Made by a program: the position numbers and the translations under genes. The notes under the pieces were generated by a model. The model saw only the letters and a program-made list of their open reading frames with translations. It ran no database searches and was not told the DNA's origin. A DNA stretch of 64,000 nt from Streptomyces sp. HUAS MG91. GTDB lineage: Bacteria > Actinomycetota > Actinomycetes > Streptomycetales > Streptomycetaceae. Where the stretch lies: assembly GCF_040529335.1 (NCBI RefSeq), contig NZ_CP159534.1:1736001-1800000 (forward strand). Reading direction: 5' to 3'. Shown piece after piece: positions 1 to 64,000 of the stretch. Each line of letters opens with the position of its first letter. Position 1 is the stretch's first letter.

Positions 1-834
1 CTCGTGCTCGGCGGGTCGAGCGCCCGGGAGGCCGACACCCGCTTCGAGGCGAACGGCGCGGCCGTCGTCACCTCGGGCAACCCGGCCGGCATGACCTGCG
101 GCGAGGGCGTCGACCTCGCCGACCTCGCGCTTCCCGCGGGCCAGGCGGCGCTGTTCGACGCCGTGGCCGCGACCGGGGTGCCGGTCGTCGTGGTCCTGGT
201 GCAGGGCCGCCCGCACGCGCTCCCGGAACGGTTCGACCGGGCGGCGGGCGTGCTGTGCGCCTGGTACCCGGGGCCGTGGGGCGGGCGCGCCGTCGCCGAC
301 GTGCTGTTCGGGGCCGTGGCGCCCTCGGGGCGGCTGCCGGTGTCGGTGCCCCGCTCGGCGGCGCAGCTCCCCGTCTTCTACAACGGCAAGGACCACGGCT
401 ACCGCGGCTATGTCGACCAGCCGGCGACGGCCCGGCACGCGTTCGGGCACGGCCTGTCGTACGGCACGGTCCGCTATGGCGCCCCGCGCCTGAGCCGGTC
501 CACCGTGTCCGCCGCGGATCCCGCGCTGACCTGCACGGTCGCGGTCGAGCACACCGGCGGGGCCGCCGTGCGGGAGACGGTGCAGCTGTATGTGCGACGG
601 CGGTCGGGGGGCTCGTCGTGGCCCCGGGTGCGGGAGCTGCGCGGGTTCGCGCAGGTCGATCTCGGGCCGGGTGAGCGCCGCGAGGTGGTCTTCGAGGTGG
701 GCGCCGAGACCCTGGCCTCGGTGGGGCGGGATCTGGAACTCGTGGTGGAGCCGGGCGAGTTGGTTCTGGAGACCGGGCCGGCGTCCGATCGCACCCGGGG
801 CGCGGAGCTGACCGTGGTGCGGGGCATATCGTGA
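1..834 (+). CDS. Glycoside hydrolase family 3 beta-glucosidase, C-terminal part
   Basis: Only the last 277 codons are visible; the frame is open at base 1, so the gene begins outside the window. The visible part holds the end of the GH3 C-terminal alpha/beta domain (residues about 50-130, with WYPGPWGGRAVADVLFG and GRLPVSVPRSAAQLP). A linker with YNGKDHGYRGY follows, then a fibronectin-III-like domain at about 170-270 (VRETVQLYVRR, RELRGFAQVDLGPGE). GH3 enzymes with this tail are exo-acting beta-glucosidases or beta-xylosidases that release monosaccharides from the non-reducing end. The catalytic Asp of the N-terminal domain lies outside the window, so substrate cannot be judged. The stop overlaps the GTG of the next gene, suggesting co-translation. 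The family assignment is secure; the exact sugar specificity is unknown. Confidence 0.88.
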   Translation, partial: LVLGGSSAREADTRFEANGAAVVTSGNPAGMTCGEGVDLADLALPAGQAALFDAVAATGVPVVVVLVQGRPHALPERFDRAAGVLCAWYPGPWGGRAVADVLFGAVAPSGRLPVSVPRSAAQLPVFYNGKDHGYRGYVDQPATARHAFGHGLSYGTVRYGAPRLSRSTVSAADPALTCTVAVEHTGGAAVRETVQLYVRRRSGGSSWPRVRELRGFAQVDLGPGERREVVFEVGAETLASVGRDLELVVEPGELVLETGPASDRTRGAELTVVRGIS

Positions 835-1220
835 ACCCCATGTCACGCACTGCCCCCACCTGCCCCTGCGGGCTCCCGCAGGCCTACGAGAACTGCTGCG
901 GCCGGTACCACTCCGGCGAGGCCGCCGCGCCGACCGCCGAGGCCCTGATGCGGTCGCGCTACGCGGCCTTCGTCCGGCAGGACGGTCCGTATCTGCTGCG
1001 CACCTGGCACCCGGACACCCGGCCGCCGGTGGTCGATTTCGCCGACGCGCCTCGGTGGACCGGGCTGGAGATCGTGGAGACCGGGGACGGTTCGGCGTTC
1101 CATCAGCGCGGGACCGTGACGTTCCGGGCGCGTTATCGGGGCGGGGTGCTGCATGAGCGGAGTCGGTTCGTGCGGGTGGATGGTGCCTGGGTCTATGTGG
1201 ACGGCGACTTCATCGAGTAG
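831..1220 (+). CDS. YchJ-like SEC-C motif protein
   Basis: This is a 129-residue protein beginning with a cysteine-rich SEC-C zinc-binding motif (CPCGLPQAYENCCGRYHSG, residues 11-29). An NTF2-like fold region follows (ALMRSRYAAFV, WTGLEIVE, SRFVRVDGAWVYVDGD). This is the UPF0225/YchJ arrangement; the molecular role of the family is not established, and metal binding by the Cys cluster is inferred. The GTG at 831 overlaps the preceding stop as GTGA; an in-frame ATG at 840 is an equally plausible start giving 126 residues. It is probably coupled to the GH3 gene by position only, with no obvious functional link. Its 3' end runs into the first repeat island. Confidence 0.82.
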   Translation: MNPMSRTAPTCPCGLPQAYENCCGRYHSGEAAAPTAEALMRSRYAAFVRQDGPYLLRTWHPDTRPPVVDFADAPRWTGLEIVETGDGSAFHQRGTVTFRARYRGGVLHERSRFVRVDGAWVYVDGDFIE

Positions 1221-1464
1221 GGCTCGTCGTCGGGTGCGGGTGCGTGGGGGCTGGTCGCGCAGTTCCCCGCGCCCCTGATGGGTCCTCGTTCGGCTGCCGG
1301 CCGGTGGCCGCTTCTCGCGCAGTTCCCCGCGCCCCTGGGTCGCACGTCGGCTGCCGGCCGGTGGCCGCTTCTCGCGCAGTTCCCCGCGCCCCTGGGTCGC
1401 ACGTCGGCTGCCGGCCGGTGGCCGCTTCTCGCGCAGTTCCCCGCGCCCCTGAGGCATGCGCTTC

Positions 1465-1489
1465 GCGCAGCCTCCCCCTGAGGCTGCGC
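1465..1489. repeat. Hairpin module of island A
   Basis: The perfect 10-bp stem GCGCAGCCTC / GAGGCTGCGC closes a CCCCT loop. It is identical in island C (43294-43318), and in island B (11457-11479) an A-T pair is replaced by C-G, so pairing is kept. Confidence 0.85.
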
Positions 1490-1503
1490 TCCGCGCGCCT
1501 CTG

Positions 1504-1603
1504 AGGAGGGGCAGGTGGTGCGCCTCTGAGGAAGGGCGGGTGGCGCGCCTCTGGGGAAGGGCGGGTGATGCGCCTCTGGGGAGGGGCGGGTGGCGTGCCT
1601 CTG
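1504..1603. repeat. Four 25-base tandem units, island A
   Basis: Four consecutive 25-base units lie at 1504, 1529, 1554 and 1579, each built around AAGGGCGGGTGGCGCGCCTC with a few substitutions. The same unit is repeated four times at 43333-43432. Confidence 0.88.
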
Positions 1604-1683
1604 ATGAGATGGCGCACGCAGTGCGCATCTCAGGGGCGCGGGGAACTGCGCGACCAGCCACGACGAGAGCCGCGGCCGGGCGG

Positions 1684-2385
1684 TCAGGGGGCGAGGATGT
1701 CCAGTTCCTGCAAGGCGCCCTCGGCGATTTCCCGGGTCAGGGACTCGGCGCGGGCCGCGTCGCCCTCGCGCACGGCGTCCGCGACCCGTACGTGGAGGGT
1801 GACCGCCGCCGGGTCCGGGTCCTCGAACATGACCTGGTGATGGGTGCGGCCCGAGAGGACCTCGGCGACCAGATCGCCGAGATGGGCGAACATCTCGTTG
1901 CCGGAGGCGTTCAGCACCGTGCGGTGGAACTCGATGTCGTGGATCAGGTACTTCTCCAGCTGCTGCCCGCGTGACGTGGCCACCATGCCCAGCGCGCACT
2001 CGGTGAGCCGCGCGCACTGCTCGGCCGTGGCGTGCCGGGCGGCGAGCCCCGCCGCCACCGGCTCCACCGCCGAGCGCAGCACCGTGAGCGAGCGCAGCTG
2101 GCGGGGCCGGTCGGTGCCGGCCAGGCGCCAGCGGATGACCCGCGGGTCGTAGACGTTCCACTCCGGCGCCGGCAGCACCGTCACGCCCACCCGGCGCCGC
2201 GAGGTCACCAGGTTCATCGACTCCAGGACCCGTACCGCCTCGCGCATCACCGAACGCGACACCTCGAACCGCTGCGCCAGTTCGTCCGTGCGCAACACGC
2301 TCCCCGCCGGGTACTCCCCCGAGGTGATGGCGGGACCGAGGCTGTCCAGTACACGGGCGTGCAGCCCACGGTCCTGAGTGGTCAT
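1684..2385 (-). CDS. gntR: GntR/FadR-family repressor of gluconate genes
   Basis: This 233-residue regulator has an N-terminal winged helix-turn-helix (about 8-75; LRTDELAQRFEVSRSVMREA) and an all-alpha FadR-type FCD ligand domain (about 90-225). Asp, His and Arg residues in HDIEFHRTVLNASGN fit the metal/ligand pocket of that subfamily. It is transcribed divergently from gntK and gntP, the usual arrangement for a gluconate-responsive repressor; that ligand is inferred from the neighbours. Two GTCnGAC motifs lie in the shared promoter. The start is ATG 2385, with a TAGTCT -10-like box six bases upstream and no Shine-Dalgarno, so the mRNA may be leaderless. The 3' end faces repeat island A. Confidence 0.87.
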   Translation of the reverse strand: MTTQDRGLHARVLDSLGPAITSGEYPAGSVLRTDELAQRFEVSRSVMREAVRVLESMNLVTSRRRVGVTVLPAPEWNVYDPRVIRWRLAGTDRPRQLRSLTVLRSAVEPVAAGLAARHATAEQCARLTECALGMVATSRGQQLEKYLIHDIEFHRTVLNASGNEMFAHLGDLVAEVLSGRTHHQVMFEDPDPAAVTLHVRVADAVREGDAARAESLTREIAEGALQELDILAP

Positions 2386-2391
2386 GGGAAA

Positions 2392-2397
2392 AGACTA
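2392..2397 (-). promoter_or_regulatory. -10 element of gntR, likely leaderless
   Basis: TAGTCT on the minus strand is followed by six bases (TTTCCC) and then the gntR ATG. No Shine-Dalgarno is present, which fits a leaderless transcript. Confidence 0.5.
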
Positions 2398-2412
2398 GCC
2401 CGGCCCTCAAAG

Positions 2413-2451
2413 GTCTGACTTATAGATCACACCCTCTTGAATTTGTCCGAC
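2413..2451. promoter_or_regulatory. Paired GntR operator candidates
   Basis: Two copies of GTCnGAC, each self-palindromic, lie at 2413-2419 (GTCTGAC) and 2445-2451 (GTCCGAC). Both are followed by YTATW, and their centres are 32 bases apart, about three helical turns. They sit between the divergent gntR and gntK starts and are the best candidates for the repressor's sites. Confidence 0.55.
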
Positions 2452-2515
2452 CTATTGAGTTTGAGTGTCGTACAACAGCGATGTCGATGAAGACAGACAG
2501 CGAGGCAGCACAGCG

Positions 2516-3040
2516 ATGAGCACCCCCCACGTCGTCGTGGTCATGGGCGTGGCAGGTACCGGCAAGACGACGATCGGTCCCCTGCTCGCCGAGCGGCTCG
2601 GCGTTCCCTACGCCGAGGGCGACGACTTCCACCCCGAGGCCAACATCGCCAAGATGTCGGCCGGCACCCCCCTGACCGACGACGACCGCTGGCCCTGGCT
2701 GGACGCCATCGGCGAGTGGGCGCACGGCCGGGCGGGGCTCGGCGGGGTGGCCTCCAGCTCCGCGCTGAAGCGGGCCTACCGCGACCGGCTGCGGGCGGCG
2801 GCCCCCGGGGTGGTCTTCGTCCACCTCACCGGCGACCGCGCGCTCATCGAGGACCGGATGTCGCACCGGCAGGGTCACTTCATGCCGACCGCGCTGCTCG
2901 ACTCGCAGTTCGCCACGCTCCAGCCGCTCGGGCCGGACGAGGCGGGCGTCGAGGTCGATGTCGCGGGCTCCCCGGAGGAGATCGCCGACCGGGCCGTGCT
3001 GGCCCTGGCCGCGCTCGACTCCGCCCCCACGGACCAGTAG
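2516..3040 (+). CDS. gntK: Gluconokinase
   Basis: This 174-residue cytosolic kinase phosphorylates D-gluconate to 6-phosphogluconate, feeding the pentose phosphate route. The P-loop GVAGTGKTT lies near residues 11-19. The substrate/lid signatures GDDFHPEANIAKMSAGTPLTD and the following DDRWPWL are typical of the GntK/IdnK family, as is SSALKRAYRDRLR. Length matches the family (about 165-180). I choose ATG 2516, preceded by a weak AGCGAGG; the open frame continues upstream to a GTG at 2465, but those residues are not conserved in character. It is followed 61 bases later by gntP in the same direction, so the two are probably one transcript controlled by GntR. Confidence 0.93.
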   Translation: MSTPHVVVVMGVAGTGKTTIGPLLAERLGVPYAEGDDFHPEANIAKMSAGTPLTDDDRWPWLDAIGEWAHGRAGLGGVASSSALKRAYRDRLRAAAPGVVFVHLTGDRALIEDRMSHRQGHFMPTALLDSQFATLQPLGPDEAGVEVDVAGSPEEIADRAVLALAALDSAPTDQ

Positions 3041-3101
3041 GCCCGCTCTCCCTCTCCCCCCGTAAGTCCCCCTCCCCCCATTCACGTACAAGGGATCAGC
3101 C

Positions 3102-4508
3102 GTGACCAGTCTCAGCGTCGAGATGCTGGCAGCGGACGCCGTCGAGCCGATCACCTCCGCTGGCCATGCCCAGCTCGGGATCGCCGTGCTCGCCGGCATC
3201 GCCGTCATCGTCCTGCTCATCACGAAGTTCAAGGTCCACGCCTTCCTGGCGCTGACCATCGGCTCGCTCGCGCTCGGCGCGTTCGCCGGGGCCCCGCTCG
3301 ACAAGGTGATCACCAGCTTCAGCGGCGGACTCGGCTCCACCGTGGCCGGTGTCGGTGTGCTGATCGCGCTCGGCGCGATCCTCGGCAAGCTGCTCGCCGA
3401 CTCAGGCGGCGCCGACCAGATCGTCGACACCATCCTGGCCAAGGCCGGGAAGTCGGGCGGGAAGGCCATGCCGTGGGCGATGGTCCTGATCGCCGCCGTG
3501 ATCGGCCTGCCGCTCTTCTTCGAGGTCGGCATCGTGCTGCTGATCCCGGTCGTGCTGATGGTCGCCAAGCGCGGCAACTACTCGCTGATGCGCATCGGCA
3601 TCCCGGCCCTCGCCGGCCTGTCCGTCATGCACGGTCTGATCCCGCCGCACCCCGGCCCGCTCGTCGCGATCGACGCGGTCCACGCCAATCTCGGCATCAC
3701 TCTCGCGCTCGGCATCGTCGTCGCGATCCCCACGGTGATCATCGCCGGTCCGGTGTTCTCGAAGTACGCCGCCAAGTGGGTCGACGTCTCCGCTCCCGAC
3801 AAGATGATCCCGGCCCGCGCCTCCGAGCAGCTGGAGAAGCGCCCCAGCTTCGGCGCCTCCGTCGTCACCATCCTGCTGCCGGTCGTGATGATGCTGGCCA
3901 AGGCCCTGGTCGACATCGTCGTGGACAACCCCGACGCCACCGTCCAGCGCACCTTCGACGTGATCGGCAACCCGTTGACGGCCCTGCTCGTCGCCGTCGT
4001 CGTGGCCATGTTCACCCTGGGCCGGGCCGCCGGCTTCACCAAGGGCAAGCTGCAGGAGACCACCGAGAAGTCCCTCGCCCCGATCGCCGGTGTGCTGCTC
4101 ATCGTCGGCGCGGGCGGCGGCTTCAAGCAGACCCTGATCGACTCCGGTGTCGGCCAGATGGTCCTGGACATCTCCAAGGACTGGTCGATCCCGACCCTGC
4201 TGCTCGCCTGGCTGATCGCCGTCGTCATCCGTCTCGCCACCGGCTCGGCCACCGTCGCGACGGTCTCCGCCGCCGGACTCGTCGCGCCTCTCGCGGCCGG
4301 CATGACCGACACGCACACGGCGCTGCTCGTCCTCGCGATCGGCGCGGGTTCGCTCTTCTTCAGCCATGTCAACGACGCCGGGTTCTGGCTGGTCAAGGAG
4401 TACTTCGGGCTCAGCGTCGGGCAGACCGTGAAGACCTGGTCGGTCATGGAGACGATCATCTCCGTGGTCGCCGGTGGCCTGGTGCTGTTGTTGTCGCTGG
4501 TTCTGTAA
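3102..4508 (+). CDS. gntP: Gluconate:H+ symporter, GntP family
   Basis: This 468-residue integral membrane protein has about 12-14 hydrophobic segments and imports gluconate or related aldonates. Family signatures include HGLIPPHPGPL (about 172-182), LPLFFEVGIVLLIPV, the internal GAGGGFKQTLIDSGVG loop and SHVNDAGFWLVKEYFGL near the C-terminus. The start is GTG 3102 with AAGGGA about eight bases upstream. Together with gntK it forms an uptake-plus-phosphorylation operon. A strong bidirectional terminator follows. The exact substrate (gluconate versus another sugar acid) rests on the gntK neighbour. Confidence 0.93.
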   Translation: MTSLSVEMLAADAVEPITSAGHAQLGIAVLAGIAVIVLLITKFKVHAFLALTIGSLALGAFAGAPLDKVITSFSGGLGSTVAGVGVLIALGAILGKLLADSGGADQIVDTILAKAGKSGGKAMPWAMVLIAAVIGLPLFFEVGIVLLIPVVLMVAKRGNYSLMRIGIPALAGLSVMHGLIPPHPGPLVAIDAVHANLGITLALGIVVAIPTVIIAGPVFSKYAAKWVDVSAPDKMIPARASEQLEKRPSFGASVVTILLPVVMMLAKALVDIVVDNPDATVQRTFDVIGNPLTALLVAVVVAMFTLGRAAGFTKGKLQETTEKSLAPIAGVLLIVGAGGGFKQTLIDSGVGQMVLDISKDWSIPTLLLAWLIAVVIRLATGSATVATVSAAGLVAPLAAGMTDTHTALLVLAIGAGSLFFSHVNDAGFWLVKEYFGLSVGQTVKTWSVMETIISVVAGGLVLLLSLVL

Positions 4509-4531
4509 CCACCACAGGTGACGTACGGAAC

Positions 4532-4563
4532 AGGGCGGTCCGGCTGTGTCCGGGCCGCCCTTT
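4532..4563. terminator. Bidirectional terminator between gntP and cytochrome b gene
   Basis: The inverted repeat AGGGCGGTCCGG / CCGGGCCGCCCT encloses a short loop and is followed by TTT on the plus strand. It lies between two convergent genes. Confidence 0.75.
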
Positions 4564-4579
4564 CCGCTGCCCGCACAGG

Positions 4580-5188
4580 TCAGGGCAGCCACTCGCCGTG
4601 TTCCCGCTCCGCCCACTCCCGTCGTACGAAGCCGGTGCGCATCCCCGCGCGGGACTCCGGGTCGCCGACGGCCATGCCGATGTGCCCGGCGACGACGATG
4701 CCGAGCGCGAGGGCCAGCCAGTCGTGCACGAAGGTGCTGCCGGTGCGCCAGGCCAGCGGCGCGAGGTGCGTGAACCACATCAGCAGGCCGGTGCCGAGCA
4801 TCACCAGGACGGCGCCGGCCAGCCAGGACGCCCACAGTTTCTGGCCCGCGTTGAACTTCCCCGCCGGGCGCGGGCCCGGCCGGCGCCGCACCGCCGCCCG
4901 CAGCCACACCCTGTCGTGGCGGCCGAACCGGTTGAGGCGGCTCAGGTCCGCGCGGAAGGCGCGGGAGGCGAGGCCGAGCAGGAACGGCGCCGGGAGCAGC
5001 AGTCCCGACCATTCGTGGACGGTGACGACGAGGGCGCGGCGTCCGACGAGTTCGGCGAGCTGGGGGAGGTAGAGGCAGGCCGCGGAGGCCACGCACAGGC
5101 CCATCAGGGCGGCCGTCGTGCGGTGCACCCAGCGTTCGGCCGGGGTGAACCGGCGGACGCGGTCGTGGGGTTCAGCCGGTGGGTGCAT
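4580..5188 (-). CDS. Membrane cytochrome b partner of molybdoenzyme
   Basis: This protein of about 202 residues has four predicted membrane helices and histidines placed as in the di-haem cytochrome b561 / formate dehydrogenase gamma family (WVHRTTAALMG, VTVHEWSG, STFVHDWLALALG, AGHIGMAVGDPES). It probably passes quinol-derived electrons to the molybdopterin protein encoded immediately upstream. The ATG at 5188 overlaps that gene by 17 bases. An alternative GTG at 5236 has a strong GGGAGG three bases away but would lengthen the overlap to 65 bases, so the start is uncertain. Natural substrate of the pair is unknown; methionine-sulfoxide repair as in MsrPQ is one possibility. Confidence 0.78.
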   Translation of the reverse strand: MHPPAEPHDRVRRFTPAERWVHRTTAALMGLCVASAACLYLPQLAELVGRRALVVTVHEWSGLLLPAPFLLGLASRAFRADLSRLNRFGRHDRVWLRAAVRRRPGPRPAGKFNAGQKLWASWLAGAVLVMLGTGLLMWFTHLAPLAWRTGSTFVHDWLALALGIVVAGHIGMAVGDPESRAGMRTGFVRREWAEREHGEWLP

Positions 5189-5897
5189 CGCCGCGTCCGT
5201 TCGACCGGCCGACCCAGGCGTCGACGTCGTATCCACGGTCCTCCCAGTAGCCGGGCCGCACCTCGTCGGTCACGGTGATGCCGGAGAGCCACTTCGCGGA
5301 TTTGTAGAAGTACATCGGCGCCACATAGAGCCGCACCGGGCCGCCGTGGGTGTGCCCGAGGTCCTTGTCCTGCATGCGCAGCGCCACCAGGACGTCGTCG
5401 CGGCGCGCCTGCTGGAGGGTGAGGCTCTCGCTGTACGCGCCGTCGAAGCAGGTCAGCCGGACGGCCCTGGCGGTCGGGCGGACGCCCGCATCGGCCAGGA
5501 TCCGGGAGAGTCTGACGCCCTCGAAGGGGGTGTGCGGCACCCGCCAGCCGGTGACGCACTGGACGTCGCGCAGCAGGCGGGTCTGCGGCAGGGCCCGCAG
5601 TTCGGGGAGCGTGTAGGTGGTGGGGCGGTCGACGAGGCCGTCGACGGTGAGCCGGTAGTTCCGCTCGTCCTTGTGCGGGACGGAGGCGGTGACCGAGTAG
5701 TAGCGGAAACCGCCGCCGGCCGGGAGCAGGCCCGTGACGCCGGTGGGGTCCTTGGAGGTGACGCTCTCCACGGCGCGCTGGAGGGCGGGGGCGGCGGCGA
5801 CGCCCAGGGCGCCGGCGCCGAGCATCCCGATGATGAGGCGCCGGCCCACCGGGGTGCCGGGGTCTTCGTTCGTGCCTGGGTCGTCGTGCGGGTCCAC
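5172..5897 (-). CDS. Molybdopterin-dependent oxidoreductase (sulfite oxidase/MsrP superfamily)
   Basis: This 241-residue protein begins with a twin-arginine-like stretch, GRRLIIGMLGAGALGVA (about 18-34), suggesting Tat export with an anchored N-terminus. The oxidoreductase molybdopterin domain follows. The likely molybdenum-ligand cysteine is in LLRDVQCVTGWRVPHTPFEGV, and cofactor-contact elements include MQDKDLGHTHGGPVRL and YFYKSAKWLSGI. It lacks the dimerisation domain of true sulfite oxidases. The gene directly precedes and overlaps a cytochrome b gene, giving a two-subunit redox unit resembling MsrP-MsrQ in design though not in subunit sequence. Start GTG 5897 has no clear Shine-Dalgarno. 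Confidence 0.85.
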   Translation of the reverse strand: MDPHDDPGTNEDPGTPVGRRLIIGMLGAGALGVAAAPALQRAVESVTSKDPTGVTGLLPAGGGFRYYSVTASVPHKDERNYRLTVDGLVDRPTTYTLPELRALPQTRLLRDVQCVTGWRVPHTPFEGVRLSRILADAGVRPTARAVRLTCFDGAYSESLTLQQARRDDVLVALRMQDKDLGHTHGGPVRLYVAPMYFYKSAKWLSGITVTDEVRPGYWEDRGYDVDAWVGRSNGRGDAPTG

Positions 5898-6025
5898 GTC
5901 GTGATTCGAGCACGTTCGGTGCGGCCGGGACCAGGGTTCGGGCCGGGCCGTCAGGGTTCCGTCACCTTTCGCGGGGGCCGGGCGCGGGGGCGGGTGGGCG
6001 TTCGTCGGCGGGTGCGGGGTGCGTC

Positions 6026-6055
6026 GTGGCTGGTCGCGCCGTTCCCCGCGCCCCT
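6026..6055. repeat. Single repeat-core copy (19/20)
   Basis: A core copy with one substitution (GCGCCGTTCCCC...) lies at 6036-6055, preceded by the TGGCTGGTC lead seen elsewhere and followed by GAGGCAGGCG as in island B. It lies between the molybdoenzyme gene and the permease 3' end. Confidence 0.75.
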
Positions 6056-6090
6056 GAGGCAGGCGCTTCGCGTCGCCTCCCCTTCGCGTT

Positions 6091-7629
6091 CTACGAGGTG
6101 CTCTTCTTCTCCAGCTGGAAGGCCTCGTTGCCCAGGCCGATCCGGGCGTGGGCCGCCGGGTTGCGGCGGCGGAGGACCAGGCTGTGGGCGACGCCGGCCA
6201 GGGCGGCCAGCAGGATCAGGCCGGGGAGCAGCCAGTTCAGGGCCGAGTCGGGGCCGGAGCCGACCAGGACGTCGAAGTCCTTGACCGTGTAGCCCGCGAT
6301 GACCAGCAGGGCGATGCCCGACACCGCGGAGGCGGCGAGTCGCCAGGCCTGGGCGGCAGCCGCCCCGCGCCGGACGAAGAAGACGATGACCGCGACCGAC
6401 GCGACGGCCATGAGCAGGATGACGCCGAGGGCGCCCACGTTGCCGCCCCAGGTGAACAGGCGCAGGACGGGCGCCGTCGGGTCCCCCGCGGCGCCGGAGT
6501 CGGTGACGGCGAAGGCCAGGACGACGACCGCCGCGATGACCGTCTGGAGCACCGAACCGGCGCCGGGCGCCCCGCTCGCGCTGTGGGTGCGGCCGAAGAC
6601 GGCGGGCAGCAGCCCCTCGCGGCCCATGGCGAACGCGTACCGCGCGACGACGTTGTGGAAGCTGAGCATCGCCGCGAACATGCCGGTGATGAACAGGACG
6701 TGCACGACGTCCGTGAAGGTGGCGCCGAGCCGGTCCTCGGTGAGGCCGAAGAGCAGGCCCGCCGACTGCTTCCGGGCCTGGCCGACGATCCCCGAGGGGC
6801 CGGTGGCGACCGTGAGCGCCCAGGAGCTGATCGCGAAGAACACGGCGACGCCGCCCACCGCGAGGTACATCACGCGCGGGACGAGGATGTGCGGGCGGCT
6901 GGTCTCCTCCGCGTACACCGGCGCCTGCTCGAAGCCCGCGAACGCCGCGATGCAGAAGCACAGGGCGGTGCCGACGCCGACCCCGGAGAGCGTGTCGGGG
7001 TTGAAGGCGTGCAGGGAGGCGCCCTCCTTGCCGGGGTCGCCGAGCGCCGCGATGTCGAAGATCACCACGAGGGCGACCTCGATGAGGAGCAGCACTCCGA
7101 GCACCCGCGCGTTGATGTCGATCTTCAGCAGGCCGCAGACGGCGACCACGGCGACGGCCACCAGCGCCGGGATCCACCAGGCGATCTGTACATCCAGGTG
7201 TTCCTGGGCGAGGGCGGACACCTCGAAGCCGAAGATCCCGAAGATGCCGACCTGGAAGGAGCTGTAGGCGAGGAGGGCGACGAGCGCCGCCGCGGATCCG
7301 GCGGTCGGGCCGAGGCCGCGGGTGATGTACGCGTAGAACGCGCCGGCGTTGTGCACGTGCCGGCTCATCTCCGCGTAGCCGACGCTGAACAGCGCGAGGA
7401 CGACGCCGAGCACGAGGAAGAGCAGCGGCTGCCCGACCGCGCCGACCACGGCGAACGTGGTCGGCATGACGCCGGCCACCACCATGAGCGGCGCCGTCGC
7501 GGCGAGCACGGAGAGCAGCAGGCCCGCCGTGCCGAGGCGGCCGGCCCGCAGCGCGCTCTCCTCTCCCCGGTAGGTCGCTATGCCGGGCTCCGGCGCGGTG
7601 TCGGTGGTTCTCGAACTGCCCGTGGTCAT
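6091..7629 (-). CDS. APC-superfamily amino acid permease
   Basis: This 512-residue membrane protein has about 12-14 helices. APC features include LGTAGLLLSVLAATAPLMVV in TM1, the GAFYAYITRGLGP motif and FAGFEQAPVYAEETSRP near the helix 6 region. Substrate is probably an amino acid or amine, taken up by proton symport; specificity cannot be read. I choose ATG 7629 because GGAAGGAACC lies 6-8 bases upstream, although the open frame extends to 7899. The upstream gene in the same direction (7668-8651) encodes a TPR-like protein and may be cotranscribed. The stop lies 35 bases from a repeat core copy. Confidence 0.88.
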   Translation of the reverse strand: MTTGSSRTTDTAPEPGIATYRGEESALRAGRLGTAGLLLSVLAATAPLMVVAGVMPTTFAVVGAVGQPLLFLVLGVVLALFSVGYAEMSRHVHNAGAFYAYITRGLGPTAGSAAALVALLAYSSFQVGIFGIFGFEVSALAQEHLDVQIAWWIPALVAVAVVAVCGLLKIDINARVLGVLLLIEVALVVIFDIAALGDPGKEGASLHAFNPDTLSGVGVGTALCFCIAAFAGFEQAPVYAEETSRPHILVPRVMYLAVGGVAVFFAISSWALTVATGPSGIVGQARKQSAGLLFGLTEDRLGATFTDVVHVLFITGMFAAMLSFHNVVARYAFAMGREGLLPAVFGRTHSASGAPGAGSVLQTVIAAVVVLAFAVTDSGAAGDPTAPVLRLFTWGGNVGALGVILLMAVASVAVIVFFVRRGAAAAQAWRLAASAVSGIALLVIAGYTVKDFDVLVGSGPDSALNWLLPGLILLAALAGVAHSLVLRRRNPAAHARIGLGNEAFQLEKKSTS

Positions 7630-7667
7630 CGCGGGTGGGTTCCTTCCGGTCCGGTGGATGCTGGTCG

Positions 7668-8651
7668 CTAGACCGCGCCGAGCGCGGCGTCGCGCGCGGC
7701 GCGGAACGCCGCGTACGGTTCCTGGTCGCCGTACGACCACGGGGCCCGCGTGACGTGCGGTCCTATGCGGTGGAACAGGGCGGCCGCCTCGACCGGCCGG
7801 CCCTCGCAGTACTTGGCGTGGGCGAGGAAGTTCAGGTCGATGCGGCCGCGCGGGTGCACGACTCCGGCCCGGTCGTGGGGGTCGCCCCACTCCAGCCACC
7901 AGTCGAAGGCGGCCTTCATGACCAGCCGGGCGCGCCGTCCGGCCCAGTGCCCGGAGCGTTTCGGGTCGCCGGGCAGCACGCCCGCGCGCGCGAGCACCCG
8001 GAACCGCTCCGCGTGCGCGACGACCGGGACCACGGCGAGCGGCGAGCCGGGCGGGGCCTGCTCGGCGGCCCAGGCGGCGAAGTCGTACACCTCGTGCAGC
8101 GGGTCCTGGCCGGCGTCGGGGCGCCGCTCGGCGAGCCGGGCGACCATCAGGTGGTGGGCGTGGTGGTGCGCGGGATGCCGGTGGCGGACCTCGTCGAAGA
8201 GCCGTACGACGTCCTCCTCGCGGCCGACCGCCCGCTCCAGGTGGAGCAGGCCGAGCCAGGGGGTGGGGTCGTCGGGCACCCGTGCCGCCGCGTCGAGACA
8301 GGCGTCCCGGGCCCGGTCGGGGCGGGTCTTCCCGGCGACGGCGCGGTGCACGGTGGCGAGGGCGAGGAGGACGTGGGCGTCGGTGGACTCGGGTTCGACG
8401 AGCCGCCAGTCACCGGCCCAGGCGAGCGCGGTGGACTCCCGGGCGAGCCCCATGACGCGGTGGCCGCGGCGGTCCCAGTCGTCGCCGGTGGCGGCGAGCA
8501 GCGCGCGGGCCTCGGTCCAGCGGCCCTGGGCGAGGGCCGTGCGGGCGGCCACGAGGTCGTGGTCGTCGAGTGCGGGGTCGCCGAAGCCGACGGGGTGCCC
8601 GGGCCTCCTGCGGGAGCGCCCGAGCGGAGGCGGAGGCGGGGGTGGGGGCAC
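7668..8651 (-). CDS. Conserved TPR-like hypothetical protein
   Basis: This protein of about 327 residues is rich in Ala, Arg and Trp, with helix-pair repeats resembling tetratricopeptides (AALAQGRWTEARALLAATG, DAHVLLALATVHRAV, PTPWLGLLHLERAVGREEDVVRLFDEV). There is no signal peptide or membrane helix. I recognise it only as a conserved actinomycete protein of unknown function, possibly a scaffold. The GTG at 8651 is preceded by AGAGGA nine bases away; the frame is open to 8768, but that extension begins in Arg-rich low-quality sequence followed by a run of eight prolines. It lies 38 bases upstream of the permease gene, suggesting a shared transcript. Confidence 0.65.
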   Translation of the reverse strand: MPPPPPPPPLGRSRRRPGHPVGFGDPALDDHDLVAARTALAQGRWTEARALLAATGDDWDRRGHRVMGLARESTALAWAGDWRLVEPESTDAHVLLALATVHRAVAGKTRPDRARDACLDAAARVPDDPTPWLGLLHLERAVGREEDVVRLFDEVRHRHPAHHHAHHLMVARLAERRPDAGQDPLHEVYDFAAWAAEQAPPGSPLAVVPVVAHAERFRVLARAGVLPGDPKRSGHWAGRRARLVMKAAFDWWLEWGDPHDRAGVVHPRGRIDLNFLAHAKYCEGRPVEAAALFHRIGPHVTRAPWSYGDQEPYAAFRAARDAALGAV

Positions 8652-9001
8652 CGCGACGGTTCCTCTACGGCTCTGCGGATCTCGGCAGATCTCTTCGGCT
8701 CCGCGCGACGCTGCGCGGCCAGGTCGATGATCACGGACAGCAAAGCGGTAGCGGGCACTCCACGTCAAGGGTGATCAGGTGACGGAGTTCACCAACTGAC
8801 CTATGGCATATGCGAGTTGCTGTTATTGCTCTTTCAACATGCCACGTCAGAGGGGGAGTTGAGCTGGTTACACGAGTACAGGATGGCGGCGCACGGCCGG
8901 GTGCGGGCGCGCTCTCGTGGGGCGTGGGGCGCCGCGGGGCGCTATGGTCGGCCCATACCCACCCCTGCTCGTCCAGCCCGTAGTCCGTAGAGGTGCGCAG
9001 C

Positions 9002-9892
9002 GTGTCGGTCCTCGTCCTCGTCCTCGCCGTGAGCGCGGCGTTCTGCCTGGGCACCGGTTTCGTCCTCCAGCAGAACGCGGCGGCGCACGCCCCGCTGGGG
9101 GACTTCCTCTCCCCGCGCCTGCTCCTCGATCTGGTGCGGGTGCCGCGCTGGCTCGGCGGCATAGGGCTGATGGTGTGCGGCATGGTGCTCGGTGCGATCG
9201 CGCTCGGGCAGGGCGAGCTCACCCTGGTGGAGCCGCTGCTCGCCACCAATCTGCTGTTCGCGCTGATGCTGTCGCGCCGGCAGACCAGACAGCCCCTCGG
9301 CCGGCAGGGCTGGGCGGGTCTGTTGCTGCTCGCGGGCGGGGTCACGGCGTTCATCGTGGCCGGGCAGCCGCGCGGCGGCAGCGCGGTGACGGATCCGCTG
9401 CGCCACTGGCTGATCATCGGCGTGATGGTCGGCACGGCCCTGCTGCTGGCGGCGCTCGCCAAGCGGTCGCGGCTGAGCCCGGGCCCGGCGCTGCTCGCGG
9501 TGGCCGCCGGGCTGCTGTACGGGGTCCAGGACGCGCTCACCCGGGTGTGCGGGCAGCGGTTCTCGGCCGGGGGTCTCTCGGCGGTGCTCACCGGCTGGCA
9601 GCCGTACGCGGTGATCGCCCTCGGGGTGACCGGGCTCGTCCTCGTGCAGAGCGCCTTCGAGACGGCGCCGCTGCGGATGTCGCTGCCCGCGCTGACCGCC
9701 GCGCAGCCGCTGGCCGGGATCGTGTGCGGGGTGGGGTTCCTCGGGGACCGGCTGCGCACCGACACCGGGGCGCTGGCCTGGGAGGCGGCCGGGCTGGCCG
9801 GGATCGTGGTGGGCGTGGTGCTTCTCGGGCTGCATCCCGCGATGCCGGGCACGGCCGCGCGGGGGCGGGAGCGGGCGGGAGCCGGGGTCTAG
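9002..9892 (+). CDS. DMT-superfamily (EamA-like) transporter
   Basis: This 296-residue membrane protein has about nine or ten hydrophobic helices in the two-fold DMT pattern. Signatures include FCLGTGFVLQQNAAAHAP at the start, LTLVEPLLATNLLFALMLSR, AGLLYGVQDALTRV and the C-terminal AAQPLAGIVCGVGFLGDRL. Substrates of this branch are unknown. I prefer GTG 9002, with AGAGG eight bases upstream, over the in-frame GTG at 8993. The preceding 230 bases hold an A/T-rich promoter zone, including a GCATATGC palindrome at 8806-8813 and a TATGGT box at 8944-8949, but no confident motif. Confidence 0.82.
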   Translation: MSVLVLVLAVSAAFCLGTGFVLQQNAAAHAPLGDFLSPRLLLDLVRVPRWLGGIGLMVCGMVLGAIALGQGELTLVEPLLATNLLFALMLSRRQTRQPLGRQGWAGLLLLAGGVTAFIVAGQPRGGSAVTDPLRHWLIIGVMVGTALLLAALAKRSRLSPGPALLAVAAGLLYGVQDALTRVCGQRFSAGGLSAVLTGWQPYAVIALGVTGLVLVQSAFETAPLRMSLPALTAAQPLAGIVCGVGFLGDRLRTDTGALAWEAAGLAGIVVGVVLLGLHPAMPGTAARGRERAGAGV

Positions 9893-9927
9893 GCAGGGCG
9901 GGGTGCGTGGTCGGGTGCCGGGTGCGT

Positions 9928-9957
9928 CGTGGCTGGTCGCGCGGTTCCCTGCGCCCG
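9928..9957. repeat. Degenerate repeat-core copy
   Basis: GCGCGGTTCCCTGCGCCCGG at 9939-9958 matches the core at 16 of 20 bases and keeps the GGCTGGTC lead. It lies just upstream of the Nudix promoter and may overlap its -35 region. Confidence 0.6.
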
Positions 9958-9962
9958 GCGCG

Positions 9963-9968
9963 TAGCCT
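9963..9968 (+). promoter_or_regulatory. -10 element of Nudix gene, likely leaderless
   Basis: TAGCCT is followed by seven bases and the ATG at 9976. No Shine-Dalgarno is present. Confidence 0.5.
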
Positions 9969-9975
9969 CCCCGGC

Positions 9976-10485
9976 ATGAGTTCCGCTGAAGAGATTCTGG
10001 ACATCGTCGACGAGCACGACAACGTCGTCGGGCAGGCCCCGCGCGGCGAGGCGTACGCGCGGGGGCTGCGTCACCGGTGCGCGTTCATCCTGGCGCGGAA
10101 CCCGGCCGGCGAGGTGTTCGTGCACCGGCGCACCGCCACCAAACTGGTCTTCCCCGGGATGTACGACATGTTCGTCGGGGGTGTCGTCGGCGCGGGCGAG
10201 ACCTACGACGAGGCCGCGCTGCGCGAGGCCGAGGAGGAGCTGGGGGTCAGCGGGCTGCCGCAGCCGACCCCGCTGTTCCGGTTCCTGTACGAGGGTGACG
10301 GCTCGCGGGGTTCCTGGTGGTCGGCCGTGTACGAGGTCACCTTCGATCTTCCGGTGCGGCCGCAGGCCGAGGAGATCGACTGGCACGCGTTCCTCGGCCT
10401 GGACGAGCTGGAGGCGCGGCTCGGCGAGTGGGCGTGGACGCCGGACGGGCTGGCCGCCTTCGACCGGTGGCGGGCGCACCGGTGA
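9976..10485 (+). CDS. Nudix hydrolase (isopentenyl-isomerase-like branch)
   Basis: This 169-residue protein carries a complete Nudix box, G-x5-E-x7-RE-A-x-EE-x-G-V (GVVGAGETYDEAALREAEEE, then LGV), binding divalent metal for hydrolysis of nucleoside diphosphates linked to another group. The opening EEILDIVDEHDNVVGQAPR and VHRRTATKLVFPGMYDMFVGG resemble the YfcD/IDI-like branch, whose physiological substrates are unclear. The start at ATG 9976 has no ribosome binding site but a TAGCCT box seven bases upstream. It stands between a DMT transporter and DUF202 genes without an evident pathway link. Confidence 0.9.
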   Translation: MSSAEEILDIVDEHDNVVGQAPRGEAYARGLRHRCAFILARNPAGEVFVHRRTATKLVFPGMYDMFVGGVVGAGETYDEAALREAEEELGVSGLPQPTPLFRFLYEGDGSRGSWWSAVYEVTFDLPVRPQAEEIDWHAFLGLDELEARLGEWAWTPDGLAAFDRWRAHR

Positions 10486-10493
10486 CCCGCGGG

Positions 10494-10499
10494 TAGTGT
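10494..10499 (+). promoter_or_regulatory. -10 element of DUF202 gene, likely leaderless
   Basis: TAGTGT is followed by seven bases (CCTGTCA) and the GTG at 10507; no Shine-Dalgarno is visible. Confidence 0.5.
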
Positions 10500-10506
10500 C
10501 CTGTCA

Positions 10507-10899
10507 GTGATCGATTTCGTACGCAGCATCCGCCTCTGGTTCGCGCCCGAGCGGATCAGGGACGAGGGCGATACGCCCGACTACCGCTTCTCGCTCGCCA
10601 ACGAGCGGACCTTTCTCGCCTGGGTGCGGACGGCGCTCGCGCTGATCGGCGGCGGGTTCGCGGTGGACCAGTTCCTGCCCGATCTGCGGTGGGGGTGGCG
10701 GGTGGGGCTCGCGCTGGCGCTGCTCGCGTCCGGGGTGCTCTGTTCGCTGCGGGCCGTGAGTCACTGGGTGCGGTGCGAGCGGGCGATGCGGCGGGGCGAG
10801 GATCTGCCCGCCTCGCGCTTTCCCGCCGTGCTCAGTGTCGTGGTGGCGCTGGTCGCCGTGGCCATGGTCGTGGTGGTGCTCGTGGGCTGGGAGGGGTGA
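10507..10899 (+). CDS. DUF202 (YidH-like) membrane protein
   Basis: This 130-residue protein has three predicted membrane helices and the DUF202 signature FSLANERTFLAWVRTALALIGGGFAVDQF split around residues 28-57. YidH-family proteins are small inner-membrane proteins of unknown function. The next gene, three bases after the stop, encodes a second DUF202 protein, so the pair may form a hetero-oligomer; that is inference. The apparent leaderless GTG start makes translation independent of a Shine-Dalgarno. Confidence 0.85.
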   Translation: MIDFVRSIRLWFAPERIRDEGDTPDYRFSLANERTFLAWVRTALALIGGGFAVDQFLPDLRWGWRVGLALALLASGVLCSLRAVSHWVRCERAMRRGEDLPASRFPAVLSVVVALVAVAMVVVVLVGWEG

Positions 10900-10902
10900 C
10901 GG

Positions 10903-11223
10903 GTGGCCGGGACGGCCGGGCGTGATCCCGGGTTGCAGCCGGCCCGGACCCGGCTGGCGTGGCGGCGCACCACGCTGTCGTGCACCGTGGCGGCCGTGCT
11001 CGCCGTCAAGACCGTGCTGCACGGGGAGGCCGGGGCGGTCGAGTGGACGGCTGCCGCGCTGGTGCTTGTGGTGTGGCTGGGGTTTCTGGCCGTGGCGCAT
11101 CGCCGGATCACCGGGCTGGCGCTGCACGAGGTGGCTCCGCCGGTGATGTCGGTGCGGGGGGCTGTGACGGCGACGTTGTGCACGGTGGCGCTGGCCGTCT
11201 TCGCGGTGGCCCTGGTGGTGTGA
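10903..11223 (+). CDS. DUF202-family small membrane protein
   Basis: This 106-residue protein has three helices and a shortened DUF202 motif (LQPARTRLAWRRTTLSCTVAAVLAV). The polar first half of the motif carries Arg residues facing the cytoplasm as in DUF202. It starts at GTG 10903, three bases after the previous stop, and is surely co-translated with it. Function is unknown. The stop lies 28 bases before the first core copy of repeat island B. Confidence 0.8.
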   Translation: MAGTAGRDPGLQPARTRLAWRRTTLSCTVAAVLAVKTVLHGEAGAVEWTAAALVLVVWLGFLAVAHRRITGLALHEVAPPVMSVRGAVTATLCTVALAVFAVALVV

Positions 11224-11227
11224 CCCC

Positions 11228-11606
11228 CCGCGGCCCGGTGGCGGCCGACCGCGCAGTTCCCCGCGCCCCTGGGTTGTCGTCCACCTGCGGCCCGGCGGCC
11301 GCTTCTCGCGCAGTTCCCCGCGCCCCTAGGTTGTTCGTCGACTGACGGCCGGTGGCCGCTTCTCGCGCAGTTCCCCGCGCCCCTGGGTTGTCGTCCACCT
11401 GCGGCCCGGCGGCCGCTTCTCGCGCAGTTCCCCGCGCCCCTGAGGCAGGCGCTTCGCGCCGCCTCTCCTTGAGGCGGCGATCCGCGCGCCTCTCTCCCGC
11501 TGGAGGCCAAGGTTCGCGGGGCTTCCCGTCGGAGGCGGGGGCCTGTTGATGAGATGGCGCACGCAGTGCGCATCTCAGGGGCGCGGGGAACTGCGCGAGA
11601 AGCGGC
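11228..11606. repeat. Composite repeat island B
   Basis: Four plus-strand exact cores at 11251, 11308, 11365 and 11422 are spaced exactly 57 bases apart. They are followed by a hairpin (11457-11479), a short GC-rich segment without the 25-base array, the same 26-base hairpin as in islands A and C (11551-11576), and an inverted exact core (11577-11596). Together with the promoter region to 11767 this fills a 544-base gene-free gap. The 37-base spacers alternate between two related versions (GGGTTGTCGTCCACCTGCGG... and AGGTTGTTCGTCGACTGACGG-like), consistent with duplication of a larger unit. Confidence 0.9.
11457..11479. repeat. Hairpin module of island B with compensatory change
   Basis: The stem CGCCGCCTC / GAGGCGGCG closes a TCCTT loop. 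Relative to islands A and C the A-T pair in GCAGCC/GGCTGC has become C-G, so both strands changed together and pairing is preserved. Confidence 0.8.
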
Positions 11607-11710
11607 CACCGGGCCGCGGACGGAGAACGGAAACGGGGCAGAGCCCTTTCGTGCGGCCCGGGGCGTGGGCCACGGTTAGAACGATCACGTTTCCGTCTGG
11701 CACTGGACGA

Positions 11711-11730
11711 CATACCGACTGGTCGGCATG
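11711..11730. promoter_or_regulatory. TetR operator candidate upstream of phosphotransferase gene
   Basis: The 20-base imperfect palindrome CATACCGACTGGTCGGCATG lies between a TGGACG -35-like and a CATGAT -10-like hexamer (spacing 17). It matches the site at 18272-18291 at 16 of 20 positions when that site is read on the opposite strand. Confidence 0.65.
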
Positions 11731-11767
11731 ATGAGTCGCAACCGTCCCGGATTCTCGGAGGACCACG

Positions 11768-12796
11768 ATGAGTCACCCACCAGGCCTCGACCTCGACCAG
11801 CTGCGCGCCCACCTCGATCGCGAGCGGCCCGGCCTGGTCGGCGGGCCGCTGTCCGGGCGGCTCATCGAGGGCGGGCGGTCCAATCTCACGTACGAGGTGA
11901 GCGACGGCACGTCGAAGTGGGTGGTCCGCCGCCCGCCGCTCGGCCACGTGCTGGCCACCGCGCACGACATGAAGCGCGAGCACCGGGTCATCGCCGCGCT
12001 GCACGACACCCCGGTACCGGTGCCCGAGGCGCTGCTGCTGTGCGAGGACGACAGCGTGGTCGGAGCGCCGTTCTACGTCATGGAGTTCGTCGACGGCACG
12101 CCCTACCGGACCGCGGAGCAGCTCGCCCCGCTCGGCGCCGAGCGGACCCGCGCCGCGGTGCTCGGCCTCGTCGACACCCTGGTCGATCTGCACGCGGTGG
12201 ACCCGGCCGAGTCGGGTCTCGGCGACTTCGGCCGGCCCGACGGCTTCCTCGACCGCCAGCTGCGGCGCTGGGGCAAGCAGCTGGACGCCTCCCGCAACCG
12301 CGAGCTGCCCGGCATCGACGAGCTGCACGCGGCCCTCGGGCGCTCGCTGCCCGGCTCCCCCGCCCCGACGATCGTGCACGGCGACTACCGGCTGGACAAC
12401 GTCCTGGTCCGGCAGGATGCCGACGGCGTCGACCGGATCAAGGCCGTGCTCGACTGGGAGATGTCGACGCTCGGCGATCCGCTGACCGACCTGGGCCTGC
12501 TGGCGATGTACAGCGCCCGGCTCGAACTGCCCGACTCCCCCATCTCCACGACCGCCTCGGCCGCCGGGCACCCGGCCCCGGCCGAGCTGATCGAGCGGTA
12601 CGCCGCGCGCTCGGGGCGCGACGTGTCCGCGGTCTCCTGGTACACGGCGTTCGCCTGGTTCAAGCTCGCCGTGATCCTCGAGGGCATCCACTACCGCTAC
12701 ACGCTCGGTCAGACGGTCGGCGCCGGGTTCGACCGGATCGGCGAGCTGGTCCCGGTCTTCATCGAGCACGGCACCGACACCCTCCAGAAAGGCTGA
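11768..12796 (+). CDS. Phosphotransferase (APH-like, ACAD10-type kinase)
   Basis: This 342-residue cytosolic protein has the aminoglycoside-phosphotransferase/choline-kinase fold. The nucleotide-binding N-lobe includes GGRSNLTYEV (35-44), the catalytic loop is HGDYRLDN (204-211) and the metal-binding segment is LDWE (228-231). When such kinases are paired with an acyl-CoA dehydrogenase, as here, the known ACAD10/11 precedent is phosphorylation of 4-hydroxy fatty acids for their breakdown; applying it here is inference. GGAGGACCACG precedes the ATG. The dehydrogenase gene follows after eight bases, so the two form an operon behind a TetR-type operator. Confidence 0.85.
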   Translation: MSHPPGLDLDQLRAHLDRERPGLVGGPLSGRLIEGGRSNLTYEVSDGTSKWVVRRPPLGHVLATAHDMKREHRVIAALHDTPVPVPEALLLCEDDSVVGAPFYVMEFVDGTPYRTAEQLAPLGAERTRAAVLGLVDTLVDLHAVDPAESGLGDFGRPDGFLDRQLRRWGKQLDASRNRELPGIDELHAALGRSLPGSPAPTIVHGDYRLDNVLVRQDADGVDRIKAVLDWEMSTLGDPLTDLGLLAMYSARLELPDSPISTTASAAGHPAPAELIERYAARSGRDVSAVSWYTAFAWFKLAVILEGIHYRYTLGQTVGAGFDRIGELVPVFIEHGTDTLQKG

Positions 12797-12804
12797 CGCG
12801 CATC

Positions 12805-14019
<1,215 letters not shown>

Positions 14020-14045
14020 GTCTCGTCGTCGGGCGCGGGTGATCT

Positions 14046-14077
14046 GTGGCTGGTCGCGCAGTTCCCCGCGCCCCTTG
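14046..14077. repeat. Single exact repeat-core copy
   Basis: The exact core is at 14056-14075, preceded by GTGGCTGGTC. It lies 37 bases after the acyl-CoA dehydrogenase stop in the sense direction of that gene. The rest of the 14020-14321 gap holds a doubtful small ORF and the lysR promoter. Confidence 0.85.
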
Positions 14078-14099
14078 AGGCTGCGCCCCCGGACGAACC

Positions 14100-14306
14100 T
14101 CAATAACCGCCGCCCGCCGTATGGTCCGCCAGGGCCAGGCGACGCAGGAAGCAGCGCACGCGCAGGGCTCCGCGGGACAGCAGCCGGACGGCGGCCGGGA
14201 CGCGCGGCGCGTAGGCGGAGGTCCAGAGGGCGGGTACATGATCCATGCCCACCAGGCTCCGGGCCTCCGGACTCCCCGTCCAACAGATCGTTTCGCTCGG
14301 ACCCAT
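14100..14306 (-). CDS. Possible small protein divergent from lysR
   Basis: A 68-codon minus-strand frame starts at ATG 14306 (internal ATG at 14246 gives 48 residues), with MDHVPALWTSAYAPRVPAAV in its middle and an Arg-rich tail. It has no recognised domain or signal peptide. Its position, divergent from a LysR gene, is where a regulated gene is often found, but no Shine-Dalgarno is obvious. I treat it as a weak candidate. Confidence 0.22.
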   Translation of the reverse strand: MGPSETICWTGSPEARSLVGMDHVPALWTSAYAPRVPAAVRLLSRGALRVRCFLRRLALADHTAGGGY

Positions 14307-14309
14307 CCA

Positions 14310-14315
14310 TAGAAT
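14310..14315 (+). promoter_or_regulatory. -10 element of lysR, likely leaderless
   Basis: TAGAAT is followed by six bases (CGATGG) and the GTG at 14322. No ribosome binding site is seen. Confidence 0.5.
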
Positions 14316-14321
14316 CGATGG

Positions 14322-15242
14322 GTGGAGATACGTCAGCTGCGCCACTTCGTGGCGGTCGTGAACGAGGGCAGTTTCACCGCGGCGGCCCGTGCCGAGCTCA
14401 TCGTGCAGTCCGCGCTCAGCACGTCGGTCCGCAATCTGGAGCGCGAGCTGGGCGCGGAGCTGTTCGACCGTACGGGCCGCCGGGTCGTGCTCACCGAGGC
14501 CGGCCGCGCGCTGCTCCCGCAGGCGCGGCAGGTGCTCGCGGGCGCCGAGGCCGCGAGGGAGGCCGTGGCGCAGGTGTCGGGGCTCGGTACGGGGCGCGTG
14601 GCGATCGGCACCATCCAGACGCTGACCAGTGTGGACCTGGCGGCCGAACTCGCCGCGTTCCACCGGGAGTTCCCCGGGATCCAGGTGTCGGTGCGGGAGG
14701 CGCCGGTGGCGGAGCTGACGGACGGGCTGCGGGCCGGCGAACTGGACCTGGCGTTCCTCGCGCCCGACGCGCGGCGCCTGCCGGACGGACTGACGGCGTT
14801 CGGGACCTGGCGCGAGGACCTGGTGCTCGTCACCGCGCCCGGTCATCCGCTCGCGACGGCCGGGCGCACGCTCATCAAGGATCTGGCGGACGAGCCGTTC
14901 ATCGACTTCAAGGCGGGTACGGGCCTCGAGTCCGCGGTGCGCAGGCTCGCCGCGCACTGCGGGCTTGAGCGCCGCATCACCTGTGACGTGACCCAGATCG
15001 GGCTGCTCGTGGATCTCGTACGGGCCGGGATCGGGGTGGCGATCGTGCCGCGGCGGATCGGGGAGGCGGCGGGGCTGCCGTGCGTGTCCATCCGGCAGCC
15101 CGAGCCCGGCCGGACCGTGGTGCTCGCGGGGCGGGCGCCCCGGCCGCGCAATCCGGCGGCCGGGGCGCTGCTGCGCAGGCTTACGGCCGCAGTGCCCGCA
15201 GCAGCAACTCCGCCAGCTGGTCCGCGAGTTGCTGCGGGGTGA
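14322..15242 (+). CDS. LysR-family transcriptional regulator
   Basis: This 306-residue protein has the LysR winged HTH at residues 1-60 (IRQLRHFVAVVNEGSFTAAA; LSTSVRNLERELGAELFDR) and a periplasmic-binding-protein-like effector domain at about 90-295 (TGRVAIGTIQTL; VDLVRAGIGVAIVPRRIGE). Its targets are not evident; the nearest divergent gene is only a doubtful small ORF. The 3' end overlaps the convergent TetR gene by 62 bases, an unusually long coding overlap in which each C-terminus is low-complexity Ala/Pro-rich or Leu-rich sequence. Start GTG 14322 fits the residue pattern of the family (VEIRQLRHF). Confidence 0.9.
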   Translation: MEIRQLRHFVAVVNEGSFTAAARAELIVQSALSTSVRNLERELGAELFDRTGRRVVLTEAGRALLPQARQVLAGAEAAREAVAQVSGLGTGRVAIGTIQTLTSVDLAAELAAFHREFPGIQVSVREAPVAELTDGLRAGELDLAFLAPDARRLPDGLTAFGTWREDLVLVTAPGHPLATAGRTLIKDLADEPFIDFKAGTGLESAVRRLAAHCGLERRITCDVTQIGLLVDLVRAGIGVAIVPRRIGEAAGLPCVSIRQPEPGRTVVLAGRAPRPRNPAAGALLRRLTAAVPAAATPPAGPRVAAG

Positions 15243-15786
15243 GCGGGCCGTCGGGGCGGTACCAGGTGGAGAGGTGGTGGACCGAGCCGAAGTGGTAGTC
15301 CACCACCAGGTCCGCGGAGGTCTCCGGGGAGAAGACGCCGGTCCGCTGGCCCTCCTCGATGAGCGCCCGGAACCGCTCGTGGTAGCGGCGCCGCTCCGCC
15401 CGTACCTGCTTGTTCTTCTCGGGGCTGAGGTGGTGCATGGAGCGGAAGAAGATGGCCGCGTCGTCGAGGTTCTCGATGGTGGTGACGACGACGTCGGCCG
15501 CCGCCTCGCGCAGCCGCTGCTCGACCGGTTCGTCCCGGTCGGCGAAGGCGTCGAGCCGGTCCTGCTGGAGGCGGAGCAGACGCGCGTACACCTCGTGCAG
15601 CAGATCGTCCTTGGAGCCGAAGTAGTGGTAGAGGGCGCCCTTGGTGACGCCCGCGGCCTCCACGATCTCCTGGACCGAGGTGCGGTCGTAGCCCTGCTCG
15701 GCGAAGAGCCGGGTGGCGGCCGCGAGGAGGCGCTGCGGAACGGGTGTGCCGTCGCCGCCCGTCGTCGTCCTGGGCACTGCCGCCAC
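15181..15786 (-). CDS. TetR-family regulator of the adjacent CoA operons
   Basis: This 201-residue protein has an N-terminal TetR HTH (about 15-62; AATRLFAEQGYDRTSVQEIV, AAGVTKGALYHYFGSKDDLL) and a ligand domain resembling regulators of acyl-CoA metabolism (IFFRSMHHLSPEKNKQVRAER). It starts at GTG 15786, 17 bases after the acyl-CoA synthetase stop, so it is the last gene of an SDR-synthetase-regulator operon. Matching palindromes at 18272 (this operon) and 11711 (kinase/dehydrogenase operon) make it the likely repressor of both, relieved by an acyl-CoA. The ligand is inferred. Confidence 0.88.
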   Translation of the reverse strand: MAAVPRTTTGGDGTPVPQRLLAAATRLFAEQGYDRTSVQEIVEAAGVTKGALYHYFGSKDDLLHEVYARLLRLQQDRLDAFADRDEPVEQRLREAAADVVVTTIENLDDAAIFFRSMHHLSPEKNKQVRAERRRYHERFRALIEEGQRTGVFSPETSADLVVDYHFGSVHHLSTWYRPDGPLTPQQLADQLAELLLRALRP

Positions 15787-15803
15787 CTGCCTTTCGCTGT
15801 CGA

Positions 15804-17471
15804 CTAACCGTGTGCGGAGGGAGAACGCAGCTCCCGTCGGAGGATCTTCCCACTTGCCGTCTTGGGCAGCTCGCGCAGGACCTCCACCTCCCGCGGATAT
15901 TTGTACGCCGCGAGCCGGTCCTTGCAGTAGGCAGCCAGCTCGTCGGGGGTCGCCTCCGCGCCGGGGCGCAGACTGACGTAGGCCTTCACGGTCTCACCGC
16001 GGTAGGCGTCGGGGATGCCGACGACGGCGGCCTCCCGGACGCCGGGGTGGGTGTAGAGGACGTCCTCGACTTCGCGCGGCCACACCTTGAAGCCGGACGC
16101 GTTGATCATGTCCTTCTTGCGGTCGACGACGTACAGCCAGCCGTTCGCGTCCATGAAGCCGATGTCGCCGGTGCGCAGCTCCCCGTCGGGGAAGCCCTCC
16201 GCGGTGGCCTCGGGGCGGCGCCAGTACCCCGGCACGACCTGCGGGCCGCGGACCGCGATCTCGCCCTGCTCGCCGAAGGGCAGCTCGTTGCCGAGGTCGT
16301 CGAGGATGCGGACCACCGAGTCGGGGCCGGGGACGCCGACCGCGAGGGTGCCGGAGACCGGGTCGACCGGCGCTTCGGTGCCGGGCGGCACGGACGCGCA
16401 GGGGGCGGTGCACTCGGTGAGGCCGTAGCCGTTGTGGATGTACGGGCCGAAGGCGGCGCGGAACTTCTCCACCAGGGCGGGCGGCACCGGGGCGCCGCCC
16501 GACGAGATCGAGGAGAACGACGCGAAGTGCTCGCGGGTGGCCTGCGGCTGGGCGGCAAGGGCCATGAAGGCGGTGGACGGGCCGACGGTGTAGGCGGGCT
16601 CGTGCTCGGCGAACGCGTCGAGGACGACGCCCGGCTCGAAGCGGTAGGCGAGGGCGAGGGTGCCCGCGTTGGCGAAGGAGGCGACCAGCTCGCACACCAT
16701 GCCGGTGATGTGGAAGAGCGGCGCGAGCGCGAAGTAGGCGGCGCCCTCGGGCAGGCCGAGGCCGGTGCGCTGGCGCTCCGCGTTGTAGGTGATGTTGCGG
16801 TGCAGGTTGGTGGCGCCCTTCGGGGTGCCGCTGGTGCCCGAGGTGTAGCTGATGAGCGCGATGTCGTCGCCGGACGGCTCCCGGTCGGCGGGTGCCTGGT
16901 GGCCGGCGCGGGCGACGGTGACGAGGTCGTCGGCGTCCGTGGCGGCGGGGGCGACCCGCTCGAAGTTGAGGACCCGCTGGTCGCCGCGGGTCTGGAGGTC
17001 GAGTTCGCAGGCGGTCAGCACGATCCGTACGGGAGAGTCCGCGGCGGTCTCGCGCAGATACGCCTCCCAGGCGCGGTCCGTGCAGACGAGCCCGGTGACC
17101 TCGGCGTCGTGCAGGACGTGTCCGACCTCGCCGGACTTGTACATCGGGTTGACCGGGACGACGACGGCGCCCGCCTTGAAGGCGCCGAGCAGCGCGAGCA
17201 CGAAGTGCGGCGAGTTCTGCAGCATGATCGCGACGCGGTCGCCGCGGTTCAGACCGCGCTCGGCGAGGTGCCCGGCCACCGAGTCGGACAGGGCGTCCAC
17301 CTCGGCGTAGGTCAGGCGGCCGTCGAAGTAGGCGAGGGCGACGGTGTCGGGGGCGCGGCGGACCGCGTCGGCGAAGGTGTGGGCGACGGAGGCGGCCGGG
17401 GTGACGGGGGCCTTCTGCGCGTCGCTGAGGACGCCGAGCCAGGGCTGGGCCGCGTAGATCGAGGTGCTCAC
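15804..17471 (-). CDS. Long-chain-fatty-acid-type CoA ligase
   Basis: This 555-residue AMP-forming ligase activates a carboxylic acid with ATP and CoA. The P-loop-like motif SYTSGTSGTPKG is at about 208-219, YGLTE near 365, and the hinge/C-terminal motifs YVVDRKKDMINASGFKVWP and the final PKTASGKILRREL are intact. The GTG start at 17471 overlaps the SDR stop as GTGA. It probably supplies the acyl-CoA oxidised by the dehydrogenase encoded at 12805-14019, since both operons share an operator. Chain length or aromatic preference cannot be deduced. Confidence 0.93.
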   Translation of the reverse strand: MSTSIYAAQPWLGVLSDAQKAPVTPAASVAHTFADAVRRAPDTVALAYFDGRLTYAEVDALSDSVAGHLAERGLNRGDRVAIMLQNSPHFVLALLGAFKAGAVVVPVNPMYKSGEVGHVLHDAEVTGLVCTDRAWEAYLRETAADSPVRIVLTACELDLQTRGDQRVLNFERVAPAATDADDLVTVARAGHQAPADREPSGDDIALISYTSGTSGTPKGATNLHRNITYNAERQRTGLGLPEGAAYFALAPLFHITGMVCELVASFANAGTLALAYRFEPGVVLDAFAEHEPAYTVGPSTAFMALAAQPQATREHFASFSSISSGGAPVPPALVEKFRAAFGPYIHNGYGLTECTAPCASVPPGTEAPVDPVSGTLAVGVPGPDSVVRILDDLGNELPFGEQGEIAVRGPQVVPGYWRRPEATAEGFPDGELRTGDIGFMDANGWLYVVDRKKDMINASGFKVWPREVEDVLYTHPGVREAAVVGIPDAYRGETVKAYVSLRPGAEATPDELAAYCKDRLAAYKYPREVEVLRELPKTASGKILRRELRSPSAHG

Positions 17472-18229
17472 CGGGCGGCCTCCCACTTCTGCTGGATGTG
17501 GTTCATGTTCGTCAGCCAGCGGTCGGGGACGGCGGCGCGGGCCGTGTAGTACTCGGCGACCTCGGGGTGCGGCAGGATCAGGAAGCGGTCCTCCGCCATG
17601 CCCGCGAACAGCGCGTCGGCGACGTCCGCCGGTTCGATGGCGGTCGGGGCGAGGACCAGGTCCCCGGCGGAGCCGGAGGCGGTCAGCATGTCGGTGCGCA
17701 CGCCCTGCGGGCAGATCGCGTGGACCTTGAGGCCGCGGTGGCGGTAGGTGAGCGAGAGCCATTCGGCGAAGGCGTACGCGCCGTGCTTGGTGACGCTGTA
17801 CGGGGCCGCCCCGACCATGCTGAGCAGGCCCGCCGCGGAGACGGTCGAGACGAACCGGCCGGCACCGCGCTCCAGCCAGTCGGGGAGCAGGGCGTGGGCG
17901 GCGCGGACGTGCGCCATCACGTTCACGTCCCAGGCCGCGGCCCAGACCTCCTCGGGCGCGGCCTCGGTGCCGCCGGAGGCCAGGCCCGCGTTGGCGCAGT
18001 AGACGTCGACGGTGCCGCCGAGGGCGTCGCGGGCCTGCTCGACGACGGTGGAGGCGTCTCCGGGGACGGCCGTCGCGCCGATCTCCCCCGCGACGGCCGC
18101 GGCCCTGTCGGCGTCCAGGTCGTTGACGACGACCCGTGCGCCGGCGTCCGCGAACCGGCGGGCGAGGGCGGCGCCGATGCCGCCGCCCGCGCCGGTGACG
18201 ACGACTGACTGGCCTTGCAGACTCTCCAC
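17468..18229 (-). CDS. Short-chain dehydrogenase/reductase
   Basis: This protein of about 253 residues has a classical SDR fold. The NAD(P)-binding motif TGAGGGIG is near the N-terminus, an NDLD segment after beta-2 suggests NAD(H), and the catalytic YSVTKHG lies around residue 145-151. In this operon it most likely acts as a hydroxyacyl-CoA or alcohol dehydrogenase. I choose GTG 18229 because AAGGAG lies six bases upstream; the in-frame ATG at 18247, which adds six residues, has no ribosome binding site and includes the AAGGAG itself. It is the first gene of the SDR-ligase-TetR operon. Confidence 0.88.
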   Translation of the reverse strand: MESLQGQSVVVTGAGGGIGAALARRFADAGARVVVNDLDADRAAAVAGEIGATAVPGDASTVVEQARDALGGTVDVYCANAGLASGGTEAAPEEVWAAAWDVNVMAHVRAAHALLPDWLERGAGRFVSTVSAAGLLSMVGAAPYSVTKHGAYAFAEWLSLTYRHRGLKVHAICPQGVRTDMLTASGSAGDLVLAPTAIEPADVADALFAGMAEDRFLILPHPEVAEYYTARAAVPDRWLTNMNHIQQKWEAAR

Positions 18230-18271
18230 CACGGTCTCCTTCGACATGATGAGATCGGCTCGTTGCCCCAG

Positions 18272-18291
18272 CAGACTAACCAGTCGGTATG
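18272..18291. promoter_or_regulatory. TetR operator candidate upstream of SDR operon
   Basis: CAGACTAACCAGTCGGTATG is an imperfect palindrome whose right half GTCGGTATG is the exact complement of CATACCGAC in the 11711-11730 site. On the minus strand it overlaps a TTAGTC/TAGTCT -10-like box. Confidence 0.62.
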
Positions 18292-18403
18292 TCGTGGTGG
18301 AAGGGGTTCGGGCCTGATGATCCGCCGAGGTTCGTTCCCCGCGGCCCGTCCACGGGCTAGCGTGCATGGCCATGCCAGTTCCGATGATCACGGAGGTTCC
18401 CGC

Positions 18404-19654
18404 ATGAACATGTCGAGACGGGTGCTGCTCGCGGCGGGCGCGGGGGCGGCGGGCGCCGCCGGCGTCGGCGGTACGGCGCAGGCGGCCGGGCGGGGCGGCG
18501 GAGGGCGGCCGCTGCGCACGGGCTTCGAGCGGCTGGAGGCGGACGGCTACCGGCTCCTCGACGGCGAGAAGGTCGGTGTCGTCACCAATCCGACCGGCGT
18601 CACCCGCGACGTCCAGCACATCGTGGACGTGATGCACGGCGACGAACGCGTCGACCTGAAGGCCGTGTTCGGCCCGGAGCACGGCTTCCGCGGCACCGCG
18701 CAGGCGGGCGGCTCGGAGGGCCGCTACGACGACCCGGCGACCGGACTCCCGGTCTACGACACGTACCTGAAGAGCGGTCAGACGCTCGCGGACATCTTCA
18801 CGGCGTCCGGCGTCGACACGGTCGTCTTCGACATCCAGGACGTGGGCGCCCGCTTCTACACCTACATCTGGACGCTGTACGACTGCATGGAGGCAGCCCA
18901 GCTCGCGGGCAAGCGGTTCGTGGTCCTCGACCGGCCGAACCCGATGACGGGCCGGAACGCCTACGGGCCCGTGCTGCACAAGGAGTTCGCCACGTTCGTC
19001 GGCCGCCGCGAGATCTCGCAGGCGCACGGCATGACCGTCACAGAGCTGGCCCGGCTGTTCAACGGCGAGTACCTGGCGCACCCCGTCGAGCTGGCCACGG
19101 TCCCCATGACCGGCTGGCGGCGCGGCGACTTCTACGACGCCTCGGGCCTGCCGTGGGTGCCGCCCAGCCCCAACATGCCGACGCCCGACACCGCCCTGGT
19201 GTACGCGGGCACCTGCCTTTTCGAGGGCACGAACCTCTCCGAGGGCCGGGGCACGACCCGCCCCTTCGAACTCCTCGGCGCCGAGGGCATCGACCGGGCG
19301 TGGGCCGCGGCGGCGAACGAACTCGCCCTGCCCGGCGTGCACTTCAGGGAGGCGTACTTCGCGCCGACGTTCTCCAAGTTCCAGGGCAAGACGATCGGCG
19401 GGGTGCAGCTGCACGTCGACGACCGGGAGTCCTTCGACCCGGTGCGCACGGGCATCGCGCTCCTCGTCACCGCGAAGCGGGTCTGGAAGGACTTCGCCTG
19501 GCGCTCGGACAACTGGATCGACAAACTCACGGGGTCGACCCAGGTCCGCACGATGATCGACGCGGGGGCCTCGGCGGACGAGGTGGTGGCCGCGTGGCGC
19601 AAGGAGCTGGGCGCGTTCAGGGACGTACGCCGCAAGTACCTCACGTACAAGTAG
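18404..19654 (+). CDS. Exo-beta-N-acetylmuramidase NamZ-like (DUF1343)
   Basis: This 416-residue exported protein has a Tat-like signal (SRRVLLAAGAGAAGAAGVGG, cleavage near AQAAG about residue 28) followed by the DUF1343/GH171 domain. Signatures include VGVVTNPTGVTRD, VFGPEHGFRGTAQAG, VFDIQDVGARFYTYIWTL and LDRPNPMTG. In Bacillus, NamZ removes MurNAc from the non-reducing end of peptidoglycan fragments; that role is known for the family and assumed here. GGAGG lies eight bases before ATG 18404. It is followed by an MHS transporter gene, so cell-wall sugar salvage is a possible shared theme. The C-terminus (RRKYLTYK) appears complete. Confidence 0.88.
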   Translation: MNMSRRVLLAAGAGAAGAAGVGGTAQAAGRGGGGRPLRTGFERLEADGYRLLDGEKVGVVTNPTGVTRDVQHIVDVMHGDERVDLKAVFGPEHGFRGTAQAGGSEGRYDDPATGLPVYDTYLKSGQTLADIFTASGVDTVVFDIQDVGARFYTYIWTLYDCMEAAQLAGKRFVVLDRPNPMTGRNAYGPVLHKEFATFVGRREISQAHGMTVTELARLFNGEYLAHPVELATVPMTGWRRGDFYDASGLPWVPPSPNMPTPDTALVYAGTCLFEGTNLSEGRGTTRPFELLGAEGIDRAWAAAANELALPGVHFREAYFAPTFSKFQGKTIGGVQLHVDDRESFDPVRTGIALLVTAKRVWKDFAWRSDNWIDKLTGSTQVRTMIDAGASADEVVAAWRKELGAFRDVRRKYLTYK

Positions 19655-19683
19655 CCCCGGCCCCGCAGTCCGTCTCGGAATCC

Positions 19684-19697
19684 GGGACGAGCGTCCC
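19684..19697. terminator. Short GC hairpin after NamZ gene
   Basis: GGGACGAGCGTCCC is a perfect 6-bp inverted repeat with a 2-base centre, 30 bases after the namZ-like stop and 6 bases before the first possible start of the next gene. It could be a terminator or an operator for the transporter. Confidence 0.4.
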
Positions 19698-19703
19698 AGA
19701 ATA

Positions 19704-21065
19704 TTGACTGGACCGTACACGGACAATCAGAGTCGACCCGTGCTCAAAGACGACTCGACCAGGGAAGACGCGGCGTCGGCGGACGCGGCGCAGGCCGCAC
19801 CACCCGAGAGCCTGCGCCGCGTCGCGGTGGCCAGTTTCATCGGTACGGCCATCGAGTTCTACGACTTCTACGTCTACGGAACGGCCGCCGCGCTCGTCCT
19901 CAACGACGCGTTCTTCCCGAACCTCTCCGACCTGAACGGCACCCTCGCCTCCTTCTCGACGTACGCCGTCGCGTTCGCCGCCCGCCCGCTCGGCTCGCTG
20001 GTCTTCGGCCACTTCGGCGACCGCGTCGGCCGCAAGTCGGTGCTCGTGGCGTCACTGCTCCTGATGGGCCTGTCCACGGCGTGCGTGGGCCTGCTGCCCG
20101 GCTACGCCACGCTCGGCGTGTGGGCGCCGGTCCTGCTCGTCCTGCTGCGCTTCCTCCAGGGCGTCGGGCTCGGCGGCGAGTGGGGCGGGGCGGCGCTGCT
20201 CGCGGTGGAGCACGCGCCGCGCGGTAAGCGCGGCCTGTTCGCCGCGTTCCCCCAACTCGGCCCGTCCGTCGGCTTCTTCGCGGCCACGGGCATCTTCTGG
20301 CTGCTGTCGGAGACGCTGTCCGACGACGCGTTCACGTCGTGGGGCTGGCGGGTGCCGTTCCTGCTCTCCTTCCTGCTCGTCGCGGTCGGCCTGTTCGTCC
20401 GGCTGAAGATCAGCGAGACGCCGGTCTTCCAGAAGGTGATGGACCGGCAGGAGGCCAGCAGGGCACCGGCGTTCGAGGTGTTCAAGCGGCATCCGAAGGA
20501 GATCCTGCTCGGCGCGGGCGGCATGATCATCGCGTACGGGCTCTTCTACACGGCCACCACGTACTGCCTGGCCTACGGCACCAAGACGCTCGGCGTCGCG
20601 CGCGGCACGATGCTCACGACGCAGCTCGTGGCCTGTCTGTTCCTGGCGGCGGGCACCTGGCTGGCGGCGACCCGCTCGGACGCGGGCGGCCGGCGCAGGA
20701 TGGTGCTGATCGGTTCCGGCATCGCGGTCGTGTGGGGCCTGGTCCTGTTCCCGCTGATGGACTCGGAACAGCCGGTGCTCATCGCGCTCGCGCTCGGCGG
20801 CGCGCTGTTCTGCATGGGTGTGGTGTACGGCCCGATGGGCGCCTATCTCCCTGAGCTGTTCGGGGTGCGGGTGCGCTACTCCGGCGCCTCGTTCGCGTAC
20901 AACCTGGGCGGGGTGCTCGGCGGGGCGGTGGCCCCGCTGGTGGCGACGCGGCTGCAGGGCTCGTTCGGCTCGGCGTCGGTGGGCTGGTACGTGAGCGCGA
21001 TGGCGGTCGTCTCCCTGCTGTGCGTCCTCGCGCTGCCGGAGACACGGGAACGCGAACTCATTTAG
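19704..21065 (+). CDS. MFS transporter, metabolite:H+ symporter family
   Basis: This protein of about 453 residues has 12 helices. MHS-family signatures are clear: ASFIGTAIEFYDFYVYGTAA (TM1), FGHFGDRVGRKSVL (loop 2-3) and RFLQGVGLGGEWGGAALLAVE (TM4). The family carries organic acids such as ketoglutarate, shikimate or proline/betaine; this substrate is unknown. The start is uncertain: a TTG at 19704 gives the longest form and a GTG at 19740 trims twelve residues; neither has a strong ribosome binding site. It ends about 90 bases before the hydrolase gene. Confidence 0.85.
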   Translation: MTGPYTDNQSRPVLKDDSTREDAASADAAQAAPPESLRRVAVASFIGTAIEFYDFYVYGTAAALVLNDAFFPNLSDLNGTLASFSTYAVAFAARPLGSLVFGHFGDRVGRKSVLVASLLLMGLSTACVGLLPGYATLGVWAPVLLVLLRFLQGVGLGGEWGGAALLAVEHAPRGKRGLFAAFPQLGPSVGFFAATGIFWLLSETLSDDAFTSWGWRVPFLLSFLLVAVGLFVRLKISETPVFQKVMDRQEASRAPAFEVFKRHPKEILLGAGGMIIAYGLFYTATTYCLAYGTKTLGVARGTMLTTQLVACLFLAAGTWLAATRSDAGGRRRMVLIGSGIAVVWGLVLFPLMDSEQPVLIALALGGALFCMGVVYGPMGAYLPELFGVRVRYSGASFAYNLGGVLGGAVAPLVATRLQGSFGSASVGWYVSAMAVVSLLCVLALPETRERELI

Positions 21066-21157
21066 CAGCAACCGACTTTGACGGACTGTATGGCCAACCC
21101 CGGGGACCGGCGGGACGATGCGGCACACCGCACGGACCACTGCCACGGGGGTTGGCC

Positions 21158-22429
21158 ATGGCTGCACCGGAAGTACATGTACGTCCTTACTGGGAGATGA
21201 CGTTCGACGCCGGCGGGGACCCGGACCCCGGGCAGCGGGACGCGCTGCTGCGCGGGGTGCGCGAGCGCGGCGTCCGGGACCTGGTCCTCCTCGCGCACGG
21301 CTGGAACAACGACCACGACACCGCGACCCGGCTCTGCGACCGCTTCTTCGCGCCGTTCCCCTCCCTCGCGCCCGGCGCGCACCTCGGCTACGCGGGCGTG
21401 CTGTGGCCCTCGATGCGGTTCACCGACGAGCGGATCCCCGACTTCGCCCCCGCGGCGGCCGTCGCGGACCCCGCCGGACCGCGGTCGGCCCTGGACCGCG
21501 AGACCCGGCAGGCGCTCGACACGGTCTTCCCGGGACAGGGGCCCGTCATCGACCGGCTGGCCGCGATCCTCGACGAGCGGCCGCCGGACGCGCTCGACGA
21601 GTTCGGCAGTCTGGTACGGCAGTTGGCGGGGGTGCGCACGGACGGGATCGCCGCCGACACGGTGCCGGAGCTGTCGGCGCACAGCGCGCTCGCGATGTTC
21701 CGTACGGACACCCGGAACATCTGCATGGAGTTCGCCGACACGCTGGCGGAGACGGCCGGGGACATCGCCGCGTTCAGACTGCCCGACGGCCTGTCCAAGG
21801 TGTGGAACGGGGCGCACGAACTCCTGCGCCAGGCAACCTACTTCGCCATGAAGCGGCGGGCGGGAACGGTCGGGCAGAAGGGCCTCGGACCCGCGCTCGG
21901 ACGGCTCGCCGCCGAGGCACCGGAGGTGCGCGTGCACCTGGTCGGGCACAGCTTCGGCGCCCGCCTCGTGTCGTTCGCGCTGGCCGGACTGCCCGGGACG
22001 GCACGGAACGTGAAGTCGGTGACGCTGCTCCAGGGCGCCTTCTCGCACTACTCGTTCGCGCGGCGCGGCGCCCTGAACGGCCGGCAGGCCCGCGTCGACG
22101 GCCCGCTGGTGGGCTGCTACTCCCGCTTCGACACGGCGCTGGGCGTGCTGTATCCGCTGGCATCCCGCCTGGCGGGCGACGACCGCGGCGTCATCGATCT
22201 CGGCCTGCGCTGGGGCGCCCTGGGGCACGACGGGATCCTGGAGGTTAACGGGTCGGTGCGCACCTCCCTGGCCGAGGTGCTGGGGTCCGGGGTGCCGGGG
22301 TCGGGGTGCGTGAGCGTGGACGCGTCCCAGGTGGTCCGCGACGGGCCGCCGCCGTCCGGCGCCCACAGCGACATCTGCCATCCGGAGCTGGCGCGGGTGG
22401 TGCTCGGGGCCGGTCGGATCACCCCGTGA
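21158..22429 (+). CDS. Alpha/beta hydrolase-fold protein
   Basis: This 423-residue protein has an alpha/beta-hydrolase nucleophile elbow GHSFGAR near residue 268 and an HGWNND segment near residue 46 that would form the oxyanion hole. There is no signal peptide, so it probably acts in the cytosol on an unidentified ester or amide. A large insert (about 75-225) of helical sequence separates the two motifs. I chose ATG 21158; the open frame extends upstream to 21020 but with poor coding character. Its TGA stop lies inside the loop of a strong terminator shared with the convergent acylase gene. Confidence 0.7.
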   Translation: MAAPEVHVRPYWEMTFDAGGDPDPGQRDALLRGVRERGVRDLVLLAHGWNNDHDTATRLCDRFFAPFPSLAPGAHLGYAGVLWPSMRFTDERIPDFAPAAAVADPAGPRSALDRETRQALDTVFPGQGPVIDRLAAILDERPPDALDEFGSLVRQLAGVRTDGIAADTVPELSAHSALAMFRTDTRNICMEFADTLAETAGDIAAFRLPDGLSKVWNGAHELLRQATYFAMKRRAGTVGQKGLGPALGRLAAEAPEVRVHLVGHSFGARLVSFALAGLPGTARNVKSVTLLQGAFSHYSFARRGALNGRQARVDGPLVGCYSRFDTALGVLYPLASRLAGDDRGVIDLGLRWGALGHDGILEVNGSVRTSLAEVLGSGVPGSGCVSVDASQVVRDGPPPSGAHSDICHPELARVVLGAGRITP

Positions 22430-22443
22430 GGGGCGATCCGACC
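22412..22443. terminator. Bidirectional terminator containing a stop codon
   Basis: GGTCGGATC and GATCCGACC form a perfect 9-bp outer stem, continued after an A/C mismatch by CCCC/GGGG around a GTGA loop. The hydrolase stop codon TGA is in that loop. The acylase gene ends 13 bases beyond on the other strand. Confidence 0.85.
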
Positions 22444-22456
22444 GGTCCCCAAGGAG

Positions 22457-25348
22457 CTACCGGTGGGCCGGAAACTCCACGACCTGCTGATACGTCGGCC
22501 GGTTCTGCCACTGCATCGAGCGGTGCGTGATCCCGCCGAGCGCCCGGTGGACGATGGTGTCCGCGCACCACTGGTCCCCGGCCTTGCAGTTGTCGTCACC
22601 GGGGTAGACCTCGGTGGCCGGCTTGGCGGCGGCCGTCGCCAGGGTCTTCAGGAGCGCGTCGCGGCAGGCGGAGAGGTCACCGGCGCCGCAGTACTGCGCG
22701 CCCAGCTTCCCCTGCACCGGCTGCCCGAGCACCGACCGCAGATCCTTGTCGACATAGCCCCACCAGCCGTACTGGAACGAGGATCCGGCGTGCGAGCCCG
22801 TCGGCCCGTGACCGGCGGACGGCGCCTCGTCCACGGTCAGTTCACCGGTCAGCGCCTGGTAGAGGTCGTCGCCGAGGCCCGGCTTGAACTCGGCCTCCAC
22901 CAGGAGCGGCCACCACGCGTCCATGATCCGTACGGCGTCCGGATGCGCGTACGTCTTGGATCCGGCGGACGTCTGGTTGCGCTGGGCGCCGCCCTTCTGC
23001 CAGGCCTCCAGCTGCTGCACGGCCTTGGCCTGCGCGGGGTCGTCGACCGGCTTGCTGCGGATCACCTTGAGGATCTCCGGCAGCACCTGCTCGCCGCGCA
23101 GATCGGTGACCGCGGCCTCCTCCATGGCCTGCGTCAGCGCGGCGCGGGTGACCCCGCCCTGCTCGGTGAGCTTCTTCACCCGGCCGTTCAGCAGGTCCGC
23201 GCGGTGCACGGCGCCGAGGCTGAAGTTGGCGGCCCCGAAGCCCTTGGCCTGCTTGTTGTTCCAGGAGACGTAGTAGTCCTGGTTCACGGAGTTCGGGTGC
23301 TGGTCCGGCGGGGTGTACGCGGCCGTGTTGTCCGCCGGGTCGAAGTCCTTCCACTCGTAAGCCGGTTCGGCCTTCACGGGCAGCGAGCCGTCGACGTCGG
23401 CCGCCCGCACCGGGTTGCTGCCGCTGTTGTAGTACGCGATGTCGCGCGAGTCGGCGTAGAACCAGTTGAAGGCGTAGCTGATGTGCTGCGCCGCCTTCTC
23501 GAAGGTCGCGGCGTCCTTGACGTACGACGGGTCGTTGAGCATCTGGAAGCCGATGATCGAGTCGGCCTCGTGCCGGTAGGTGGAGCGCAGCGCGGTGTAC
23601 GCGACGGGCTTGCCGCCGACCGTCGCGCGGTGCGTGACGATGCCGTACTTCGTGCGGAAGACCTGCATGCGGTAGGAGCCGGCCGCCGTGGAGTCGGCCA
23701 CCGTCGGCTTCCAGGAGTTCTTCTTCTCCAGCTTGTCCATCGGCGTGCAGGTGCCGTGGAAGAGGTACGACGTCGACTGCTTGGTGGGCGTCGAGCCGTC
23801 GGCCTCGCACAGCTGGACCGCGTAGGTGTCCGTGATGTCCTGTCCGGCGGAGGTCGCCGACCAGGAGTAGTCCTGGCCGCGGCCGAGCTGGATGTACATG
23901 CCGACCCCGGCGAAGGAGACGCCGCGGGCGCTGATGCCGGGGCCCTGGAGCTCCTGCATCATCAGCAGCTGGGGCGCGAAGTAGCCGGTCTGCGGGCCGA
24001 ACACGGCGACCGGGTGGCCGGACGCGGTGTGGGCGCCGGAGACGAGCAGCGCGTTCGACATGCCCTTCCTGGTGCCCGACTCGGCGCCGGCGAACAGGTC
24101 GGCGGGGAGCACCCCGTCGTCGTACATGCCCTGGAGCGGCTTGAGGTTCTTCGACGCCTTCACCGGGTCCTTGGCGATGCTGTCGCCGGACTTGGCGGAC
24201 GCCGTGGCGGCCGAGCCGGTGCGGTCGTAGACGACCTGCTCGGACTGGACGGATCCCTTGTCGGGCATGGCCTGGCCGCGCGCGTTCGCCGGTTTCTGGC
24301 CGTAGGGGAAGCTGGTGCCGTCGTGGATGGTGCTGACGGCCTCGGGGTCGTCGCGGCCGCGGAAGGACTCCCAGACCTCGGTGCCCTTCTGGACGCCGTA
24401 CTTCTCCTGCGCCTGCATCAGCGAGAGGGCCTGGCCGACCTCTCCCCCGCCGCCGTTGCCGAACAGACCGCCGACCACCGAGGCGAGCGCGATCATGTCG
24501 GTCACCTTGAACGGCTGGATCTCGCCGACGTTGGTGATCGCGTCGACCTTGCCGGTGAGCACGTACTCACCCGGGAAGTAGCGGCCGTTCTTCGACTTGA
24601 CCCGGTAGGCGTTGAGGCCGTCGATGTAGGCCTGCGCGTCGTCCATGGCCTGCTGGCCGCGGGTGCCGCCCTGCGTCTTGATGAAGTCGACCTGCTTCTG
24701 CAGATCTTCCTCGGTGTACGGGGCCTGCGGCCAGAACTCCTGTTCCAGTCCCTGGTTGGCCAGCGCGCCGCCCGCGAAGGACGTCAGCTCGCCGCGGCCG
24801 ATGTGCCGGAACAGGTCGATCAGCCACATACGGTCCTGACCTGCGGCGAAGCCGGCGCCGAACTCGGTTCCGTAGCGCGTGGAACCTTTGATGTGGGGTA
24901 CGCCGTTCTTCTTGTCACGGGTGATGGTCACATCGTCGCGCGGGCGCGTGACGGAGGCGACCTGATCGTCCGGTACACCGAAGGAGGAGTCGTTGAAGAA
25001 GTTCGAGAGTGTGTCGTCCGTGAGCGACGGGTAGCCGGACGAGAGCGCGTCATAGGGGCCGAGCTGATCGTCCGCATGCTGCGGCTGTGTGCCGAACAGC
25101 TTGTTCCCGAGGATCTCGGCGAGCGTCGCGCTGCCGTTCGCCCCGGGCGGCAGTATGTCCGAGCACTGCCCCTTGCAGTAGTCGGTGACCGGGACGGGTT
25201 CGTCGGCGGCGCTGGCCGCCGAGGTCGTCAGTGGGGAAAGGAGTCCCGCGGTGAGCAGGAGAGCCGCGGCGGCCGTAACTCTCCGCAGAGGACCGCGGGT
25301 CCTGCCGGTCGCTCTGTTCAGGGTGGTGCGTGGAATGCGTCGTCGCAT
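22457..25348 (-). CDS. Secreted penicillin-acylase-family amidase
   Basis: This 963-residue N-terminal-nucleophile hydrolase has a long signal peptide (hydrophobic core about 25-45, AASAADE cleavage region). Substrate-binding A-chain features (GVPHIKGSTRYGTEFGAGFA, QDRMWLIDLFRH) come before the autocleavage point, where mature B-chain Ser431 (MSNALLVSG) is the predicted nucleophile. Downstream SAGQDITDTY and NQDYYVSWNN fit the family. Such enzymes release acyl groups from penicillins, acyl-homoserine lactones or cyclic lipopeptides; substrate is not readable. GGGAGG lies eight bases before ATG 25348. It is transcribed alone and ends at a bidirectional terminator. Confidence 0.92.
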   Translation of the reverse strand: MRRRIPRTTLNRATGRTRGPLRRVTAAAALLLTAGLLSPLTTSAASAADEPVPVTDYCKGQCSDILPPGANGSATLAEILGNKLFGTQPQHADDQLGPYDALSSGYPSLTDDTLSNFFNDSSFGVPDDQVASVTRPRDDVTITRDKKNGVPHIKGSTRYGTEFGAGFAAGQDRMWLIDLFRHIGRGELTSFAGGALANQGLEQEFWPQAPYTEEDLQKQVDFIKTQGGTRGQQAMDDAQAYIDGLNAYRVKSKNGRYFPGEYVLTGKVDAITNVGEIQPFKVTDMIALASVVGGLFGNGGGGEVGQALSLMQAQEKYGVQKGTEVWESFRGRDDPEAVSTIHDGTSFPYGQKPANARGQAMPDKGSVQSEQVVYDRTGSAATASAKSGDSIAKDPVKASKNLKPLQGMYDDGVLPADLFAGAESGTRKGMSNALLVSGAHTASGHPVAVFGPQTGYFAPQLLMMQELQGPGISARGVSFAGVGMYIQLGRGQDYSWSATSAGQDITDTYAVQLCEADGSTPTKQSTSYLFHGTCTPMDKLEKKNSWKPTVADSTAAGSYRMQVFRTKYGIVTHRATVGGKPVAYTALRSTYRHEADSIIGFQMLNDPSYVKDAATFEKAAQHISYAFNWFYADSRDIAYYNSGSNPVRAADVDGSLPVKAEPAYEWKDFDPADNTAAYTPPDQHPNSVNQDYYVSWNNKQAKGFGAANFSLGAVHRADLLNGRVKKLTEQGGVTRAALTQAMEEAAVTDLRGEQVLPEILKVIRSKPVDDPAQAKAVQQLEAWQKGGAQRNQTSAGSKTYAHPDAVRIMDAWWPLLVEAEFKPGLGDDLYQALTGELTVDEAPSAGHGPTGSHAGSSFQYGWWGYVDKDLRSVLGQPVQGKLGAQYCGAGDLSACRDALLKTLATAAAKPATEVYPGDDNCKAGDQWCADTIVHRALGGITHRSMQWQNRPTYQQVVEFPAHR

Positions 25349-25616
25349 GCCTGGTCCTCCCGACGATGGGTGTGCCGGAGGTTACCGGCGGTTAGCCAAC
25401 GACAGAAGATGAACATGCGTCACGTTTTCGGAATCATCACAGGGATCACTCAGCAAGTCCCCGGCCTCACAAGGTGCCGGTGATGGACCCCATCGGAAAT
25501 CGAATGGGAATCGGCGGCCCTCGAAGGGATCCGAATCGTGTGTCGGTACGTCTACTCGGCGACGTCGCTCCAATGCTGCGGCGACGCCGACGTACGTGTG
25601 ACGGAGGTGCAGGGCG

Positions 25617-26219
25617 ATGGCTGGATTCCGGAGTCTGGCAAGACAGGTGCGCGATCCGCGCAACGATCTGGCACTGCGGCGTTACTCACTGCGCAAGTGC
25701 CTTGAGAGATTCGCCCCCTACGGGCACCGGGCGACCTGGGACCACCTGTGTTCACGGGCCGGTTTCGGGCCCGAGGACCGCTCCCCCGACCCGGCCAGGC
25801 TGGTCGCGGCGCTGGAGGAGCTGGAGGAGGCGCGGGCCGTCTGGCTCGCGTACGAAGTCGCCTTCGCGGAGCGCAGGCGCAAGGAGAAGCACGACGGGCT
25901 GCGCCGCCCGGGCACGGTGGACGACTGGCACCGGCTGACCTGGGGCGGCTTCGGAGTCGCCTGGTGCGACGATCCGTCGGTGCACCCCACCGGAGCGCTG
26001 GCCGAGGTTCTCCGCCGGCTGATCGCCGCTCTGGAGCGCGACCCGGGCGAGTGCTGCCCGGTCTGCGCGGGCAGCGGGCTCGTCTGGATGCACGACCTGG
26101 CGCACGAGCCGTCGTCGGGCCCCGTCTGCACCCGCTGCGGCATCGTCGTGCCGCGGCCGGTTCTCACATCCGCGGCCCTCACCGAGGCCCGCCGCGCACG
26201 ATTGCTGGTGTCGGCCTAG
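25617..26219 (+). CDS. Conserved protein with C-terminal zinc-ribbon-like cysteines
   Basis: This 200-residue cytosolic protein is helical and charged in its N-terminal two thirds (RQVRDPRNDLALRRYSLRKC, ALEELEEARAVWLAYEVAFA). It has a C-terminal CPVC...CTRC pair (about 151-154 and 177-180) likely to bind zinc. I do not recognise a named family. GGAGG lies eight bases before ATG 25617, and the frame has normal codon bias, so it is a real gene. The 268-base divergent gap to the acylase gene has an A/T-rich stretch around 25420 suitable for a promoter. Confidence 0.7.
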   Translation: MAGFRSLARQVRDPRNDLALRRYSLRKCLERFAPYGHRATWDHLCSRAGFGPEDRSPDPARLVAALEELEEARAVWLAYEVAFAERRRKEKHDGLRRPGTVDDWHRLTWGGFGVAWCDDPSVHPTGALAEVLRRLIAALERDPGECCPVCAGSGLVWMHDLAHEPSSGPVCTRCGIVVPRPVLTSAALTEARRARLLVSA

Positions 26220-26335
26220 ACAGGCCCTGGAGCTCCCGACGCGGAGCCATGTACAGCGCGACGGGGGTGCGGGCCGGAGCGTCGGCCGTCATCGCACCCC
26301 CGGTTTCACACGGCTGCCCGCGGACGTGACCGTCC

Positions 26336-28075
26336 TCAGCCCCGCGCGAGCGCGTCCGGGATCGCCTCGAGGCGTCCCCGGTCGAGCAGCCGGCGCGGCA
26401 GGAACGGCTGGTCCGTGGTGACCGGAAGGTCCCCGTCGTACGCGAGGCAGGCCAGCGCCAGCGGGCCGAGCGCGACGCGGGAGCGCGGCGCCGCCGACCC
26501 GGCCCAGTAGCCGCGATGGTCCTCCAGCGCCTCCGTGAGCAGCGCCGTGAACCGGTCGTCCTCCTGGGTGAGCAGCCGGTGGAAGAGGCCGATGGGCTGG
26601 TAGTCGACGGAGTTGACGAAGTCCTTCGGCGCGAGCGTGACGGTCTTCGGGTGCGCGGCGTCCATCGCGGCGGCCAGCTTCCCGACGACCTCGTCGACGG
26701 GGCGGCGCAGCCAGTACGCGCGCAGGGTGTCGGCGAAGTGCAGGACGTGGTCGTCGGCCGGTGTCCGCTCGTCGCGCAGGGTCCCGGGCTCCACCGCGCA
26801 CAGCCGCTCGGTGCGCTCGCGCTCCCGGGTCACCAGGGTCAGCCAGAACACGTCGAGCCAGGCGCGGGCGTCGCCGCGCACCTCGGGCCCGGTGGCGGGC
26901 ACGGTCAGCTCGCGCTCGCCGACCCGGACCGTGACCTGCTCGGTCGCGGTGAACAGGGCGGTGCCGAGTTGCAGCGCGGTCACCCAGGCGTCCCAGGTCT
27001 CCACCCGGTCCGCGTCGGGGTCGTCGGCCGCGTGCGCGTGGGCGAGGGTGACGGCGGCGTCGAAGGCCTCGGGCAGCCGGTCCGCGTCGGCGGCGGCCGC
27101 GAGGATCAACTCCGCGGTGGATTCGGCCAATTCAGCCACCGGGGCGTCGGGCGCCGAGGTCACGAGCCGGCCGGCCCGGTCGAGTCCGCGCAGGGCCCGC
27201 AGCACGTCGAGGAGTTCCCGCGGGGGCCGCTGGGCGAGGGTGCGGGTCTCGTCGTCGATGACGGTGAGCGAGGTGAGGCGCCCGTCGTGCCACCAGTACA
27301 CGCGCGGCGAGAGCGAGCCCGGGCCGTCCTCGTGGGCCTTGACGGCGTACGTGGCCAGGTCGTTGACGGCGTCGACCGCGGTGCCGTCGACGATCGGGTG
27401 GAACGCGAGCAGGTGCCGGGTCGGGACGACGACGAGCGCGCCCGCGTCCGGCATCCGCCTGCCGGTGGCCTCGGCGACCAGTTCGGGCAGGATCAGCGCC
27501 TTGGTGGAGACGAACGGCGAGTCTCCGTACACCGAGTACAGGACGGGGTGCCCGTCGAGCCGTACCTCCTCGTGCCGCAGCGGTTCGCGGACGAGGTTGC
27601 GCTCGGCGGCGGCCCAGAGCGCGTCGGCGCCGGCCCGCAGGACATCGGCGTCGGTGAGCAGCCGCACGGAGGTGGGCGCGTCGAGGGCGAGGGCCAGGTT
27701 CAGCCCCTCGGCGACGCCTTTCAGGTACCCGAACTCCGCGGCCGCCTCGGCGGGGACGGCGTCCGGCGGCACGAGTCGCAGACAGGTCCGCTCCAGCAGT
27801 TCCTCGGCGCTCTCGCCGCCCTGGGAGGCCTCCGCCAGGTGCGCGAAGAACTCCTCGACCAGCGCGGGCCACTGCTCCTCGGGCGCGACACGGCAGCGCT
27901 GCGCGAGATTCGTCAGCGGGTGGCGGTGTCCCTCGGACTCGGCCGCGTCGCCGGTGAGCGTGGGGTGCGCGCCGGTACGGACATGTAGGTGGCCGGCGAC
28001 GAGGGCGCGCAGGTGGTCGGCCTGCGCGCCGGTGAGCATGGACAGGTGCGGGTCGGACGTGTCGTGTGAGGTCAC
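26336..28075 (-). CDS. Two-domain protein: DUF1444-like region fused to Imm49-like domain
   Basis: This is a 579-residue cytosolic protein. The N-terminal half (about 100-290) resembles DUF1444/YtpQ-like sequences (LVPPDAVPAEAAAEFGYLKG, SVRLLTDADVLRAGADALWA, ALVVVPTRHLLAFHPI). The C-terminal half (about 360-575) resembles the Imm49 immunity-protein family (TEALEDHRGYWAGS, then RVALGPLALACLAYDGDLPV and LPRRLL). Imm49 proteins are predicted to neutralise polymorphic toxins; here there is no adjacent toxin, so this may be an orphan immunity or a repurposed domain. Its start overlaps the DUF4180 gene stop by four bases (ATGA). The domain assignments are from memory of family motifs and need a profile search. 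Confidence 0.65.
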   Translation of the reverse strand: MTSHDTSDPHLSMLTGAQADHLRALVAGHLHVRTGAHPTLTGDAAESEGHRHPLTNLAQRCRVAPEEQWPALVEEFFAHLAEASQGGESAEELLERTCLRLVPPDAVPAEAAAEFGYLKGVAEGLNLALALDAPTSVRLLTDADVLRAGADALWAAAERNLVREPLRHEEVRLDGHPVLYSVYGDSPFVSTKALILPELVAEATGRRMPDAGALVVVPTRHLLAFHPIVDGTAVDAVNDLATYAVKAHEDGPGSLSPRVYWWHDGRLTSLTVIDDETRTLAQRPPRELLDVLRALRGLDRAGRLVTSAPDAPVAELAESTAELILAAAADADRLPEAFDAAVTLAHAHAADDPDADRVETWDAWVTALQLGTALFTATEQVTVRVGERELTVPATGPEVRGDARAWLDVFWLTLVTRERERTERLCAVEPGTLRDERTPADDHVLHFADTLRAYWLRRPVDEVVGKLAAAMDAAHPKTVTLAPKDFVNSVDYQPIGLFHRLLTQEDDRFTALLTEALEDHRGYWAGSAAPRSRVALGPLALACLAYDGDLPVTTDQPFLPRRLLDRGRLEAIPDALARG

Positions 28076-28455
28076 GTCCCCGACTCTACGAGGCGCGCCG
28101 CCAGCGCGTCCTCGTCGGCCAGGAACCAGAGCTGGCCGCCGCGGTTGCTCTCCCGGACGAAGTCGCGAAGTGCCGTACTGGTGGCCGTTCTCGACTGGAT
28201 GTCGCCGAGAATCGCCAGTCCGATGCGGTAGTTGGCGAACTTCTGGACGATGTCACCCGCGATCCGGGTGCGCAGCCGGAAGAAGTCGTCGCCGCACCGC
28301 CCGGCGGGGACCGCGACCCAGCGCGCGCCCCGGTACCCGGCGTCGCCGATCAGGTCGAGCGCGGCCCGCTCGTCGGCGAGCGGCGGCCCGTCGGCGGCGC
28401 AGACGAGCACGGGAACGCCCGCCATGTCCCGCATCGTGAACGGCTCTTGCGTCAT
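28072..28455 (-). CDS. DUF4180-domain protein
   Basis: This 127-residue cytosolic protein matches DUF4180, with the typical DDFFRLRTRIAGDIVQKFAN and YRIGLAILGDIQS followed by LRDFVRESNRGGQLWFLAD. The family is uncharacterised but has an STAS-like predicted fold. The gene overlaps the downstream Imm49 fusion gene (ATGA), so they are translationally coupled. Its ATG also overlaps the TGA of an unannotated upstream frame (28452-28561), hinting that a third reading frame once led into it. Confidence 0.82.
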   Translation of the reverse strand: MTQEPFTMRDMAGVPVLVCAADGPPLADERAALDLIGDAGYRGARWVAVPAGRCGDDFFRLRTRIAGDIVQKFANYRIGLAILGDIQSRTATSTALRDFVRESNRGGQLWFLADEDALAARLVESGT

Positions 28456-28561
28456 CGGGGGTCCTCCACCAGGGTGTCGACGGTCCTGAGCAGTTCGGCG
28501 CCGATCTGCGGGGAACGTACCTCAAGGAAGATCGCCGAGGGAGTACCGGGGAGTTCTAGGG
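28452..28561 (-). pseudogene. Coding-like tail upstream of DUF4180, possible frameshifted C-terminus
   Basis: On the minus strand a 35-codon frame (with PGTPSAIFLEVRSP and LLRTVDTLVEDPR) ends in a TGA overlapping the DUF4180 ATG. It has no proper start codon. One extra C in the CCCC run at 28558-28561 would join it to the end of the 28556-29068 gene, giving a 205-residue protein coupled to DUF4180. It may be a real frameshift, a sequencing error, or chance. Confidence 0.25.
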
Positions 28562-29068
28562 GCGAATCACCTCGGTCTCGATGGCCAGTTTGAACTCGGC
28601 CAGCACGAGCGGCACCGCGAGGTGCGTGTCACCGCGGCGGGCCGCGACCTTCAGGCCGACCGGGGTGCCCGGGTGCACGAACATCTGCCAGGTGTAGGAG
28701 CGGTACTGGCCGCCGCCGGTGGCCGCGATGTCGGTGGTGGCGGTCGAGTCGTAGCCGGTGGACAGGTTCAGCGGGTCGCGCACGAAACGGGCGCGGTACT
28801 CGGTGGCCCGGTCGCTCGCCGCCCAGAAGACGAGCGCGGACAGGGTCCCCCAGCCGTCGTGGCTCGGCCAGATCAGGCCGGAGCGGGCGTCCGGGTACTT
28901 CGAGGAGCCGCCGCCGGCGGACGGGCCGTGCATGTTCCAGGGGTCGTACGACTCCTCGGCCGTCGCGTACGGGAAGCGCACGAGGTGGTACCCGTCGCTG
29001 TCGTACGTGATCTTCTGGGCGCCCGACCGGGCGGCCTCGAACTTCAGTGAACTGATCGCCAATGCCAT
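28556..29068 (-). CDS. Conserved hypothetical protein
   Basis: This protein of 170 residues in the frame as given has no signal peptide or membrane helix. Features such as YDSDGYHLVRFPYATAEESY, SGLIWPSHDGWGTLSALVF and YRSYTWQMFVHPGTPVG suggest a compact beta-rich domain, but I recognise no family. GGGGAG lies about ten bases upstream of ATG 29068; the longer frame to 29134 is unlikely. It is divergent from the BKACE gene and may originally have extended past its present stop (see the adjacent coding-like tail). Confidence 0.62.
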   Translation of the reverse strand: MALAISSLKFEAARSGAQKITYDSDGYHLVRFPYATAEESYDPWNMHGPSAGGGSSKYPDARSGLIWPSHDGWGTLSALVFWAASDRATEYRARFVRDPLNLSTGYDSTATTDIAATGGGQYRSYTWQMFVHPGTPVGLKVAARRGDTHLAVPLVLAEFKLAIETEVIRP

Positions 29069-29138
29069 GCGCTTCGCACTCCCCGTCGTCGTCGTGATGC
29101 GGATGCCCCTGTCGGTGGTTGCTGGCACCATCACAGGG

Positions 29139-29861
29139 ATGGAGTTCGTACAGGTGTGTCTGAACGGTGCTCGCGGTGCGGGCGACGGGGCGGTGATTCC
29201 GCTGTCCCCCGCCGCGCTGGGCGACGCCGCGGCGGCGGCCGTCGCCGCCGGTGCGTCGGATGTGCATGTTCACCCCAAGTCCCCTTGTGGGCAAGACTCG
29301 TTGTCGCCGCGGGCGGTCGCGGCCACGCTCGACGCGATCCGGTCCCGGGTGGCGGTGCCGGTCGGGGTGACGACGGGCGCGTGGGCGGAGCCGGATCCCG
29401 CGGCCCGGGTGGCGCGGATCCGTTCCTGGACGACGCTGCCGGACCACGCGTCCGTGAACTGGCACGAGGAGGGCGCCGAGGCGGTCGCCGCCGCGCTCCT
29501 CGACCGGGGTGTGGGCGTGGAGGCGGGACTGTGGTCCGGCACGGACGGCGCGGAGCGGTTCGCGGCGTCGCCGCTCGCCGGGCGGGTGCTGCGGGTGCTC
29601 GCCGAGGTGACGGACACCGACCCGGCCACCGCGCGGGCCTCGGCCGCCGCGCTGCTCGACGCGATCGGCACGGCGCACGGCAGGCCCGTGCTGCTGCACG
29701 GCGAGGAGGGCGGCACGTGGCCGGTGCTCGGGCTGGCGCGGCGCCTCGGGCTCGCGACCCGGGTCGGCCTGGAGGACACGCTGGTCCTGCCGGACGGGAG
29801 GCGGGCCGTGAGCAACGCGGAGTTGGTGGAGGCCGCCGTTCGGAGCGGCGCTCGGCCGTAG
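29139..29861 (+). CDS. BKACE-family (3-keto-5-aminohexanoate cleavage-like) enzyme
   Basis: This 240-residue protein resembles the beta-keto acid cleavage enzymes, which use Zn2+ and acetyl-CoA to cleave beta-keto acids. It has an early metal-binding ASDVHVHPKS (about 43-52), VPVGVTTGAWAEPD, SVNWHEEGAE and VLLHGEEGGTWPVLGLARRL typical of the family. It is at the short end of the family range (about 240-310 residues). The substrate is unknown and no pathway neighbours are present. Start ATG 29139 lies between the divergent promoter and conserved sequence. A repeat core lies between it and the convergent XRE-cupin gene. Confidence 0.82.
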   Translation: MEFVQVCLNGARGAGDGAVIPLSPAALGDAAAAAVAAGASDVHVHPKSPCGQDSLSPRAVAATLDAIRSRVAVPVGVTTGAWAEPDPAARVARIRSWTTLPDHASVNWHEEGAEAVAAALLDRGVGVEAGLWSGTDGAERFAASPLAGRVLRVLAEVTDTDPATARASAAALLDAIGTAHGRPVLLHGEEGGTWPVLGLARRLGLATRVGLEDTLVLPDGRRAVSNAELVEAAVRSGARP

Positions 29862-29916
29862 AGATCCGCGGAAGCGTCCGGTCGGCTGATGTGCGGACGC
29901 GTCCGCGGTCTTCGCC

Positions 29917-29946
29917 GTGGCTGGTCGCGCAGTTCCCCGCGCCCCT
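29917..29946. repeat. Single exact repeat-core copy
   Basis: The exact core at 29927-29946 has the GTGGCTGGTC lead. Its last T is the first base of the complement of the XRE-cupin stop codon (29946-29948), so that gene stops precisely at the element edge. Confidence 0.85.
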
Positions 29947-30458
29947 TACGGGGCTGTGGTTCCGACCACCAGGACCCTCGTTCCGGGCTCCAAGGGGCGC
30001 CAGCGGTGCGGGAGTTCGGCCGCGCAGTACAGGGTGTCGCCACGCTCCAGGCGGTACCGGACGCCGTCCGCCTCCACCTCGGCCGCGCCGTCGGCGACGT
30101 AGAGGAGTTCGTCGCCGCGGTGCCGGTACTCGCGGTCCCAGTCGTGGTCGCCGGTGAACTCCAGGGCGTGCAGCCGCTGCGGGCCGCGGACCAGGGGCCG
30201 GGTGCCGTCGGCGGTCGCGGCGCCGTCGGCGGCCCGTACGACGTCGACCGGCCGGGGCTCCTGCGCCGCCGCGAGGATCTCGACGGCCGTGGTGTCGAGC
30301 GCGTCGGCGATCCGCTGGAGCGAGCTCATGCTGGGCCGCGACCGCCCGTTCTCGACCTGGCTGAGGAACGGGACGGAGACGCCGGCCCGCCGGGCCACCT
30401 CGGCGAGGGTCAGCTCCAGGGCGCGGCGTCTGCGCCGGACACCGGGTCCCACGTTCAT
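29946..30458 (-). CDS. XRE-family regulator with cupin sensor domain
   Basis: This 170-residue protein has an HTH-XRE domain at about 5-60 (LTLAEVARRAGVSVPFLSQV, GRSRPSMSSLQRIADAL) and a C-terminal cupin at about 100-165 (HRGDELLYVADGAAEVEADG, RYRLERGDTLYCAAELPHRW). Such regulators sense small metabolites and usually repress a neighbouring operon. It is divergent from the arylsulfotransferase/permease operon, and the 106-base gap holds a paired GTTAAC palindrome, so that operon is the likely target. ATG 30458 is preferred; GGAAGGG lies 12 bases upstream, and an in-frame GTG at 30479 is possible. Confidence 0.88.
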   Translation of the reverse strand: MNVGPGVRRRRRALELTLAEVARRAGVSVPFLSQVENGRSRPSMSSLQRIADALDTTAVEILAAAQEPRPVDVVRAADGAATADGTRPLVRGPQRLHALEFTGDHDWDREYRHRGDELLYVADGAAEVEADGVRYRLERGDTLYCAAELPHRWRPLEPGTRVLVVGTTAP

Positions 30459-30510
30459 GAACTTGTCACACCCTTCCACCGCTCACCTTGCTTCCGGCAC
30501 CCTACCGTCG

Positions 30511-30548
30511 TGGTTAACTCATTAACTGCCACTTAAAAAAGTTAACCA
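30511..30548. promoter_or_regulatory. Paired TGGTTAACT/AGTTAACCA operator candidate
   Basis: TGGTTAACT at 30511-30519 and its exact reverse complement AGTTAACCA at 30540-30548 are 29 bases apart, centre to centre, in the divergent promoter. Each contains the palindrome GTTAAC, and a related ATTAACT lies between them. The region is much more A/T-rich than its surroundings. Confidence 0.65.
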
Positions 30549-30564
30549 CTGGAGGGAGAGCCCC

Positions 30565-31683
30565 ATGGCTCGCGTGGACCAGAACCAGCGGCGCCGCCGC
30601 GGCACCGGCCTGATAGCCCTGGACGAGGACGCCGCGTACGACGGGTACACGCTGTTCGCCCCGCTGACCGGGTCCGGCGAGGTGTATCTGATCGACCTGC
30701 GCGGCGAGGTCGTGCACCAGTGGAACCTCCCGCACCGCCCGGGGCGCCACGCCCGGATCCTCGCCAACGGCAACCTCGCCTACAACGGCGTGCTCCCCGA
30801 CGAGCCGGCGCTCTTCCCCATGTGGCACAAGTACCGCGGCGGCCTGATGCAGGAGATCACCCCGGACGGCACGGTGGTCCGCGAGCACCGCGACCCGCTC
30901 CAGCACCACGACGCCCACCACTACGGCGACGGCCGGATCCTCTACACCGCCCTGGAGCCGCTGACCGGCGACGCCGCGGCCGCCGTGCGCGGCGGAGTGC
31001 CGGGGTCGGAGGCGGCCGGCGGCACCGTCTGGGCCGACACGATCGTCGAGGTCGACGCCGAGGGGAACCGCACCTGGGAGTGGAAGGTCTCCGAGCGGCT
31101 CGGCCGGGACGACTTCCCGCTCCACCCCGACTACGCGCGCGAGCACTACCCCCTCATCAACAGCGTGCTGCCGCTCGCCGACGGCACCGTCCTGGCGAGC
31201 TTCCGCTCGGTGTCCGCGGTCGTCGTCATCGACCGCGCCACGGGCGACATCGTCTGGCGCTCCGAGCCGGGCACGGTCTCGCAGCAGCACTGCCCGACCG
31301 AGCTCGAGAACGGCAACATCCTCGTCTTCGACAACGGCGTGTTCCGGCCGCGCTGGGACGTGCCGTTCAGCCGCGTCATCGAGATCGAGCGCACGAGCGG
31401 GAAGATCGCGTGGGAGTACCACGACCCGGCGCGCGAGTCGTTCTTCGCGCCGTTCATGGGCAGCGCGCAGCGGCTGCCGAACGGCAACACCCTCGTCACC
31501 GACTCCCCCGCGGGCCGGCTCTTCGAGGTGACCGCCGACGGCTATCTGTGCTGGGAGTACATCGTCCCGTTCTTCGGCGGCTACGCCGAGGAGGAGGTCC
31601 GCAAGCTCTTCCCGTCCGAGCCGAACGCCGTGTTCCGCTCCTACCGCTACTCCGCGGCCGAGCTGCCCTGGCTCGGCAAGTGA
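30565..31683 (+). CDS. Aryl-sulfate sulfotransferase-like beta-propeller protein
   Basis: This 372-residue protein is built of repeated blade-like motifs (GEVYLIDLRGEVVHQWNLPH, GRILYTALEPLTG, NGNILVFDNGVFRPRWDVPF). Family (ASST) motifs with histidines include QHHDAHHYGDGR and SQQHCPTELENGN, the region expected to hold the catalytic His. ASST enzymes move sulfate between phenols through a sulfo-histidine. There is no signal peptide, unlike the periplasmic enterobacterial enzymes, so a cytosolic role or another activity is possible. GGAGGGAG precedes ATG 30565. Its TGA overlaps the GTG of the permease gene. Confidence 0.8.
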   Translation: MARVDQNQRRRRGTGLIALDEDAAYDGYTLFAPLTGSGEVYLIDLRGEVVHQWNLPHRPGRHARILANGNLAYNGVLPDEPALFPMWHKYRGGLMQEITPDGTVVREHRDPLQHHDAHHYGDGRILYTALEPLTGDAAAAVRGGVPGSEAAGGTVWADTIVEVDAEGNRTWEWKVSERLGRDDFPLHPDYAREHYPLINSVLPLADGTVLASFRSVSAVVVIDRATGDIVWRSEPGTVSQQHCPTELENGNILVFDNGVFRPRWDVPFSRVIEIERTSGKIAWEYHDPARESFFAPFMGSAQRLPNGNTLVTDSPAGRLFEVTADGYLCWEYIVPFFGGYAEEEVRKLFPSEPNAVFRSYRYSAAELPWLGK

Positions 31684-32987
31684 GTGCCGCGGTCAGCCCG
31701 GTCGACGAGCTGCTGCCTGCGCGCCGCCTCGTCCCCCTCGCCTGCCAGCACGTGCTGGCGGGCGTGGCCGCGCCCGTCTCCTCCGTCATCCTCATCGCGA
31801 CGACGTTGAAGCTGTCGGCCGACCGGACGGCGTCGCTGCTCAGCGCGACGCTCGTGCTGTGCGGGGTGGGCGCGCTGCTCCAGTCGCTCGGGGTGCGGGT
31901 GCTGCGGGTCGGGGCCCGGCTGCCGTTCCTGATGCTGCCGGGCGGCGCCGCCGTCGCGATCTTCCTGCAGATCGCCGGGGAGTACGGCCCGGCGACCGCG
32001 TCCGGCTCGGTGCTGGTGGCCGCCGCGTTCCTGCTGTGCGTCCTGCCGTTCTACGGGCGTCTGGTGCGGCTCTTCCCGCCGCTGGTGATGGGCACGACGG
32101 TCGTCCTCATCGGCATCAACATGATCAAGGTGACCGCCCCGATGGTCGCCTCGGGCCCGGGCCTCGGTTTCGCCACGCTCGGCGTGATCGGCCTCTTCTT
32201 CCTCGTCCTGCGGGGCGTGTGGCGGCAGATGGCGGTGCTGCTCGGCCTGGTCGGCGGCATGGTCCTCGCGGTGCTGACCGGCACCGAGCTGCACGTCGCG
32301 CACGGCGGCACCTTCGCGCTGCCCGAGGTGTTCCCGTACGGGACCCCGCACGTCGACCTGCTCGCCGCCGTGCCGCTGCTGGTCTTCGCCCTCGCCTCGC
32401 TCGCCGAGGCCACCGGGCAGACCGTGCTCAACAGCGAGGCCGTGGGCCGCACCCCCGACCCGGGGCGCGACGTGCCGCGCATCGCCCGCGCCGACGCGCT
32501 GGTCTCGCTCGGCTCGGGCGTCTTCGGTACGTCGCTGATGGTGACCAGCGCCGAGAACATCGGGATCGTCCAGCTCACGCGCGTGCGCAGCCGGTTCGTG
32601 ACGGCGGCGGCCGGTGTGCTGCTCATCGTGTGCGGGCTGCTCACACCGCTCACCCGGGTGCTGGCCGCGATCCCCGAGCCGGTCGTCGGCGCGGCGGGCC
32701 TCGTCATCTACGCCGTCATCGCCGTCATGGGGTTCGGCATGCTCTCCCGCACCGATCTCGCGCACGGCACCGACAGCGTGGTCATCGCGCTGGCGCTGGT
32801 CGTCGGCATGCTGCCCATCGTCGAGCCCGGGATGTACGCGGGTCTGCCCTCCTGGGCCCGCACCCTGTTCGGCAGCGGGGTGGCGGCCGGGGCGATCGCG
32901 GCGGTCGTGCTCTGCGCGGTGTTCCGGACGCTCGGCCCGAAGGTCACGGCCGGGAGCGACGCTCCCCCATCAGACGCGACCCCGTGA
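31680..32987 (+). CDS. NCS2-family (xanthine/uracil-type) permease
   Basis: This 435-residue membrane protein has about 14 helices in the NCS2/SulP-like UapA fold. Signatures are [20 protein letters not shown] (TM1), [36 protein letters not shown] and [21 protein letters not shown], the latter in the substrate region. Typical substrates are purines or pyrimidines, but its operon partner is a sulfotransferase-like protein, so an aromatic substrate is conceivable. GTG 31680 overlaps the previous stop. The last 44 bases overlap the convergent soxR gene. Confidence 0.85.
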
Positions 32988-33411
32988 GCCGGTCGCCGAA
33001 GACGTCGTCCGGGTTGGACAGCACACAGGTGTCCAGGGAGAGGCAGCCGCAGCCGATGCAGTCGGTGAGGTGATCGCGCAGCCGGCTCAACTGCGAGATC
33101 CGCTCGTCGAGTTCGGAGCGCCAGGTCTCCGACAGGCGTGCCCAGTCCTCCTGGGTCGGGGTGCGCTCCTCGGGCAGTTCGGCCAGCGCCTCGCGGATCG
33201 TCGCCAGGGGGATGCCGACGCGCTGTGCGGCCCGGATGAAGGCGACGCGGCGCAGCGTGTCACGGCAGTAGCGGCGCTGGTTGCCGGACGTGCGGCGGCT
33301 GGTGATCAGGCCCTTGGACTCGTAGAAGTGCAGCGCGGAGACGGCGGCGCCGCTGCGCGCCGCGACCTGCCCGACGGTGAGCTCGTGGATCTTCTCCGGG
33401 ATCTGTGGCAC
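32944..33411 (-). CDS. soxR: Redox-sensitive regulator SoxR
   Basis: This 155-residue MerR-family protein has the winged HTH at about 10-45 ([40 protein letters not shown]), a dimerisation helix, and the [2Fe-2S] ligand cluster [12 protein letters not shown] (about 118-129). In Streptomyces, SoxR senses redox-active pigments and activates export or reductase genes; none of its usual targets is adjacent. GTG 33411 is seven bases after a TAGGCT box, suggesting leaderless translation. The C-terminal 14 codons overlap the permease gene on the other strand. Confidence 0.93.
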
Positions 33412-33418
33412 CCGGTCG

Positions 33419-33424
33419 AGCCTA
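33419..33424 (-). promoter_or_regulatory. -10 element of soxR, likely leaderless
   Basis: TAGGCT on the minus strand is followed by seven bases (CGACCGG) and the soxR GTG. No Shine-Dalgarno is present. Confidence 0.5.
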
Positions 33425-33452
33425 GTCGCAGCGCGGCCCCGTTGTTAGCATG

Positions 33453-33470
33453 CTGAGCAAGCGCTTAGAC
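33453..33470. promoter_or_regulatory. TetR operator candidate upstream of maoC
   Basis: CTGAGCAAGCGCTTAGAC shares TGAGCRRGCGCTTAG with the site at 34663. The half-sites are TnAGC-N4-GCTnA. It ends 22 bases before the MaoC start. Confidence 0.62.
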
Positions 33471-33492
33471 ATTGCGATGGAGGATGGGCAGC

Positions 33493-33954
33493 ATGGCGGA
33501 GCCGCGGGTTTTCAAGGACGTCGACGAGCTGAAGGGCGCCGTCGGCGAGCAGCTCGGGTACAGCGACTGGGTCGAGATCGAGCAGAGCCGCGTCGACGGG
33601 TTCGCCGAGGCCACGGGTGACCACCAGTGGATCCACGTGGACCCGGAGCGGGCGAAGGCCGGGCCGTTCGGCACGACGATCGCGCACGGCTATCTGACGC
33701 TGTCGCTGCTGCCGCTGTTCGGCCCGCAGCTGATCGCCGTCGAGGGCGTGAAGATGGGCGTGAACTACGGGACGAACAAGGTGCGCTTCCCCGCGCCCGT
33801 ACCGGTCGGCTCGCGGCTGCGCGCCACCGGGAGGATCACGTCCGTGGAGGACGTGGCGGGCGGCGTGCAGGTGTCGGTGGCGTTCACGGTGGAGCGGGAC
33901 GGCGGCGACAAGCCGGTCTGCGTCGCCGAGTCGGTGTCCCGCTACTACCTGTGA
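33493..33954 (+). CDS. MaoC-family (R)-hydratase-like protein
   Basis: This 153-residue single-hotdog protein has the hydratase signature: the catalytic segment FAEATGDHQWIHVDPERAKA (Asp and His), then FGTTIAHGYLTLSLLPLF. The family hydrates trans-2-enoyl-CoA to (R)-3-hydroxyacyl-CoA. GGAGG lies eight to nine bases before ATG 33493 (an in-frame ATG at 33484 is weaker). It is convergent with a TetR gene 15 bases away, and both have the same palindrome in their promoters, so that regulator likely controls it. Confidence 0.9.
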   Translation: MAEPRVFKDVDELKGAVGEQLGYSDWVEIEQSRVDGFAEATGDHQWIHVDPERAKAGPFGTTIAHGYLTLSLLPLFGPQLIAVEGVKMGVNYGTNKVRFPAPVPVGSRLRATGRITSVEDVAGGVQVSVAFTVERDGGDKPVCVAESVSRYYL

Positions 33955-33969
33955 CTGCCCCGGTGGCCG

Positions 33970-34623
33970 CTACGCGCGAGGCGCGGCTCCCACCATCCTG
34001 AGGACGAGGTCGGCGTAGAACACGCCGACCTCGTCGGGCGTCCGGCGGCCCTGCGTATTGAACCAGCGCGCCACGTCGATGCACAGGGAGAGGATCGCGA
34101 CCGTCGTGCCGGGCACGTCGGGCACCTGGAACTCGCCCGTCGCCACCCCGTCCTCGATGATCTCGCGCACGGCGGCGTCGCTCTCGCGGCGCAGCGCCAC
34201 GATCTCCGGCCGGTGCTCGTCGCCGAGGGAGTCCAGCTCGTACTGGACCACGCGCGCGGTGGTGTGGTGTCCCGCGTGCCAGCGGACGAAGGAGCGCACC
34301 GCCTCGGCCAGCCGCTCGGTGGCCGTGCCCTCGGCGTCGGCCGCGCGGCGCAGGATCCGCAGCGCCTTCTCGTGGCCGATGCGGCTGATGCGGAGGAGGA
34401 GTTCCTCCTTCGTCTTGTAGTGGATGTAGAGCGCGGCCGGGCTCATGCCGGCGCGGCTCGCGATGTCCCGGGTCGTCGTGGCGTGGTAGCCGCGCGCGGC
34501 GAAGGCCTCGACCGCGGCGACGAGCAGGCGCCGGGCGGCGTCGGGGGTGACCTCGGCCCAGGGCATCTCGTCGTCGGGCTGCTGCTCGGTGACCCGCTCG
34601 TCCTGCGTCATCGGTCCGCTCAC
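33970..34623 (-). CDS. TetR-family regulator paired with maoC
   Basis: This protein of about 217 residues (213 if ATG 34611 is used) has a TetR HTH at about 28-75 (EAFAARGYHATTTRDIASRA, GMSPAALYIHYKTKEELLLR). A TetR C-terminal domain of the fatty-acid-regulator type follows (HHTTARVVQYELDSLGDEHR). Both its own upstream region (34663-34680) and that of maoC carry the TGAGCRRGCGCTTAG motif, implying autoregulation plus control of the hydratase. The ligand is probably an acyl-CoA, by family analogy only. Confidence 0.88.
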   Translation of the reverse strand: MSGPMTQDERVTEQQPDDEMPWAEVTPDAARRLLVAAVEAFAARGYHATTTRDIASRAGMSPAALYIHYKTKEELLLRISRIGHEKALRILRRAADAEGTATERLAEAVRSFVRWHAGHHTTARVVQYELDSLGDEHRPEIVALRRESDAAVREIIEDGVATGEFQVPDVPGTTVAILSLCIDVARWFNTQGRRTPDEVGVFYADLVLRMVGAAPRA

Positions 34624-34985
34624 ATCCTGTCGGTGGGGCTGCGCCTCACCATACCTCCCGAGATGAGCGGGCGCTTAGTCCGGCTTCTCCCTTCCCCTGA
34701 ATTCGGAGACGTAAATACAAGGGCGGCGCATTTATTCGCGAGCAGTCCAGGTATTGGATGCACCCTTTCGAGACACCCGGGAAATCCACTCCACTGGGCG
34801 GATTGCGATGTCATTTCCGAGGCTTTTACCGCTCCTGGCGTGCCCACGACGCGGGAGCGCACTTGTCCGCATTCCGAATGCCGCCGCACGCCCGCTGATT
34901 CGACCCATCTCCGCCGCAAAAGCGGGCACTCGGCCGTGGCAGAATTCCCCCGAATTCAGCGAAGAGCCGAGGAATGGAGCGGAAA
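34624..34985. other. Gene-free 362-base region, tetR promoter and decarboxylase leader
   Basis: Besides the TetR site at 34663-34680, this region is visibly richer in A and T than its surroundings. It contains three GAATTC sites, two of them 10 bases apart (34942 and 34952). I see no convincing ORF. It probably contains the promoter and a long leader for the decarboxylase gene. Confidence 0.5.
34663..34680. promoter_or_regulatory. TetR operator candidate upstream of tetR
   Basis: ATGAGCGGGCGCTTAGTC matches the maoC site at 14 of 18 positions and lies 40 bases upstream of the TetR start, consistent with autoregulation. Confidence 0.62.
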
Positions 34986-37223
34986 ATGGAAAGCCGTACA
35001 CGGATCTGCACCTATCTGGGAGGCGCTCTCGACGACCTGGCCGCACACGATCTCGGCGTCTGGCGCGACATCCTGCGCGCGGAAGGACTTCAGGTCGAGG
35101 TGCAGGCGGGGCTCCCCCTCGCCGGGGACGGCGCGCACCGGTCGGCCACCGCCGCCGTGGTGGACAGCCGTCTGCTGGCGGACCGCGCGGTGACCGGGCT
35201 GTTCCCGTCGGTGCCGCTCATCCTGCTGCTTGCGGGCCCGGACGCGAGCGGTCCCCCGAGCCGCGTCCCCGGCGAGGCCGGACGGATTCTGCTGGGCCGC
35301 GACGCCCCGGAGGAGGACGCCGCGAAAGTCCTCACCGTCATCGGAAAGCGCCCCGAATCCGCACGCCCGGTGTTCTTCGACGCACTGCGGAGGTTCACCC
35401 GGCGCGAGACGACGTCGTGGCACACTCCCGCCCATGCCGCGGGCCGGGCTTTTCTGGCGTCGGACGTGGGCCGGGAGTTCCACGGTTTCTGCGGTGCGGA
35501 ACTGCTGCGCGGCGACATCTCGGTGTCCGTCGCCGAGTTCGGCTCACTGCTCGAACACTCCGGACCGATCGGCGAGGCGGAGGCGAATGCCGCGCGCGTG
35601 TTCGGATCCGACCGGACCTATTTCGTCCTCAACGGCACCTCCACGTCCAATCGCATCGTCGGGCACTACGCGCTGGGCCCGGGCCGGAGCGCCGCGGTGG
35701 ACCGCAACTGCCACAAGGCGGTGCTCCACGCGCTGGTCCTCAGCGGTGCCCGGCCGCGCTACCTGAACCCCACGCGCAACGGCTACGGACTGATCGGCCC
35801 GGTCCCGCCGGCGGAGCTGGAGACCGAGCCCGCCGATCTGGCGGTGATCACCAACTCCACGTACGACGGGCTGTGTTACGACACCGTGCGCACCAGCACG
35901 GTGCTCGCCGGGGCGGTTCCGCGGATCCTGTTCGACGAGGCGTGGTTCGGCTACGCGCGCTTCCACCCGCTCTACCGCGACCGCTACGCCATGGCCGTCA
36001 CCGAGCAGGCGCTGTCCGACGCCGTCCGGCCCACCGTCTTCGCCGCGCAGTCCACGCACAAGATGCTCGCGGCGCTCTCCCAGGCGGCCATGCTCCACGT
36101 GAGGTCGGCGCCGCGTGCCCCCGTGGAGGACAGGCGGCTGGACGAGACGTACATGATGCACGCCAGCACCTCACCGTCCTACCCGATGATCGCCTCCCTC
36201 GACGTGGCCGCCGCCATGATGGACGGGGAGCCCGGCAGGGCGCTGGTCGCGGACTCGGTCCGTGAGGCGGTGGCCTTCCGGCAGGCCATGGTCCGCACCG
36301 CCGACCGCCTCACGGCCGCCGACGCGCGGGACGGGTGGTTCTTCGGGGTCTGGCAGCCCTCGCACGTCACGGACCCCGCCACCGGCGAGCGGATGGCCTT
36401 CGCCGAGGCACCGGCCGGCCTGCTGACCGCACAGCCGTCCTGCTGGGAGCTGGAACCGGGGGCGTCCTGGCACGGGTTCAGGGGTCTGGAGGACGGCTAC
36501 TGCCTGCTGGACCCGCTGAAGGTCACCCTGTTGTGCCCCGGTGTGACCGCGAGCGGGGACGTCACGCGCCGGGGCGTCCCGGCGCCCGTACTGAGCGCCT
36601 TCCTGAACACCAGGGGCATCACCGTCGAGAAGGCCGGCGACTACACCGCGCTGTTCCTGTTCTCCATGAGTACGACCCGCGAGAAGTGGACCGCGCTGCT
36701 ACGTGCCCTGCTGGAGTTCAAGGAGCTGTACGACGCCGACGCCGCGTTGGAGGAGGTCCTGCCGGATCTCGTCGCCGGGCATCCCGGGCACTACCGCGGG
36801 ATCACTCTGCGTGAGCTGTGCCGGCGCATGCACGCGCACCTGCGCGACCACGGGCACGCGGAACTCCTGGACCGCGCGCACACGACGGCGCCCCCGGCCG
36901 ACTGCACCCCCGGGGACGCCTACCGGCGCGACGCCGGCGAGCCCTCCGAACTCCTCTCCCTGCGCGAGGCCGCGGACCGCACCGCGGCCTCGATGATCGT
37001 GGTGACGCCGCCGGGCATCCCGCTGCTGATGCCCGGCGAGAACTGCGGGCCCGCGTCGGGGACCGTGCTGCGTTTCCTGGCCGCCCTCGAAGCCCGCGAC
37101 CGGTCCTTCCCGGGCTTCCTCAGCGAGATCCACGGAGTCCACCGGGACGCGCGTACGGGCGCCTACCGGATCGACTGCCTCGCTCCCCCGGGACCGGAGG
37201 ACGGTCTCAGGCGACCGGCTTGA
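34986..37223 (+). CDS. Orn/Lys/Arg decarboxylase (fold type I PLP)
   Basis: This 745-residue protein has a degenerate receiver-like N-terminal domain (about 1-125), the PLP domain (about 130-450) and the C-terminal domain of bacterial biosynthetic/inducible amino-acid decarboxylases. The PLP lysine is in QSTHKMLAALSQ (about residue 359), preceded by the DEAWFGY motif (about 317-323) and TSWHTPAHAAGRAF. A late MPGENCG motif is typical of the class. It should make cadaverine, putrescine or agmatine; which one is not readable. ATG 34986 has GGAG seven bases upstream; ATG 34974 is possible. It stands alone, convergent with a YiaA-like gene that it overlaps by 17 bases. Confidence 0.88.
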   Translation: MESRTRICTYLGGALDDLAAHDLGVWRDILRAEGLQVEVQAGLPLAGDGAHRSATAAVVDSRLLADRAVTGLFPSVPLILLLAGPDASGPPSRVPGEAGRILLGRDAPEEDAAKVLTVIGKRPESARPVFFDALRRFTRRETTSWHTPAHAAGRAFLASDVGREFHGFCGAELLRGDISVSVAEFGSLLEHSGPIGEAEANAARVFGSDRTYFVLNGTSTSNRIVGHYALGPGRSAAVDRNCHKAVLHALVLSGARPRYLNPTRNGYGLIGPVPPAELETEPADLAVITNSTYDGLCYDTVRTSTVLAGAVPRILFDEAWFGYARFHPLYRDRYAMAVTEQALSDAVRPTVFAAQSTHKMLAALSQAAMLHVRSAPRAPVEDRRLDETYMMHASTSPSYPMIASLDVAAAMMDGEPGRALVADSVREAVAFRQAMVRTADRLTAADARDGWFFGVWQPSHVTDPATGERMAFAEAPAGLLTAQPSCWELEPGASWHGFRGLEDGYCLLDPLKVTLLCPGVTASGDVTRRGVPAPVLSAFLNTRGITVEKAGDYTALFLFSMSTTREKWTALLRALLEFKELYDADAALEEVLPDLVAGHPGHYRGITLRELCRRMHAHLRDHGHAELLDRAHTTAPPADCTPGDAYRRDAGEPSELLSLREAADRTAASMIVVTPPGIPLLMPGENCGPASGTVLRFLAALEARDRSFPGFLSEIHGVHRDARTGAYRIDCLAPPGPEDGLRRPA

Positions 37224-37497
37224 ACGGGTCGTGCTCGGCGAGGATCTTGTCGATACGGGCCTTGTCGACGCGGCTGACGATCTGGTCCGCCTCCTGGCGG
37301 TCACGGATCACCTTGGCGAGGGTGAACGCGGACGTCGTCAGATACAGGACCGAGATCGCCAGGAACGCTCTGATCCAGCCGCTGGCGTCGAGGCGGTAGA
37401 TCCCGATCGAGACCGCGCCGAGCGCGAGGGCGAAGGACGCGATGGCCTGACCGTAGTAGGCCGTGGTGTTCTGCTGCTTGACCGGTGTGTCACTCAT
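37207..37497 (-). CDS. YiaA/YiaB-like small membrane protein
   Basis: This 96-residue protein has two close membrane helices (about 20-36 and 44-60: YYGQAIASFALALGAVSIGI, RAFLAISVLYLTTSAFTLAK) and a charged cytosolic tail (RQEADQIVSRVDKARIDKIL). It matches the YiaAB two-helix domain of unknown function. The ATG at 37497 is chosen; an in-frame ATG at 37509 adds four residues. Its 3' end overlaps the decarboxylase gene. Confidence 0.78.
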   Translation of the reverse strand: MSDTPVKQQNTTAYYGQAIASFALALGAVSIGIYRLDASGWIRAFLAISVLYLTTSAFTLAKVIRDRQEADQIVSRVDKARIDKILAEHDPFKPVA

Positions 37498-37558
37498 GCC
37501 GCACAGCATGGAACGGACAGCGCCGCGGCCCCATCCGCTCCCGTACTCATCCGCGTAC

Positions 37559-38716
37559 TCAGAAGGCCGAGACCCCGGTCAGCGCGCGGCCGATGATGAG
37601 CTTCTGGATCTGGCTGGTGCCCTCGTAGAGGGTCATGACGCGGGCGTCGCGCAGCAGCTTGCCGACCGGGTACTCGTCGATGTACCCGTAACCGCCGAAC
37701 ACCTGGAGCGCGTTGTTGGCGCAGCGCACGGCCGCCTCCGAGGCGAAGAGCTTGGCCTTCGACGCGGCGGTCCCGAAGTCCTCGCCGCGGTCGATGAGAT
37801 CGGCGACGCGCCAGGTCAGCAGGCGGGCGGCGTCCACGTCGAGCGCGATGTCGGAGATCATCTCCTGCACCAGCTGGTACGAGGCGATGGGCTTGCCGAA
37901 CTGCTCGCGCTCCGTGGCGTAGCCGACGGCGGCGTCGAGCGCGGCCTGGGCGATGCCGACGCAGCCGGCCGCGACGGACATCCGGCCCTTGGCGAGTGCG
38001 GACATGGCGACGGAGAAGCCCTTGCCCTCCGGGCCCATCATGGCGCTCGCCGGGACCCGGACGTCCTCCAGGACCAGCTCGGCCGTGGCCTGGCCGCGCA
38101 GGCCGAGCTTGCCGTGGATGGTGTTGCGGGTCAGGCCGGGGGTGTCGGTGGGGACCAGGAAGGCGGAGATGCCCTTGTGGCCCGGGGTGTCGTTGGTGCG
38201 GGCGAAGAGCAGGACGACGTCGGCCCAGGTGCCGTTGGTGATGAAGATCTTGGTGCCGTTGATGACGTACTCGTCGGTGGCCGCGTCGCGCACGGCCTTC
38301 GTCCGGAGGTGGGCCGGGTCGGAGCCGTGGCCGGGCTCGGTCAGGCCGAAACAGCCGAGCGCGTCGCCGGCGGTGAGCCGGGGCAGCCAGTACCGCTTCT
38401 GCTCCTCGTTCGCCCACTGCTGGATCGGCTTGGTGACCAGTCCGAGCGAGACGGAGACGATGCCGCGCACCGACGAGTCGCCACGCCCCAGCTCCTCCGT
38501 GACCAGGCAGTAGGAGAGGTGGTCGCCGCCGGAGCCGCCGTACTCCTCGTCGATCGTCAGGCCCAGGAAGCCGATCTCGCCGAGCTTCTTCACGATCGAG
38601 CGGTCGACCTCCTCCGCACGGTCCCAGGTCACGACGTTCGGCGTGATCTCGCGGTCCACGAAGTCCGCGGCGAGCCGCCGGACGGCCGTCTGCTCCTCGT
38701 TCAGCTCCAGATTCAT
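37559..38716 (-). CDS. Acyl-CoA dehydrogenase
   Basis: This 385-residue FAD enzyme is of normal length. Signatures are FGLTEPGHGSDPA (about 123-135), INGTKIFITNGTWADV, RVPASAMMGPEGKGF, REQFGKPIASYQLVQ and the C-terminal YEGTSQIQKLIIGRALTG with the catalytic Glu (about 365) of butyryl/isovaleryl-type enzymes. It is divergent from a TetR gene, and the 86-base gap holds a palindrome matching one in front of the ADH/ALDH operon. Likely substrate is a short or branched acyl-CoA, by analogy. Confidence 0.93.
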   Translation of the reverse strand: MNLELNEEQTAVRRLAADFVDREITPNVVTWDRAEEVDRSIVKKLGEIGFLGLTIDEEYGGSGGDHLSYCLVTEELGRGDSSVRGIVSVSLGLVTKPIQQWANEEQKRYWLPRLTAGDALGCFGLTEPGHGSDPAHLRTKAVRDAATDEYVINGTKIFITNGTWADVVLLFARTNDTPGHKGISAFLVPTDTPGLTRNTIHGKLGLRGQATAELVLEDVRVPASAMMGPEGKGFSVAMSALAKGRMSVAAGCVGIAQAALDAAVGYATEREQFGKPIASYQLVQEMISDIALDVDAARLLTWRVADLIDRGEDFGTAASKAKLFASEAAVRCANNALQVFGGYGYIDEYPVGKLLRDARVMTLYEGTSQIQKLIIGRALTGVSAF

Positions 38717-38756
38717 GGACGACTCTCCCCAGGGACGGACCGCAGGCCTCTTCTTT

Positions 38757-38776
38757 AAATTAGCACTGCTAGTTTT
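38757..38776. promoter_or_regulatory. TetR operator candidate, acyl-CoA dehydrogenase/tetR promoter
   Basis: AAATTAGCACTGCTAGTTTT is centred on 38765-38767 between the divergent starts. It matches 43097-43116 at 16 of 20 bases. It is strikingly A/T-rich for this genome. Confidence 0.72.
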
Positions 38777-38789
38777 AAGCGGACAGCCC

Positions 38790-38795
38790 TACTAT
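38790..38795 (+). promoter_or_regulatory. -10 element of tetR, likely leaderless
   Basis: TACTAT is followed by seven bases (GTGCGCC) and ATG 38803. The operator at 38757-38776 would cover its -35 region. Confidence 0.55.
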
Positions 38796-38802
38796 GTGCG
38801 CC

Positions 38803-39453
38803 ATGGCCCGACCGCGCAAGCCCCTCCTCAGCCGAGACCGCATCGTCGACGCGGCCCGCGCCCTCGTCGACGCCGAGGGGCTCGCCGCCGTCTCCACGCG
38901 GCGGCTCGCGGCCGAGCTCGGAGTGAGCGGGCCGTCCCTCTACAACCACTTCCGCACCAAGGACCAGATCCTGGAGGCGGTCGCCGACTCGGTCAGCGCG
39001 CAGGTCGATCTGTCGATGTTCGACGCGGCCGACGAGCGGGACTGGCGCACGTCGCTGCACGACTGGGCCGTCTCGTACCGGGCGGCGCTGCGCGAGCACC
39101 CGAACATCGTGCCCGTGCTCGCCCAGGGGCCCGGCCGGCGCCCGGCGGGACTGCGGCTCGCCGACGCCGTCTTCGGGGCGATGGTGGACGCGGGGTGGCC
39201 GCCCGCGCAGGCCACCTCCATCGGCGCGCTCATGCGGTACTTCGTGATGGGGTCCGCGCTCGGGTCGTTCGCCGGCGGGTTCGTCGACGACGAGACCGCC
39301 TACGATCCCGCCGACTATCCGCATCTCGGGCAGGCCCATCTCCTCGCCGACCGGCAGGAGCTGATCGACGACCGCGCCTTCGAGACCGGGCTCACCGCGC
39401 TGCTCGACGGGCTTTCGGTGCAGTACGCGCAGGTGGGCGCGGCGGCGCGCTGA
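38803..39453 (+). CDS. TetR-family regulator
   Basis: This 216-residue protein has a TetR HTH at about 10-55 (LLSRDRIVDAARALVDAEGL, STRRLAAELGVSGPSLYNHF) and a C-terminal domain of the tetracycline-repressor type (VPVLAQGPGRRPAGLRLADA; AQATSIGALMRYFVMGSALG). A shared palindrome predicts control of itself, the divergent acyl-CoA dehydrogenase and the ADH/ALDH operon 4 kb away. ATG 38803 is preferred over ATG 38794 because of the TACTAT-N7-ATG arrangement. A degenerate repeat core follows its stop. Confidence 0.88.
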   Translation: MARPRKPLLSRDRIVDAARALVDAEGLAAVSTRRLAAELGVSGPSLYNHFRTKDQILEAVADSVSAQVDLSMFDAADERDWRTSLHDWAVSYRAALREHPNIVPVLAQGPGRRPAGLRLADAVFGAMVDAGWPPAQATSIGALMRYFVMGSALGSFAGGFVDDETAYDPADYPHLGQAHLLADRQELIDDRAFETGLTALLDGLSVQYAQVGAAAR

Positions 39454-39484
39454 CGGCTCGTGTGCCGGGTGCGGGTGCGTCGCG

Positions 39485-39511
39485 GCCGGCCCCGCAGTGC
39501 CCCGCGCCCCT
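39485..39511. repeat. Single repeat-core copy (18/20)
   Basis: A core variant at 39492-39511 differs at two positions and is followed by GAGGCATGCG as in islands A and C. It lies 38 bases after the TetR stop in sense orientation. Confidence 0.7.
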
Positions 39512-39598
39512 GAGGCATGCGCCTCCCCCGCTCCTAACAACTACCTGTACAGTCCATCCGCCGGGTTCGGAAACATCCTCGTAACGCGGGAGCGGCGG

Positions 39599-40543
39599 AT
39601 GGCACAGATGGCCGGGGCCTCAATTCGCCCCGAAATCGGGCATAGTTGGGCGACTGATTGCAGGCAGTTCGGGCTGCTCGTCCTGCGGGGCACGGGGCAG
39701 GTGGTCTTCCTGCCCCGCGCGCTGACGGGCCTGCTGTTCACCGCGGCGCTGTTCGCGGCGGGCTGGACGTACGGGGTCTACGGCATCGGCGGCGCGGCCC
39801 TGGGCACCGCCGGGGCGTGGCTGCTCGGTGTGGAGAGGGAACGGCTCGCCCAGGGCCTGGAGGGGTTCAACTCCTGCCTGGTCGGCGTGAGTTGCGCCGT
39901 GCTGCTGGGCGGCGAACGGGTGTCGACGGTGCTCGTCGCGCTGCTCGGCTGCGGCGCGGCGACCGTGGTGACCGCCGCGGCCGGGCGGGCGCTCGGGACG
40001 TGGGGGCTGCCCGCGCTGACGCTGCCGTTCTGCGCGGTGGCGACCGCGATCGAACTGGCCCGCCCGGCCGGGCCGGTGACCGGACACGCGGCGGACGGCG
40101 TCGGGTCGCTGCAACTCGGCGACGCCGCAAGGGGGTTCCTCGCCGGGTTCGGGCAGATCTTCCTGCTGCCCCAGTGGTACGTGGGCGCGCTCGTGCTCGC
40201 CGGGCTGCTGGTGGCGGGGCCGCGCGTGGCCGCGGTGGCCGGCCTCGGGAACGCCGCCGCGATGGCCACGGCATGGGCGCTCGGAGCACCGGCCGCCCGC
40301 CTCACGGACGGCCTCGGCGGCTACAACGGCGTGCTCGTGGCGCTCGCCCTGTGCGGGGCGTTCCTGGCTGCCGGGCCGCGGACACTGCCGTACGCGCTGG
40401 CCGGGTCCGTGGTGGCGGCGGCCGTGGCCCCGGCGTTCGGGGCGACGACGTTCACCTGGCCGTTCGTGCTGACGACGCTGGTGTTCCTGGCGGCGGCGCG
40501 GTCCTTCCCCCGACTGACCGCGCCGCGCCAAGTCGATCAGTAG
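39599..40543 (+). CDS. Urea transporter family protein
   Basis: This 314-residue membrane channel has about 10 helices in two homologous halves. Urea-transporter motifs include LLVLRGTGQVVFLPRALTGL near the start, LEGFNSCLVGVSCAVLLGGE in the first repeat and GQIFLLPQWYVGALVLAGLL plus LGGYNGVLVALALCGAFL in the second. Uptake of urea or a short amide is expected. GGGAG lies about six bases before ATG 39599; the frame is open further upstream through repeat sequence. No urease genes are adjacent. Confidence 0.88.
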   Translation: MAQMAGASIRPEIGHSWATDCRQFGLLVLRGTGQVVFLPRALTGLLFTAALFAAGWTYGVYGIGGAALGTAGAWLLGVERERLAQGLEGFNSCLVGVSCAVLLGGERVSTVLVALLGCGAATVVTAAAGRALGTWGLPALTLPFCAVATAIELARPAGPVTGHAADGVGSLQLGDAARGFLAGFGQIFLLPQWYVGALVLAGLLVAGPRVAAVAGLGNAAAMATAWALGAPAARLTDGLGGYNGVLVALALCGAFLAAGPRTLPYALAGSVVAAAVAPAFGATTFTWPFVLTTLVFLAAARSFPRLTAPRQVDQ

Positions 40544-40560
40544 CGCCTCGGCAACCGGCC

Positions 40561-41643
40561 CTAGAAGACCACCAGTGCCCGGCCGCCCTTGCCCGCGACC
40601 ATGTTGTCGAACGCGGCCGGGATGCCGTCCAGGGCGATGTGCTCCGTCACCAGCGCGCTCAGGTCCAGGCGGCCCGCGCGGATGTGGTCCGCGAGGACCG
40701 GCAGGTCGTCGGCCGGGTTGGAGTTGCCGTAGACGCAGCCGGACAGGGTGCGGCCCCAGTGGAAGATCTCCAGGGCGTTGAAGGTGACCTGCTGGTCCTT
40801 GCCGCCGATGCCGACGACCGTGGTGCGGCCGCCGCGCCGGGTGGACTCCCAGGCGGTACGGATCGTGACCGCGCGGCCGACGCACTCCACGGCCACGTCG
40901 ACGCCCTGCTTGCCGGTCAGTCCCCGGATCTCGCGGGCCGTGTTCTCGGAGGCGAGCACGTAGTCCGTGGCGCCCGCCTGCCGGGCCAGCTCCTCCTTCT
41001 CCGGCGAGACGTCCACCGCGACGATCTTCGAGGCGCCCGCGATGCGCGCCGCCTGGATCGTGGCGAGGCCGACGCCGCCGACGCCGTACACGGCCACCGT
41101 CTCGCCCGCGCGTACGCGCGCCGAGTGGTGGATCGCGCCGTAGCCGGTGAGGACGGCGCAGCCGAGCAGGGCCGCGTCCGTGAGCGGGACGCCGTCCGGT
41201 ACCGGAAGGACGGTGTTGGCGGCGACGACCGTCTCCTCGGCGAACGCGGCGACGTTCAGGCCGGGGTGGAGGTCGGAACCGTCGGACGACTTCTTCGCGT
41301 AGACGTTCCCCGCTCCGGCCAGCGCGTTCGCGCACAGCCAGACCTCGCCCAGCGAGCAGGCGTGGCAATTGCCGCACGAGGGCGCCCAGTTGAGGACGAC
41401 GCCGTCGCCGGGCGCGACATGCGTGACGCCCTCGCCGACGGAGACGACCGTGCCGGCGCCCTCGTGGCCGAGGACGGCCGGGAGCGGCACCCGCATGGTG
41501 CCGTCGGTCAGGGACAGGTCGGAGTGGCAGACCCCGGCGGCGGCGAGCTCGATGCGGACCTGCCCGGGGCCGGGCTCGGGCAGGTCGATGTCGGTGATCT
41601 CCAGCGGGGAACCGACGGCGGTGCAGACAGCGGCGCGGACCAT
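40561..41643 (-). CDS. Zinc-dependent alcohol dehydrogenase
   Basis: This 360-residue medium-chain dehydrogenase has a GroES-like N-domain with catalytic-zinc residues Cys38 (AGVCHSD) and His60 (GHEGAG), the four-Cys structural zinc lobe (SCGNCHACSLGEVWLC) and the NAD-binding GVGGVGL. It resembles class III/mycothiol-independent broad alcohol dehydrogenases. It lies 17 bases after the ALDH gene, forming an alcohol-to-acid oxidation operon likely controlled by the TetR at 38803. It converges on the urea transporter gene with a 17-base gap. Confidence 0.92.
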   Translation of the reverse strand: MVRAAVCTAVGSPLEITDIDLPEPGPGQVRIELAAAGVCHSDLSLTDGTMRVPLPAVLGHEGAGTVVSVGEGVTHVAPGDGVVLNWAPSCGNCHACSLGEVWLCANALAGAGNVYAKKSSDGSDLHPGLNVAAFAEETVVAANTVLPVPDGVPLTDAALLGCAVLTGYGAIHHSARVRAGETVAVYGVGGVGLATIQAARIAGASKIVAVDVSPEKEELARQAGATDYVLASENTAREIRGLTGKQGVDVAVECVGRAVTIRTAWESTRRGGRTTVVGIGGKDQQVTFNALEIFHWGRTLSGCVYGNSNPADDLPVLADHIRAGRLDLSALVTEHIALDGIPAAFDNMVAGKGGRALVVF

Positions 41644-41660
41644 GGTGATCGGTGACTCCC

Positions 41661-43049
41661 TTAGAACTGGAGGGACTTGGTCTGGAGGTACTCGGACAGG
41701 CCGTGCGCGCCGAGTTCCCGGCCGACGCCCGACTGCTTGTAACCGCCGAACGGGGCCAGCGGGTTGAACCGACCGCCGTTGATGTCGACCTGGCCGGTGT
41801 CCATGCGGCGCGCGAAGGCGACGGCCTCGGCCTCGTCACCGGCCCAGACGGCACCCGCGAGGCCGTACACGGTGCCGTTGGCGATCCGCAGGGCGTCGTC
41901 CTCGTCCTCGTACCGGATGAGGGAGACGACCGGGCCGAAGATCTCCTCCTGCGCGATGGTCATCTCGGGGGTGACGTCCGCGAAGACGGTCGGGGCGACG
42001 TAGTAGCCCTTCTCGTGCGGGGTCCCGGTGCCGCCGACGACGACGCGGGCGCCCTGTTCGACGCCCTTCTCGATGTAGCCGCGCACCCGGGCCTGCTGCT
42101 TGGCGTTGACGAGCGGGCCGATGCGGTCGCCGTACTTGGCGGCGGCCGTCGCGGCGAGTTCGACCGCCTCGTCGTACTGGTCCGTGTGGACGAGCATGCG
42201 GGTCCAGGCGCTGCACGTCTGGCCGGAGTTGCCCATGACGTTGGCGATGCCGACGTTGACGGCCTTCGCGAGGTCGGCGCTGGGCAGGATGACGTTCGCC
42301 GACTTGCCGCCGAGCTCCAGGGCCACGCGCTTGATCGCCGCGCCCGCCGTCGCGCCGATCTGCCGGCCGACCGCGGTCGACCCGGTGAAGGAGACGAGGT
42401 CCACGTCCGGGTGCTCGGCGAGGGCCTGTCCCGCGACCGCGCCGACGCCCGTGACCAGGTTGAAGACGCCCGCCGGGATGCCCGCCTCGTGGACCGCCTC
42501 CGCGAACAGCTGGGCGGTGAGCGGGGTGTCCTCGGCCGGCTTCAGGACGACCGTGCAGCCCGCGGCGAGGGCCGGGCCGACCTTCGCGACGATCTGGTGC
42601 AGCGGGTAGTTCCAGGGCGTGATCGCGCCGACGACACCGACCGGCTCGGAGTAGACCGTGGAGTTGCCGACCTTCTCCTCGAAGGGGTGGGAGGCGGCCA
42701 GTTCGGCGTACGAGCCCGAGACCAGGATCGGTACGCCCGCGTGCACGGTCTGCGAGAACGCGAGCGGCGCGCCGAGCTCCGCGGTGACCGTCTCGGCGAC
42801 CTCGTCCTTGCGGGCGACGAGGACGTCGCGCAGGGCGGCGATGCGCGCCGCGCGGTCGGTGGGGGGTGTGGCGGCCCAGGCCGGGAAGGCGGTACGGGCG
42901 GCGTGTACGGCTGCGTCGATGTCTTCGGCGGTGCCCGCGGGGACGTGGCCGATGACCGTTTCGTCGGCCGGGTTGACGACCGTGATCGTCTCCTCGGTCA
43001 GCGCCCGGCGCCATTCGCCGTCGATGTACATCCCGTCGTGGGCCTTCAT
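41661..43049 (-). CDS. NAD(P)-dependent aldehyde dehydrogenase
   Basis: This 462-residue ALDH superfamily enzyme oxidises an aldehyde to the acid. The family hallmarks are intact: TPWNYPLHQIVAKVGPALAA, the general-base Glu in VALELGGKSAN, the nucleophile Cys in GNSGQTCSAWTRMLV and the C-terminal PFGGYKQSGVGRELG. GGAGGAG lies five to six bases before ATG 43049. As first gene of the operon it has the palindrome 43097-43116 about 50 bases upstream. The substrate is probably produced by the ADH encoded next. Confidence 0.94.
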   Translation of the reverse strand: MKAHDGMYIDGEWRRALTEETITVVNPADETVIGHVPAGTAEDIDAAVHAARTAFPAWAATPPTDRAARIAALRDVLVARKDEVAETVTAELGAPLAFSQTVHAGVPILVSGSYAELAASHPFEEKVGNSTVYSEPVGVVGAITPWNYPLHQIVAKVGPALAAGCTVVLKPAEDTPLTAQLFAEAVHEAGIPAGVFNLVTGVGAVAGQALAEHPDVDLVSFTGSTAVGRQIGATAGAAIKRVALELGGKSANVILPSADLAKAVNVGIANVMGNSGQTCSAWTRMLVHTDQYDEAVELAATAAAKYGDRIGPLVNAKQQARVRGYIEKGVEQGARVVVGGTGTPHEKGYYVAPTVFADVTPEMTIAQEEIFGPVVSLIRYEDEDDALRIANGTVYGLAGAVWAGDEAEAVAFARRMDTGQVDINGGRFNPLAPFGGYKQSGVGRELGAHGLSEYLQTKSLQF

Positions 43050-43096
43050 GGCTCTCCTCCCGAGTACCGCGTGATGTTGCTGTCGTCCTGCGCTCC

Positions 43097-43116
43097 AAAC
43101 TAGCGGTGATAGTTTT
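43097..43116. promoter_or_regulatory. TetR operator candidate, ALDH/ADH operon
   Basis: AAACTAGCGGTGATAGTTTT lies 47 bases upstream of the ALDH start and matches the 38757-38776 site at 16 of 20 positions; the two outer arms AAACTA / TAGTTT are complementary. Confidence 0.72.
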
Positions 43117-43293
43117 CTGGCGCCAGAGACGACTGTCACGCCGCCGACGATTCCTCCCCGGGGTTACCGGTCGGCTGACGGCCCGGCGCGGGCTGGTCGC
43201 GCAGTTCCCCGCGCCCCTTTTCGGGTTGTCGGTCGGCTGACGGCCGGTGGCCTCTTCTCGCGCAGTTCCCCGCGCCCCTGAGGCATGCGCTGC

Positions 43294-43318
43294 GCGCAGC
43301 CTCCCCCTGAGGCTGCGC
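43294..43318. repeat. Hairpin module of island C
   Basis: This is the perfect 10-bp stem GCGCAGCCTC / GAGGCTGCGC with a CCCCT loop, identical to the module at 1465-1489, 42 kb away. Confidence 0.85.
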
Positions 43319-43332
43319 TCCGCGCGCCTCTG

Positions 43333-43432
43333 ATCAAGGACACGTGGCGCGCCTCTGAGGAAGGGCGGGTGGCGCGCCTCCGATGAAAGGCGGGTGGCGC
43401 GCCTCTGATGAAGGGCGGGTGGCGCGCCTCTG
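43333..43432. repeat. Four 25-base tandem units, island C
   Basis: Units at 43333, 43358, 43383 and 43408, each ending GGCGCGCCTCTG or a one-base variant, correspond to the array at 1504-1603 but with different substitutions. Confidence 0.88.
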
Positions 43433-43517
43433 AGGAGATGGCGCACGCAGTGCGCATCTCAGGGGCGCGGGGAACTGCGCGACCAGCCACGACGAGAGCC
43501 GCGCGCAGGAACTGGTT

Positions 43518-44750
43518 TCAGGGGCGCGGGGAACTGCGCGAGGAGCGGCCACCGGCCCGCGGGCCACCACGGACGGGACCCGGCAGCCGGGACGGAGTCC
43601 CCCGGCGCAGGCCCAGGCCCGCGGCGACGAGGAGCAGGCCGCCCAGCATCACGAACGGCGCCGCCGTACCGGCCACCCCCGCGACGACCCCCGCCGAGGC
43701 CGGCGCCGCCACCTGGCCCAGCCGGTTGCCGGTCAGGCGGAGGGCCAGGGCCGTGGAGCGGGCGTCCGGCGGGGCGGCCTGGACGACCGTGGTCATGGAG
43801 AGGGGCTGGCCGACACCCAGGCAGAAACCCAGCAGCACCAGGATCACCGCCAGCGCCCACACCGGCACGGGAAGCGCGATCGCCGCGCACAGCAGCGCCG
43901 CCAGCAGACACGTCGAGGTGATCAGCAGCGCGCGGCCCAGCCATGCGAGGAGCGGCGTCATGACCAGGCGGCAGGCGATGGTGGCACCCGCGCGCAGGCT
44001 GAGCAGCACACCGACCACGGCGGGCGCGATCCCCCGGTGCTCACCGACCACCGGCAGGTACGCCGTGAGGATGTCGGTGGCCGACAGCACGGCCAGGCTG
44101 ATGAAGATGCCGCCGGGCACGCCCCGGGTGCGCAGGATGCGGTGCACGGGAACCCGGGACGCGCTCACCCCCGTACGCGGACCGGAAACCGTACGGCGGG
44201 CCTCGATGCGCCACAGCGAGGTGAGGGCGAACGCGCAGACGCCCGCCGAGATCAGCAGGGCCAGCGCGCTGGTGCCGCCCATGTCGGCGCCGTCGATCAC
44301 CGCGCCCGCCGCGATCGGCCCGACGAGCTGGCCGAGCGAGGCGCCGATGGTGAAGTGGCCGAAGTTGCGGTCCTGTTCGTCGGGGGCCGACTGCCGGGCC
44401 ACGATCGACTGGGCGCCGATGACGAAGCAGAGGTGGCCGAGGCCCATCACGCCGCTCCACGCGGCCATCCAGGCAAGGGAGTCCGCGGTGCCGCTCAGCG
44501 CGCAGCCGCCCGCGATGAGGACCACGCCGGCGGGCAGCAGCGGGGCGCAGCGGCCGTGGTCCGTGCGCCGCCCCAGCGGCACCGCGGCGAACAGCGGCAG
44601 CAGTGCGTAGACGCCCGCGATGACGCCGACGGCGCGTTCGTCGGCGCCGAGGGCGAGCGCCCGGTAGGAGACGGCGGGCCGCGCCATCGACACCGCCCCC
44701 TGCGCGAAGCTGAAGGCGATGACGAGGCGCAGCAGCCAGGTGCGGCTCAT
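43518..44750 (-). CDS. MFS transporter with repeat-encoded C-terminus
   Basis: This 410-residue protein has 12 membrane helices of drug/sugar-exporter type (FAAVPLGRRTDHGRCAPLLP in loop 2-3; NFGHFTIGASLGQLVGPIAA; TALALRLTGNRLGQVAAPAS). Substrate is unknown. Its final residues, RSSRSSPRP, and the TGA stop are encoded by the inverted repeat core at 43520-43539, so the element supplies the end of the gene. It lies seven bases after CitMHS on the same strand and is probably cotranscribed with it. Confidence 0.82.
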   Translation of the reverse strand: MSRTWLLRLVIAFSFAQGAVSMARPAVSYRALALGADERAVGVIAGVYALLPLFAAVPLGRRTDHGRCAPLLPAGVVLIAGGCALSGTADSLAWMAAWSGVMGLGHLCFVIGAQSIVARQSAPDEQDRNFGHFTIGASLGQLVGPIAAGAVIDGADMGGTSALALLISAGVCAFALTSLWRIEARRTVSGPRTGVSASRVPVHRILRTRGVPGGIFISLAVLSATDILTAYLPVVGEHRGIAPAVVGVLLSLRAGATIACRLVMTPLLAWLGRALLITSTCLLAALLCAAIALPVPVWALAVILVLLGFCLGVGQPLSMTTVVQAAPPDARSTALALRLTGNRLGQVAAPASAGVVAGVAGTAAPFVMLGGLLLVAAGLGLRRGTPSRLPGPVRGGPRAGGRSSRSSPRP

Positions 44751-44757
44751 CCGTCGG

Positions 44758-46173
44758 TCACACGATCCCGAAGAGCAGACCGGCGCCGAGGACGACGAGC
44801 GCGGTCAGCGCGGCCCACTTCACCGTGAACCGGGTGTGGTCGCCGAACTCGACCTTCGCCATGCCGACGAGCACGTACACGGCCGGGACGAGCGGGCTGG
44901 ACATGTGCAGGGGCTGGCCGACGAGGGAGGCGCGGGCGATCTCCAGGGTGGAGACGCCGTGCGCGTGACCGGCTTCGGCGAGGACCGGCACGATGCCGAA
45001 GTAGAAGCCGTCGTTCGACATGAAGTAGGTGAAGGGGATGGAGAGGACGCCGGTGACCAGGGCCATGTGCGGGCCCATCCAGTCGGGGATGCCGCCGACG
45101 ACCCACTTCGCCATGTGGTCGACCATGCCGGTGCCCTGGAGGACGCCGGTGAAGACGGCGGCGGCGAAGACCATGCCGGAGACGTTGAGGACGTTCTCGG
45201 CGTGGGCGCCGATGCGGGCCTTCTGGTCGGGCATGTGCGGGTAGTTGACGGTGAGCGCGAGCGCGGCGGCCAGGATGAACAGGACCGGGATCGGCAGCAA
45301 CTCCATGATCATGGCGGTCAGCAGGACGACCGTGAGCAGCGCGTTGAACCAGTAGAGCTTCGGGCGCAGGGTGGGCCGGTTCGGGTCGAGGCCGGTGAAC
45401 GTCTCGCCGTCCTCGGTGCGGTGGGCGGGAGCGGCATCGGCGGCGTGGTCCCCGCCGCCCGTACCGCCCGCGCCGGCGCCGGTGCCGGTGCCGGCGCCCA
45501 CGAGGACCTTCTCGTCGGCCGTCTCGGTCACGGTCTCGGTGACCTCGTCGAGGGAGAGGTAGCCCAGGCGCTTGCGCTCGCGGCGGCCCAGCACGTACGC
45601 GAGGACGAGGACGAAGAGCAGGCCGACGCCGAGCGCGGGGATCATCGGGACGAAGATGTCGGTGGCGTCGACCTTGAGGGCCGTGGCCGCGCGGGCGGTC
45701 GGGCCGCCCCAGGGGAGGGTGTTCATGACGCCGTTGGCGGTGGCCGCGACACCGGTCATCACGACCAGGCTCATCTTCAGGCGCTTGTACAGCGGGTACA
45801 TCGCCGAGACGGTGATCATGAAGGTGGTGGAGCCGTCGCCGTCCAGGGAGACGATCGCGGCGAGCACGGCGGTGCCGACGACGATGCGGACCGGGTCGGC
45901 CTTCGCGAACTTCAGGATGGCGCGCACGATCGGGTCGAAGAGACCGACGTCGATCATCACGCCGAAGTAGACGATCGCGAACATCAGCATGGCGGCGGTG
46001 GGCGCCAGGTCGCCGATGCCGTCGATGACGTAGTCACCGAGGTGCGCTCCCTTGCCCACCAGGACGCAGAACAGCGCCGGGATGAGCACGAGCGCCGCGA
46101 TCGGCGACACCTTCTTCATCATGATCAGCACCAGGAAGGTGGCGATCATGACGAATCCGAGGATCGTCAGCAT
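44758..46173 (-). CDS. CitMHS-family citrate-metal transporter
   Basis: This 471-residue membrane protein has about 11-13 helices in the ion-transporter superfamily. Signatures include AIVYFGVMIDVGLFDPIVRA, SLDGDGSTTFMITVSAMYPL and NGVMNTLPWGGPTARAATAL in the first half, and FTYFMSNDGFYFGIVPVLAE and GQPLHMSSPLVPAVYVLVG in the second. A flexible Gly/Ala/Thr-rich cytosolic linker (about 225-265) joins the halves. The family imports Mg- or Ca-citrate. A 10-bp-arm palindrome at 46254-46276 is upstream of ATG 46173. The preceding TetR gene is on the same strand. Confidence 0.92.
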   Translation of the reverse strand: MLTILGFVMIATFLVLIMMKKVSPIAALVLIPALFCVLVGKGAHLGDYVIDGIGDLAPTAAMLMFAIVYFGVMIDVGLFDPIVRAILKFAKADPVRIVVGTAVLAAIVSLDGDGSTTFMITVSAMYPLYKRLKMSLVVMTGVAATANGVMNTLPWGGPTARAATALKVDATDIFVPMIPALGVGLLFVLVLAYVLGRRERKRLGYLSLDEVTETVTETADEKVLVGAGTGTGAGAGGTGGGDHAADAAPAHRTEDGETFTGLDPNRPTLRPKLYWFNALLTVVLLTAMIMELLPIPVLFILAAALALTVNYPHMPDQKARIGAHAENVLNVSGMVFAAAVFTGVLQGTGMVDHMAKWVVGGIPDWMGPHMALVTGVLSIPFTYFMSNDGFYFGIVPVLAEAGHAHGVSTLEIARASLVGQPLHMSSPLVPAVYVLVGMAKVEFGDHTRFTVKWAALTALVVLGAGLLFGIV

Positions 46174-46253
46174 GGAGGGGGTTCCTATCGTCGTTCGCCG
46201 TTGAACTGCCGCCCGGGGGTCGGCGGTCAGCGAGACGCTAGGGCCCGTTCCTC

Positions 46254-46276
46254 CGCGTTAACAAGATGTTGACGCG
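46254..46276. promoter_or_regulatory. CGCGTTAACA-AGA-TGTTGACGCG operator candidate
   Basis: Two 10-base arms, complementary at 9 of 10 positions, flank a 3-base centre, 81 bases upstream of the CitMHS start and 63 bases after the TetR stop. The neighbouring TetR or an unlinked citrate sensor could bind it. Confidence 0.6.
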
Positions 46277-46338
46277 TGAGCAATAAGCGCAAAACTCCAG
46301 GTCACAGCTTTACGAGGTGTACGAGGAGGTGGGCGCCG

Positions 46339-46947
46339 TCAGTCGAGGGTCCGGGTCAGGTACGCGCGCAGCAGTTCCCTGGTCTCGGTGATGATCCGCT
46401 CGTCGCCCGCCGGGTCGAGCCGGAACGCGAGCCGCACCAGCGCGTCGGCGGACTCGACCGCCACCAGGAACGTCCGCCGCAGCGCGTCGTCGGCGGTCCG
46501 GCCGAGGTGCGGGGCGAGGAGGTCGGTGAGGGTGTCCGCGACCCGCAGATTGGGGGCGGAGTCGGGGTCGCCGACCGGGATCTGGGTGCCGAAGTCGACC
46601 AGGGAGAAGCCGGGAGCGGTGCGCTTCATGGCGAGGTACTCGTCGAGGACGGCGTCCATCGCGGCGCGCCAGTCGTCGGCCGCGATGGTGGCGAGGCGCC
46701 CGGTGACGCGCTCCGCGTAGCGCTCCAGGTTGCGCTGGGCCAGGGCGTCGACCATGGCGCGCTTGTTGGTGAAGAAGCGGTAGACCGAGCCGATGGGGAC
46801 GTCGGCGGCGGCCGCGACGGCCCGCGTGCTCAACTGCTCGTAGCCGACCTCGTCGAGGAGATCGGCGCAGGCGTCGAGGATCCGGCTCAGCCGCTCGGCG
46901 CTGCGCTGCTGGACGGGCGTACGGCGCAAGGAGGTCGGATGAGGCAT
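46339..46947 (-). CDS. TetR-family regulator
   Basis: This 202-residue protein has a TetR HTH at about 17-63 (ILDACADLLDEVGYEQLSTR, AAAADVPIGSVYRFFTNKRA) and a C-terminal domain with DEYLAMKRTAPGFSLVDFG, the TetR_C_17-like pattern. I choose ATG 46947, seven bases downstream of a TAGGGT box, over the GTG at 46956. It precedes the CitMHS gene on the same strand; regulation of citrate uptake is possible but no second copy of its promoter palindrome was found here. Confidence 0.87.
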   Translation of the reverse strand: MPHPTSLRRTPVQQRSAERLSRILDACADLLDEVGYEQLSTRAVAAAADVPIGSVYRFFTNKRAMVDALAQRNLERYAERVTGRLATIAADDWRAAMDAVLDEYLAMKRTAPGFSLVDFGTQIPVGDPDSAPNLRVADTLTDLLAPHLGRTADDALRRTFLVAVESADALVRLAFRLDPAGDERIITETRELLRAYLTRTLD

Positions 46948-46954
46948 GCCGGTC

Positions 46955-46960
46955 ACCCTA
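46955..46960 (-). promoter_or_regulatory. -10 element of tetR (46947), likely leaderless
   Basis: TAGGGT on the minus strand is followed by seven bases (GACCGGC) and the ATG. No Shine-Dalgarno is present. Confidence 0.5.
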
Positions 46961-46968
46961 CGGCCGGT

Positions 46969-47481
46969 TCACGGAGATGGGGATGCCGTCTCCGCCGCGG
47001 ACGCGGTGAGGTCGGCGGTGGCCTCGACGGGTTGGCCCTCGACCGCCCAGGCCGTGCCGTCGTCGGCGTAGAGCCGGGCGGTGACCTTGTGGGTGCCGCG
47101 GCTGACGCGGGTGCCGGGCAGCCGGAAGTCGTCGGCGCGCAGCCGGGACAGGCGGGTGCCGTCCAGGTAGAGCTGGGCGTAGCCGCGGCCGTGCACGGCG
47201 CGGTCCGCCGCGTCCCTGTCGCTGAACCGGAAGTTCCGCACCCGGAGCCGGACGTCCCAGCCGCCGGAGGGCCGCGGGTCGGGCTGGACGACCAGGCCGA
47301 TCTCGGGGGCGCCCTCGGCGGGGATCTGGCGGAAGTGGCGGCCGTCGCTGTCGGTCGTGTCGAGCACCTTGCCGACCCGGCGCGGGCCGCCGTCGTCGTC
47401 ACCGCACCCGGCGAGGCCCGTCAGCAGGGCACAGGCGAGGAGGGCGGCGGCGAGGGCACGGGGCGGGGTCGTCCTGGGCAT
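46969..47481 (-). CDS. Putative lipoprotein of unknown function
   Basis: This 170-residue protein has a lipoprotein signal peptide (ALAAALLACALLTGLAGCGDD; lipobox LAGC, Cys26) and a beta-rich mature domain (GLVVQPDPRPSGGWDVRLRV, YAQLYLDGTRLSRLRADDF). The pattern is that of an extracellular substrate- or wall-associated domain, but I cannot assign a family. TACTGT lies six bases before ATG 47481 without a Shine-Dalgarno. It ends 21 bases before the TetR start on the same strand. Confidence 0.75.
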   Translation of the reverse strand: MPRTTPPRALAAALLACALLTGLAGCGDDDGGPRRVGKVLDTTDSDGRHFRQIPAEGAPEIGLVVQPDPRPSGGWDVRLRVRNFRFSDRDAADRAVHGRGYAQLYLDGTRLSRLRADDFRLPGTRVSRGTHKVTARLYADDGTAWAVEGQPVEATADLTASAAETASPSP

Positions 47482-47487
47482 GCTCGG

Positions 47488-47493
47488 ACAGTA
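47488..47493 (-). promoter_or_regulatory. -10 element of lipoprotein gene, likely leaderless
   Basis: TACTGT on the minus strand is followed by six bases (CCGAGC) and the ATG at 47481. Confidence 0.45.
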
Positions 47494-47536
47494 GGGGACC
47501 GTTCACGTTTTCGGATCCGTCTCGGGGAGGAGGCCT

Positions 47537-47602
47537 CCAGGGGGAGTTCCGGGGGATTCCAGGGGGAGGCCCGGGGAATTCCAGGGGATTCCCCGGGGAG
47601 AT
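47537..47602. repeat. Three 22-base tandem repeats before hmgA
   Basis: Units at 47537, 47559 and 47581 each begin CCAGGGG and contain an inner CCGGGG followed by A/T. They are imperfect copies about two helical turns long, placed between the divergent lipoprotein and hmgA starts. Confidence 0.65.
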
Positions 47603-47640
47603 CGAATCCGGCCGGACGGCGTCTTGCGTGGGCCGATCAC

Positions 47641-47666
47641 GAATCCTACGGTTGAGCATAGGAATC
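47641..47666. promoter_or_regulatory. Inverted repeat in hmgA promoter
   Basis: GAATCCTA (47641-47648) and TAGGAATC (47659-47666) are complementary at seven of eight positions with a 10-base spacer, ending 26 bases before the hmgA ATG. It is a possible operator. Confidence 0.5.
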
Positions 47667-47692
47667 ATGGACGAGGGGCGAGGGAGCGATTC

Positions 47693-49006
47693 ATGAGCGG
47701 GGACGCACGCAAGACGGCCGAGGCCCTGGCCTATCAGACGGGCTTCGGCAACGAACACGGCTCGGAGGCGGTGCCGGGCGCCCTGCCGCAGGGCCGCAAC
47801 GCACCGCAGCGCGCCCCGCTCGGTCTCTACGCGGAGCAGCTCAGCGGCACCGCGTTCACCGAACCCCGCGCGCACAACCGGCGCTCGTGGCTGTACCGGA
47901 TCCGCCCCTCGGCGGCGCACCCCGAGTTCGTCCGCACGGACAACGGCGCGGTGCGCACGGCCCCCTTCACCGAGTCGGTCGCCGACCCCAACCGCCGCCG
48001 CTGGAACCCGCTGCCCGACCCCGCTCCCGGCACGGACTGGCTGGCGGGCCTGTGGACGCTGGGCGGCAACGGGGACGCGACGCAGCGCACCGGCATGGCC
48101 GTGCACCTGTACGCCGCCGACTCCTCCATGACGGACCGGGTGTTCAGCGACGCGGACGGCGAGCTGCTGATCGTGCCCGAGCGCGGCGGGCTGCTGCTGC
48201 GCACCGAGTTCGGGCTGCTCGCCGCCGGTCCCGGCGAGGTCGCGCTGATCCCGCGCGGGGTGCGCTTCCGGGTGGAGCTGCTCGACGGCAGCGCGCGCGG
48301 GTACGTGTGCGAGAACTACGGGGCGCCGTTCCAGCTCCCCGACCTGGGCCCGATCGGCGCCAACGGGCTGGCGAACGCCCGGGACTTCAGGGCGCCGGTC
48401 GCCGCGTACGAGGACGTCGAGGGGCCGGTCGAGGTGGTGAGCAAGTTCTGCGGCAACCTGTGGACCGCGACCTACGACCACTCTCCGCTGGACGTCGTCG
48501 CCTGGCACGGCAATCACGTCCCGTACGTGTACGACCTGCGCCGTTTCAACGTCATCGGCTCGATCTCGTACGACCATCCCGACCCGTCGATCTTCACGGT
48601 CCTGACCTCGCCGTCGGACACCCCCGGGCTCGCGGGCGTCGACTTCGTGGTGTTCGCGCCGCGCTGGCTGGTGGGCGAGGACACGTTCCGGCCGCCGTAC
48701 TTCCACCGGAACGTGATGAGCGAGTACATGGGGCTGATCGAGGGGGCCTACGACGCGAAGGCCTCCGGCTTCCTGCCGGGTGGCGGGTCGCTGCACAACA
48801 TGATGTCGGCGCACGGGCCCGACCGGGAGACGTTCGACAAGGCCAGCGCCGCCGAGCTCGTTCCGCAACGGGTCGACGACGGGCTGGCGTTCATGTTCGA
48901 GACGCGCTGGCCCGTGACGGCCACGGCCCAGGCCGCCTCGGCCGGGCACCTGCAGCGGGGCTACGACGATGTGTGGCGCGGCCTGGAGCGGCATTTCCGG
49001 GGTTAG
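47693..49006 (+). CDS. hmgA: Homogentisate 1,2-dioxygenase
   Basis: This 437-residue non-haem Fe(II) enzyme opens the homogentisate ring to maleylacetoacetate in tyrosine/phenylalanine breakdown. The opening [19 protein letters not shown] is diagnostic. The iron region includes [35 protein letters not shown] with its Glu, and the catalytic-site [11 protein letters not shown]. Length matches the family. GAGGGAGCG precedes ATG 47693. No maleylacetoacetate isomerase or hydrolase gene is adjacent. The neighbouring GntR and promoter inverted repeat suggest local control. A very strong terminator follows. Confidence 0.96.
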
Positions 49007-49017
49007 CGGGTCGATTC

Positions 49018-49070
49018 CCGGGTGCGGGCCGGTGGGCCTTCTCGCGCAGCCCCCACCGGCCCGCACCCGG
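49018..49070. terminator. Very long hairpin terminator after hmgA
   Basis: A perfect 19-bp stem (49018-49036 with 49052-49070; arm CGGGTGCGGGCCGGTGGG) encloses a 15-base loop containing CTTCTCGCGCAG. That loop sequence is the junction found next to the repeat core elsewhere (GCCGCTTCTCGCGCAG). Confidence 0.88.
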
Positions 49071-49099
49071 CGACGGACCCCGTACCCACCCGAACCGCA

Positions 49100-49128
49100 T
49101 TGCACATCCCGCCCCCGACCGATACGGA
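49100..49128 (+). promoter_or_regulatory. Promoter of GntR gene, likely leaderless
   Basis: TTGCAC (49100-49105) and TACGGA (49123-49128) are separated by 17 bases; the GTG start at 49136 follows the -10 by seven bases and lacks a Shine-Dalgarno. Confidence 0.6.
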
Positions 49129-49135
49129 TAACACC

Positions 49136-49885
49136 GTGACGTCATTCGCCCCGGACTCGATCGTCCTGAACCGCAAGCTGCCGCTCTGGTATCAGGTGTC
49201 GCAGTCCCTGCGCGCCTCGATACTGGGCCGCTCCCCGCAGGACCCGCTGCGGCTGCCCACCGAGGAGCAACTGGCGGGTCACTACGGCGTCTCGGTGCTC
49301 ACCATGCGGCAGGCGCTGAAGGAGCTGGAGGACGAGGGGCTGATCACCCGGCACCGGCGCCGCGGCACGTTCATCGAACCGGCGGCCCGGCGGGGCGCCC
49401 CGGTGCGGCTGCTCGGCTCGGTGGACGCGATCGTGGCGCAGCAGTCCGGGATGACGGCCGAACTCCTGGAGCACGGCACCGTCCCGGTACCGGCGGCGCT
49501 GGCGGACCACTTCCCGGGCACGGACCACGTCGCGACGTATCACCGGCTGCGCAGCGACGAGAAGACGGGCGAACCGACGAACCATGCCCGCAACTACATC
49601 CGTCCCGAACTCGCCGAGCGGGTCGACGTCGCGGACCTGGAGCGCTGGCCGATGACGAAGGTGCTGCGGGACGTCGTGGGCGTGCGCATCACCCGGGTCA
49701 CGGACTCGGTGGAGGCCCGCCTGGCGGACCCGGAGACGGCCCGGCTGCTCGAAGTGCCGCTGCTCAGCCCGATCCTGCACTACACGGGCATCACGTACGA
49801 CGAGGAGGGCCGGGCCCTGGACGTGGCGGTGATCCATTACCGCGGGGACCGCTTCTCGTTCTCGGTGACGCTGGACGCCGACTGA
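49136..49885 (+). CDS. GntR/HutC-family regulator
   Basis: This 249-residue protein has a GntR winged HTH at about 15-80 (LPLWYQVSQSLRASILGRSP, LPTEEQLAGHYGVSVLTMRQ) and a UTRA ligand-binding domain at about 100-245 (ELAERVDVADLERWPMTKVL, VEARLADPETARLLEVPLLS, AVIHYRGDRFSFSV). HutC-type proteins sense small carboxylates or sugars. Its position just after hmgA suggests it could sense a homogentisate-pathway metabolite, though both genes have their own promoter and terminator. The GTG start and promoter spacing indicate a leaderless mRNA. Confidence 0.9.
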   Translation: MTSFAPDSIVLNRKLPLWYQVSQSLRASILGRSPQDPLRLPTEEQLAGHYGVSVLTMRQALKELEDEGLITRHRRRGTFIEPAARRGAPVRLLGSVDAIVAQQSGMTAELLEHGTVPVPAALADHFPGTDHVATYHRLRSDEKTGEPTNHARNYIRPELAERVDVADLERWPMTKVLRDVVGVRITRVTDSVEARLADPETARLLEVPLLSPILHYTGITYDEEGRALDVAVIHYRGDRFSFSVTLDAD

Positions 49886-49907
49886 TGGCCGGGCGGGGGG
49901 ACGTACC

Positions 49908-51158
49908 ATGCCGGGCGTGACGAACGACCGCCCTGTCGACGACGCCGCCACCGCCGCCGTCGGCACCGACGCCGACGCCCCCGCGCTCGCGGACCTGATG
50001 CCGTGGTCCGTGGCACCGCTGCGCCTGGGCCGCGGCTGGCCCGTCGCGCCGGACGCGGCGTCCCTGAAGGCCCGTTGGGAGACCTTCGTCAACAGCGACC
50101 TCCCGCGCCGCGAGGCGCTGCTGGAGGTGACGCGCGGCCGTACGCTGCACACCGCCGCCGCCCAGCTCCCCGGCGTCCGCGCCGGCACCGAGCCGCTCGC
50201 ACACGCCTCGGGACCGTGCCCGGAGCCGGTGCGCGTGCTGCACGGCCCGTTCGACGAGCAGTGGCTGATCCCCGACCAGCGCCTCATCGACGCGGCCCGG
50301 CCCGAGTTGTGGCGGGTCGCGGACGAGCGGCAGCTGTACCTGGTGGAGCAGGGGTACGTGCCCGACGCCGGCGGCCCCGCCGTGCTGGCCTGCGCCGTCC
50401 TGCCCGAGGGCCGCTCCCCCGCGGGCCGCCCCGGCCGCATCCGCCCCCTCTACCGCCGGCCGGGCGCGACGGAGCCGAACATCGCGCCGGGGCTGCTCCA
50501 GCACCTGTCCGGCACCTACGACCACGAGGTCACCGCCGCCGACCTGTTCGCCTGGATCCTGGCCGTGGCCGGGCGCGGCGCCGACCGGACGTGCCGGGTG
50601 CCGCTGCCCGAGGACCCGGACGTGTGGCGGCGCGGCGTCGACCTCGGCCGCCGGATCCTGTGGCTGGAGCGGCGCGGCACCGGCGCCGAACGCCCCAAGC
50701 TGCCGGGCGGCAGACGCCCGTACGTCCGCGCGCCGCTGCCCGACCGGCCCACCGAACTCCACTACGACCGCGAGGAGGAGGCCCTCCTGGTCGGCGACGG
50801 TCGCATCTCGCCGGTCCCTGCCGCGTCCTGGGACTTCCAGGTGAGCGGGGTGCGCGTCCTGGAGCAGTGGTTCGCCCGCCGCACGGCCCCGGCGGAGCCG
50901 GGCACCCTGGCGGCGGTCCGCCCGAAGACCTGGCCCCAGCCCTGGACGTCGGAACTCCTGGAGCTGATCACCGTCCTCGCCCTGCTGTCCGAACTGATCC
51001 CGGAACAGAAGGAGTTGACGGCGAGCATCGGCGACCGGATCACCCCGGCCGAGCTGACCCGCGCCCACGTCCTCCCGGTCCCGGACACCGCCCATCGCCC
51101 GGCCTCGGTCCTGGACCACCAGGAGGAGGGCCCCGGCGGCCAGTTCGCGATCCTGTAG
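49908..51158 (+). CDS. Orphan type-ISP-like restriction/modification specificity protein
   Basis: This 416-residue protein resembles the C-terminal specificity domain of type ISP restriction-modification enzymes, a class annotated in many Streptomyces as a stand-alone protein. Markers are HGPFDEQWLIPDQRLIDAAR, PELWRVADERQLYLVEQG, PGLLQHLSGTYDHEVTAADL and VSGVRVLEQWFARR. No methyltransferase (NPPY) or helicase motif is present in it or nearby, so it cannot be a complete system. It may serve another DNA-binding role. GGGGGG lies seven bases before ATG 49908. Assignment is from recognised sequence pattern, not a search. Confidence 0.65.
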   Translation: MPGVTNDRPVDDAATAAVGTDADAPALADLMPWSVAPLRLGRGWPVAPDAASLKARWETFVNSDLPRREALLEVTRGRTLHTAAAQLPGVRAGTEPLAHASGPCPEPVRVLHGPFDEQWLIPDQRLIDAARPELWRVADERQLYLVEQGYVPDAGGPAVLACAVLPEGRSPAGRPGRIRPLYRRPGATEPNIAPGLLQHLSGTYDHEVTAADLFAWILAVAGRGADRTCRVPLPEDPDVWRRGVDLGRRILWLERRGTGAERPKLPGGRRPYVRAPLPDRPTELHYDREEEALLVGDGRISPVPAASWDFQVSGVRVLEQWFARRTAPAEPGTLAAVRPKTWPQPWTSELLELITVLALLSELIPEQKELTASIGDRITPAELTRAHVLPVPDTAHRPASVLDHQEEGPGGQFAIL

Positions 51159-51244
51159 CGGGCGCGGCCCGCTTCAGGGGTCATCGACGCGATCAGGGCC
51201 AAGATCGCCTGTGCGCGGAGCCTCCGCGCCGGTTGCCCGTCGGT

Positions 51245-51484
51245 TCAGCGCCGCTCGTCCGGCATCGCGTCCCCCCACGCCCGTCGCCGAGCGGTCGCCG
51301 CGCAGACCACCATCAGGATCGCCAGCAGGACCTGCCACAGGGCACGCATCGGTTGCCCCGTGGCCAGCGATACGACTGCCAGGCCGAGGCCGACGAGAGC
51401 CAGCACGGGGCAGACCCACATGAGGAACCGGTCCACAGAGCGAACCGCCGCCCGGCCCTCGGCAGGAATCACACGTCTTCGCAT
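51245..51484 (-). CDS. Small two-helix membrane protein
   Basis: This 79-residue protein starts at ATG 51484 and has two hydrophobic helices (VDRFLMWVCPVLALVGLGLA and ALWQVLLAILMVVCAATA), with Arg-rich ends. I recognise no family. The longer frame to 51637 reads into Arg-rich, unconvincing sequence. It may simply be a lineage-specific membrane peptide. Confidence 0.5.
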   Translation of the reverse strand: MRRRVIPAEGRAAVRSVDRFLMWVCPVLALVGLGLAVVSLATGQPMRALWQVLLAILMVVCAATARRRAWGDAMPDERR

Positions 51485-51647
51485 AGAGGTCGACTGCCCC
51501 GGCGGCCACGGGCCATGTCCAGCATCGCCGTACCGGCCGATCCGGACGCGCACCGCCGGTCCCCGGCGTCGACTCCACCACGAGAGGTCACGCGCGGGAC
51601 CGTCCCCGACCTCGCCATCCTCGGCCCGCAGAGACACCGGAACACGG

Positions 51648-51684
51648 AAGAGGGCCGCCCACGAACCTGGGACGGGGCCCTCTT
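51648..51684. terminator. Terminator after small secreted protein gene
   Basis: AAGAGGGCC (51648-51656) and GGCCCTCTT (51676-51684) form a perfect 9-bp stem, 56 bases beyond the stop of the minus-strand gene ending at 51740. Confidence 0.65.
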
Positions 51685-51739
51685 GCCCCTGCCTCGGGTA
51701 CGCCTTGCACCTGACTCATCGGCGTCAGTCGCGTGCGCC

Positions 51740-52117
51740 TTATTCGGTGCAGAGGTTGAGAGAACCGTGGTTGGTGCCGATCAGGTGGTCGTCGAAGACG
51801 TAGCCCATTCTGTCGGTCTTCGCGGAGCGGCCGTAGATCCATATGTTGCCGTACTTGTTGTGCGTGAAGCACCAGGCGTAGAAGATGGCGCCGTCATCCA
51901 GAGTCTCCACGGTTCGGCACTCCCCGAAGGGGTACTCCTTGATCGGCGCCGAGGGGTCGATCACTCTCTCGATCGCGCTCGAGTTGTTCCGCACCGACCA
52001 GATCCCGCCGCAGTTGCTCGCCGCACTCGCGGGGGTCGTTCCCACACCGGCGCTCATCCCGAAGGTGAGGGCCGCCGTCACGGCGAGCAGTGACGGTATG
52101 GACTTCTTGATCTTCAT
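51740..52117 (-). CDS. Small secreted protein, SH3-like
   Basis: This 125-residue protein has a clear signal peptide (MKIKKSIPSLLAVTAALTFG, cleavage near ASAASN about 33) and a compact mature domain with four Cys (NCGGIW, GECRTVE, YAWCFTHNKYG, LNLCTE), probably forming two disulfides. The pattern GNIWIYGRSAKTDRMGYVFD resembles bacterial SH3-like folds. Function is unknown. AAGGGAAAC lies immediately before ATG 52117, the strongest translation signal in this stretch. Confidence 0.72.
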   Translation of the reverse strand: MKIKKSIPSLLAVTAALTFGMSAGVGTTPASAASNCGGIWSVRNNSSAIERVIDPSAPIKEYPFGECRTVETLDDGAIFYAWCFTHNKYGNIWIYGRSAKTDRMGYVFDDHLIGTNHGSLNLCTE

Positions 52118-52628
52118 GTTTCCCTTACCAGGACTTTTGATCATGTACACGTCGGCCGACAGTAGAGCACAACCGTGTTGAGCAGGCAAGGAGTTGAGGG
52201 CGCGTGCGAGGAAGCCCAGGAGTGCGCGAGGCCGAGGGTCCGCACGCGCTCATCGCGATGACGCGGCACCGCTGGTCCAGCACCCCACGGGTGAACGGCG
52301 GCCCAGCAGCCGCCCTCGTGGACGCCACGCCGTCAGCGCCGCCAGGGGCGGGGAACGCGAGGCGAGTGCAGGCGTACCGGCGGTTGACGATCAGACGCCA
52401 CCCGGGCCCCTGGAAGTCGCTCCGTCAACATCCCTGAACGACGCAGGCTTTACGGGAGTACCCGGCGAAACGCGCCAGGCACGGAAAAGCCCCGGGCCCG
52501 CACCCGACTCCCCCGCCGGGGCGCCCGCCGCATGCCGTGGGGATGACGGTCGCGGAGATGCGCAGCGGTACGCCGTACGGCGCGGAGGTCGGATACGGGC
52601 CCGGGGCCCTTGCTGGACGGGCGGCCTG
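52118..52628. other. Gene-free 511-base region
   Basis: I find no convincing ORF here; open frames are Arg/Pro/Ser-rich with poor codon bias. Bases near 52130-52190 are A/T-rich and probably hold the promoter of the secreted protein gene. The remainder has no repeat or strong hairpin that I can see. Confidence 0.5.
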
Positions 52629-52901
52629 CTAGTGGCCGCCGAACAGCGAGCGACGCAGTCGCCGCAGTGGTGCGAAGAGCGAGACCCGCCGCACCCGCGC
52701 ACGGCTCGTGCTGCGCTCGTCGTGCGCGGTGTCACGCGCGGTCAGCTCACGCATCAGCGTCGTCGCCTCGACCGTCTCGCGCTGCGGGACGGCGGGGCCG
52801 CCGAGCACCGAGAGATGGCGGTCGAGCCGCGAACTGGTCGCGCTGCTCCCGCAGGTGATCGCAGGCACGCGAGGCCTGCTGCGCACTGTTATCTGTTCCA
52901 T
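52629..52901 (-). CDS. Conserved small hypothetical protein
   Basis: This 90-residue, strongly basic protein has no signal or membrane segment (MEQITVRSRPRVPAITCGSS; ending VSLFAPLRRLRRSLFGGH). GGGGAG lies six bases before ATG 52901, which I prefer over the frame start at 52967. The amphipathic Arg-rich tail might contact membrane or nucleic acid, but this is conjecture. It is divergent from the kinase gene. Confidence 0.55.
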   Translation of the reverse strand: MEQITVRSRPRVPAITCGSSATSSRLDRHLSVLGGPAVPQRETVEATTLMRELTARDTAHDERSTSRARVRRVSLFAPLRRLRRSLFGGH

Positions 52902-53460
52902 GTCACTCCCCACCCGTACGAGGGCACTCAGCCCGGGCAGGTTAACCCTATCGCCCCATCGGGACACTCGTGTATCCCGGTCGCAGGATTCACCTCCCTC
53001 TTAAGGAGGTTGACGCCGCCGCGCCGGTTACTCTCCGAATCCAACTGAATTCAGGGCGAGTTGGACAAGATGGGCGCCAGACGGACGTTTCGAGCCGCTG
53101 TCCGGATCGGCCGTAACCGACAGTGAGGATGCGCTCGCCGTCAAGCCGGTGGCCGGATACGGCGTGTCGGAGCCGCCGCGGGGCAGTACTCCCAGGGAAC
53201 GCGGGGGTGCGGAGGCGCCGGGAGCGTCACCCGGCCGGCGGTCCCGGCCGCGGGGCGGGTGGGCCCGTGACGGTGATCACGGCGCGGCGGGAACGTGGGC
53301 GATCTCACGCGCCCCGGCCCGCCGGGCGCGAGGGCGGCGGGCGCCTGTGCCGTTCTGACCCTCGGGTGCGGATTGGTGCCCAAGGGGGCCGCATCAGCCC
53401 TCGGTTGAGCTACTTTTGTTCAGACTTGTCGTGTTGTCGTGGCGAGTGGGGGCGGCGCCC
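52902..53460. other. Gene-free 559-base region before kinase gene
   Basis: This divergent region holds a CCTCC...GGAGG inverted repeat near 52992-53009 and a perfect CTGAATTCAG palindrome at 53045-53054. A TTGACG hexamer at 53010-53015 has no well-spaced -10. Two promoters must lie here, but I cannot place them confidently. Confidence 0.45.
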
Positions 53461-55095
53461 GTGAGCACAGGGCCGGGGAGTGGCGGAAGCAGCGGGCGGG
53501 TCGTCGCGGGCCGGTACCGGCTGCTCGACCCGATCGGCGAGGGCGGCATGGGCACCGTGTGGCGGGCCCATGACGACGTGCTCGGGCGCGAGGTGGCCGT
53601 GAAGGAGGTGCGGGCACCCGCGGGTCTGCCGACGGCGGACCGGAGCCGGATGTACCAGCGCCTGGAGCGGGAGGCCTGGGCCGCGGCGCGGATCTCGCAC
53701 CGCAATGTGATCACGCTGTACGACGTGGCGACGGACGACGAACGCCCGTGGATCGTGATGGAGTTGGTGCGCGGCGTGTCGCTCGCCGACCAGCTCGACG
53801 CCGAGGGCCCGATGCCTCCGCAGCGCGCGGCGCACATCGGCGCCGAGGTCCTCACCGCACTGCGCGCCGCGCACGAGGCGGGGGTGCTGCACCGCGACGT
53901 GAAGCCGGGGAACGTCCTGCTGTCGAACGACGGCCGGGTCGTCCTCACCGACTTCGGGATCGCCATGGTGGAGGGGACGCAGGCCATCACCATGACCGGC
54001 GAGGTGATCGGCTCGCCCGAATTCCTCGCGCCCGAGCGGGCCCTGGGGCGCACGCCGGGTCCCGAGTCGGATCTGTGGTCGCTGGGCGTGCTGCTGTACG
54101 CGGCCGTCGAGGGCCATTCGCCGTTCCGGCAGAACACCCCGCTGAGCACGCTGCGCGCCGTCGTCGACGAGGAGCTGCCGGAGCCGCGCCGCGCGGGCCC
54201 GCTGGCGCCCGTCATCGAGGGGCTGCTGCGCAAGGATCCGGCCGAGCGGACCGGCGCGGCGGAGGCCGAGCGGGATCTGCGGATCGTCGGTGCGGGCGGC
54301 ACGCTGCGCGCGGACCGGGTGCAGGCGTCGCCGATGCCGTCGATGCCGACGGTGACCACACGGCAGCCGTCCGCCGCGCCCACGCCGCCGCTGCCCCTGC
54401 CCGTGGCGGGCACCGCGTCGGCCGTCCCGGTGGACACCGGCGAGCGCGGGGCCCGCCGTACCTCGCTCGCGCTGATGGCCGGCCTCGTGCTCCTGCTGCT
54501 GATACTCGGCGGACTGACGTACGTACTGCTCGACCGGAGCGGCGGGGGCGGCGGCCACGACGACGGTTCGTCGGCCGGCGGCTCCGGCGGCGGCACCACG
54601 GGCGGCGGTGGTCCCAGCGCGTCCGAGTCGGAGTCGGAGTCGCACGGCGGCGGCACCTCGCCGTCCGGCGACGGCGGCGGGAGCGGGAGCGGCGGTCACA
54701 CGGCCACGCCCGCCCAGTCCGTGCGGGTCAGCGTCTCGGCGGTCCGCGGCAGTTACTCGGGGGCCTGCCCCCCGCCGGGCTCGGCCGCTCCGGCCTTCGC
54801 GGCGACGATCACCGTGGGGCGTACGCCGGCCAAGGTCGAGTACCGGTGGGTGACGAAGAACGGCGAGCCGTCGGACCCGGGCTGGAAGACCCTGAGCCTC
54901 GGCTCGGGCGACGCGAGGAGCAGCACGGTGAACACGACGCAGACGCGGTACGAGACGGGCGGCACGCTGCACGACGCGATCGGTGTGGAGGTGCGGAGCC
55001 CGGTCGCGGCGAAGTCCAATTACGTCGCCTACGCGGTGACGTGCGAGGTGGTGACCCCCTCCACGGGAGCCACCACCGGTTCGCCCAGCCCGTGA
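53461..55095 (+). CDS. Membrane Hanks-type Ser/Thr protein kinase
   Basis: This protein of about 544 residues has a complete kinase domain: glycine loop GEGGMG (about 26-31), VK lysine about 48, catalytic HRDVKPGN, DFGIAM, GSPEFLAPERA and WSLGVLLYAAVEG. A Pro/Thr-rich juxtamembrane linker and one membrane helix (LALMAGLVLLLLILGGLTYV, about 340-360) follow. A Gly/Ser-rich extracellular linker (about 365-415, with alternating Ser-Glu) leads to a small beta-rich domain with two Cys (GACPP, VTCEVV). It probably senses an outside cue. Start GTG 53461; a GTG at 53446 is possible. Its stop lies in a terminator stem. Confidence 0.92.
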   Translation: MSTGPGSGGSSGRVVAGRYRLLDPIGEGGMGTVWRAHDDVLGREVAVKEVRAPAGLPTADRSRMYQRLEREAWAAARISHRNVITLYDVATDDERPWIVMELVRGVSLADQLDAEGPMPPQRAAHIGAEVLTALRAAHEAGVLHRDVKPGNVLLSNDGRVVLTDFGIAMVEGTQAITMTGEVIGSPEFLAPERALGRTPGPESDLWSLGVLLYAAVEGHSPFRQNTPLSTLRAVVDEELPEPRRAGPLAPVIEGLLRKDPAERTGAAEAERDLRIVGAGGTLRADRVQASPMPSMPTVTTRQPSAAPTPPLPLPVAGTASAVPVDTGERGARRTSLALMAGLVLLLLILGGLTYVLLDRSGGGGGHDDGSSAGGSGGGTTGGGGPSASESESESHGGGTSPSGDGGGSGSGGHTATPAQSVRVSVSAVRGSYSGACPPPGSAAPAFAATITVGRTPAKVEYRWVTKNGEPSDPGWKTLSLGSGDARSSTVNTTQTRYETGGTLHDAIGVEVRSPVAAKSNYVAYAVTCEVVTPSTGATTGSPSP

Positions 55096-55110
55096 GCCGT
55101 CGCTCACGGG
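55089..55110. terminator. Bidirectional terminator between kinase and lipase genes
   Basis: CCCGTGAGC and GCTCACGGG form a perfect 9-bp stem with a CGTC loop; the kinase TGA stop (55093-55095) is inside the left arm. The lipase gene ends seven bases further on the other strand. Confidence 0.85.
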
Positions 55111-55117
55111 ATACGGC

Positions 55118-55915
55118 TCAGGCGTTGGACGTGAACACGGGCAGATAGCCGCCGGACTGACCGGCCGCCGTCGGGTGGTACGACTCGCCGATGTTGGTCC
55201 AGTTGACGCTGTGCAGCCAGGAGTCGCCGGAGCAGATCTCGTGCCCGGTGAACGCCGACCGCACGTCGCCGAAGGTGAAGCCGTGGTCGGCGACGCGCTT
55301 GGCGATGGTGGTGTTGAGGAGGTCGGAGGCGCTGTTGATGGCGGACCGCTCGTTCTCGGACAGGCCCGCGATGCAGCTGCCGCTCAGCTTGTAGAAGCGG
55401 GGATAGCCGATGACCACGACGTGGGCGGCCGGTGCCTTGGCGCGGATCGCGTCGTAGACCTTGTCGAGGTTGGCGGGCAGCGTCGAGGTGACGTACGCGC
55501 GCGCCGTGTTGATGCGGTTCAGGCACGTTGCCTCGGACTGCAGGACGCAGGTGGTCATGACGTCGGCGAAGCCCGCGTCGTTGCCTCCGATGCTGATGGA
55601 GACGAGGCCGGTGCCGGTGCCGAGCGGGGCGAGCTGGCCGGAGATGACATCACCCGTACGGGCACCCGAGCACGCGGTGAACTTGAAGCTGGAGGGTGAG
55701 TGGGCGGCCGCCCACAGGGCCGGATAGGCCTTCGTGGAGCGCTTGCAGTCGCCGCTCTCGCTGGTGTAGCTGCCGGAGCCGACTCCCGAGGAGTAGGAGT
55801 CGCCGAGCGCCACATAGCCGGTGGCGGCGGCCTGCGCGTTCGTCGCCCCGGTGAGGGCGAGGCCGGCCGCGAAGAGGAACGACGTCATGAATGCCGTAAG
55901 TCGGAAACGTCTCAT
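55118..55915 (-). CDS. Secreted SGNH-family lipase/esterase
   Basis: This 265-residue protein has a signal peptide (FMTSFLFAAGLALTGATNAQ, cleavage near AQAAA about 30) and the SGNH blocks in order: I GDSYSSG, II Gly in GARTGD, III GGNDAGF, and V with the Asp/His pair in DSWLHSVNWTNIGESYHPTA. Six Cys can form three disulfides, as in Streptomyces extracellular lipases. AGGGAGG lies a few bases before ATG 55915, preferred over the ATG at 55963. It is divergent from the subtilisin gene, so two exoenzyme promoters share the gap. Confidence 0.93.
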   Translation of the reverse strand: MRRFRLTAFMTSFLFAAGLALTGATNAQAAATGYVALGDSYSSGVGSGSYTSESGDCKRSTKAYPALWAAAHSPSSFKFTACSGARTGDVISGQLAPLGTGTGLVSISIGGNDAGFADVMTTCVLQSEATCLNRINTARAYVTSTLPANLDKVYDAIRAKAPAAHVVVIGYPRFYKLSGSCIAGLSENERSAINSASDLLNTTIAKRVADHGFTFGDVRSAFTGHEICSGDSWLHSVNWTNIGESYHPTAAGQSGGYLPVFTSNA

Positions 55916-56020
55916 GGAACCTCCCTTAGCAGGATTTCTGCCACATCTGTGGTAGCACGCCACAGAGTTACCGGGAAGTACTCCTGACGGACATTCACCG
56001 GCCGTTCAATTGCAGGTACA

Positions 56021-56042
56021 TGTCAGGGTTATGACATACCCT
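56021..56042. promoter_or_regulatory. Overlapping inverted repeats in exoenzyme promoter
   Basis: TGTCA-N6-TGACA (56021-56036) overlaps AGGGT-N8-ACCCT (56025-56042) in the gap between the divergent lipase and subtilisin genes. It is a possible regulator site. Confidence 0.45.
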
Positions 56043-56201
56043 CAGATCGCTTGAGCTACGCCCGTAGACGGCCGCAGTCTGCTGAACGGGCCCGGACGGA
56101 ACACCCGACTCCGACGGCCCGTGCGCGCCACCCAGCGCGCACCCCCCACTGACGCGTGCCCTCCACCGGCACGCGCCGCCTATGAGGAGGACTCCCTCGT
56201 T

Positions 56202-57416
56202 ATGGCACTCTCCAAAGCACTGGTGACCGCGGCCGCCTCGACCGCGGCGGCCGTCGGCCTGCTCGGTTCGCTCACCGCCCTGCCCGCCCAGGCCGCCCCG
56301 GCCACCGGCACGGTCCTCGCGGCGAACTCCGCCGAGGCGGTCGACGGCAGCTACATCGTCACGCTCAAGAAGCCCGCACAGAGCCCGGCGGGCCTCACGG
56401 CCGCGTCCGCGGACGGCAGGAGCCTGATATCCGAGCACGGCGGCGCCGTGCAGAAGACCTTCCGCAGCGCGCTCAACGGCTATGCGGTGAAGGGTCTTTC
56501 GGCCACCGAGGCCGCGAGACTCGCGGCCGATCCGGCCGTGGCGTCCGTCGAGCGGAACCAGCGGGTGCACGTGGACGCCACCCAGACCGGCGCCCCCTGG
56601 GGCCTGGACCGCATCGACCAGTCGGCCCTGCCGCTCTCCGGCACGTACACCTACCCGGACTCGGCGGGCGGCGGGGTGACGGCGTACGTCATCGACACCG
56701 GCGTACGGATCACGCACTCCCAGATCAGCGGCCGCGCCTCGAACGGTTACGACGCCGTCGACAACGACAACGTCGCGCAGGACGGCAACGGCCACGGCAC
56801 CCATGTGGCCACCACCATCGCGGGCACCACCTACGGCGTCGCCAAGAAGGCGAAGATCGTGGCGGTGCGCGTGCTCGACAACAACGGATCGGGCACGACC
56901 GCGGGCGTCATCGCCGGCATCGACTGGGTCACGAAGAACCACAGCGGCCCGTCGGTCGCCAACCTGTCGCTGGGCGGCGGCACCAGCACCGCGCTGGACA
57001 CGGCGGTGCGCAACTCCATCTCCAGCGGCGTCACGTACGCGATCGCGGCCGGCAACTCCGGTGCGAACGCGTCCACCTCGTCGCCCGCCCGGGTCACCGA
57101 GGCCCTCACCGTCGGCGCCACGAGCAACACCGACGCGAAGGCCAGCTGGTCCAACTACGGTTCCGTGCTGGACCTGTTCGCGCCGGGCGTGTCGATCACG
57201 GCGGGCTGGAACACCAGCGACACCGCGACCAACACCATCTCCGGCACCTCGATGGCCACGCCGCACGTCGCGGGCGCGGCCGCGGTCTATCTGGCGGGCC
57301 ACACCTCCGCCACGCCCGCCCAGGTCGCCTCGGCACTGGTGAACGGGGCCACCCCGGGGGTCGTCACGAGCCCCGGCACCGGCTCGCCGAACAAGCTGCT
57401 GAAGATCGTCCAGTAA
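56202..57416 (+). CDS. Secreted subtilisin-family serine protease
   Basis: This 404-residue preproprotease has a signal peptide (about 1-32, ALPAQAAP), an inhibitor-I9 propeptide (about 48-122; SYIVTLKK, GYAVKGLSATEAARLAADPA) and a mature S8 domain. The triad is intact: Asp165 (YVIDTGV), His198 (GHGTHVA) and Ser350 (SGTSMATPH), with oxyanion Asn285 (AAGNSG). AGGAGG lies ten bases before ATG 56202. It is a typical Streptomyces extracellular alkaline protease, followed by an 11-bp-stem terminator. Confidence 0.95.
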   Translation: MALSKALVTAAASTAAAVGLLGSLTALPAQAAPATGTVLAANSAEAVDGSYIVTLKKPAQSPAGLTAASADGRSLISEHGGAVQKTFRSALNGYAVKGLSATEAARLAADPAVASVERNQRVHVDATQTGAPWGLDRIDQSALPLSGTYTYPDSAGGGVTAYVIDTGVRITHSQISGRASNGYDAVDNDNVAQDGNGHGTHVATTIAGTTYGVAKKAKIVAVRVLDNNGSGTTAGVIAGIDWVTKNHSGPSVANLSLGGGTSTALDTAVRNSISSGVTYAIAAGNSGANASTSSPARVTEALTVGATSNTDAKASWSNYGSVLDLFAPGVSITAGWNTSDTATNTISGTSMATPHVAGAAAVYLAGHTSATPAQVASALVNGATPGVVTSPGTGSPNKLLKIVQ

Positions 57417-57464
57417 CGGCCTGACGACGGACTGACTGCTCGTCAATTCACTTACAGGCCAACC

Positions 57465-57501
57465 AAGTTCCCCGGGGGCATCGACCGCCTCCGGGGAACT
57501 T
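57465..57501. terminator. Terminator after subtilisin gene
   Basis: AAGTTCCCCGG (57465-57475) and CCGGGGAACTT (57491-57501) form a perfect 11-bp stem with a 15-base loop, about 50 bases after the stop. Confidence 0.85.
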
Positions 57502-57599
57502 CTCGTGACCCTCCCGCGCCCCCGGCGCTCCTTGACTCCGCCCCCGCCGCTACGCCACATTGAAGTCCGGCATCCGGCGCTTCAGGGGGCAAGTCGCCC

Positions 57600-57986
57600 A
57601 TGCAGACCACAAGAACAACGGCGGACCGTCCGCGGGGCAGGGACACGCTGCACCTGCTCGCGGGGGCGGGAGCCGTCGCCGCGGGTGCGGGGCTGGTGCT
57701 CGCGCTCACGCACTCCGGCTCACCACTGCGCGGGCCGCTCACGCTCTTCTTCCTGCTGGCCGCACCCGGCGCCGCGTTCGCCGCGGCCCTGCGCGGCCTC
57801 GACCCGGGGGCACGCCTGCTGGTCTCGGCCGCGGGCGCGGTCTGCGTCGTGATGCTGGTCGCCCAGGGCATGCTCGCCACGCACCACTGGTCGGCCGACG
57901 GCGGAGTGGTCGCGGTGGGCGTCCTGACCATGGGCGCCTTCCTCCTCCAGCTCGCCGTCCGCACCCGGAGCCGCAAAGTCCACTAA
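57600..57986 (+). CDS. Small integral membrane protein of unknown function
   Basis: This 128-residue protein has four hydrophobic segments (LLAGAGAVAAGAGLVLALTH, PLTLFFLLAAPGAAFAAALR, LLVSAAGAVCVVMLVAQGML, VGVLTMGAFLLQLAV) and short polar ends. No family is recognised. A GGGGG stretch lies about ten bases before ATG 57600. It stands just upstream of the polysaccharide operon and may belong to it functionally, but a long untranslated gap separates them. Confidence 0.65.
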   Translation: MQTTRTTADRPRGRDTLHLLAGAGAVAAGAGLVLALTHSGSPLRGPLTLFFLLAAPGAAFAAALRGLDPGARLLVSAAGAVCVVMLVAQGMLATHHWSADGGVVAVGVLTMGAFLLQLAVRTRSRKVH

Positions 57987-58045
57987 TAGGGCACTCATTC
58001 AATTACCGGACAGAACCGCAAAAATGTGAGTGCTTGTTTCAGGTC

Positions 58046-58075
58046 TTGCCATACGGTCTCAATCATCAATACCGT
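58046..58075 (+). promoter_or_regulatory. Promoter candidate of polysaccharide operon
   Basis: TTGCCA (58046-58051) and TACCGT (58070-58075) are separated by 18 bases in an A/T-rich stretch, about 307 bases upstream of the first glycosyltransferase start. Confidence 0.45.
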
Positions 58076-58333
58076 CGTACATCCACCCGCATCGGTCCAT
58101 CACGTGCTGCGATCCAGGGGAGGGCTCACGATCGCGACGGGGCCGGCGCGGGGCGCGGTAGGGGGGTGCCGTGCTCGGTGATTCGCTTGTTCCTGAGTGG
58201 TGGGTCGTCGAGTCGCGTGCCGCGCGACCGGTCCAATCAACCGGTGTTCACTGCCAGCTCACCCGGCCCGTACGGAGAATCGCTCCGGCCTGGCCGTAGG
58301 TGAGAACCCCCCTTTCGAACCGGACACACAGCC

Positions 58334-58358
58334 GGACCGCCCGAGGGGCGGGCGGTCC
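58334..58358 (+). promoter_or_regulatory. Leader hairpin before glycosyltransferase gene
   Basis: GGACCGCCC (58334-58342) and GGGCGGTCC (58350-58358) form a perfect 9-bp stem with a 7-base loop, just upstream of the GAGGGA ribosome-binding site of the gene starting at 58382. It could act as an attenuator or translational control element. Confidence 0.55.
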
Positions 58359-58381
58359 ACCGGACGAGAGGGACCAGACTC

Positions 58382-59221
58382 ATGAGCAGTTCCGTGGTGC
58401 GCCCGGCCGTGCCGGACGACGGAGCCACGCCCGCAGACTTACCCGCGTTACCCGCCCAGTACCGGGCGATCTCCACGCACCTGGCCATCGCGCCACGGGT
58501 CAGCGTGGTCATTCCCGCCATGAACGAGGCGGAGAACCTGCCCTACGTGTTCAAGACACTCCCGGAGTGGATCCACGAAGTCGTCCTCGTGGACGGCAAC
58601 TCCACCGACGCCACCGTGGCGGTGGCCCGGGGGCTGCGGCCGGACGTGGTGGTCGTACCGCAGCACGGAAGGGGGAAGGGGGACGCTCTGATCACCGGCT
58701 TCCAGGCCTGCACGGGCGACATCATCGTGATGGTCGACGCGGACGGCTCGGCGGACGGACAGGAGATCGTCAGCTATGTGTCGGCGCTGGTGTCCGGCGC
58801 GGACTTCGCCAAGGGCTCCCGGTTCGCCAACGGCGGGGGCACGGACGACATGACGCCGGTGCGCAAGCTGGGGAACTGGGCGCTGTGCACGGCCGTGAAC
58901 GCCAAGTTCGGCGCCCGCTACACCGATCTCTGCTACGGCTACAACGCGTTCTGGCGGCACTGCCTCGACGAGATCGACCTCGACTGCACCGGCTTCGAGG
59001 TGGAGACCCTGATGAACATCCGGGTCGTCAAGGCGGGCCTGAAGGTCCAGGAGATCCCGAGCCACGAGTATCTGCGCATCCACGGGGCGAGCAATCTGCG
59101 CGCCGTGCGGGACGGGATCCGGGTGCTGCGGGTGATCCTCAAGGAGCGATCGAACCGTCGCGCCCTGCGCGTCAGGGCCGCCTCCGCGAAGCTGGATCCC
59201 GTACGGGGAGAGGCGTCTTGA
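58382..59221 (+). CDS. Glycosyltransferase family 2 (polyprenyl-phosphate-sugar type)
   Basis: This 279-residue GT-A enzyme of the DPM1/GtrB-like branch has VSVVIPAMNEAENLPYVFKT (about 41-60), LVDGNSTDATVAVARGL, GKGDALITGFQACTGDIIVM and the DxD metal site VDADGSADG (about 119-127), then FEVETLMNIRVVKAG. It lacks the C-terminal membrane helices of GtrB. It probably transfers a sugar to a lipid or growing glycan in the cytosol. GAGAGGGA precedes ATG 58382. Its stop overlaps the TTG start of the next gene, so all four genes here form one operon. Confidence 0.9.
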   Translation: MSSSVVRPAVPDDGATPADLPALPAQYRAISTHLAIAPRVSVVIPAMNEAENLPYVFKTLPEWIHEVVLVDGNSTDATVAVARGLRPDVVVVPQHGRGKGDALITGFQACTGDIIVMVDADGSADGQEIVSYVSALVSGADFAKGSRFANGGGTDDMTPVRKLGNWALCTAVNAKFGARYTDLCYGYNAFWRHCLDEIDLDCTGFEVETLMNIRVVKAGLKVQEIPSHEYLRIHGASNLRAVRDGIRVLRVILKERSNRRALRVRAASAKLDPVRGEAS

Positions 59222-60237
59222 CGCAGACTCAGAACACGGAGACGGCGATCTCGGTCGTCATCTGCGTGTACACCGAAGACCGCTGGGGCGACATCCTCGC
59301 CGCCGTCGACTCGGTCCGCGCGCAGTCCCGCCCGGCCCTGGAGACGCTGCTCGTCGTCGACCACCGTCCGGCGCTGCTCGACCGCCTCACCCGGGAGTAC
59401 AAGGAGACACCCGAGGTCCGGGTGCTCGCCAACCAAGGGCCGCGCGGCCTGTCCGCCGGGCGGAACACCGGGATCGCCGCCTCGTACGGGGAGATCATCG
59501 CGTTCCTCGACGACGACGCGGTCGCCGAGCGGGACTGGCTGCGCTGGTTCGCCGACGGGTACGCCGACCCGGCGGTGATGGCCGTCGGCGGGCGCACCGA
59601 ACCGATCTGGGCCTCGGGGCGCCGGCCCGTCTGGTTCCCCGAGGAGTTCGACTGGGTGGTGGGCTGCGCGTACCGGGGACTCCCCCGCGGCCGGGCCAGA
59701 GTCCGCAATGTGCTGGGCGGCAACGCCTCGTTCCGGCGGACCGCCTTCGACGCGGCCGGCGGGTTCGCCACCGGCATCGGCCGCGACGGCGACCGGCGGC
59801 CGCTGGGCTGCGAGGAGACGGAGCTGTGCATCCGGCTGTCCCGCGCCCGGCCGGACGCGGTGCTGCTCCTCGACGACCGCGCGGTGATCCACCACCGGGT
59901 GCCGCCCGCGCGGGAACGGTTCGCCTATTTCCGTACGCGCACCTACGCGGAGGGCCTGTCGAAGGCGCTGGTCGCCCGGAGTGTCGGCGCGGGCAAGGGG
60001 CTGGAGAGCGAGCGCGCCTACACGAGCCGGGTCCTCCCGGCCGGGGTGGCACGCGGTGTGCGCGACCTGGCGCTCGGCCGGGCCGGTGGCGGAAGACGGG
60101 CCGGGGCCATCGTGGCCGGTGTGGCGGCGGCGGCCGGCGGCTACGTGCTCGGGAGCCTGCGGGCGCGGGGCGGGAGCGCCGGGTCGTTCACCGTCGCGGA
60201 GTCCGGCCGCGACGACGCTCCGGAGGCGGTGGCATGA
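59218..60237 (+). CDS. Glycosyltransferase family 2
   Basis: This 339-residue GT-A enzyme has ISVVICVYTEDRWGDILAAV (about 11-30), NQGPRGLSAGRNTGIAAS, the metal motif LDDDAVAERDWL (about 99-110), GGNASFRRTAFDAAGGFATG and CEETELCIRLSR (about 201-212), the usual acceptor/base region. A C-terminal hydrophobic segment (GAIVAGVAAAAGGYVLGSL, about 298-316) may tether it to the membrane. The likely start is TTG 59218, which overlaps the previous stop as TTGA; no ATG or GTG fits the conserved N-terminus. Its own stop overlaps the deacetylase ATG. Confidence 0.87.
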   Translation: MTQTQNTETAISVVICVYTEDRWGDILAAVDSVRAQSRPALETLLVVDHRPALLDRLTREYKETPEVRVLANQGPRGLSAGRNTGIAASYGEIIAFLDDDAVAERDWLRWFADGYADPAVMAVGGRTEPIWASGRRPVWFPEEFDWVVGCAYRGLPRGRARVRNVLGGNASFRRTAFDAAGGFATGIGRDGDRRPLGCEETELCIRLSRARPDAVLLLDDRAVIHHRVPPARERFAYFRTRTYAEGLSKALVARSVGAGKGLESERAYTSRVLPAGVARGVRDLALGRAGGGRRAGAIVAGVAAAAGGYVLGSLRARGGSAGSFTVAESGRDDAPEAVA

Positions 60238-61058
60238 GCGGGCCCGCGTGGACGCCGGACGGGGTGCCCGTCCCGATCCTGATGTACCACTCGGTCGCCC
60301 GGGAGCCGAGCGAGCCGACGCGTGCCCTCTCGGTCTCCCCCGGCCGGTTCGCGGAGCAGATGGAGATGCTAGCCGATCACCGCTGCACCCCGCTGACCAC
60401 CGCCGAGCTCGCGGCGATCTGGCGCGGCGGCGGCCGGGCGCTGCCCGACCGGCCCGTCCTGATCACCTTCGACGACGGCTACGAGGGCGTGCACCGGCAC
60501 GCGCTGCCCGTCCTCGCCCGGCACGGCTTCGCCGCCACCCTGTTCGTCTCGACGGGGTGGCTGCGGGGCGCGCACGACACCGGCCGCGGGCTCGACACGA
60601 TGCTCGACTGGGACCAGGTGCGGGAGCTCGCCGGGCAGGGCGTGGAGATCGGCGGGCACAGCCATACACATCCGCAGCTCGACCAACTGCCGGACGAAGA
60701 GCTGGAGTTCGAGCTGCGGCACTGCAAGGAGATCGTCGAGGGCGAGCTGGGGGCCGCGCCCGTCTCCTTCGCGTACCCGTACGGCCACTCCGACCGGCGG
60801 GTGCGCCGGGCCGTGCGCGCGGCCGGCTTCGCCCAGTCGCTCGCCGTCGGCAACGGACTGGCCAGGCGCCGGCAGGGGCCCTTCGCCCTGCAACGCGTCA
60901 CCGTCCGCCGCTCCACCGGCGCCGCCGAGTTCGAGCGGCTGGTCGAGGGCCGCGCGATCGGCCGCACCTTCGCCACGGACCGTGCCCTGACCAAGGGGTA
61001 CGCCGTGGTCCGCAGAGTCCGACAGGCCCGCCGGAAGGCAGCTCGTACCCGTGTCTGA
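60234..61058 (+). CDS. Polysaccharide deacetylase (NodB homology)
   Basis: This 274-residue CE4-type enzyme removes N- or O-acetyl groups from a polysaccharide. The NodB motifs are present: LITFDDGYEG (about 76-85) with the two catalytic/metal Asp, the metal-His segment GGHSHTHPQLDQL (about 140-152) and FAYPYGHSD (about 180-188). No signal peptide is visible, so it may act in the cytosol on a lipid-linked precursor. ATG 60234 overlaps the preceding stop, and its own end overlaps the flippase GTG by eight bases. Confidence 0.9.
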   Translation: MSGPAWTPDGVPVPILMYHSVAREPSEPTRALSVSPGRFAEQMEMLADHRCTPLTTAELAAIWRGGGRALPDRPVLITFDDGYEGVHRHALPVLARHGFAATLFVSTGWLRGAHDTGRGLDTMLDWDQVRELAGQGVEIGGHSHTHPQLDQLPDEELEFELRHCKEIVEGELGAAPVSFAYPYGHSDRRVRRAVRAAGFAQSLAVGNGLARRRQGPFALQRVTVRRSTGAAEFERLVEGRAIGRTFATDRALTKGYAVVRRVRQARRKAARTRV

Positions 61059-64000
61059 CACGACGACCACCGCCAAGGCAGGATCGACCACCACCGCCGA
61101 GCCCGAGGGGCCGCCCGGCCGCAGACTCGGACTGCCCCACTGGGGCAGGGGCTGGGGCCGGGGCCGGAGCAGGAAGGGCGACTCGCCCGGCGTGGGGTCC
61201 GAGGGCGGGAGTCAGCTGTTCCGCAACGCCTACGCGCTGATGCTGAACACCGGCATCTCCGGCGTGCTCGGCGTCAGTTTCTGGCTGGCCGCGGCGCACT
61301 ACTACACGGCGGACGCGGTCGGTCAGGGCTCGGCCGCGATCGCGGCCATGAAGTTCCTCGCGGGACTCATGGCCGTGACGCTGACCGGGGCCCTGGCCCG
61401 CTTCATCCCGGTCGCCGGGCGCGACACGAGGCGGCTCATCTTCTGTACGTACGCGGGCAGCGCGCCGGCGGTGGCGCTGGCCGCCCTGGTCTTCCTGCTC
61501 ACCCTGGACGTGTGGGGCCCGTCGTACAGATTCCTGCACGGGCCGGTCAACGGTCTGGGGTTCATCGCGGCCGTCGTCGCCTGGGCGCTGCTCACCTTGC
61601 AGGACGGGGTGCTGACCGGGCTGCGCAGCGCGCTGTGGGTACCGGTGGGCAACACCGTGTTCTCCCTGGTGAAGCTCGGTCTGCTGGTCGCGTTCGCGAC
61701 GGCGTTCGCGACGACCGGGGTGTTCGTGTCCTGGGTCGTCGCGATCGCGTTCTCGGTGGTCCCGCTGGGCCTGCTGGTCTTCCGCCGTCTGGTGCCCCGG
61801 CACGTCGCGGCGACCGACGGCCACGCGGATCCGCCGACGCTGCGGCAGATGGGCCGGTTCGTCGCGGGCGACTCCACCGGTTCGCTGTTCTCGCTCGCGG
61901 TCGTGTCCCTCGTGCCCGTCGTGGTCGCCGCGCAGGTCAGCTCCTCGGACAACGCGTACTTCTACGTCACCGCCACGATCGGCGGCACGGTCAATCTGCT
62001 GGCCATCAACATGGGCGCCTCGCTGACGGTGGAGGGTTCGCACGATCCGGCGCGGCTCGCCGCCCACACCCGTGCGGCGCTCCGCCGGATGACCCGCATC
62101 ATGATCCCGGTCTGCGCGCTGCTGTTCGCCCTCGCCCCGTACATCCTCCGTGTCTTCGGCGGGGAGTACGCGGACGCGGCGACGCCGCTGCTGCGCTGGT
62201 TCGCCGTGGGCGCGGCCCTGCGGGTGGTAATGGAGACGTACTTCGCCGTGCTGCGGGCGCAGAGCAGGACCGCTGGACTCGCCTGGTTGCAGGGCCTGTT
62301 GTGCGTGCTGGTGCTCGGCCTGACGCTGCTGCTCCTGCCGCGGCTCGGGCTGACCGGCGCGGGCATCGCGGAGGTCTCCTCGCTCGCGGTGATCATGACG
62401 ATCGCGGCGCCCCGGCTGTGGCGCGTGGTGCGTGCCACGCCCGCGGCGCCGCACAGCGACAGCGTGGCGCCCGACGGCGACCTCGCCGATCTCGGGATAC
62501 CGGTGGCACCGGCCGGCGCGGCGGGCGGGCGGGGCGCCAAGCGGGCGCTGCGCGGCGCGATGGACTCGGACACGCTGCAACTCGCGGTGCAGCTCAACCT
62601 GGATCACCAGGAGCGGCGGCCCGATGTGCGGCCGGGCCCGGCGACCCCGCCGCGCGGCGCTCCCACCGCGCACCGGCCGGCCTGGGCGGACAGGACGCGG
62701 GCGCCGGACACCGGGGCGCGGGCACCGGACACCGGGGCGCGGGCGCCGGACACAAAGACCTCGACGCCGGGCACGGGGACTTCGGCGCCGGACTCCGGGG
62801 CGCCGGTCCCGGCCCCGGCCGCTCCCGCGAGGCCGCCGCGTGCCCGTCTCACCCCGTCCGTGGCCGTGCTGTCGCTGCTGCTGATCGCGGGGCTCGGCCT
62901 GTACTGGGGTCCGGTGCTCGGCATGAGCGACGCCGATCTGGACGGCATGGGCGGACTCGGCCTGATCTCGGTCCTCTCCCCCGTGACGCTGCTCGGCGGC
63001 GCGCTGCTCATCGGCGTCTTCGCGACACTGCTGTGGTTCGACCACCCGCGCACCTGGCTGCTGTGGGCGACCCTGCTCGCCACCGTGGTGTCGCTGCACG
63101 CGCTGCCCGCCGTCCTGGAGACGGAGCCGCGGTTCGCGACCGCGTGGCAGCATCTGGGCTTCCTGGACTACATCGACCGCACGGGCTCGGCGGTGCCGGA
63201 CCTCGACGCCCGCTGGAGCTGGCCCGGCTTCTTCGCCGCGGCCGCCTTCGTCGCCCAGGCGTGCGGGATCAGCGATCTCGGCGAGGTCGTCCGCTGGTGG
63301 CCGCTGACGCTCCAACTCCTCTGCCTGGCACCGATGTTCCTGCTGCTGCGCTCGGTCCGGGCGAGCTGGAAGGCCAAGTGGACCGGCCTGTGGATCTTCG
63401 TGCTGAGCGGCTGGGTCGGCCAGGACTACTTCTCGCCGCAGGGCTTCACGTATCTGCTCTACCTGATGTTCGTGGCGATCCTGCTGGTCTGGTTCCGCGA
63501 GCCCGGGATGCGGCGGGCCGCGCTCCGCCCGGGTGAGGCGGAGCCCGAACCGGTGGACCGCCGCCGGCGCGTGGTGCTGCTCGTCGTGCTGATCGCGCTG
63601 TTCGCCGCGACGGTCCCCGCGCACCAGCTGACGCCGTTCGTGATGCTGGGGGTGCTCGCCGTCCTGGTCCTGGCCGGCCGGTCCGAACCGCGCGGCCTGC
63701 CGCTGCTGTTCGGCGTGGTCGTCATCAGCTGGCTGGGCTTCCTCGCCGAGCCGTACTGGTCGGGGCACTTCAACGACCTGTTCGGCGGGATCGGCGGTGT
63801 GGGCGGCAATGTCTCGTCCTCGGTCTCCGGCCGGATCCAGGGCGGCAGTTCGACCCACCGGCTGGTGCTGTACACCCGGGTGCTGCTGGCGGGCGGGGTC
63901 CTGGCATTCGCCTGCTTCGGCTGGTGGCGGCGCCACGACTGGAAGTACCGCGAGCGCTCGCTGGTGGTGCTGACCTTCGTGCCGTTCCTCGGCTTCGGCA
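61051..64000 (+). CDS. Flippase fused to a second polytopic glycan-assembly domain (partial)
   Basis: A single frame runs from GTG 61051 past the window end, at least 983 residues. The first part (about 50-465) is a MOP-superfamily polysaccharide flippase with about 12-14 helices (LFRNAYALMLNTGISGVLGV; FVAGDSTGSLFSLAVVSLVP; YADAATPLLRWFAVGAALRV). A Pro/Ala-rich cytosolic linker (about 470-600) contains three APDTGAR-like repeats (62698-62760). A second polytopic region from about 601 carries loop motif GQDYFSPQGFTYLLYL and resembles membrane-bound glycosyltransferases or polymerases. Fusion of Wzx-like and polymerase/GT-C-like modules would couple export to assembly. The 3' end is outside the window. 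Confidence 0.82.
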   Translation, partial: MSDTTTTAKAGSTTTAEPEGPPGRRLGLPHWGRGWGRGRSRKGDSPGVGSEGGSQLFRNAYALMLNTGISGVLGVSFWLAAAHYYTADAVGQGSAAIAAMKFLAGLMAVTLTGALARFIPVAGRDTRRLIFCTYAGSAPAVALAALVFLLTLDVWGPSYRFLHGPVNGLGFIAAVVAWALLTLQDGVLTGLRSALWVPVGNTVFSLVKLGLLVAFATAFATTGVFVSWVVAIAFSVVPLGLLVFRRLVPRHVAATDGHADPPTLRQMGRFVAGDSTGSLFSLAVVSLVPVVVAAQVSSSDNAYFYVTATIGGTVNLLAINMGASLTVEGSHDPARLAAHTRAALRRMTRIMIPVCALLFALAPYILRVFGGEYADAATPLLRWFAVGAALRVVMETYFAVLRAQSRTAGLAWLQGLLCVLVLGLTLLLLPRLGLTGAGIAEVSSLAVIMTIAAPRLWRVVRATPAAPHSDSVAPDGDLADLGIPVAPAGAAGGRGAKRALRGAMDSDTLQLAVQLNLDHQERRPDVRPGPATPPRGAPTAHRPAWADRTRAPDTGARAPDTGARAPDTKTSTPGTGTSAPDSGAPVPAPAAPARPPRARLTPSVAVLSLLLIAGLGLYWGPVLGMSDADLDGMGGLGLISVLSPVTLLGGALLIGVFATLLWFDHPRTWLLWATLLATVVSLHALPAVLETEPRFATAWQHLGFLDYIDRTGSAVPDLDARWSWPGFFAAAAFVAQACGISDLGEVVRWWPLTLQLLCLAPMFLLLRSVRASWKAKWTGLWIFVLSGWVGQDYFSPQGFTYLLYLMFVAILLVWFREPGMRRAALRPGEAEPEPVDRRRRVVLLVVLIALFAATVPAHQLTPFVMLGVLAVLVLAGRSEPRGLPLLFGVVVISWLGFLAEPYWSGHFNDLFGGIGGVGGNVSSSVSGRIQGGSSTHRLVLYTRVLLAGGVLAFACFGWWRRHDWKYRERSLVVLTFVPFLGFG

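Follow-up and report, generated by a model that had tools for sequence, protein, structure and literature searches.

A near-invariant 20-base word (the 20-mer), present in 469 exact copies in the genome of Streptomyces sp. HUAS MG91, is anchored to stop codons and rare in the promoter regions of that genome. Judged from sequence, the copies may constitute a REP/BIME-like extragenic repeat family of the Streptomycetaceae whose GC-rich hairpins would act at the 3' ends of mRNAs; this reading is favoured here with about as much doubt as confidence.

Copies and islands in the window

A scan of the 64-kb window (the whole stretch of DNA analysed) for the 20-mer with up to three mismatches yielded 18 matches, against a mean of 0.07 and a maximum of 1 in 100 shuffles. 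All 16 exact copies reported in the first-pass annotation were confirmed at their places and on their strands (Table 1). Its variants at 6036 (19/20) and 39492 (18/20) were recovered by the scan with one and two mismatches, respectively, and that at 9939 (16/20) is visible in the printed sequence. The three composite islands are real on inspection of the sequence; they are clusters, as had been described, but inverted composites containing separate hairpin cassettes. The absence of full copies after 43540 holds as far as the window end but not beyond it, the next exact copies lying approximately 3.6 kb further (C1:1803611 and C1:1803678).

Most single copies had also been described as lying in the sense direction of the preceding gene. 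By gene calls this is the case for three of the five in the window (9939, 14056 and 39492); the copy at 6036 is antisense, and whether that at 29927 counts as sense hinges on the ORF 28758-29861, rejected by the gene caller, being a real gene. Of the single copies lying between co-directional genes in the genome sample, 13 were sense and 10 antisense, and sense orientation is therefore not general.

Table 1. Repeat copies, islands and relics in the 64-kb window, with the state of the same site in the relative G083.
Feature	Positions	Strand	Composition	Gene context	G083 site
Island A	1237..1670		four tandem + copies (1257, 1317, 1374, 1431); hairpin cassettes; inverted copy 1632; inverted body	stop of gene 831-1220 (+) / stop of gene 1684-2385 (-)	one copy
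Single copy	6036..6055	+	1 mismatch	antisense; 3' side towards stop of gene 6091-7629 (-)	
Degenerate copy	9939..9958	+	16/20	sense; 46 bases past stop of gene 8993-9892 (+)	
Island B	11240..11610		four tandem + copies (11251, 11308, 11365, 11422); cassettes; inverted copy 11577	after stop of gene 10987-11223 (+)	two copies
Single copy	14056..14075	+	exact	sense; 36 nt past stop of gene 12805-14019 (+)	three copies
Single copy	29927..29946	+	exact	last T pairs with first base of stop codon of called gene 29946-30479 (-)	no counterpart found
Single copy	39492..39511	+	2 mismatches	sense; 38 nt past stop of gene 38794-39453 (+)	11-copy island
Island C	43160..43560		+ copies 43199, 43260; cassettes; inverted copies 43461, 43520	called gene 43518-44750 (-) spans last copy; its TGA starts with the last T of the 20-mer	six copies
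Relic	49020..49068		two inverted bodies with pairable 17-base arms around short remnant CTTCTCGCGCAG; without full 20-mer		full copy
Relic	51159..51180		half hairpin; without 20-mer	directly after TAG stop	1-mismatch copy

Placement relative to genes

Placement was determined for 91 clusters in a 2.44-Mb sample of the genome. Convergent genes flanked 42 clusters, co-directional genes 46 and divergent genes 3, compared with 16%, 51% and 33% of intergenic bases, respectively, giving a convergent excess with p = 3.6e-11 and a divergent deficit with p = 4e-12. Co-directional clusters lay a median of 34 nt from the upstream stop as against 118.5 nt from the next start, and 41 of the 46 were nearer the stop, bearing out the earlier observation of copies just past gene stops. 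Placement relative to gene ends is non-random in this sample. Divergent placement is less rare at foreign loci (19 of 159 copies). The repeats are many, short, extragenic and hairpin-forming, and lie mainly 3' of genes, as REP elements do.

Unit architecture and hairpins

The 20-base core is conserved, as first proposed, but is only the 3' part of a unit of 57-60 bp, in which a loosely conserved body of approximately 36-40 nt precedes the near-invariant 20-mer. Units occur singly, in tandem or inverted around hairpin cassettes. A GC-rich hairpin has the 3' half of the 20-mer, CGCGCCCC, as one of its arms. In many single copies the partner arm is a short GGGGCGC lying a few nucleotides downstream; in pairs and islands it is a complete 20-mer in inverted orientation, separated by at least one hairpin cassette. 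Inward pairs account for 30 of 99 clusters, with identical arms in 26 of the 30 and a spacer that varies from 18 to 110 bases. Short hairpin partners were found after 31 of the 171 copies of this genome and after 74 of the 190 foreign ones, compared with 4.6% in shuffles.

Variability is far lower in the 20-mer than in its flanks, a figure biased by the choice of copies by the 20-mer itself. For partner arms this bias was removed by seeking them without selection: within 150 nt, 70 of 139 exact copies have a partner with 0-1 mismatch and 3 have one with 2-5 mismatches. The 20-mer is preserved in a near all-or-none manner.

BIMEs of E. coli are mosaics in which REP elements are combined with other motifs, with gyrase, IHF and DNA polymerase I as binding partners. 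The islands resemble them in being composites of inverted and tandem units alternating with separate hairpin motifs, and units were found paired inward and arrayed in tandem, together with cassettes that recur; the two differ in sequence.

Candidate terminator features

The accessible text of PMC12207403 gives 3-4 U for Streptomyces terminators and describes U-tract terminators as scarce in GC-rich bacteria. The 10 nt after the own short hairpins contain 2.77 T against 1.60 expected, which is close to the reported 3-4 U; in other species the figure is only slightly raised (1.81, with 1.51 expected). Sense copies (n = 22) had 2.73 T after the hairpin, no more than the 2.89 of the remaining copies (n = 9). 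From stop to hairpin end the median distance was 110 nt, with only 6 of 22 at 63-75 nt, close to the 66-76 nt that has been reported for Streptomyces. Folding of the 110 nt past stops gave a mean z of -2.18 with the repeat (114) and -1.53 without it (150 of 931), and stronger folding behind repeat-bearing stops is not clear (p = 0.10). The U-poor Streptomyces terminators of PMC12207403, PMC8269248 and PMC8780764 likewise lie behind coding sequences as stable GC-rich hairpins whose stems are followed by few U; the available parts of those papers describe no shared repeated word, whereas here one 20-mer lies behind unrelated genes.

Distribution and turnover

Counting was extended to related genomes, as suggested in the first-pass annotation. 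The 19-base form of the word is present, patchily, in 177 of 295 Streptomyces genomes, the count per genome ranging from 0 to 1013 over the 295; the remaining 118 have no copy, and any function is therefore dispensable in the genus. It occurs in 10 of 17 genera of Streptomycetaceae, with the same word at unrelated sites in several of them, and none of 181 genomes from other families has it. In another genus, outward units are dispersed 106-110 bp apart, and outward pairs in other genera keep a constant spacing. In G083, which is 89-95% identical to the genome studied (G000), most sites are kept and most islands rebuilt, and some sites differ. MITEs are marked by terminal inverted repeats, target-site duplications and empty sites; apart from the outward pairs, a non-systematic look for duplications in 75 kb of G083 showed no clean empty site that carried one.

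The description of a Streptomyces-type extragenic repeat without assigned function stood as regards function, within the reach of the searches given here, and was too narrow as regards genus. No Rfam match at gathering score was obtained within the window. In the literature text searched, main texts with few subscription papers among them, the 19-mer, four of its 15-mers and two 15-mers of an A-to-G variant were unmatched, and titles and abstract openings, with the same scope, contained no description under REP, BIME, REPIN, MITE or Streptomyces repeats.

Transposases, carriers and alternative explanations

Domain searches detected no RAYT-type domain (Y1_Tnp, PF01797) in G000, G001, G014, G032, G083, G133 or G127; it is absent from the own genome and the two richest genomes searched. 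Across the two sets of genomes searched, 7 of 37 and 12 of 23 carry the domain, among them the copy-rich G152, G180, G272 and G252. RAYT as a required partner is rejected, since the domain is missing from several copy-rich genomes in these two sets. A cis-linked master gene is rejected too, the largest recurrent groups among 405 proteins beside copies holding 6. Loss of the palindrome-cutting nuclease SbcD was discounted as a permissive cause, SbcD being found in 30 of 30 genomes (15 rich, 15 without copies), with scores above the cut-off in 29 and below it in G103 (78% complete).

Carriage by phages or plasmids was also considered. The exact 19-mer occurred in 0 stretches of viral contigs, and a 123-bp stretch matched no plasmid or phage record at E 1e-5, a threshold too stringent to register an isolated 20-mer. 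With a 47-bp query and E up to 10, 114 plasmid records (21 Streptomyces) matched weakly and partially, in one case over 80% or more of the query. Short copies may occur on plasmids.

It is conceivable, though doubtful, that the repeat is a selfish non-autonomous mobile element without host function, its units copied by an enzyme via the 20-mer and gene ends being the least harmful sites. The patchy copy number, the outward units dispersed in another genus and the sites differing between G000 and G083 would agree with this, and tolerance alone would also leave copies beside stops and keep them off promoters. Tolerance would, however, be expected in the chromosome arms, where copies occur in 2 of 28 stretches compared with 47 of 78 elsewhere, and on the second contig, which has no copy in 160 of 164.85 kb. 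The lack of a RAYT-type domain in G000, G083, G133 and G127, of a recurrent gene family beside copies, of the 19-mer in viral contigs and of a clean empty site in G083 also argues against it.

The restriction to the chromosome core, the identical word at unrelated sites in several genera and the low variability of the 20-mer (selection-biased as a figure, free of bias for partner arms) would agree with a duplex DNA site for a putative protein of chromosome organisation, supercoiling or termination, hairpins being a by-product of inverted sites. This is improbable: 118 of the 295 genus genomes have no copy, and a plain site needs neither stop-codon anchoring nor hairpin partners. A replichore-polar KOPS/Chi-like motif guiding DNA translocation or repair can be dismissed for this genome, since the polarity among the matches listed (only + copies at 1.80-2.96 Mb) is an artefact of only the first places having been listed, and even sampling gave 40 + and 38 - copies left of dnaA (4.234 Mb), the corresponding counts on its right being 35 + and 27 -.

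Relation to known repeats and significance

The REP GTAG and CGTC super-families, as presented in the accessible text of PMC3733652, are similarly high-copy short hairpin repeats near 3' ends between convergent or co-directional genes, occur as singles plus head or tail dimers, and fill some genomes while being missing from others; the CGTC class is also said there to have no dedicated transposase. The present repeat has a longer unit, whose body is loosely conserved, and lacks a constant tag: neither GTAG nor CGTC is present inside the 20-mer, and neither emerges as a constant tag outside it when 170 own and 186 foreign copies are tabulated by position. It is confined here to one actinobacterial family, whereas the REPs in the available part of PMC3733652 belong to other phyla, and several rich genomes have no RAYT-type domain. 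REPINs with RAYT, in the accessible text of PMC3116915, likewise consist of inverted pairs of a short invariant motif and a spacer forming long hairpins; the present repeat differs from these in its variable spacer and in the absence of a RAYT-type domain from G000, G083, G133 and G127.

Taken together, the data suggest that the family is RAYT-independent and probably acts as GC-rich 3'-end hairpins. The hairpin would act at the mRNA 3' end as a U-poor terminator or as a block to 3' decay, and between convergent genes would serve both. Islands would grow and shrink via slippage or recombination between units, and a trans factor (termination machinery, binding protein or copying enzyme) would keep the 20-mer uniform. 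More tentatively, a family-wide system with its own non-RAYT reader or copier of the 20-mer, as hairpin or duplex, might keep up to a thousand copies uniform and place or preserve them at core-chromosome stop codons as two-sided 3'-end elements.

REP-type repeats are usually discussed together with RAYT, and here a counterpart exists without a RAYT-type domain in the two richest genomes searched. The main antibiotic-producing bacteria carry nearly one exact 20-mer across the family, in about 1000 copies at most, and related species that retain most sites in common have quickly rebuilt their islands. The gains, losses and expansions at kept sites form a natural set for studying the spread of such repeats and their possible role in terminating or protecting transcripts in GC-rich bacteria. 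Islands would also make useful two-sided 3'-end parts, should they indeed affect the genes on both sides.

Copy number and structure of the repeat

All 16 exact copies of the 20-mer GCGCAGTTCCCCGCGCCCCT reported in the first-pass annotation were recovered in the window where that annotation had placed them, together with the variants at 6036 and 39492; the 18 matches compare with 0.07 expected. The complete genome (G000; 8,616,192 bases, two contigs) contains 243 exact forward and 226 exact reverse copies. A reversed control motif had no exact copy in the whole genome, and Rfam yielded no matches in the window. Further analysis used a 2.44-Mb sample, comprising 119 stretches of 20 kb across the 8.45-Mb chromosome plus the window, for which a simple codon-usage caller predicted 2167 genes (86% coding). 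Copies with 0, 1, 2 and 3 mismatches numbered 140, 27, 5 and 6, respectively, while four mismatches gave 49 matches; at that level column-shuffled motifs averaged 23 and the reversed motif gave 61. The 20-mer family is sharp, with few intermediates.

Features of the repeat located in the window
Feature	Position	Strand	Observation
20-mer variant	6036		one mismatch
Island B	11240-11610		tandem and inverted copies
Island B, tandem copies	11251, 11308, 11365, 11422	plus	exact
Island B, inverted copy	11577	inverted	exact
Window-only copy	29927		no counterpart in G083
Stop codon of called gene	29946-29948	minus	forms at junction with last base of 20-mer
20-mer variant	39492		two mismatches
Stop codon of called gene	43518-43520	minus	forms at junction with last base of 20-mer
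20-mer inside called gene	43520-43539	inverted	called gene reads through it
Hairpin relic	49020-49068		no 20-mer; copy in G083
Hairpin relic	51159-51180		no 20-mer; copy in G083

The 20-mer makes up the 3' portion of a unit 57-60 bp long with a loosely conserved body (near ...TGCGGGCCGGTGGGGGCTGGTC). For copies picked by the 20-mer with up to 3 mismatches, non-consensus letters averaged 1.5% in the 20-mer versus 32% in the preceding 20 nt (178 copies of the sample), and 0.8% versus 32% in 189 copies from loci of other genomes (foreign loci). Because picking on the 20-mer biases its own share, the unchosen partner arms were also examined. Within 150 nt of the 139 exact sample copies, the inverted partner was perfect in 67 cases, had 1 mismatch in 3 and 2-5 in 3; the remainder scored within the null range, and the null itself gives 13 partners with 2-5 mismatches. 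In foreign loci, 28 of 167 copies had a partner with 0-1 mismatch and 4 had one with 2-5 (null 24). The 20-mer is thus either retained or gone, rarely half decayed.

The 99 clusters of the sample comprised 47 single copies, 30 simple inward pairs, 12 larger inward arrays, 8 tandem arrays and 2 outward pairs. Small hairpin cassettes, several of them recurrent, sit between inverted arms. A short partner (GGGGC...) lay within a few bases 3' of the copy in 31 of 171 sample copies and 74 of 190 foreign copies, the rate in shuffles of the former being 4.6%.

Turnover and distribution among relatives

Over 75 kb compared with the window, the nearest relative found (G083) gave long matches of 89-95% identity. 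Copies per shared site (window/G083) were 5/1, 5/2, 1/3, 1/11, 4/6 and 1/1, and one copy with 2 mismatches was exclusive to G083. Two more G083 copies map to the hairpin relics of the window, where the 20-mer seems to have gone through deletion, not point decay. Islands have been remade between the two genomes and sites mostly retained. Among the 30 genomes best matching the island B site, copies occur there in G000 and G083; in 27 of the other 28 the stretch compared had no match when up to 3 mismatches were allowed, whereas the remaining one (G133) has two near copies approximately 1.3 kb from the site (L276).

The exact 20-mer was present in 21 of 37 genomes of the genus and in none of 24 others (61 searched). 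The 19-mer GCGCNGTTCCCCGCGCCCC was found in 177 of 295 genus genomes and not found in 118, the copy numbers being 1013 in G133, 817 in G083, 690 in G152 and 541 in G000. Within the family, 122 of 200 genomes carried it, as did 10 of 17 genera; none of 181 genomes from other families of the class did. Named holders among the 80 stretches listed, of at least 120, were mainly Streptomyces, with Kitasatospora, Streptacidiphilus and Actinacidiphila also represented. Other genera of the family also have some units arranged back to back, their 20-mers facing outward at a distance of 106-110 bp; 19 stretches selected for having that feature contained 20 such pairs. Pairing geometry varies across genera and the word is constant. 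Dispersed units in four such genomes (G348, G408, G357 and G373; L315-L333) carry an outward 20-mer at each end and a central GC hairpin, often followed in G348 by a run of T. Their geometry is MITE-like and opposite to that of the inward pairs of G000.

Relationship to REP elements

REP repeats resemble the present repeat in where they lie and in occurring as singles and dimers (PMC3733652). It shows, however, no constant REP tag (GTAG or CGTC) in 170 sample and 186 foreign copies, and the domain of the REP-associated transposase type (RAYT; Y1_Tnp, PF01797) was not found in G000, G001, G014, G032, G083, G133 or G127. Two sets of genomes were searched for genes with PF01797: 7 of 37 genomes in one set and 12 of 23 in the other have them, copy-rich ones included. 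Given the results for tag and RAYT, the repeat is named REP-like rather than REP. Twenty bases near-identical across the family beside variable flanks suggest that something reads the word; searches for PF01797, a survey of proteins beside copies and a search for SbcD named no such reader.

No printed occurrence of the 19-mer, four of its 15-mers or two 15-mers of the variant was found in the literature searched. Titles and abstract openings combining Streptomyces with REP, BIME, REPIN, MITE or repeat held no description, although subscription papers and supplements may hold one. The repeat is unmentioned in the available portions of Term-seq studies of S. avermitilis and of S. clavuligerus (PMC8780764, PMC8269248), of the TERMITe paper (PMC12207403) and of RNA-seq work on S. 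coelicolor (PMC4681348). The observation of the first-pass annotation was confirmed and its interpretation partly supported: the repeat is real, family-wide and REP-like.

Placement and possible function

Intergenic clusters numbered 91 (42 convergent, 46 co-directional, 3 divergent), while 5 others fell inside predicted genes and another 3 at the ends of stretches; intergenic bases of the sample were 16% convergent, 51% co-directional and 33% divergent. Among 159 copies of foreign loci, 76 were convergent, 64 co-directional and 19 divergent, so that the divergent position is less rare there than in G000. It had been proposed that most single copies lie just after a stop, in the sense direction. 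Proximity to the stop was upheld, the upstream stop being the nearer gene end in 41 of 46 co-directional clusters (median 34 nt); a general sense orientation was not, single copies between co-directional genes being 13 sense and 10 antisense.

Copies may act as 3'-end hairpins, which would be two-sided where pairs sit between convergent genes. This role is favoured because of the placement, the hairpin partners and the excess of T after short hairpins in G000 (2.77 versus 1.60). Against it, the T excess elsewhere is slight (1.81 versus 1.51), T is not higher in sense copies, and folding behind stops with the repeat is not clearly stronger (p = 0.10). The hairpin-end distance had a median of 110 nt, with 6 of 22 at 63-75 nt; 66-76 nt is reported for Streptomyces (PMC12207403). 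The lack of orientation preference and the 118 of 295 genus genomes without a copy also count against a 3'-end hairpin role.

Distribution along the chromosome

The matches listed include long one-strand runs despite balanced strand totals, a pattern mistakable for replichore polarity. Such polarity was rejected, the even sample giving 40:38 and 35:27 either side of dnaA. Clusters occurred in 2 of 28 stretches of the outer chromosome (<1.0 or >7.5 Mb) versus 47 of the 78 stretches from 1.5 to 7.0 Mb (p = 5e-7), and the first 160 kb of the 164.85-kb second contig contained no copies. This near-absence from the chromosome arms and from 160 of the 164.85 kb of the second contig is as if the repeat were a marker of long-resident lineage DNA.
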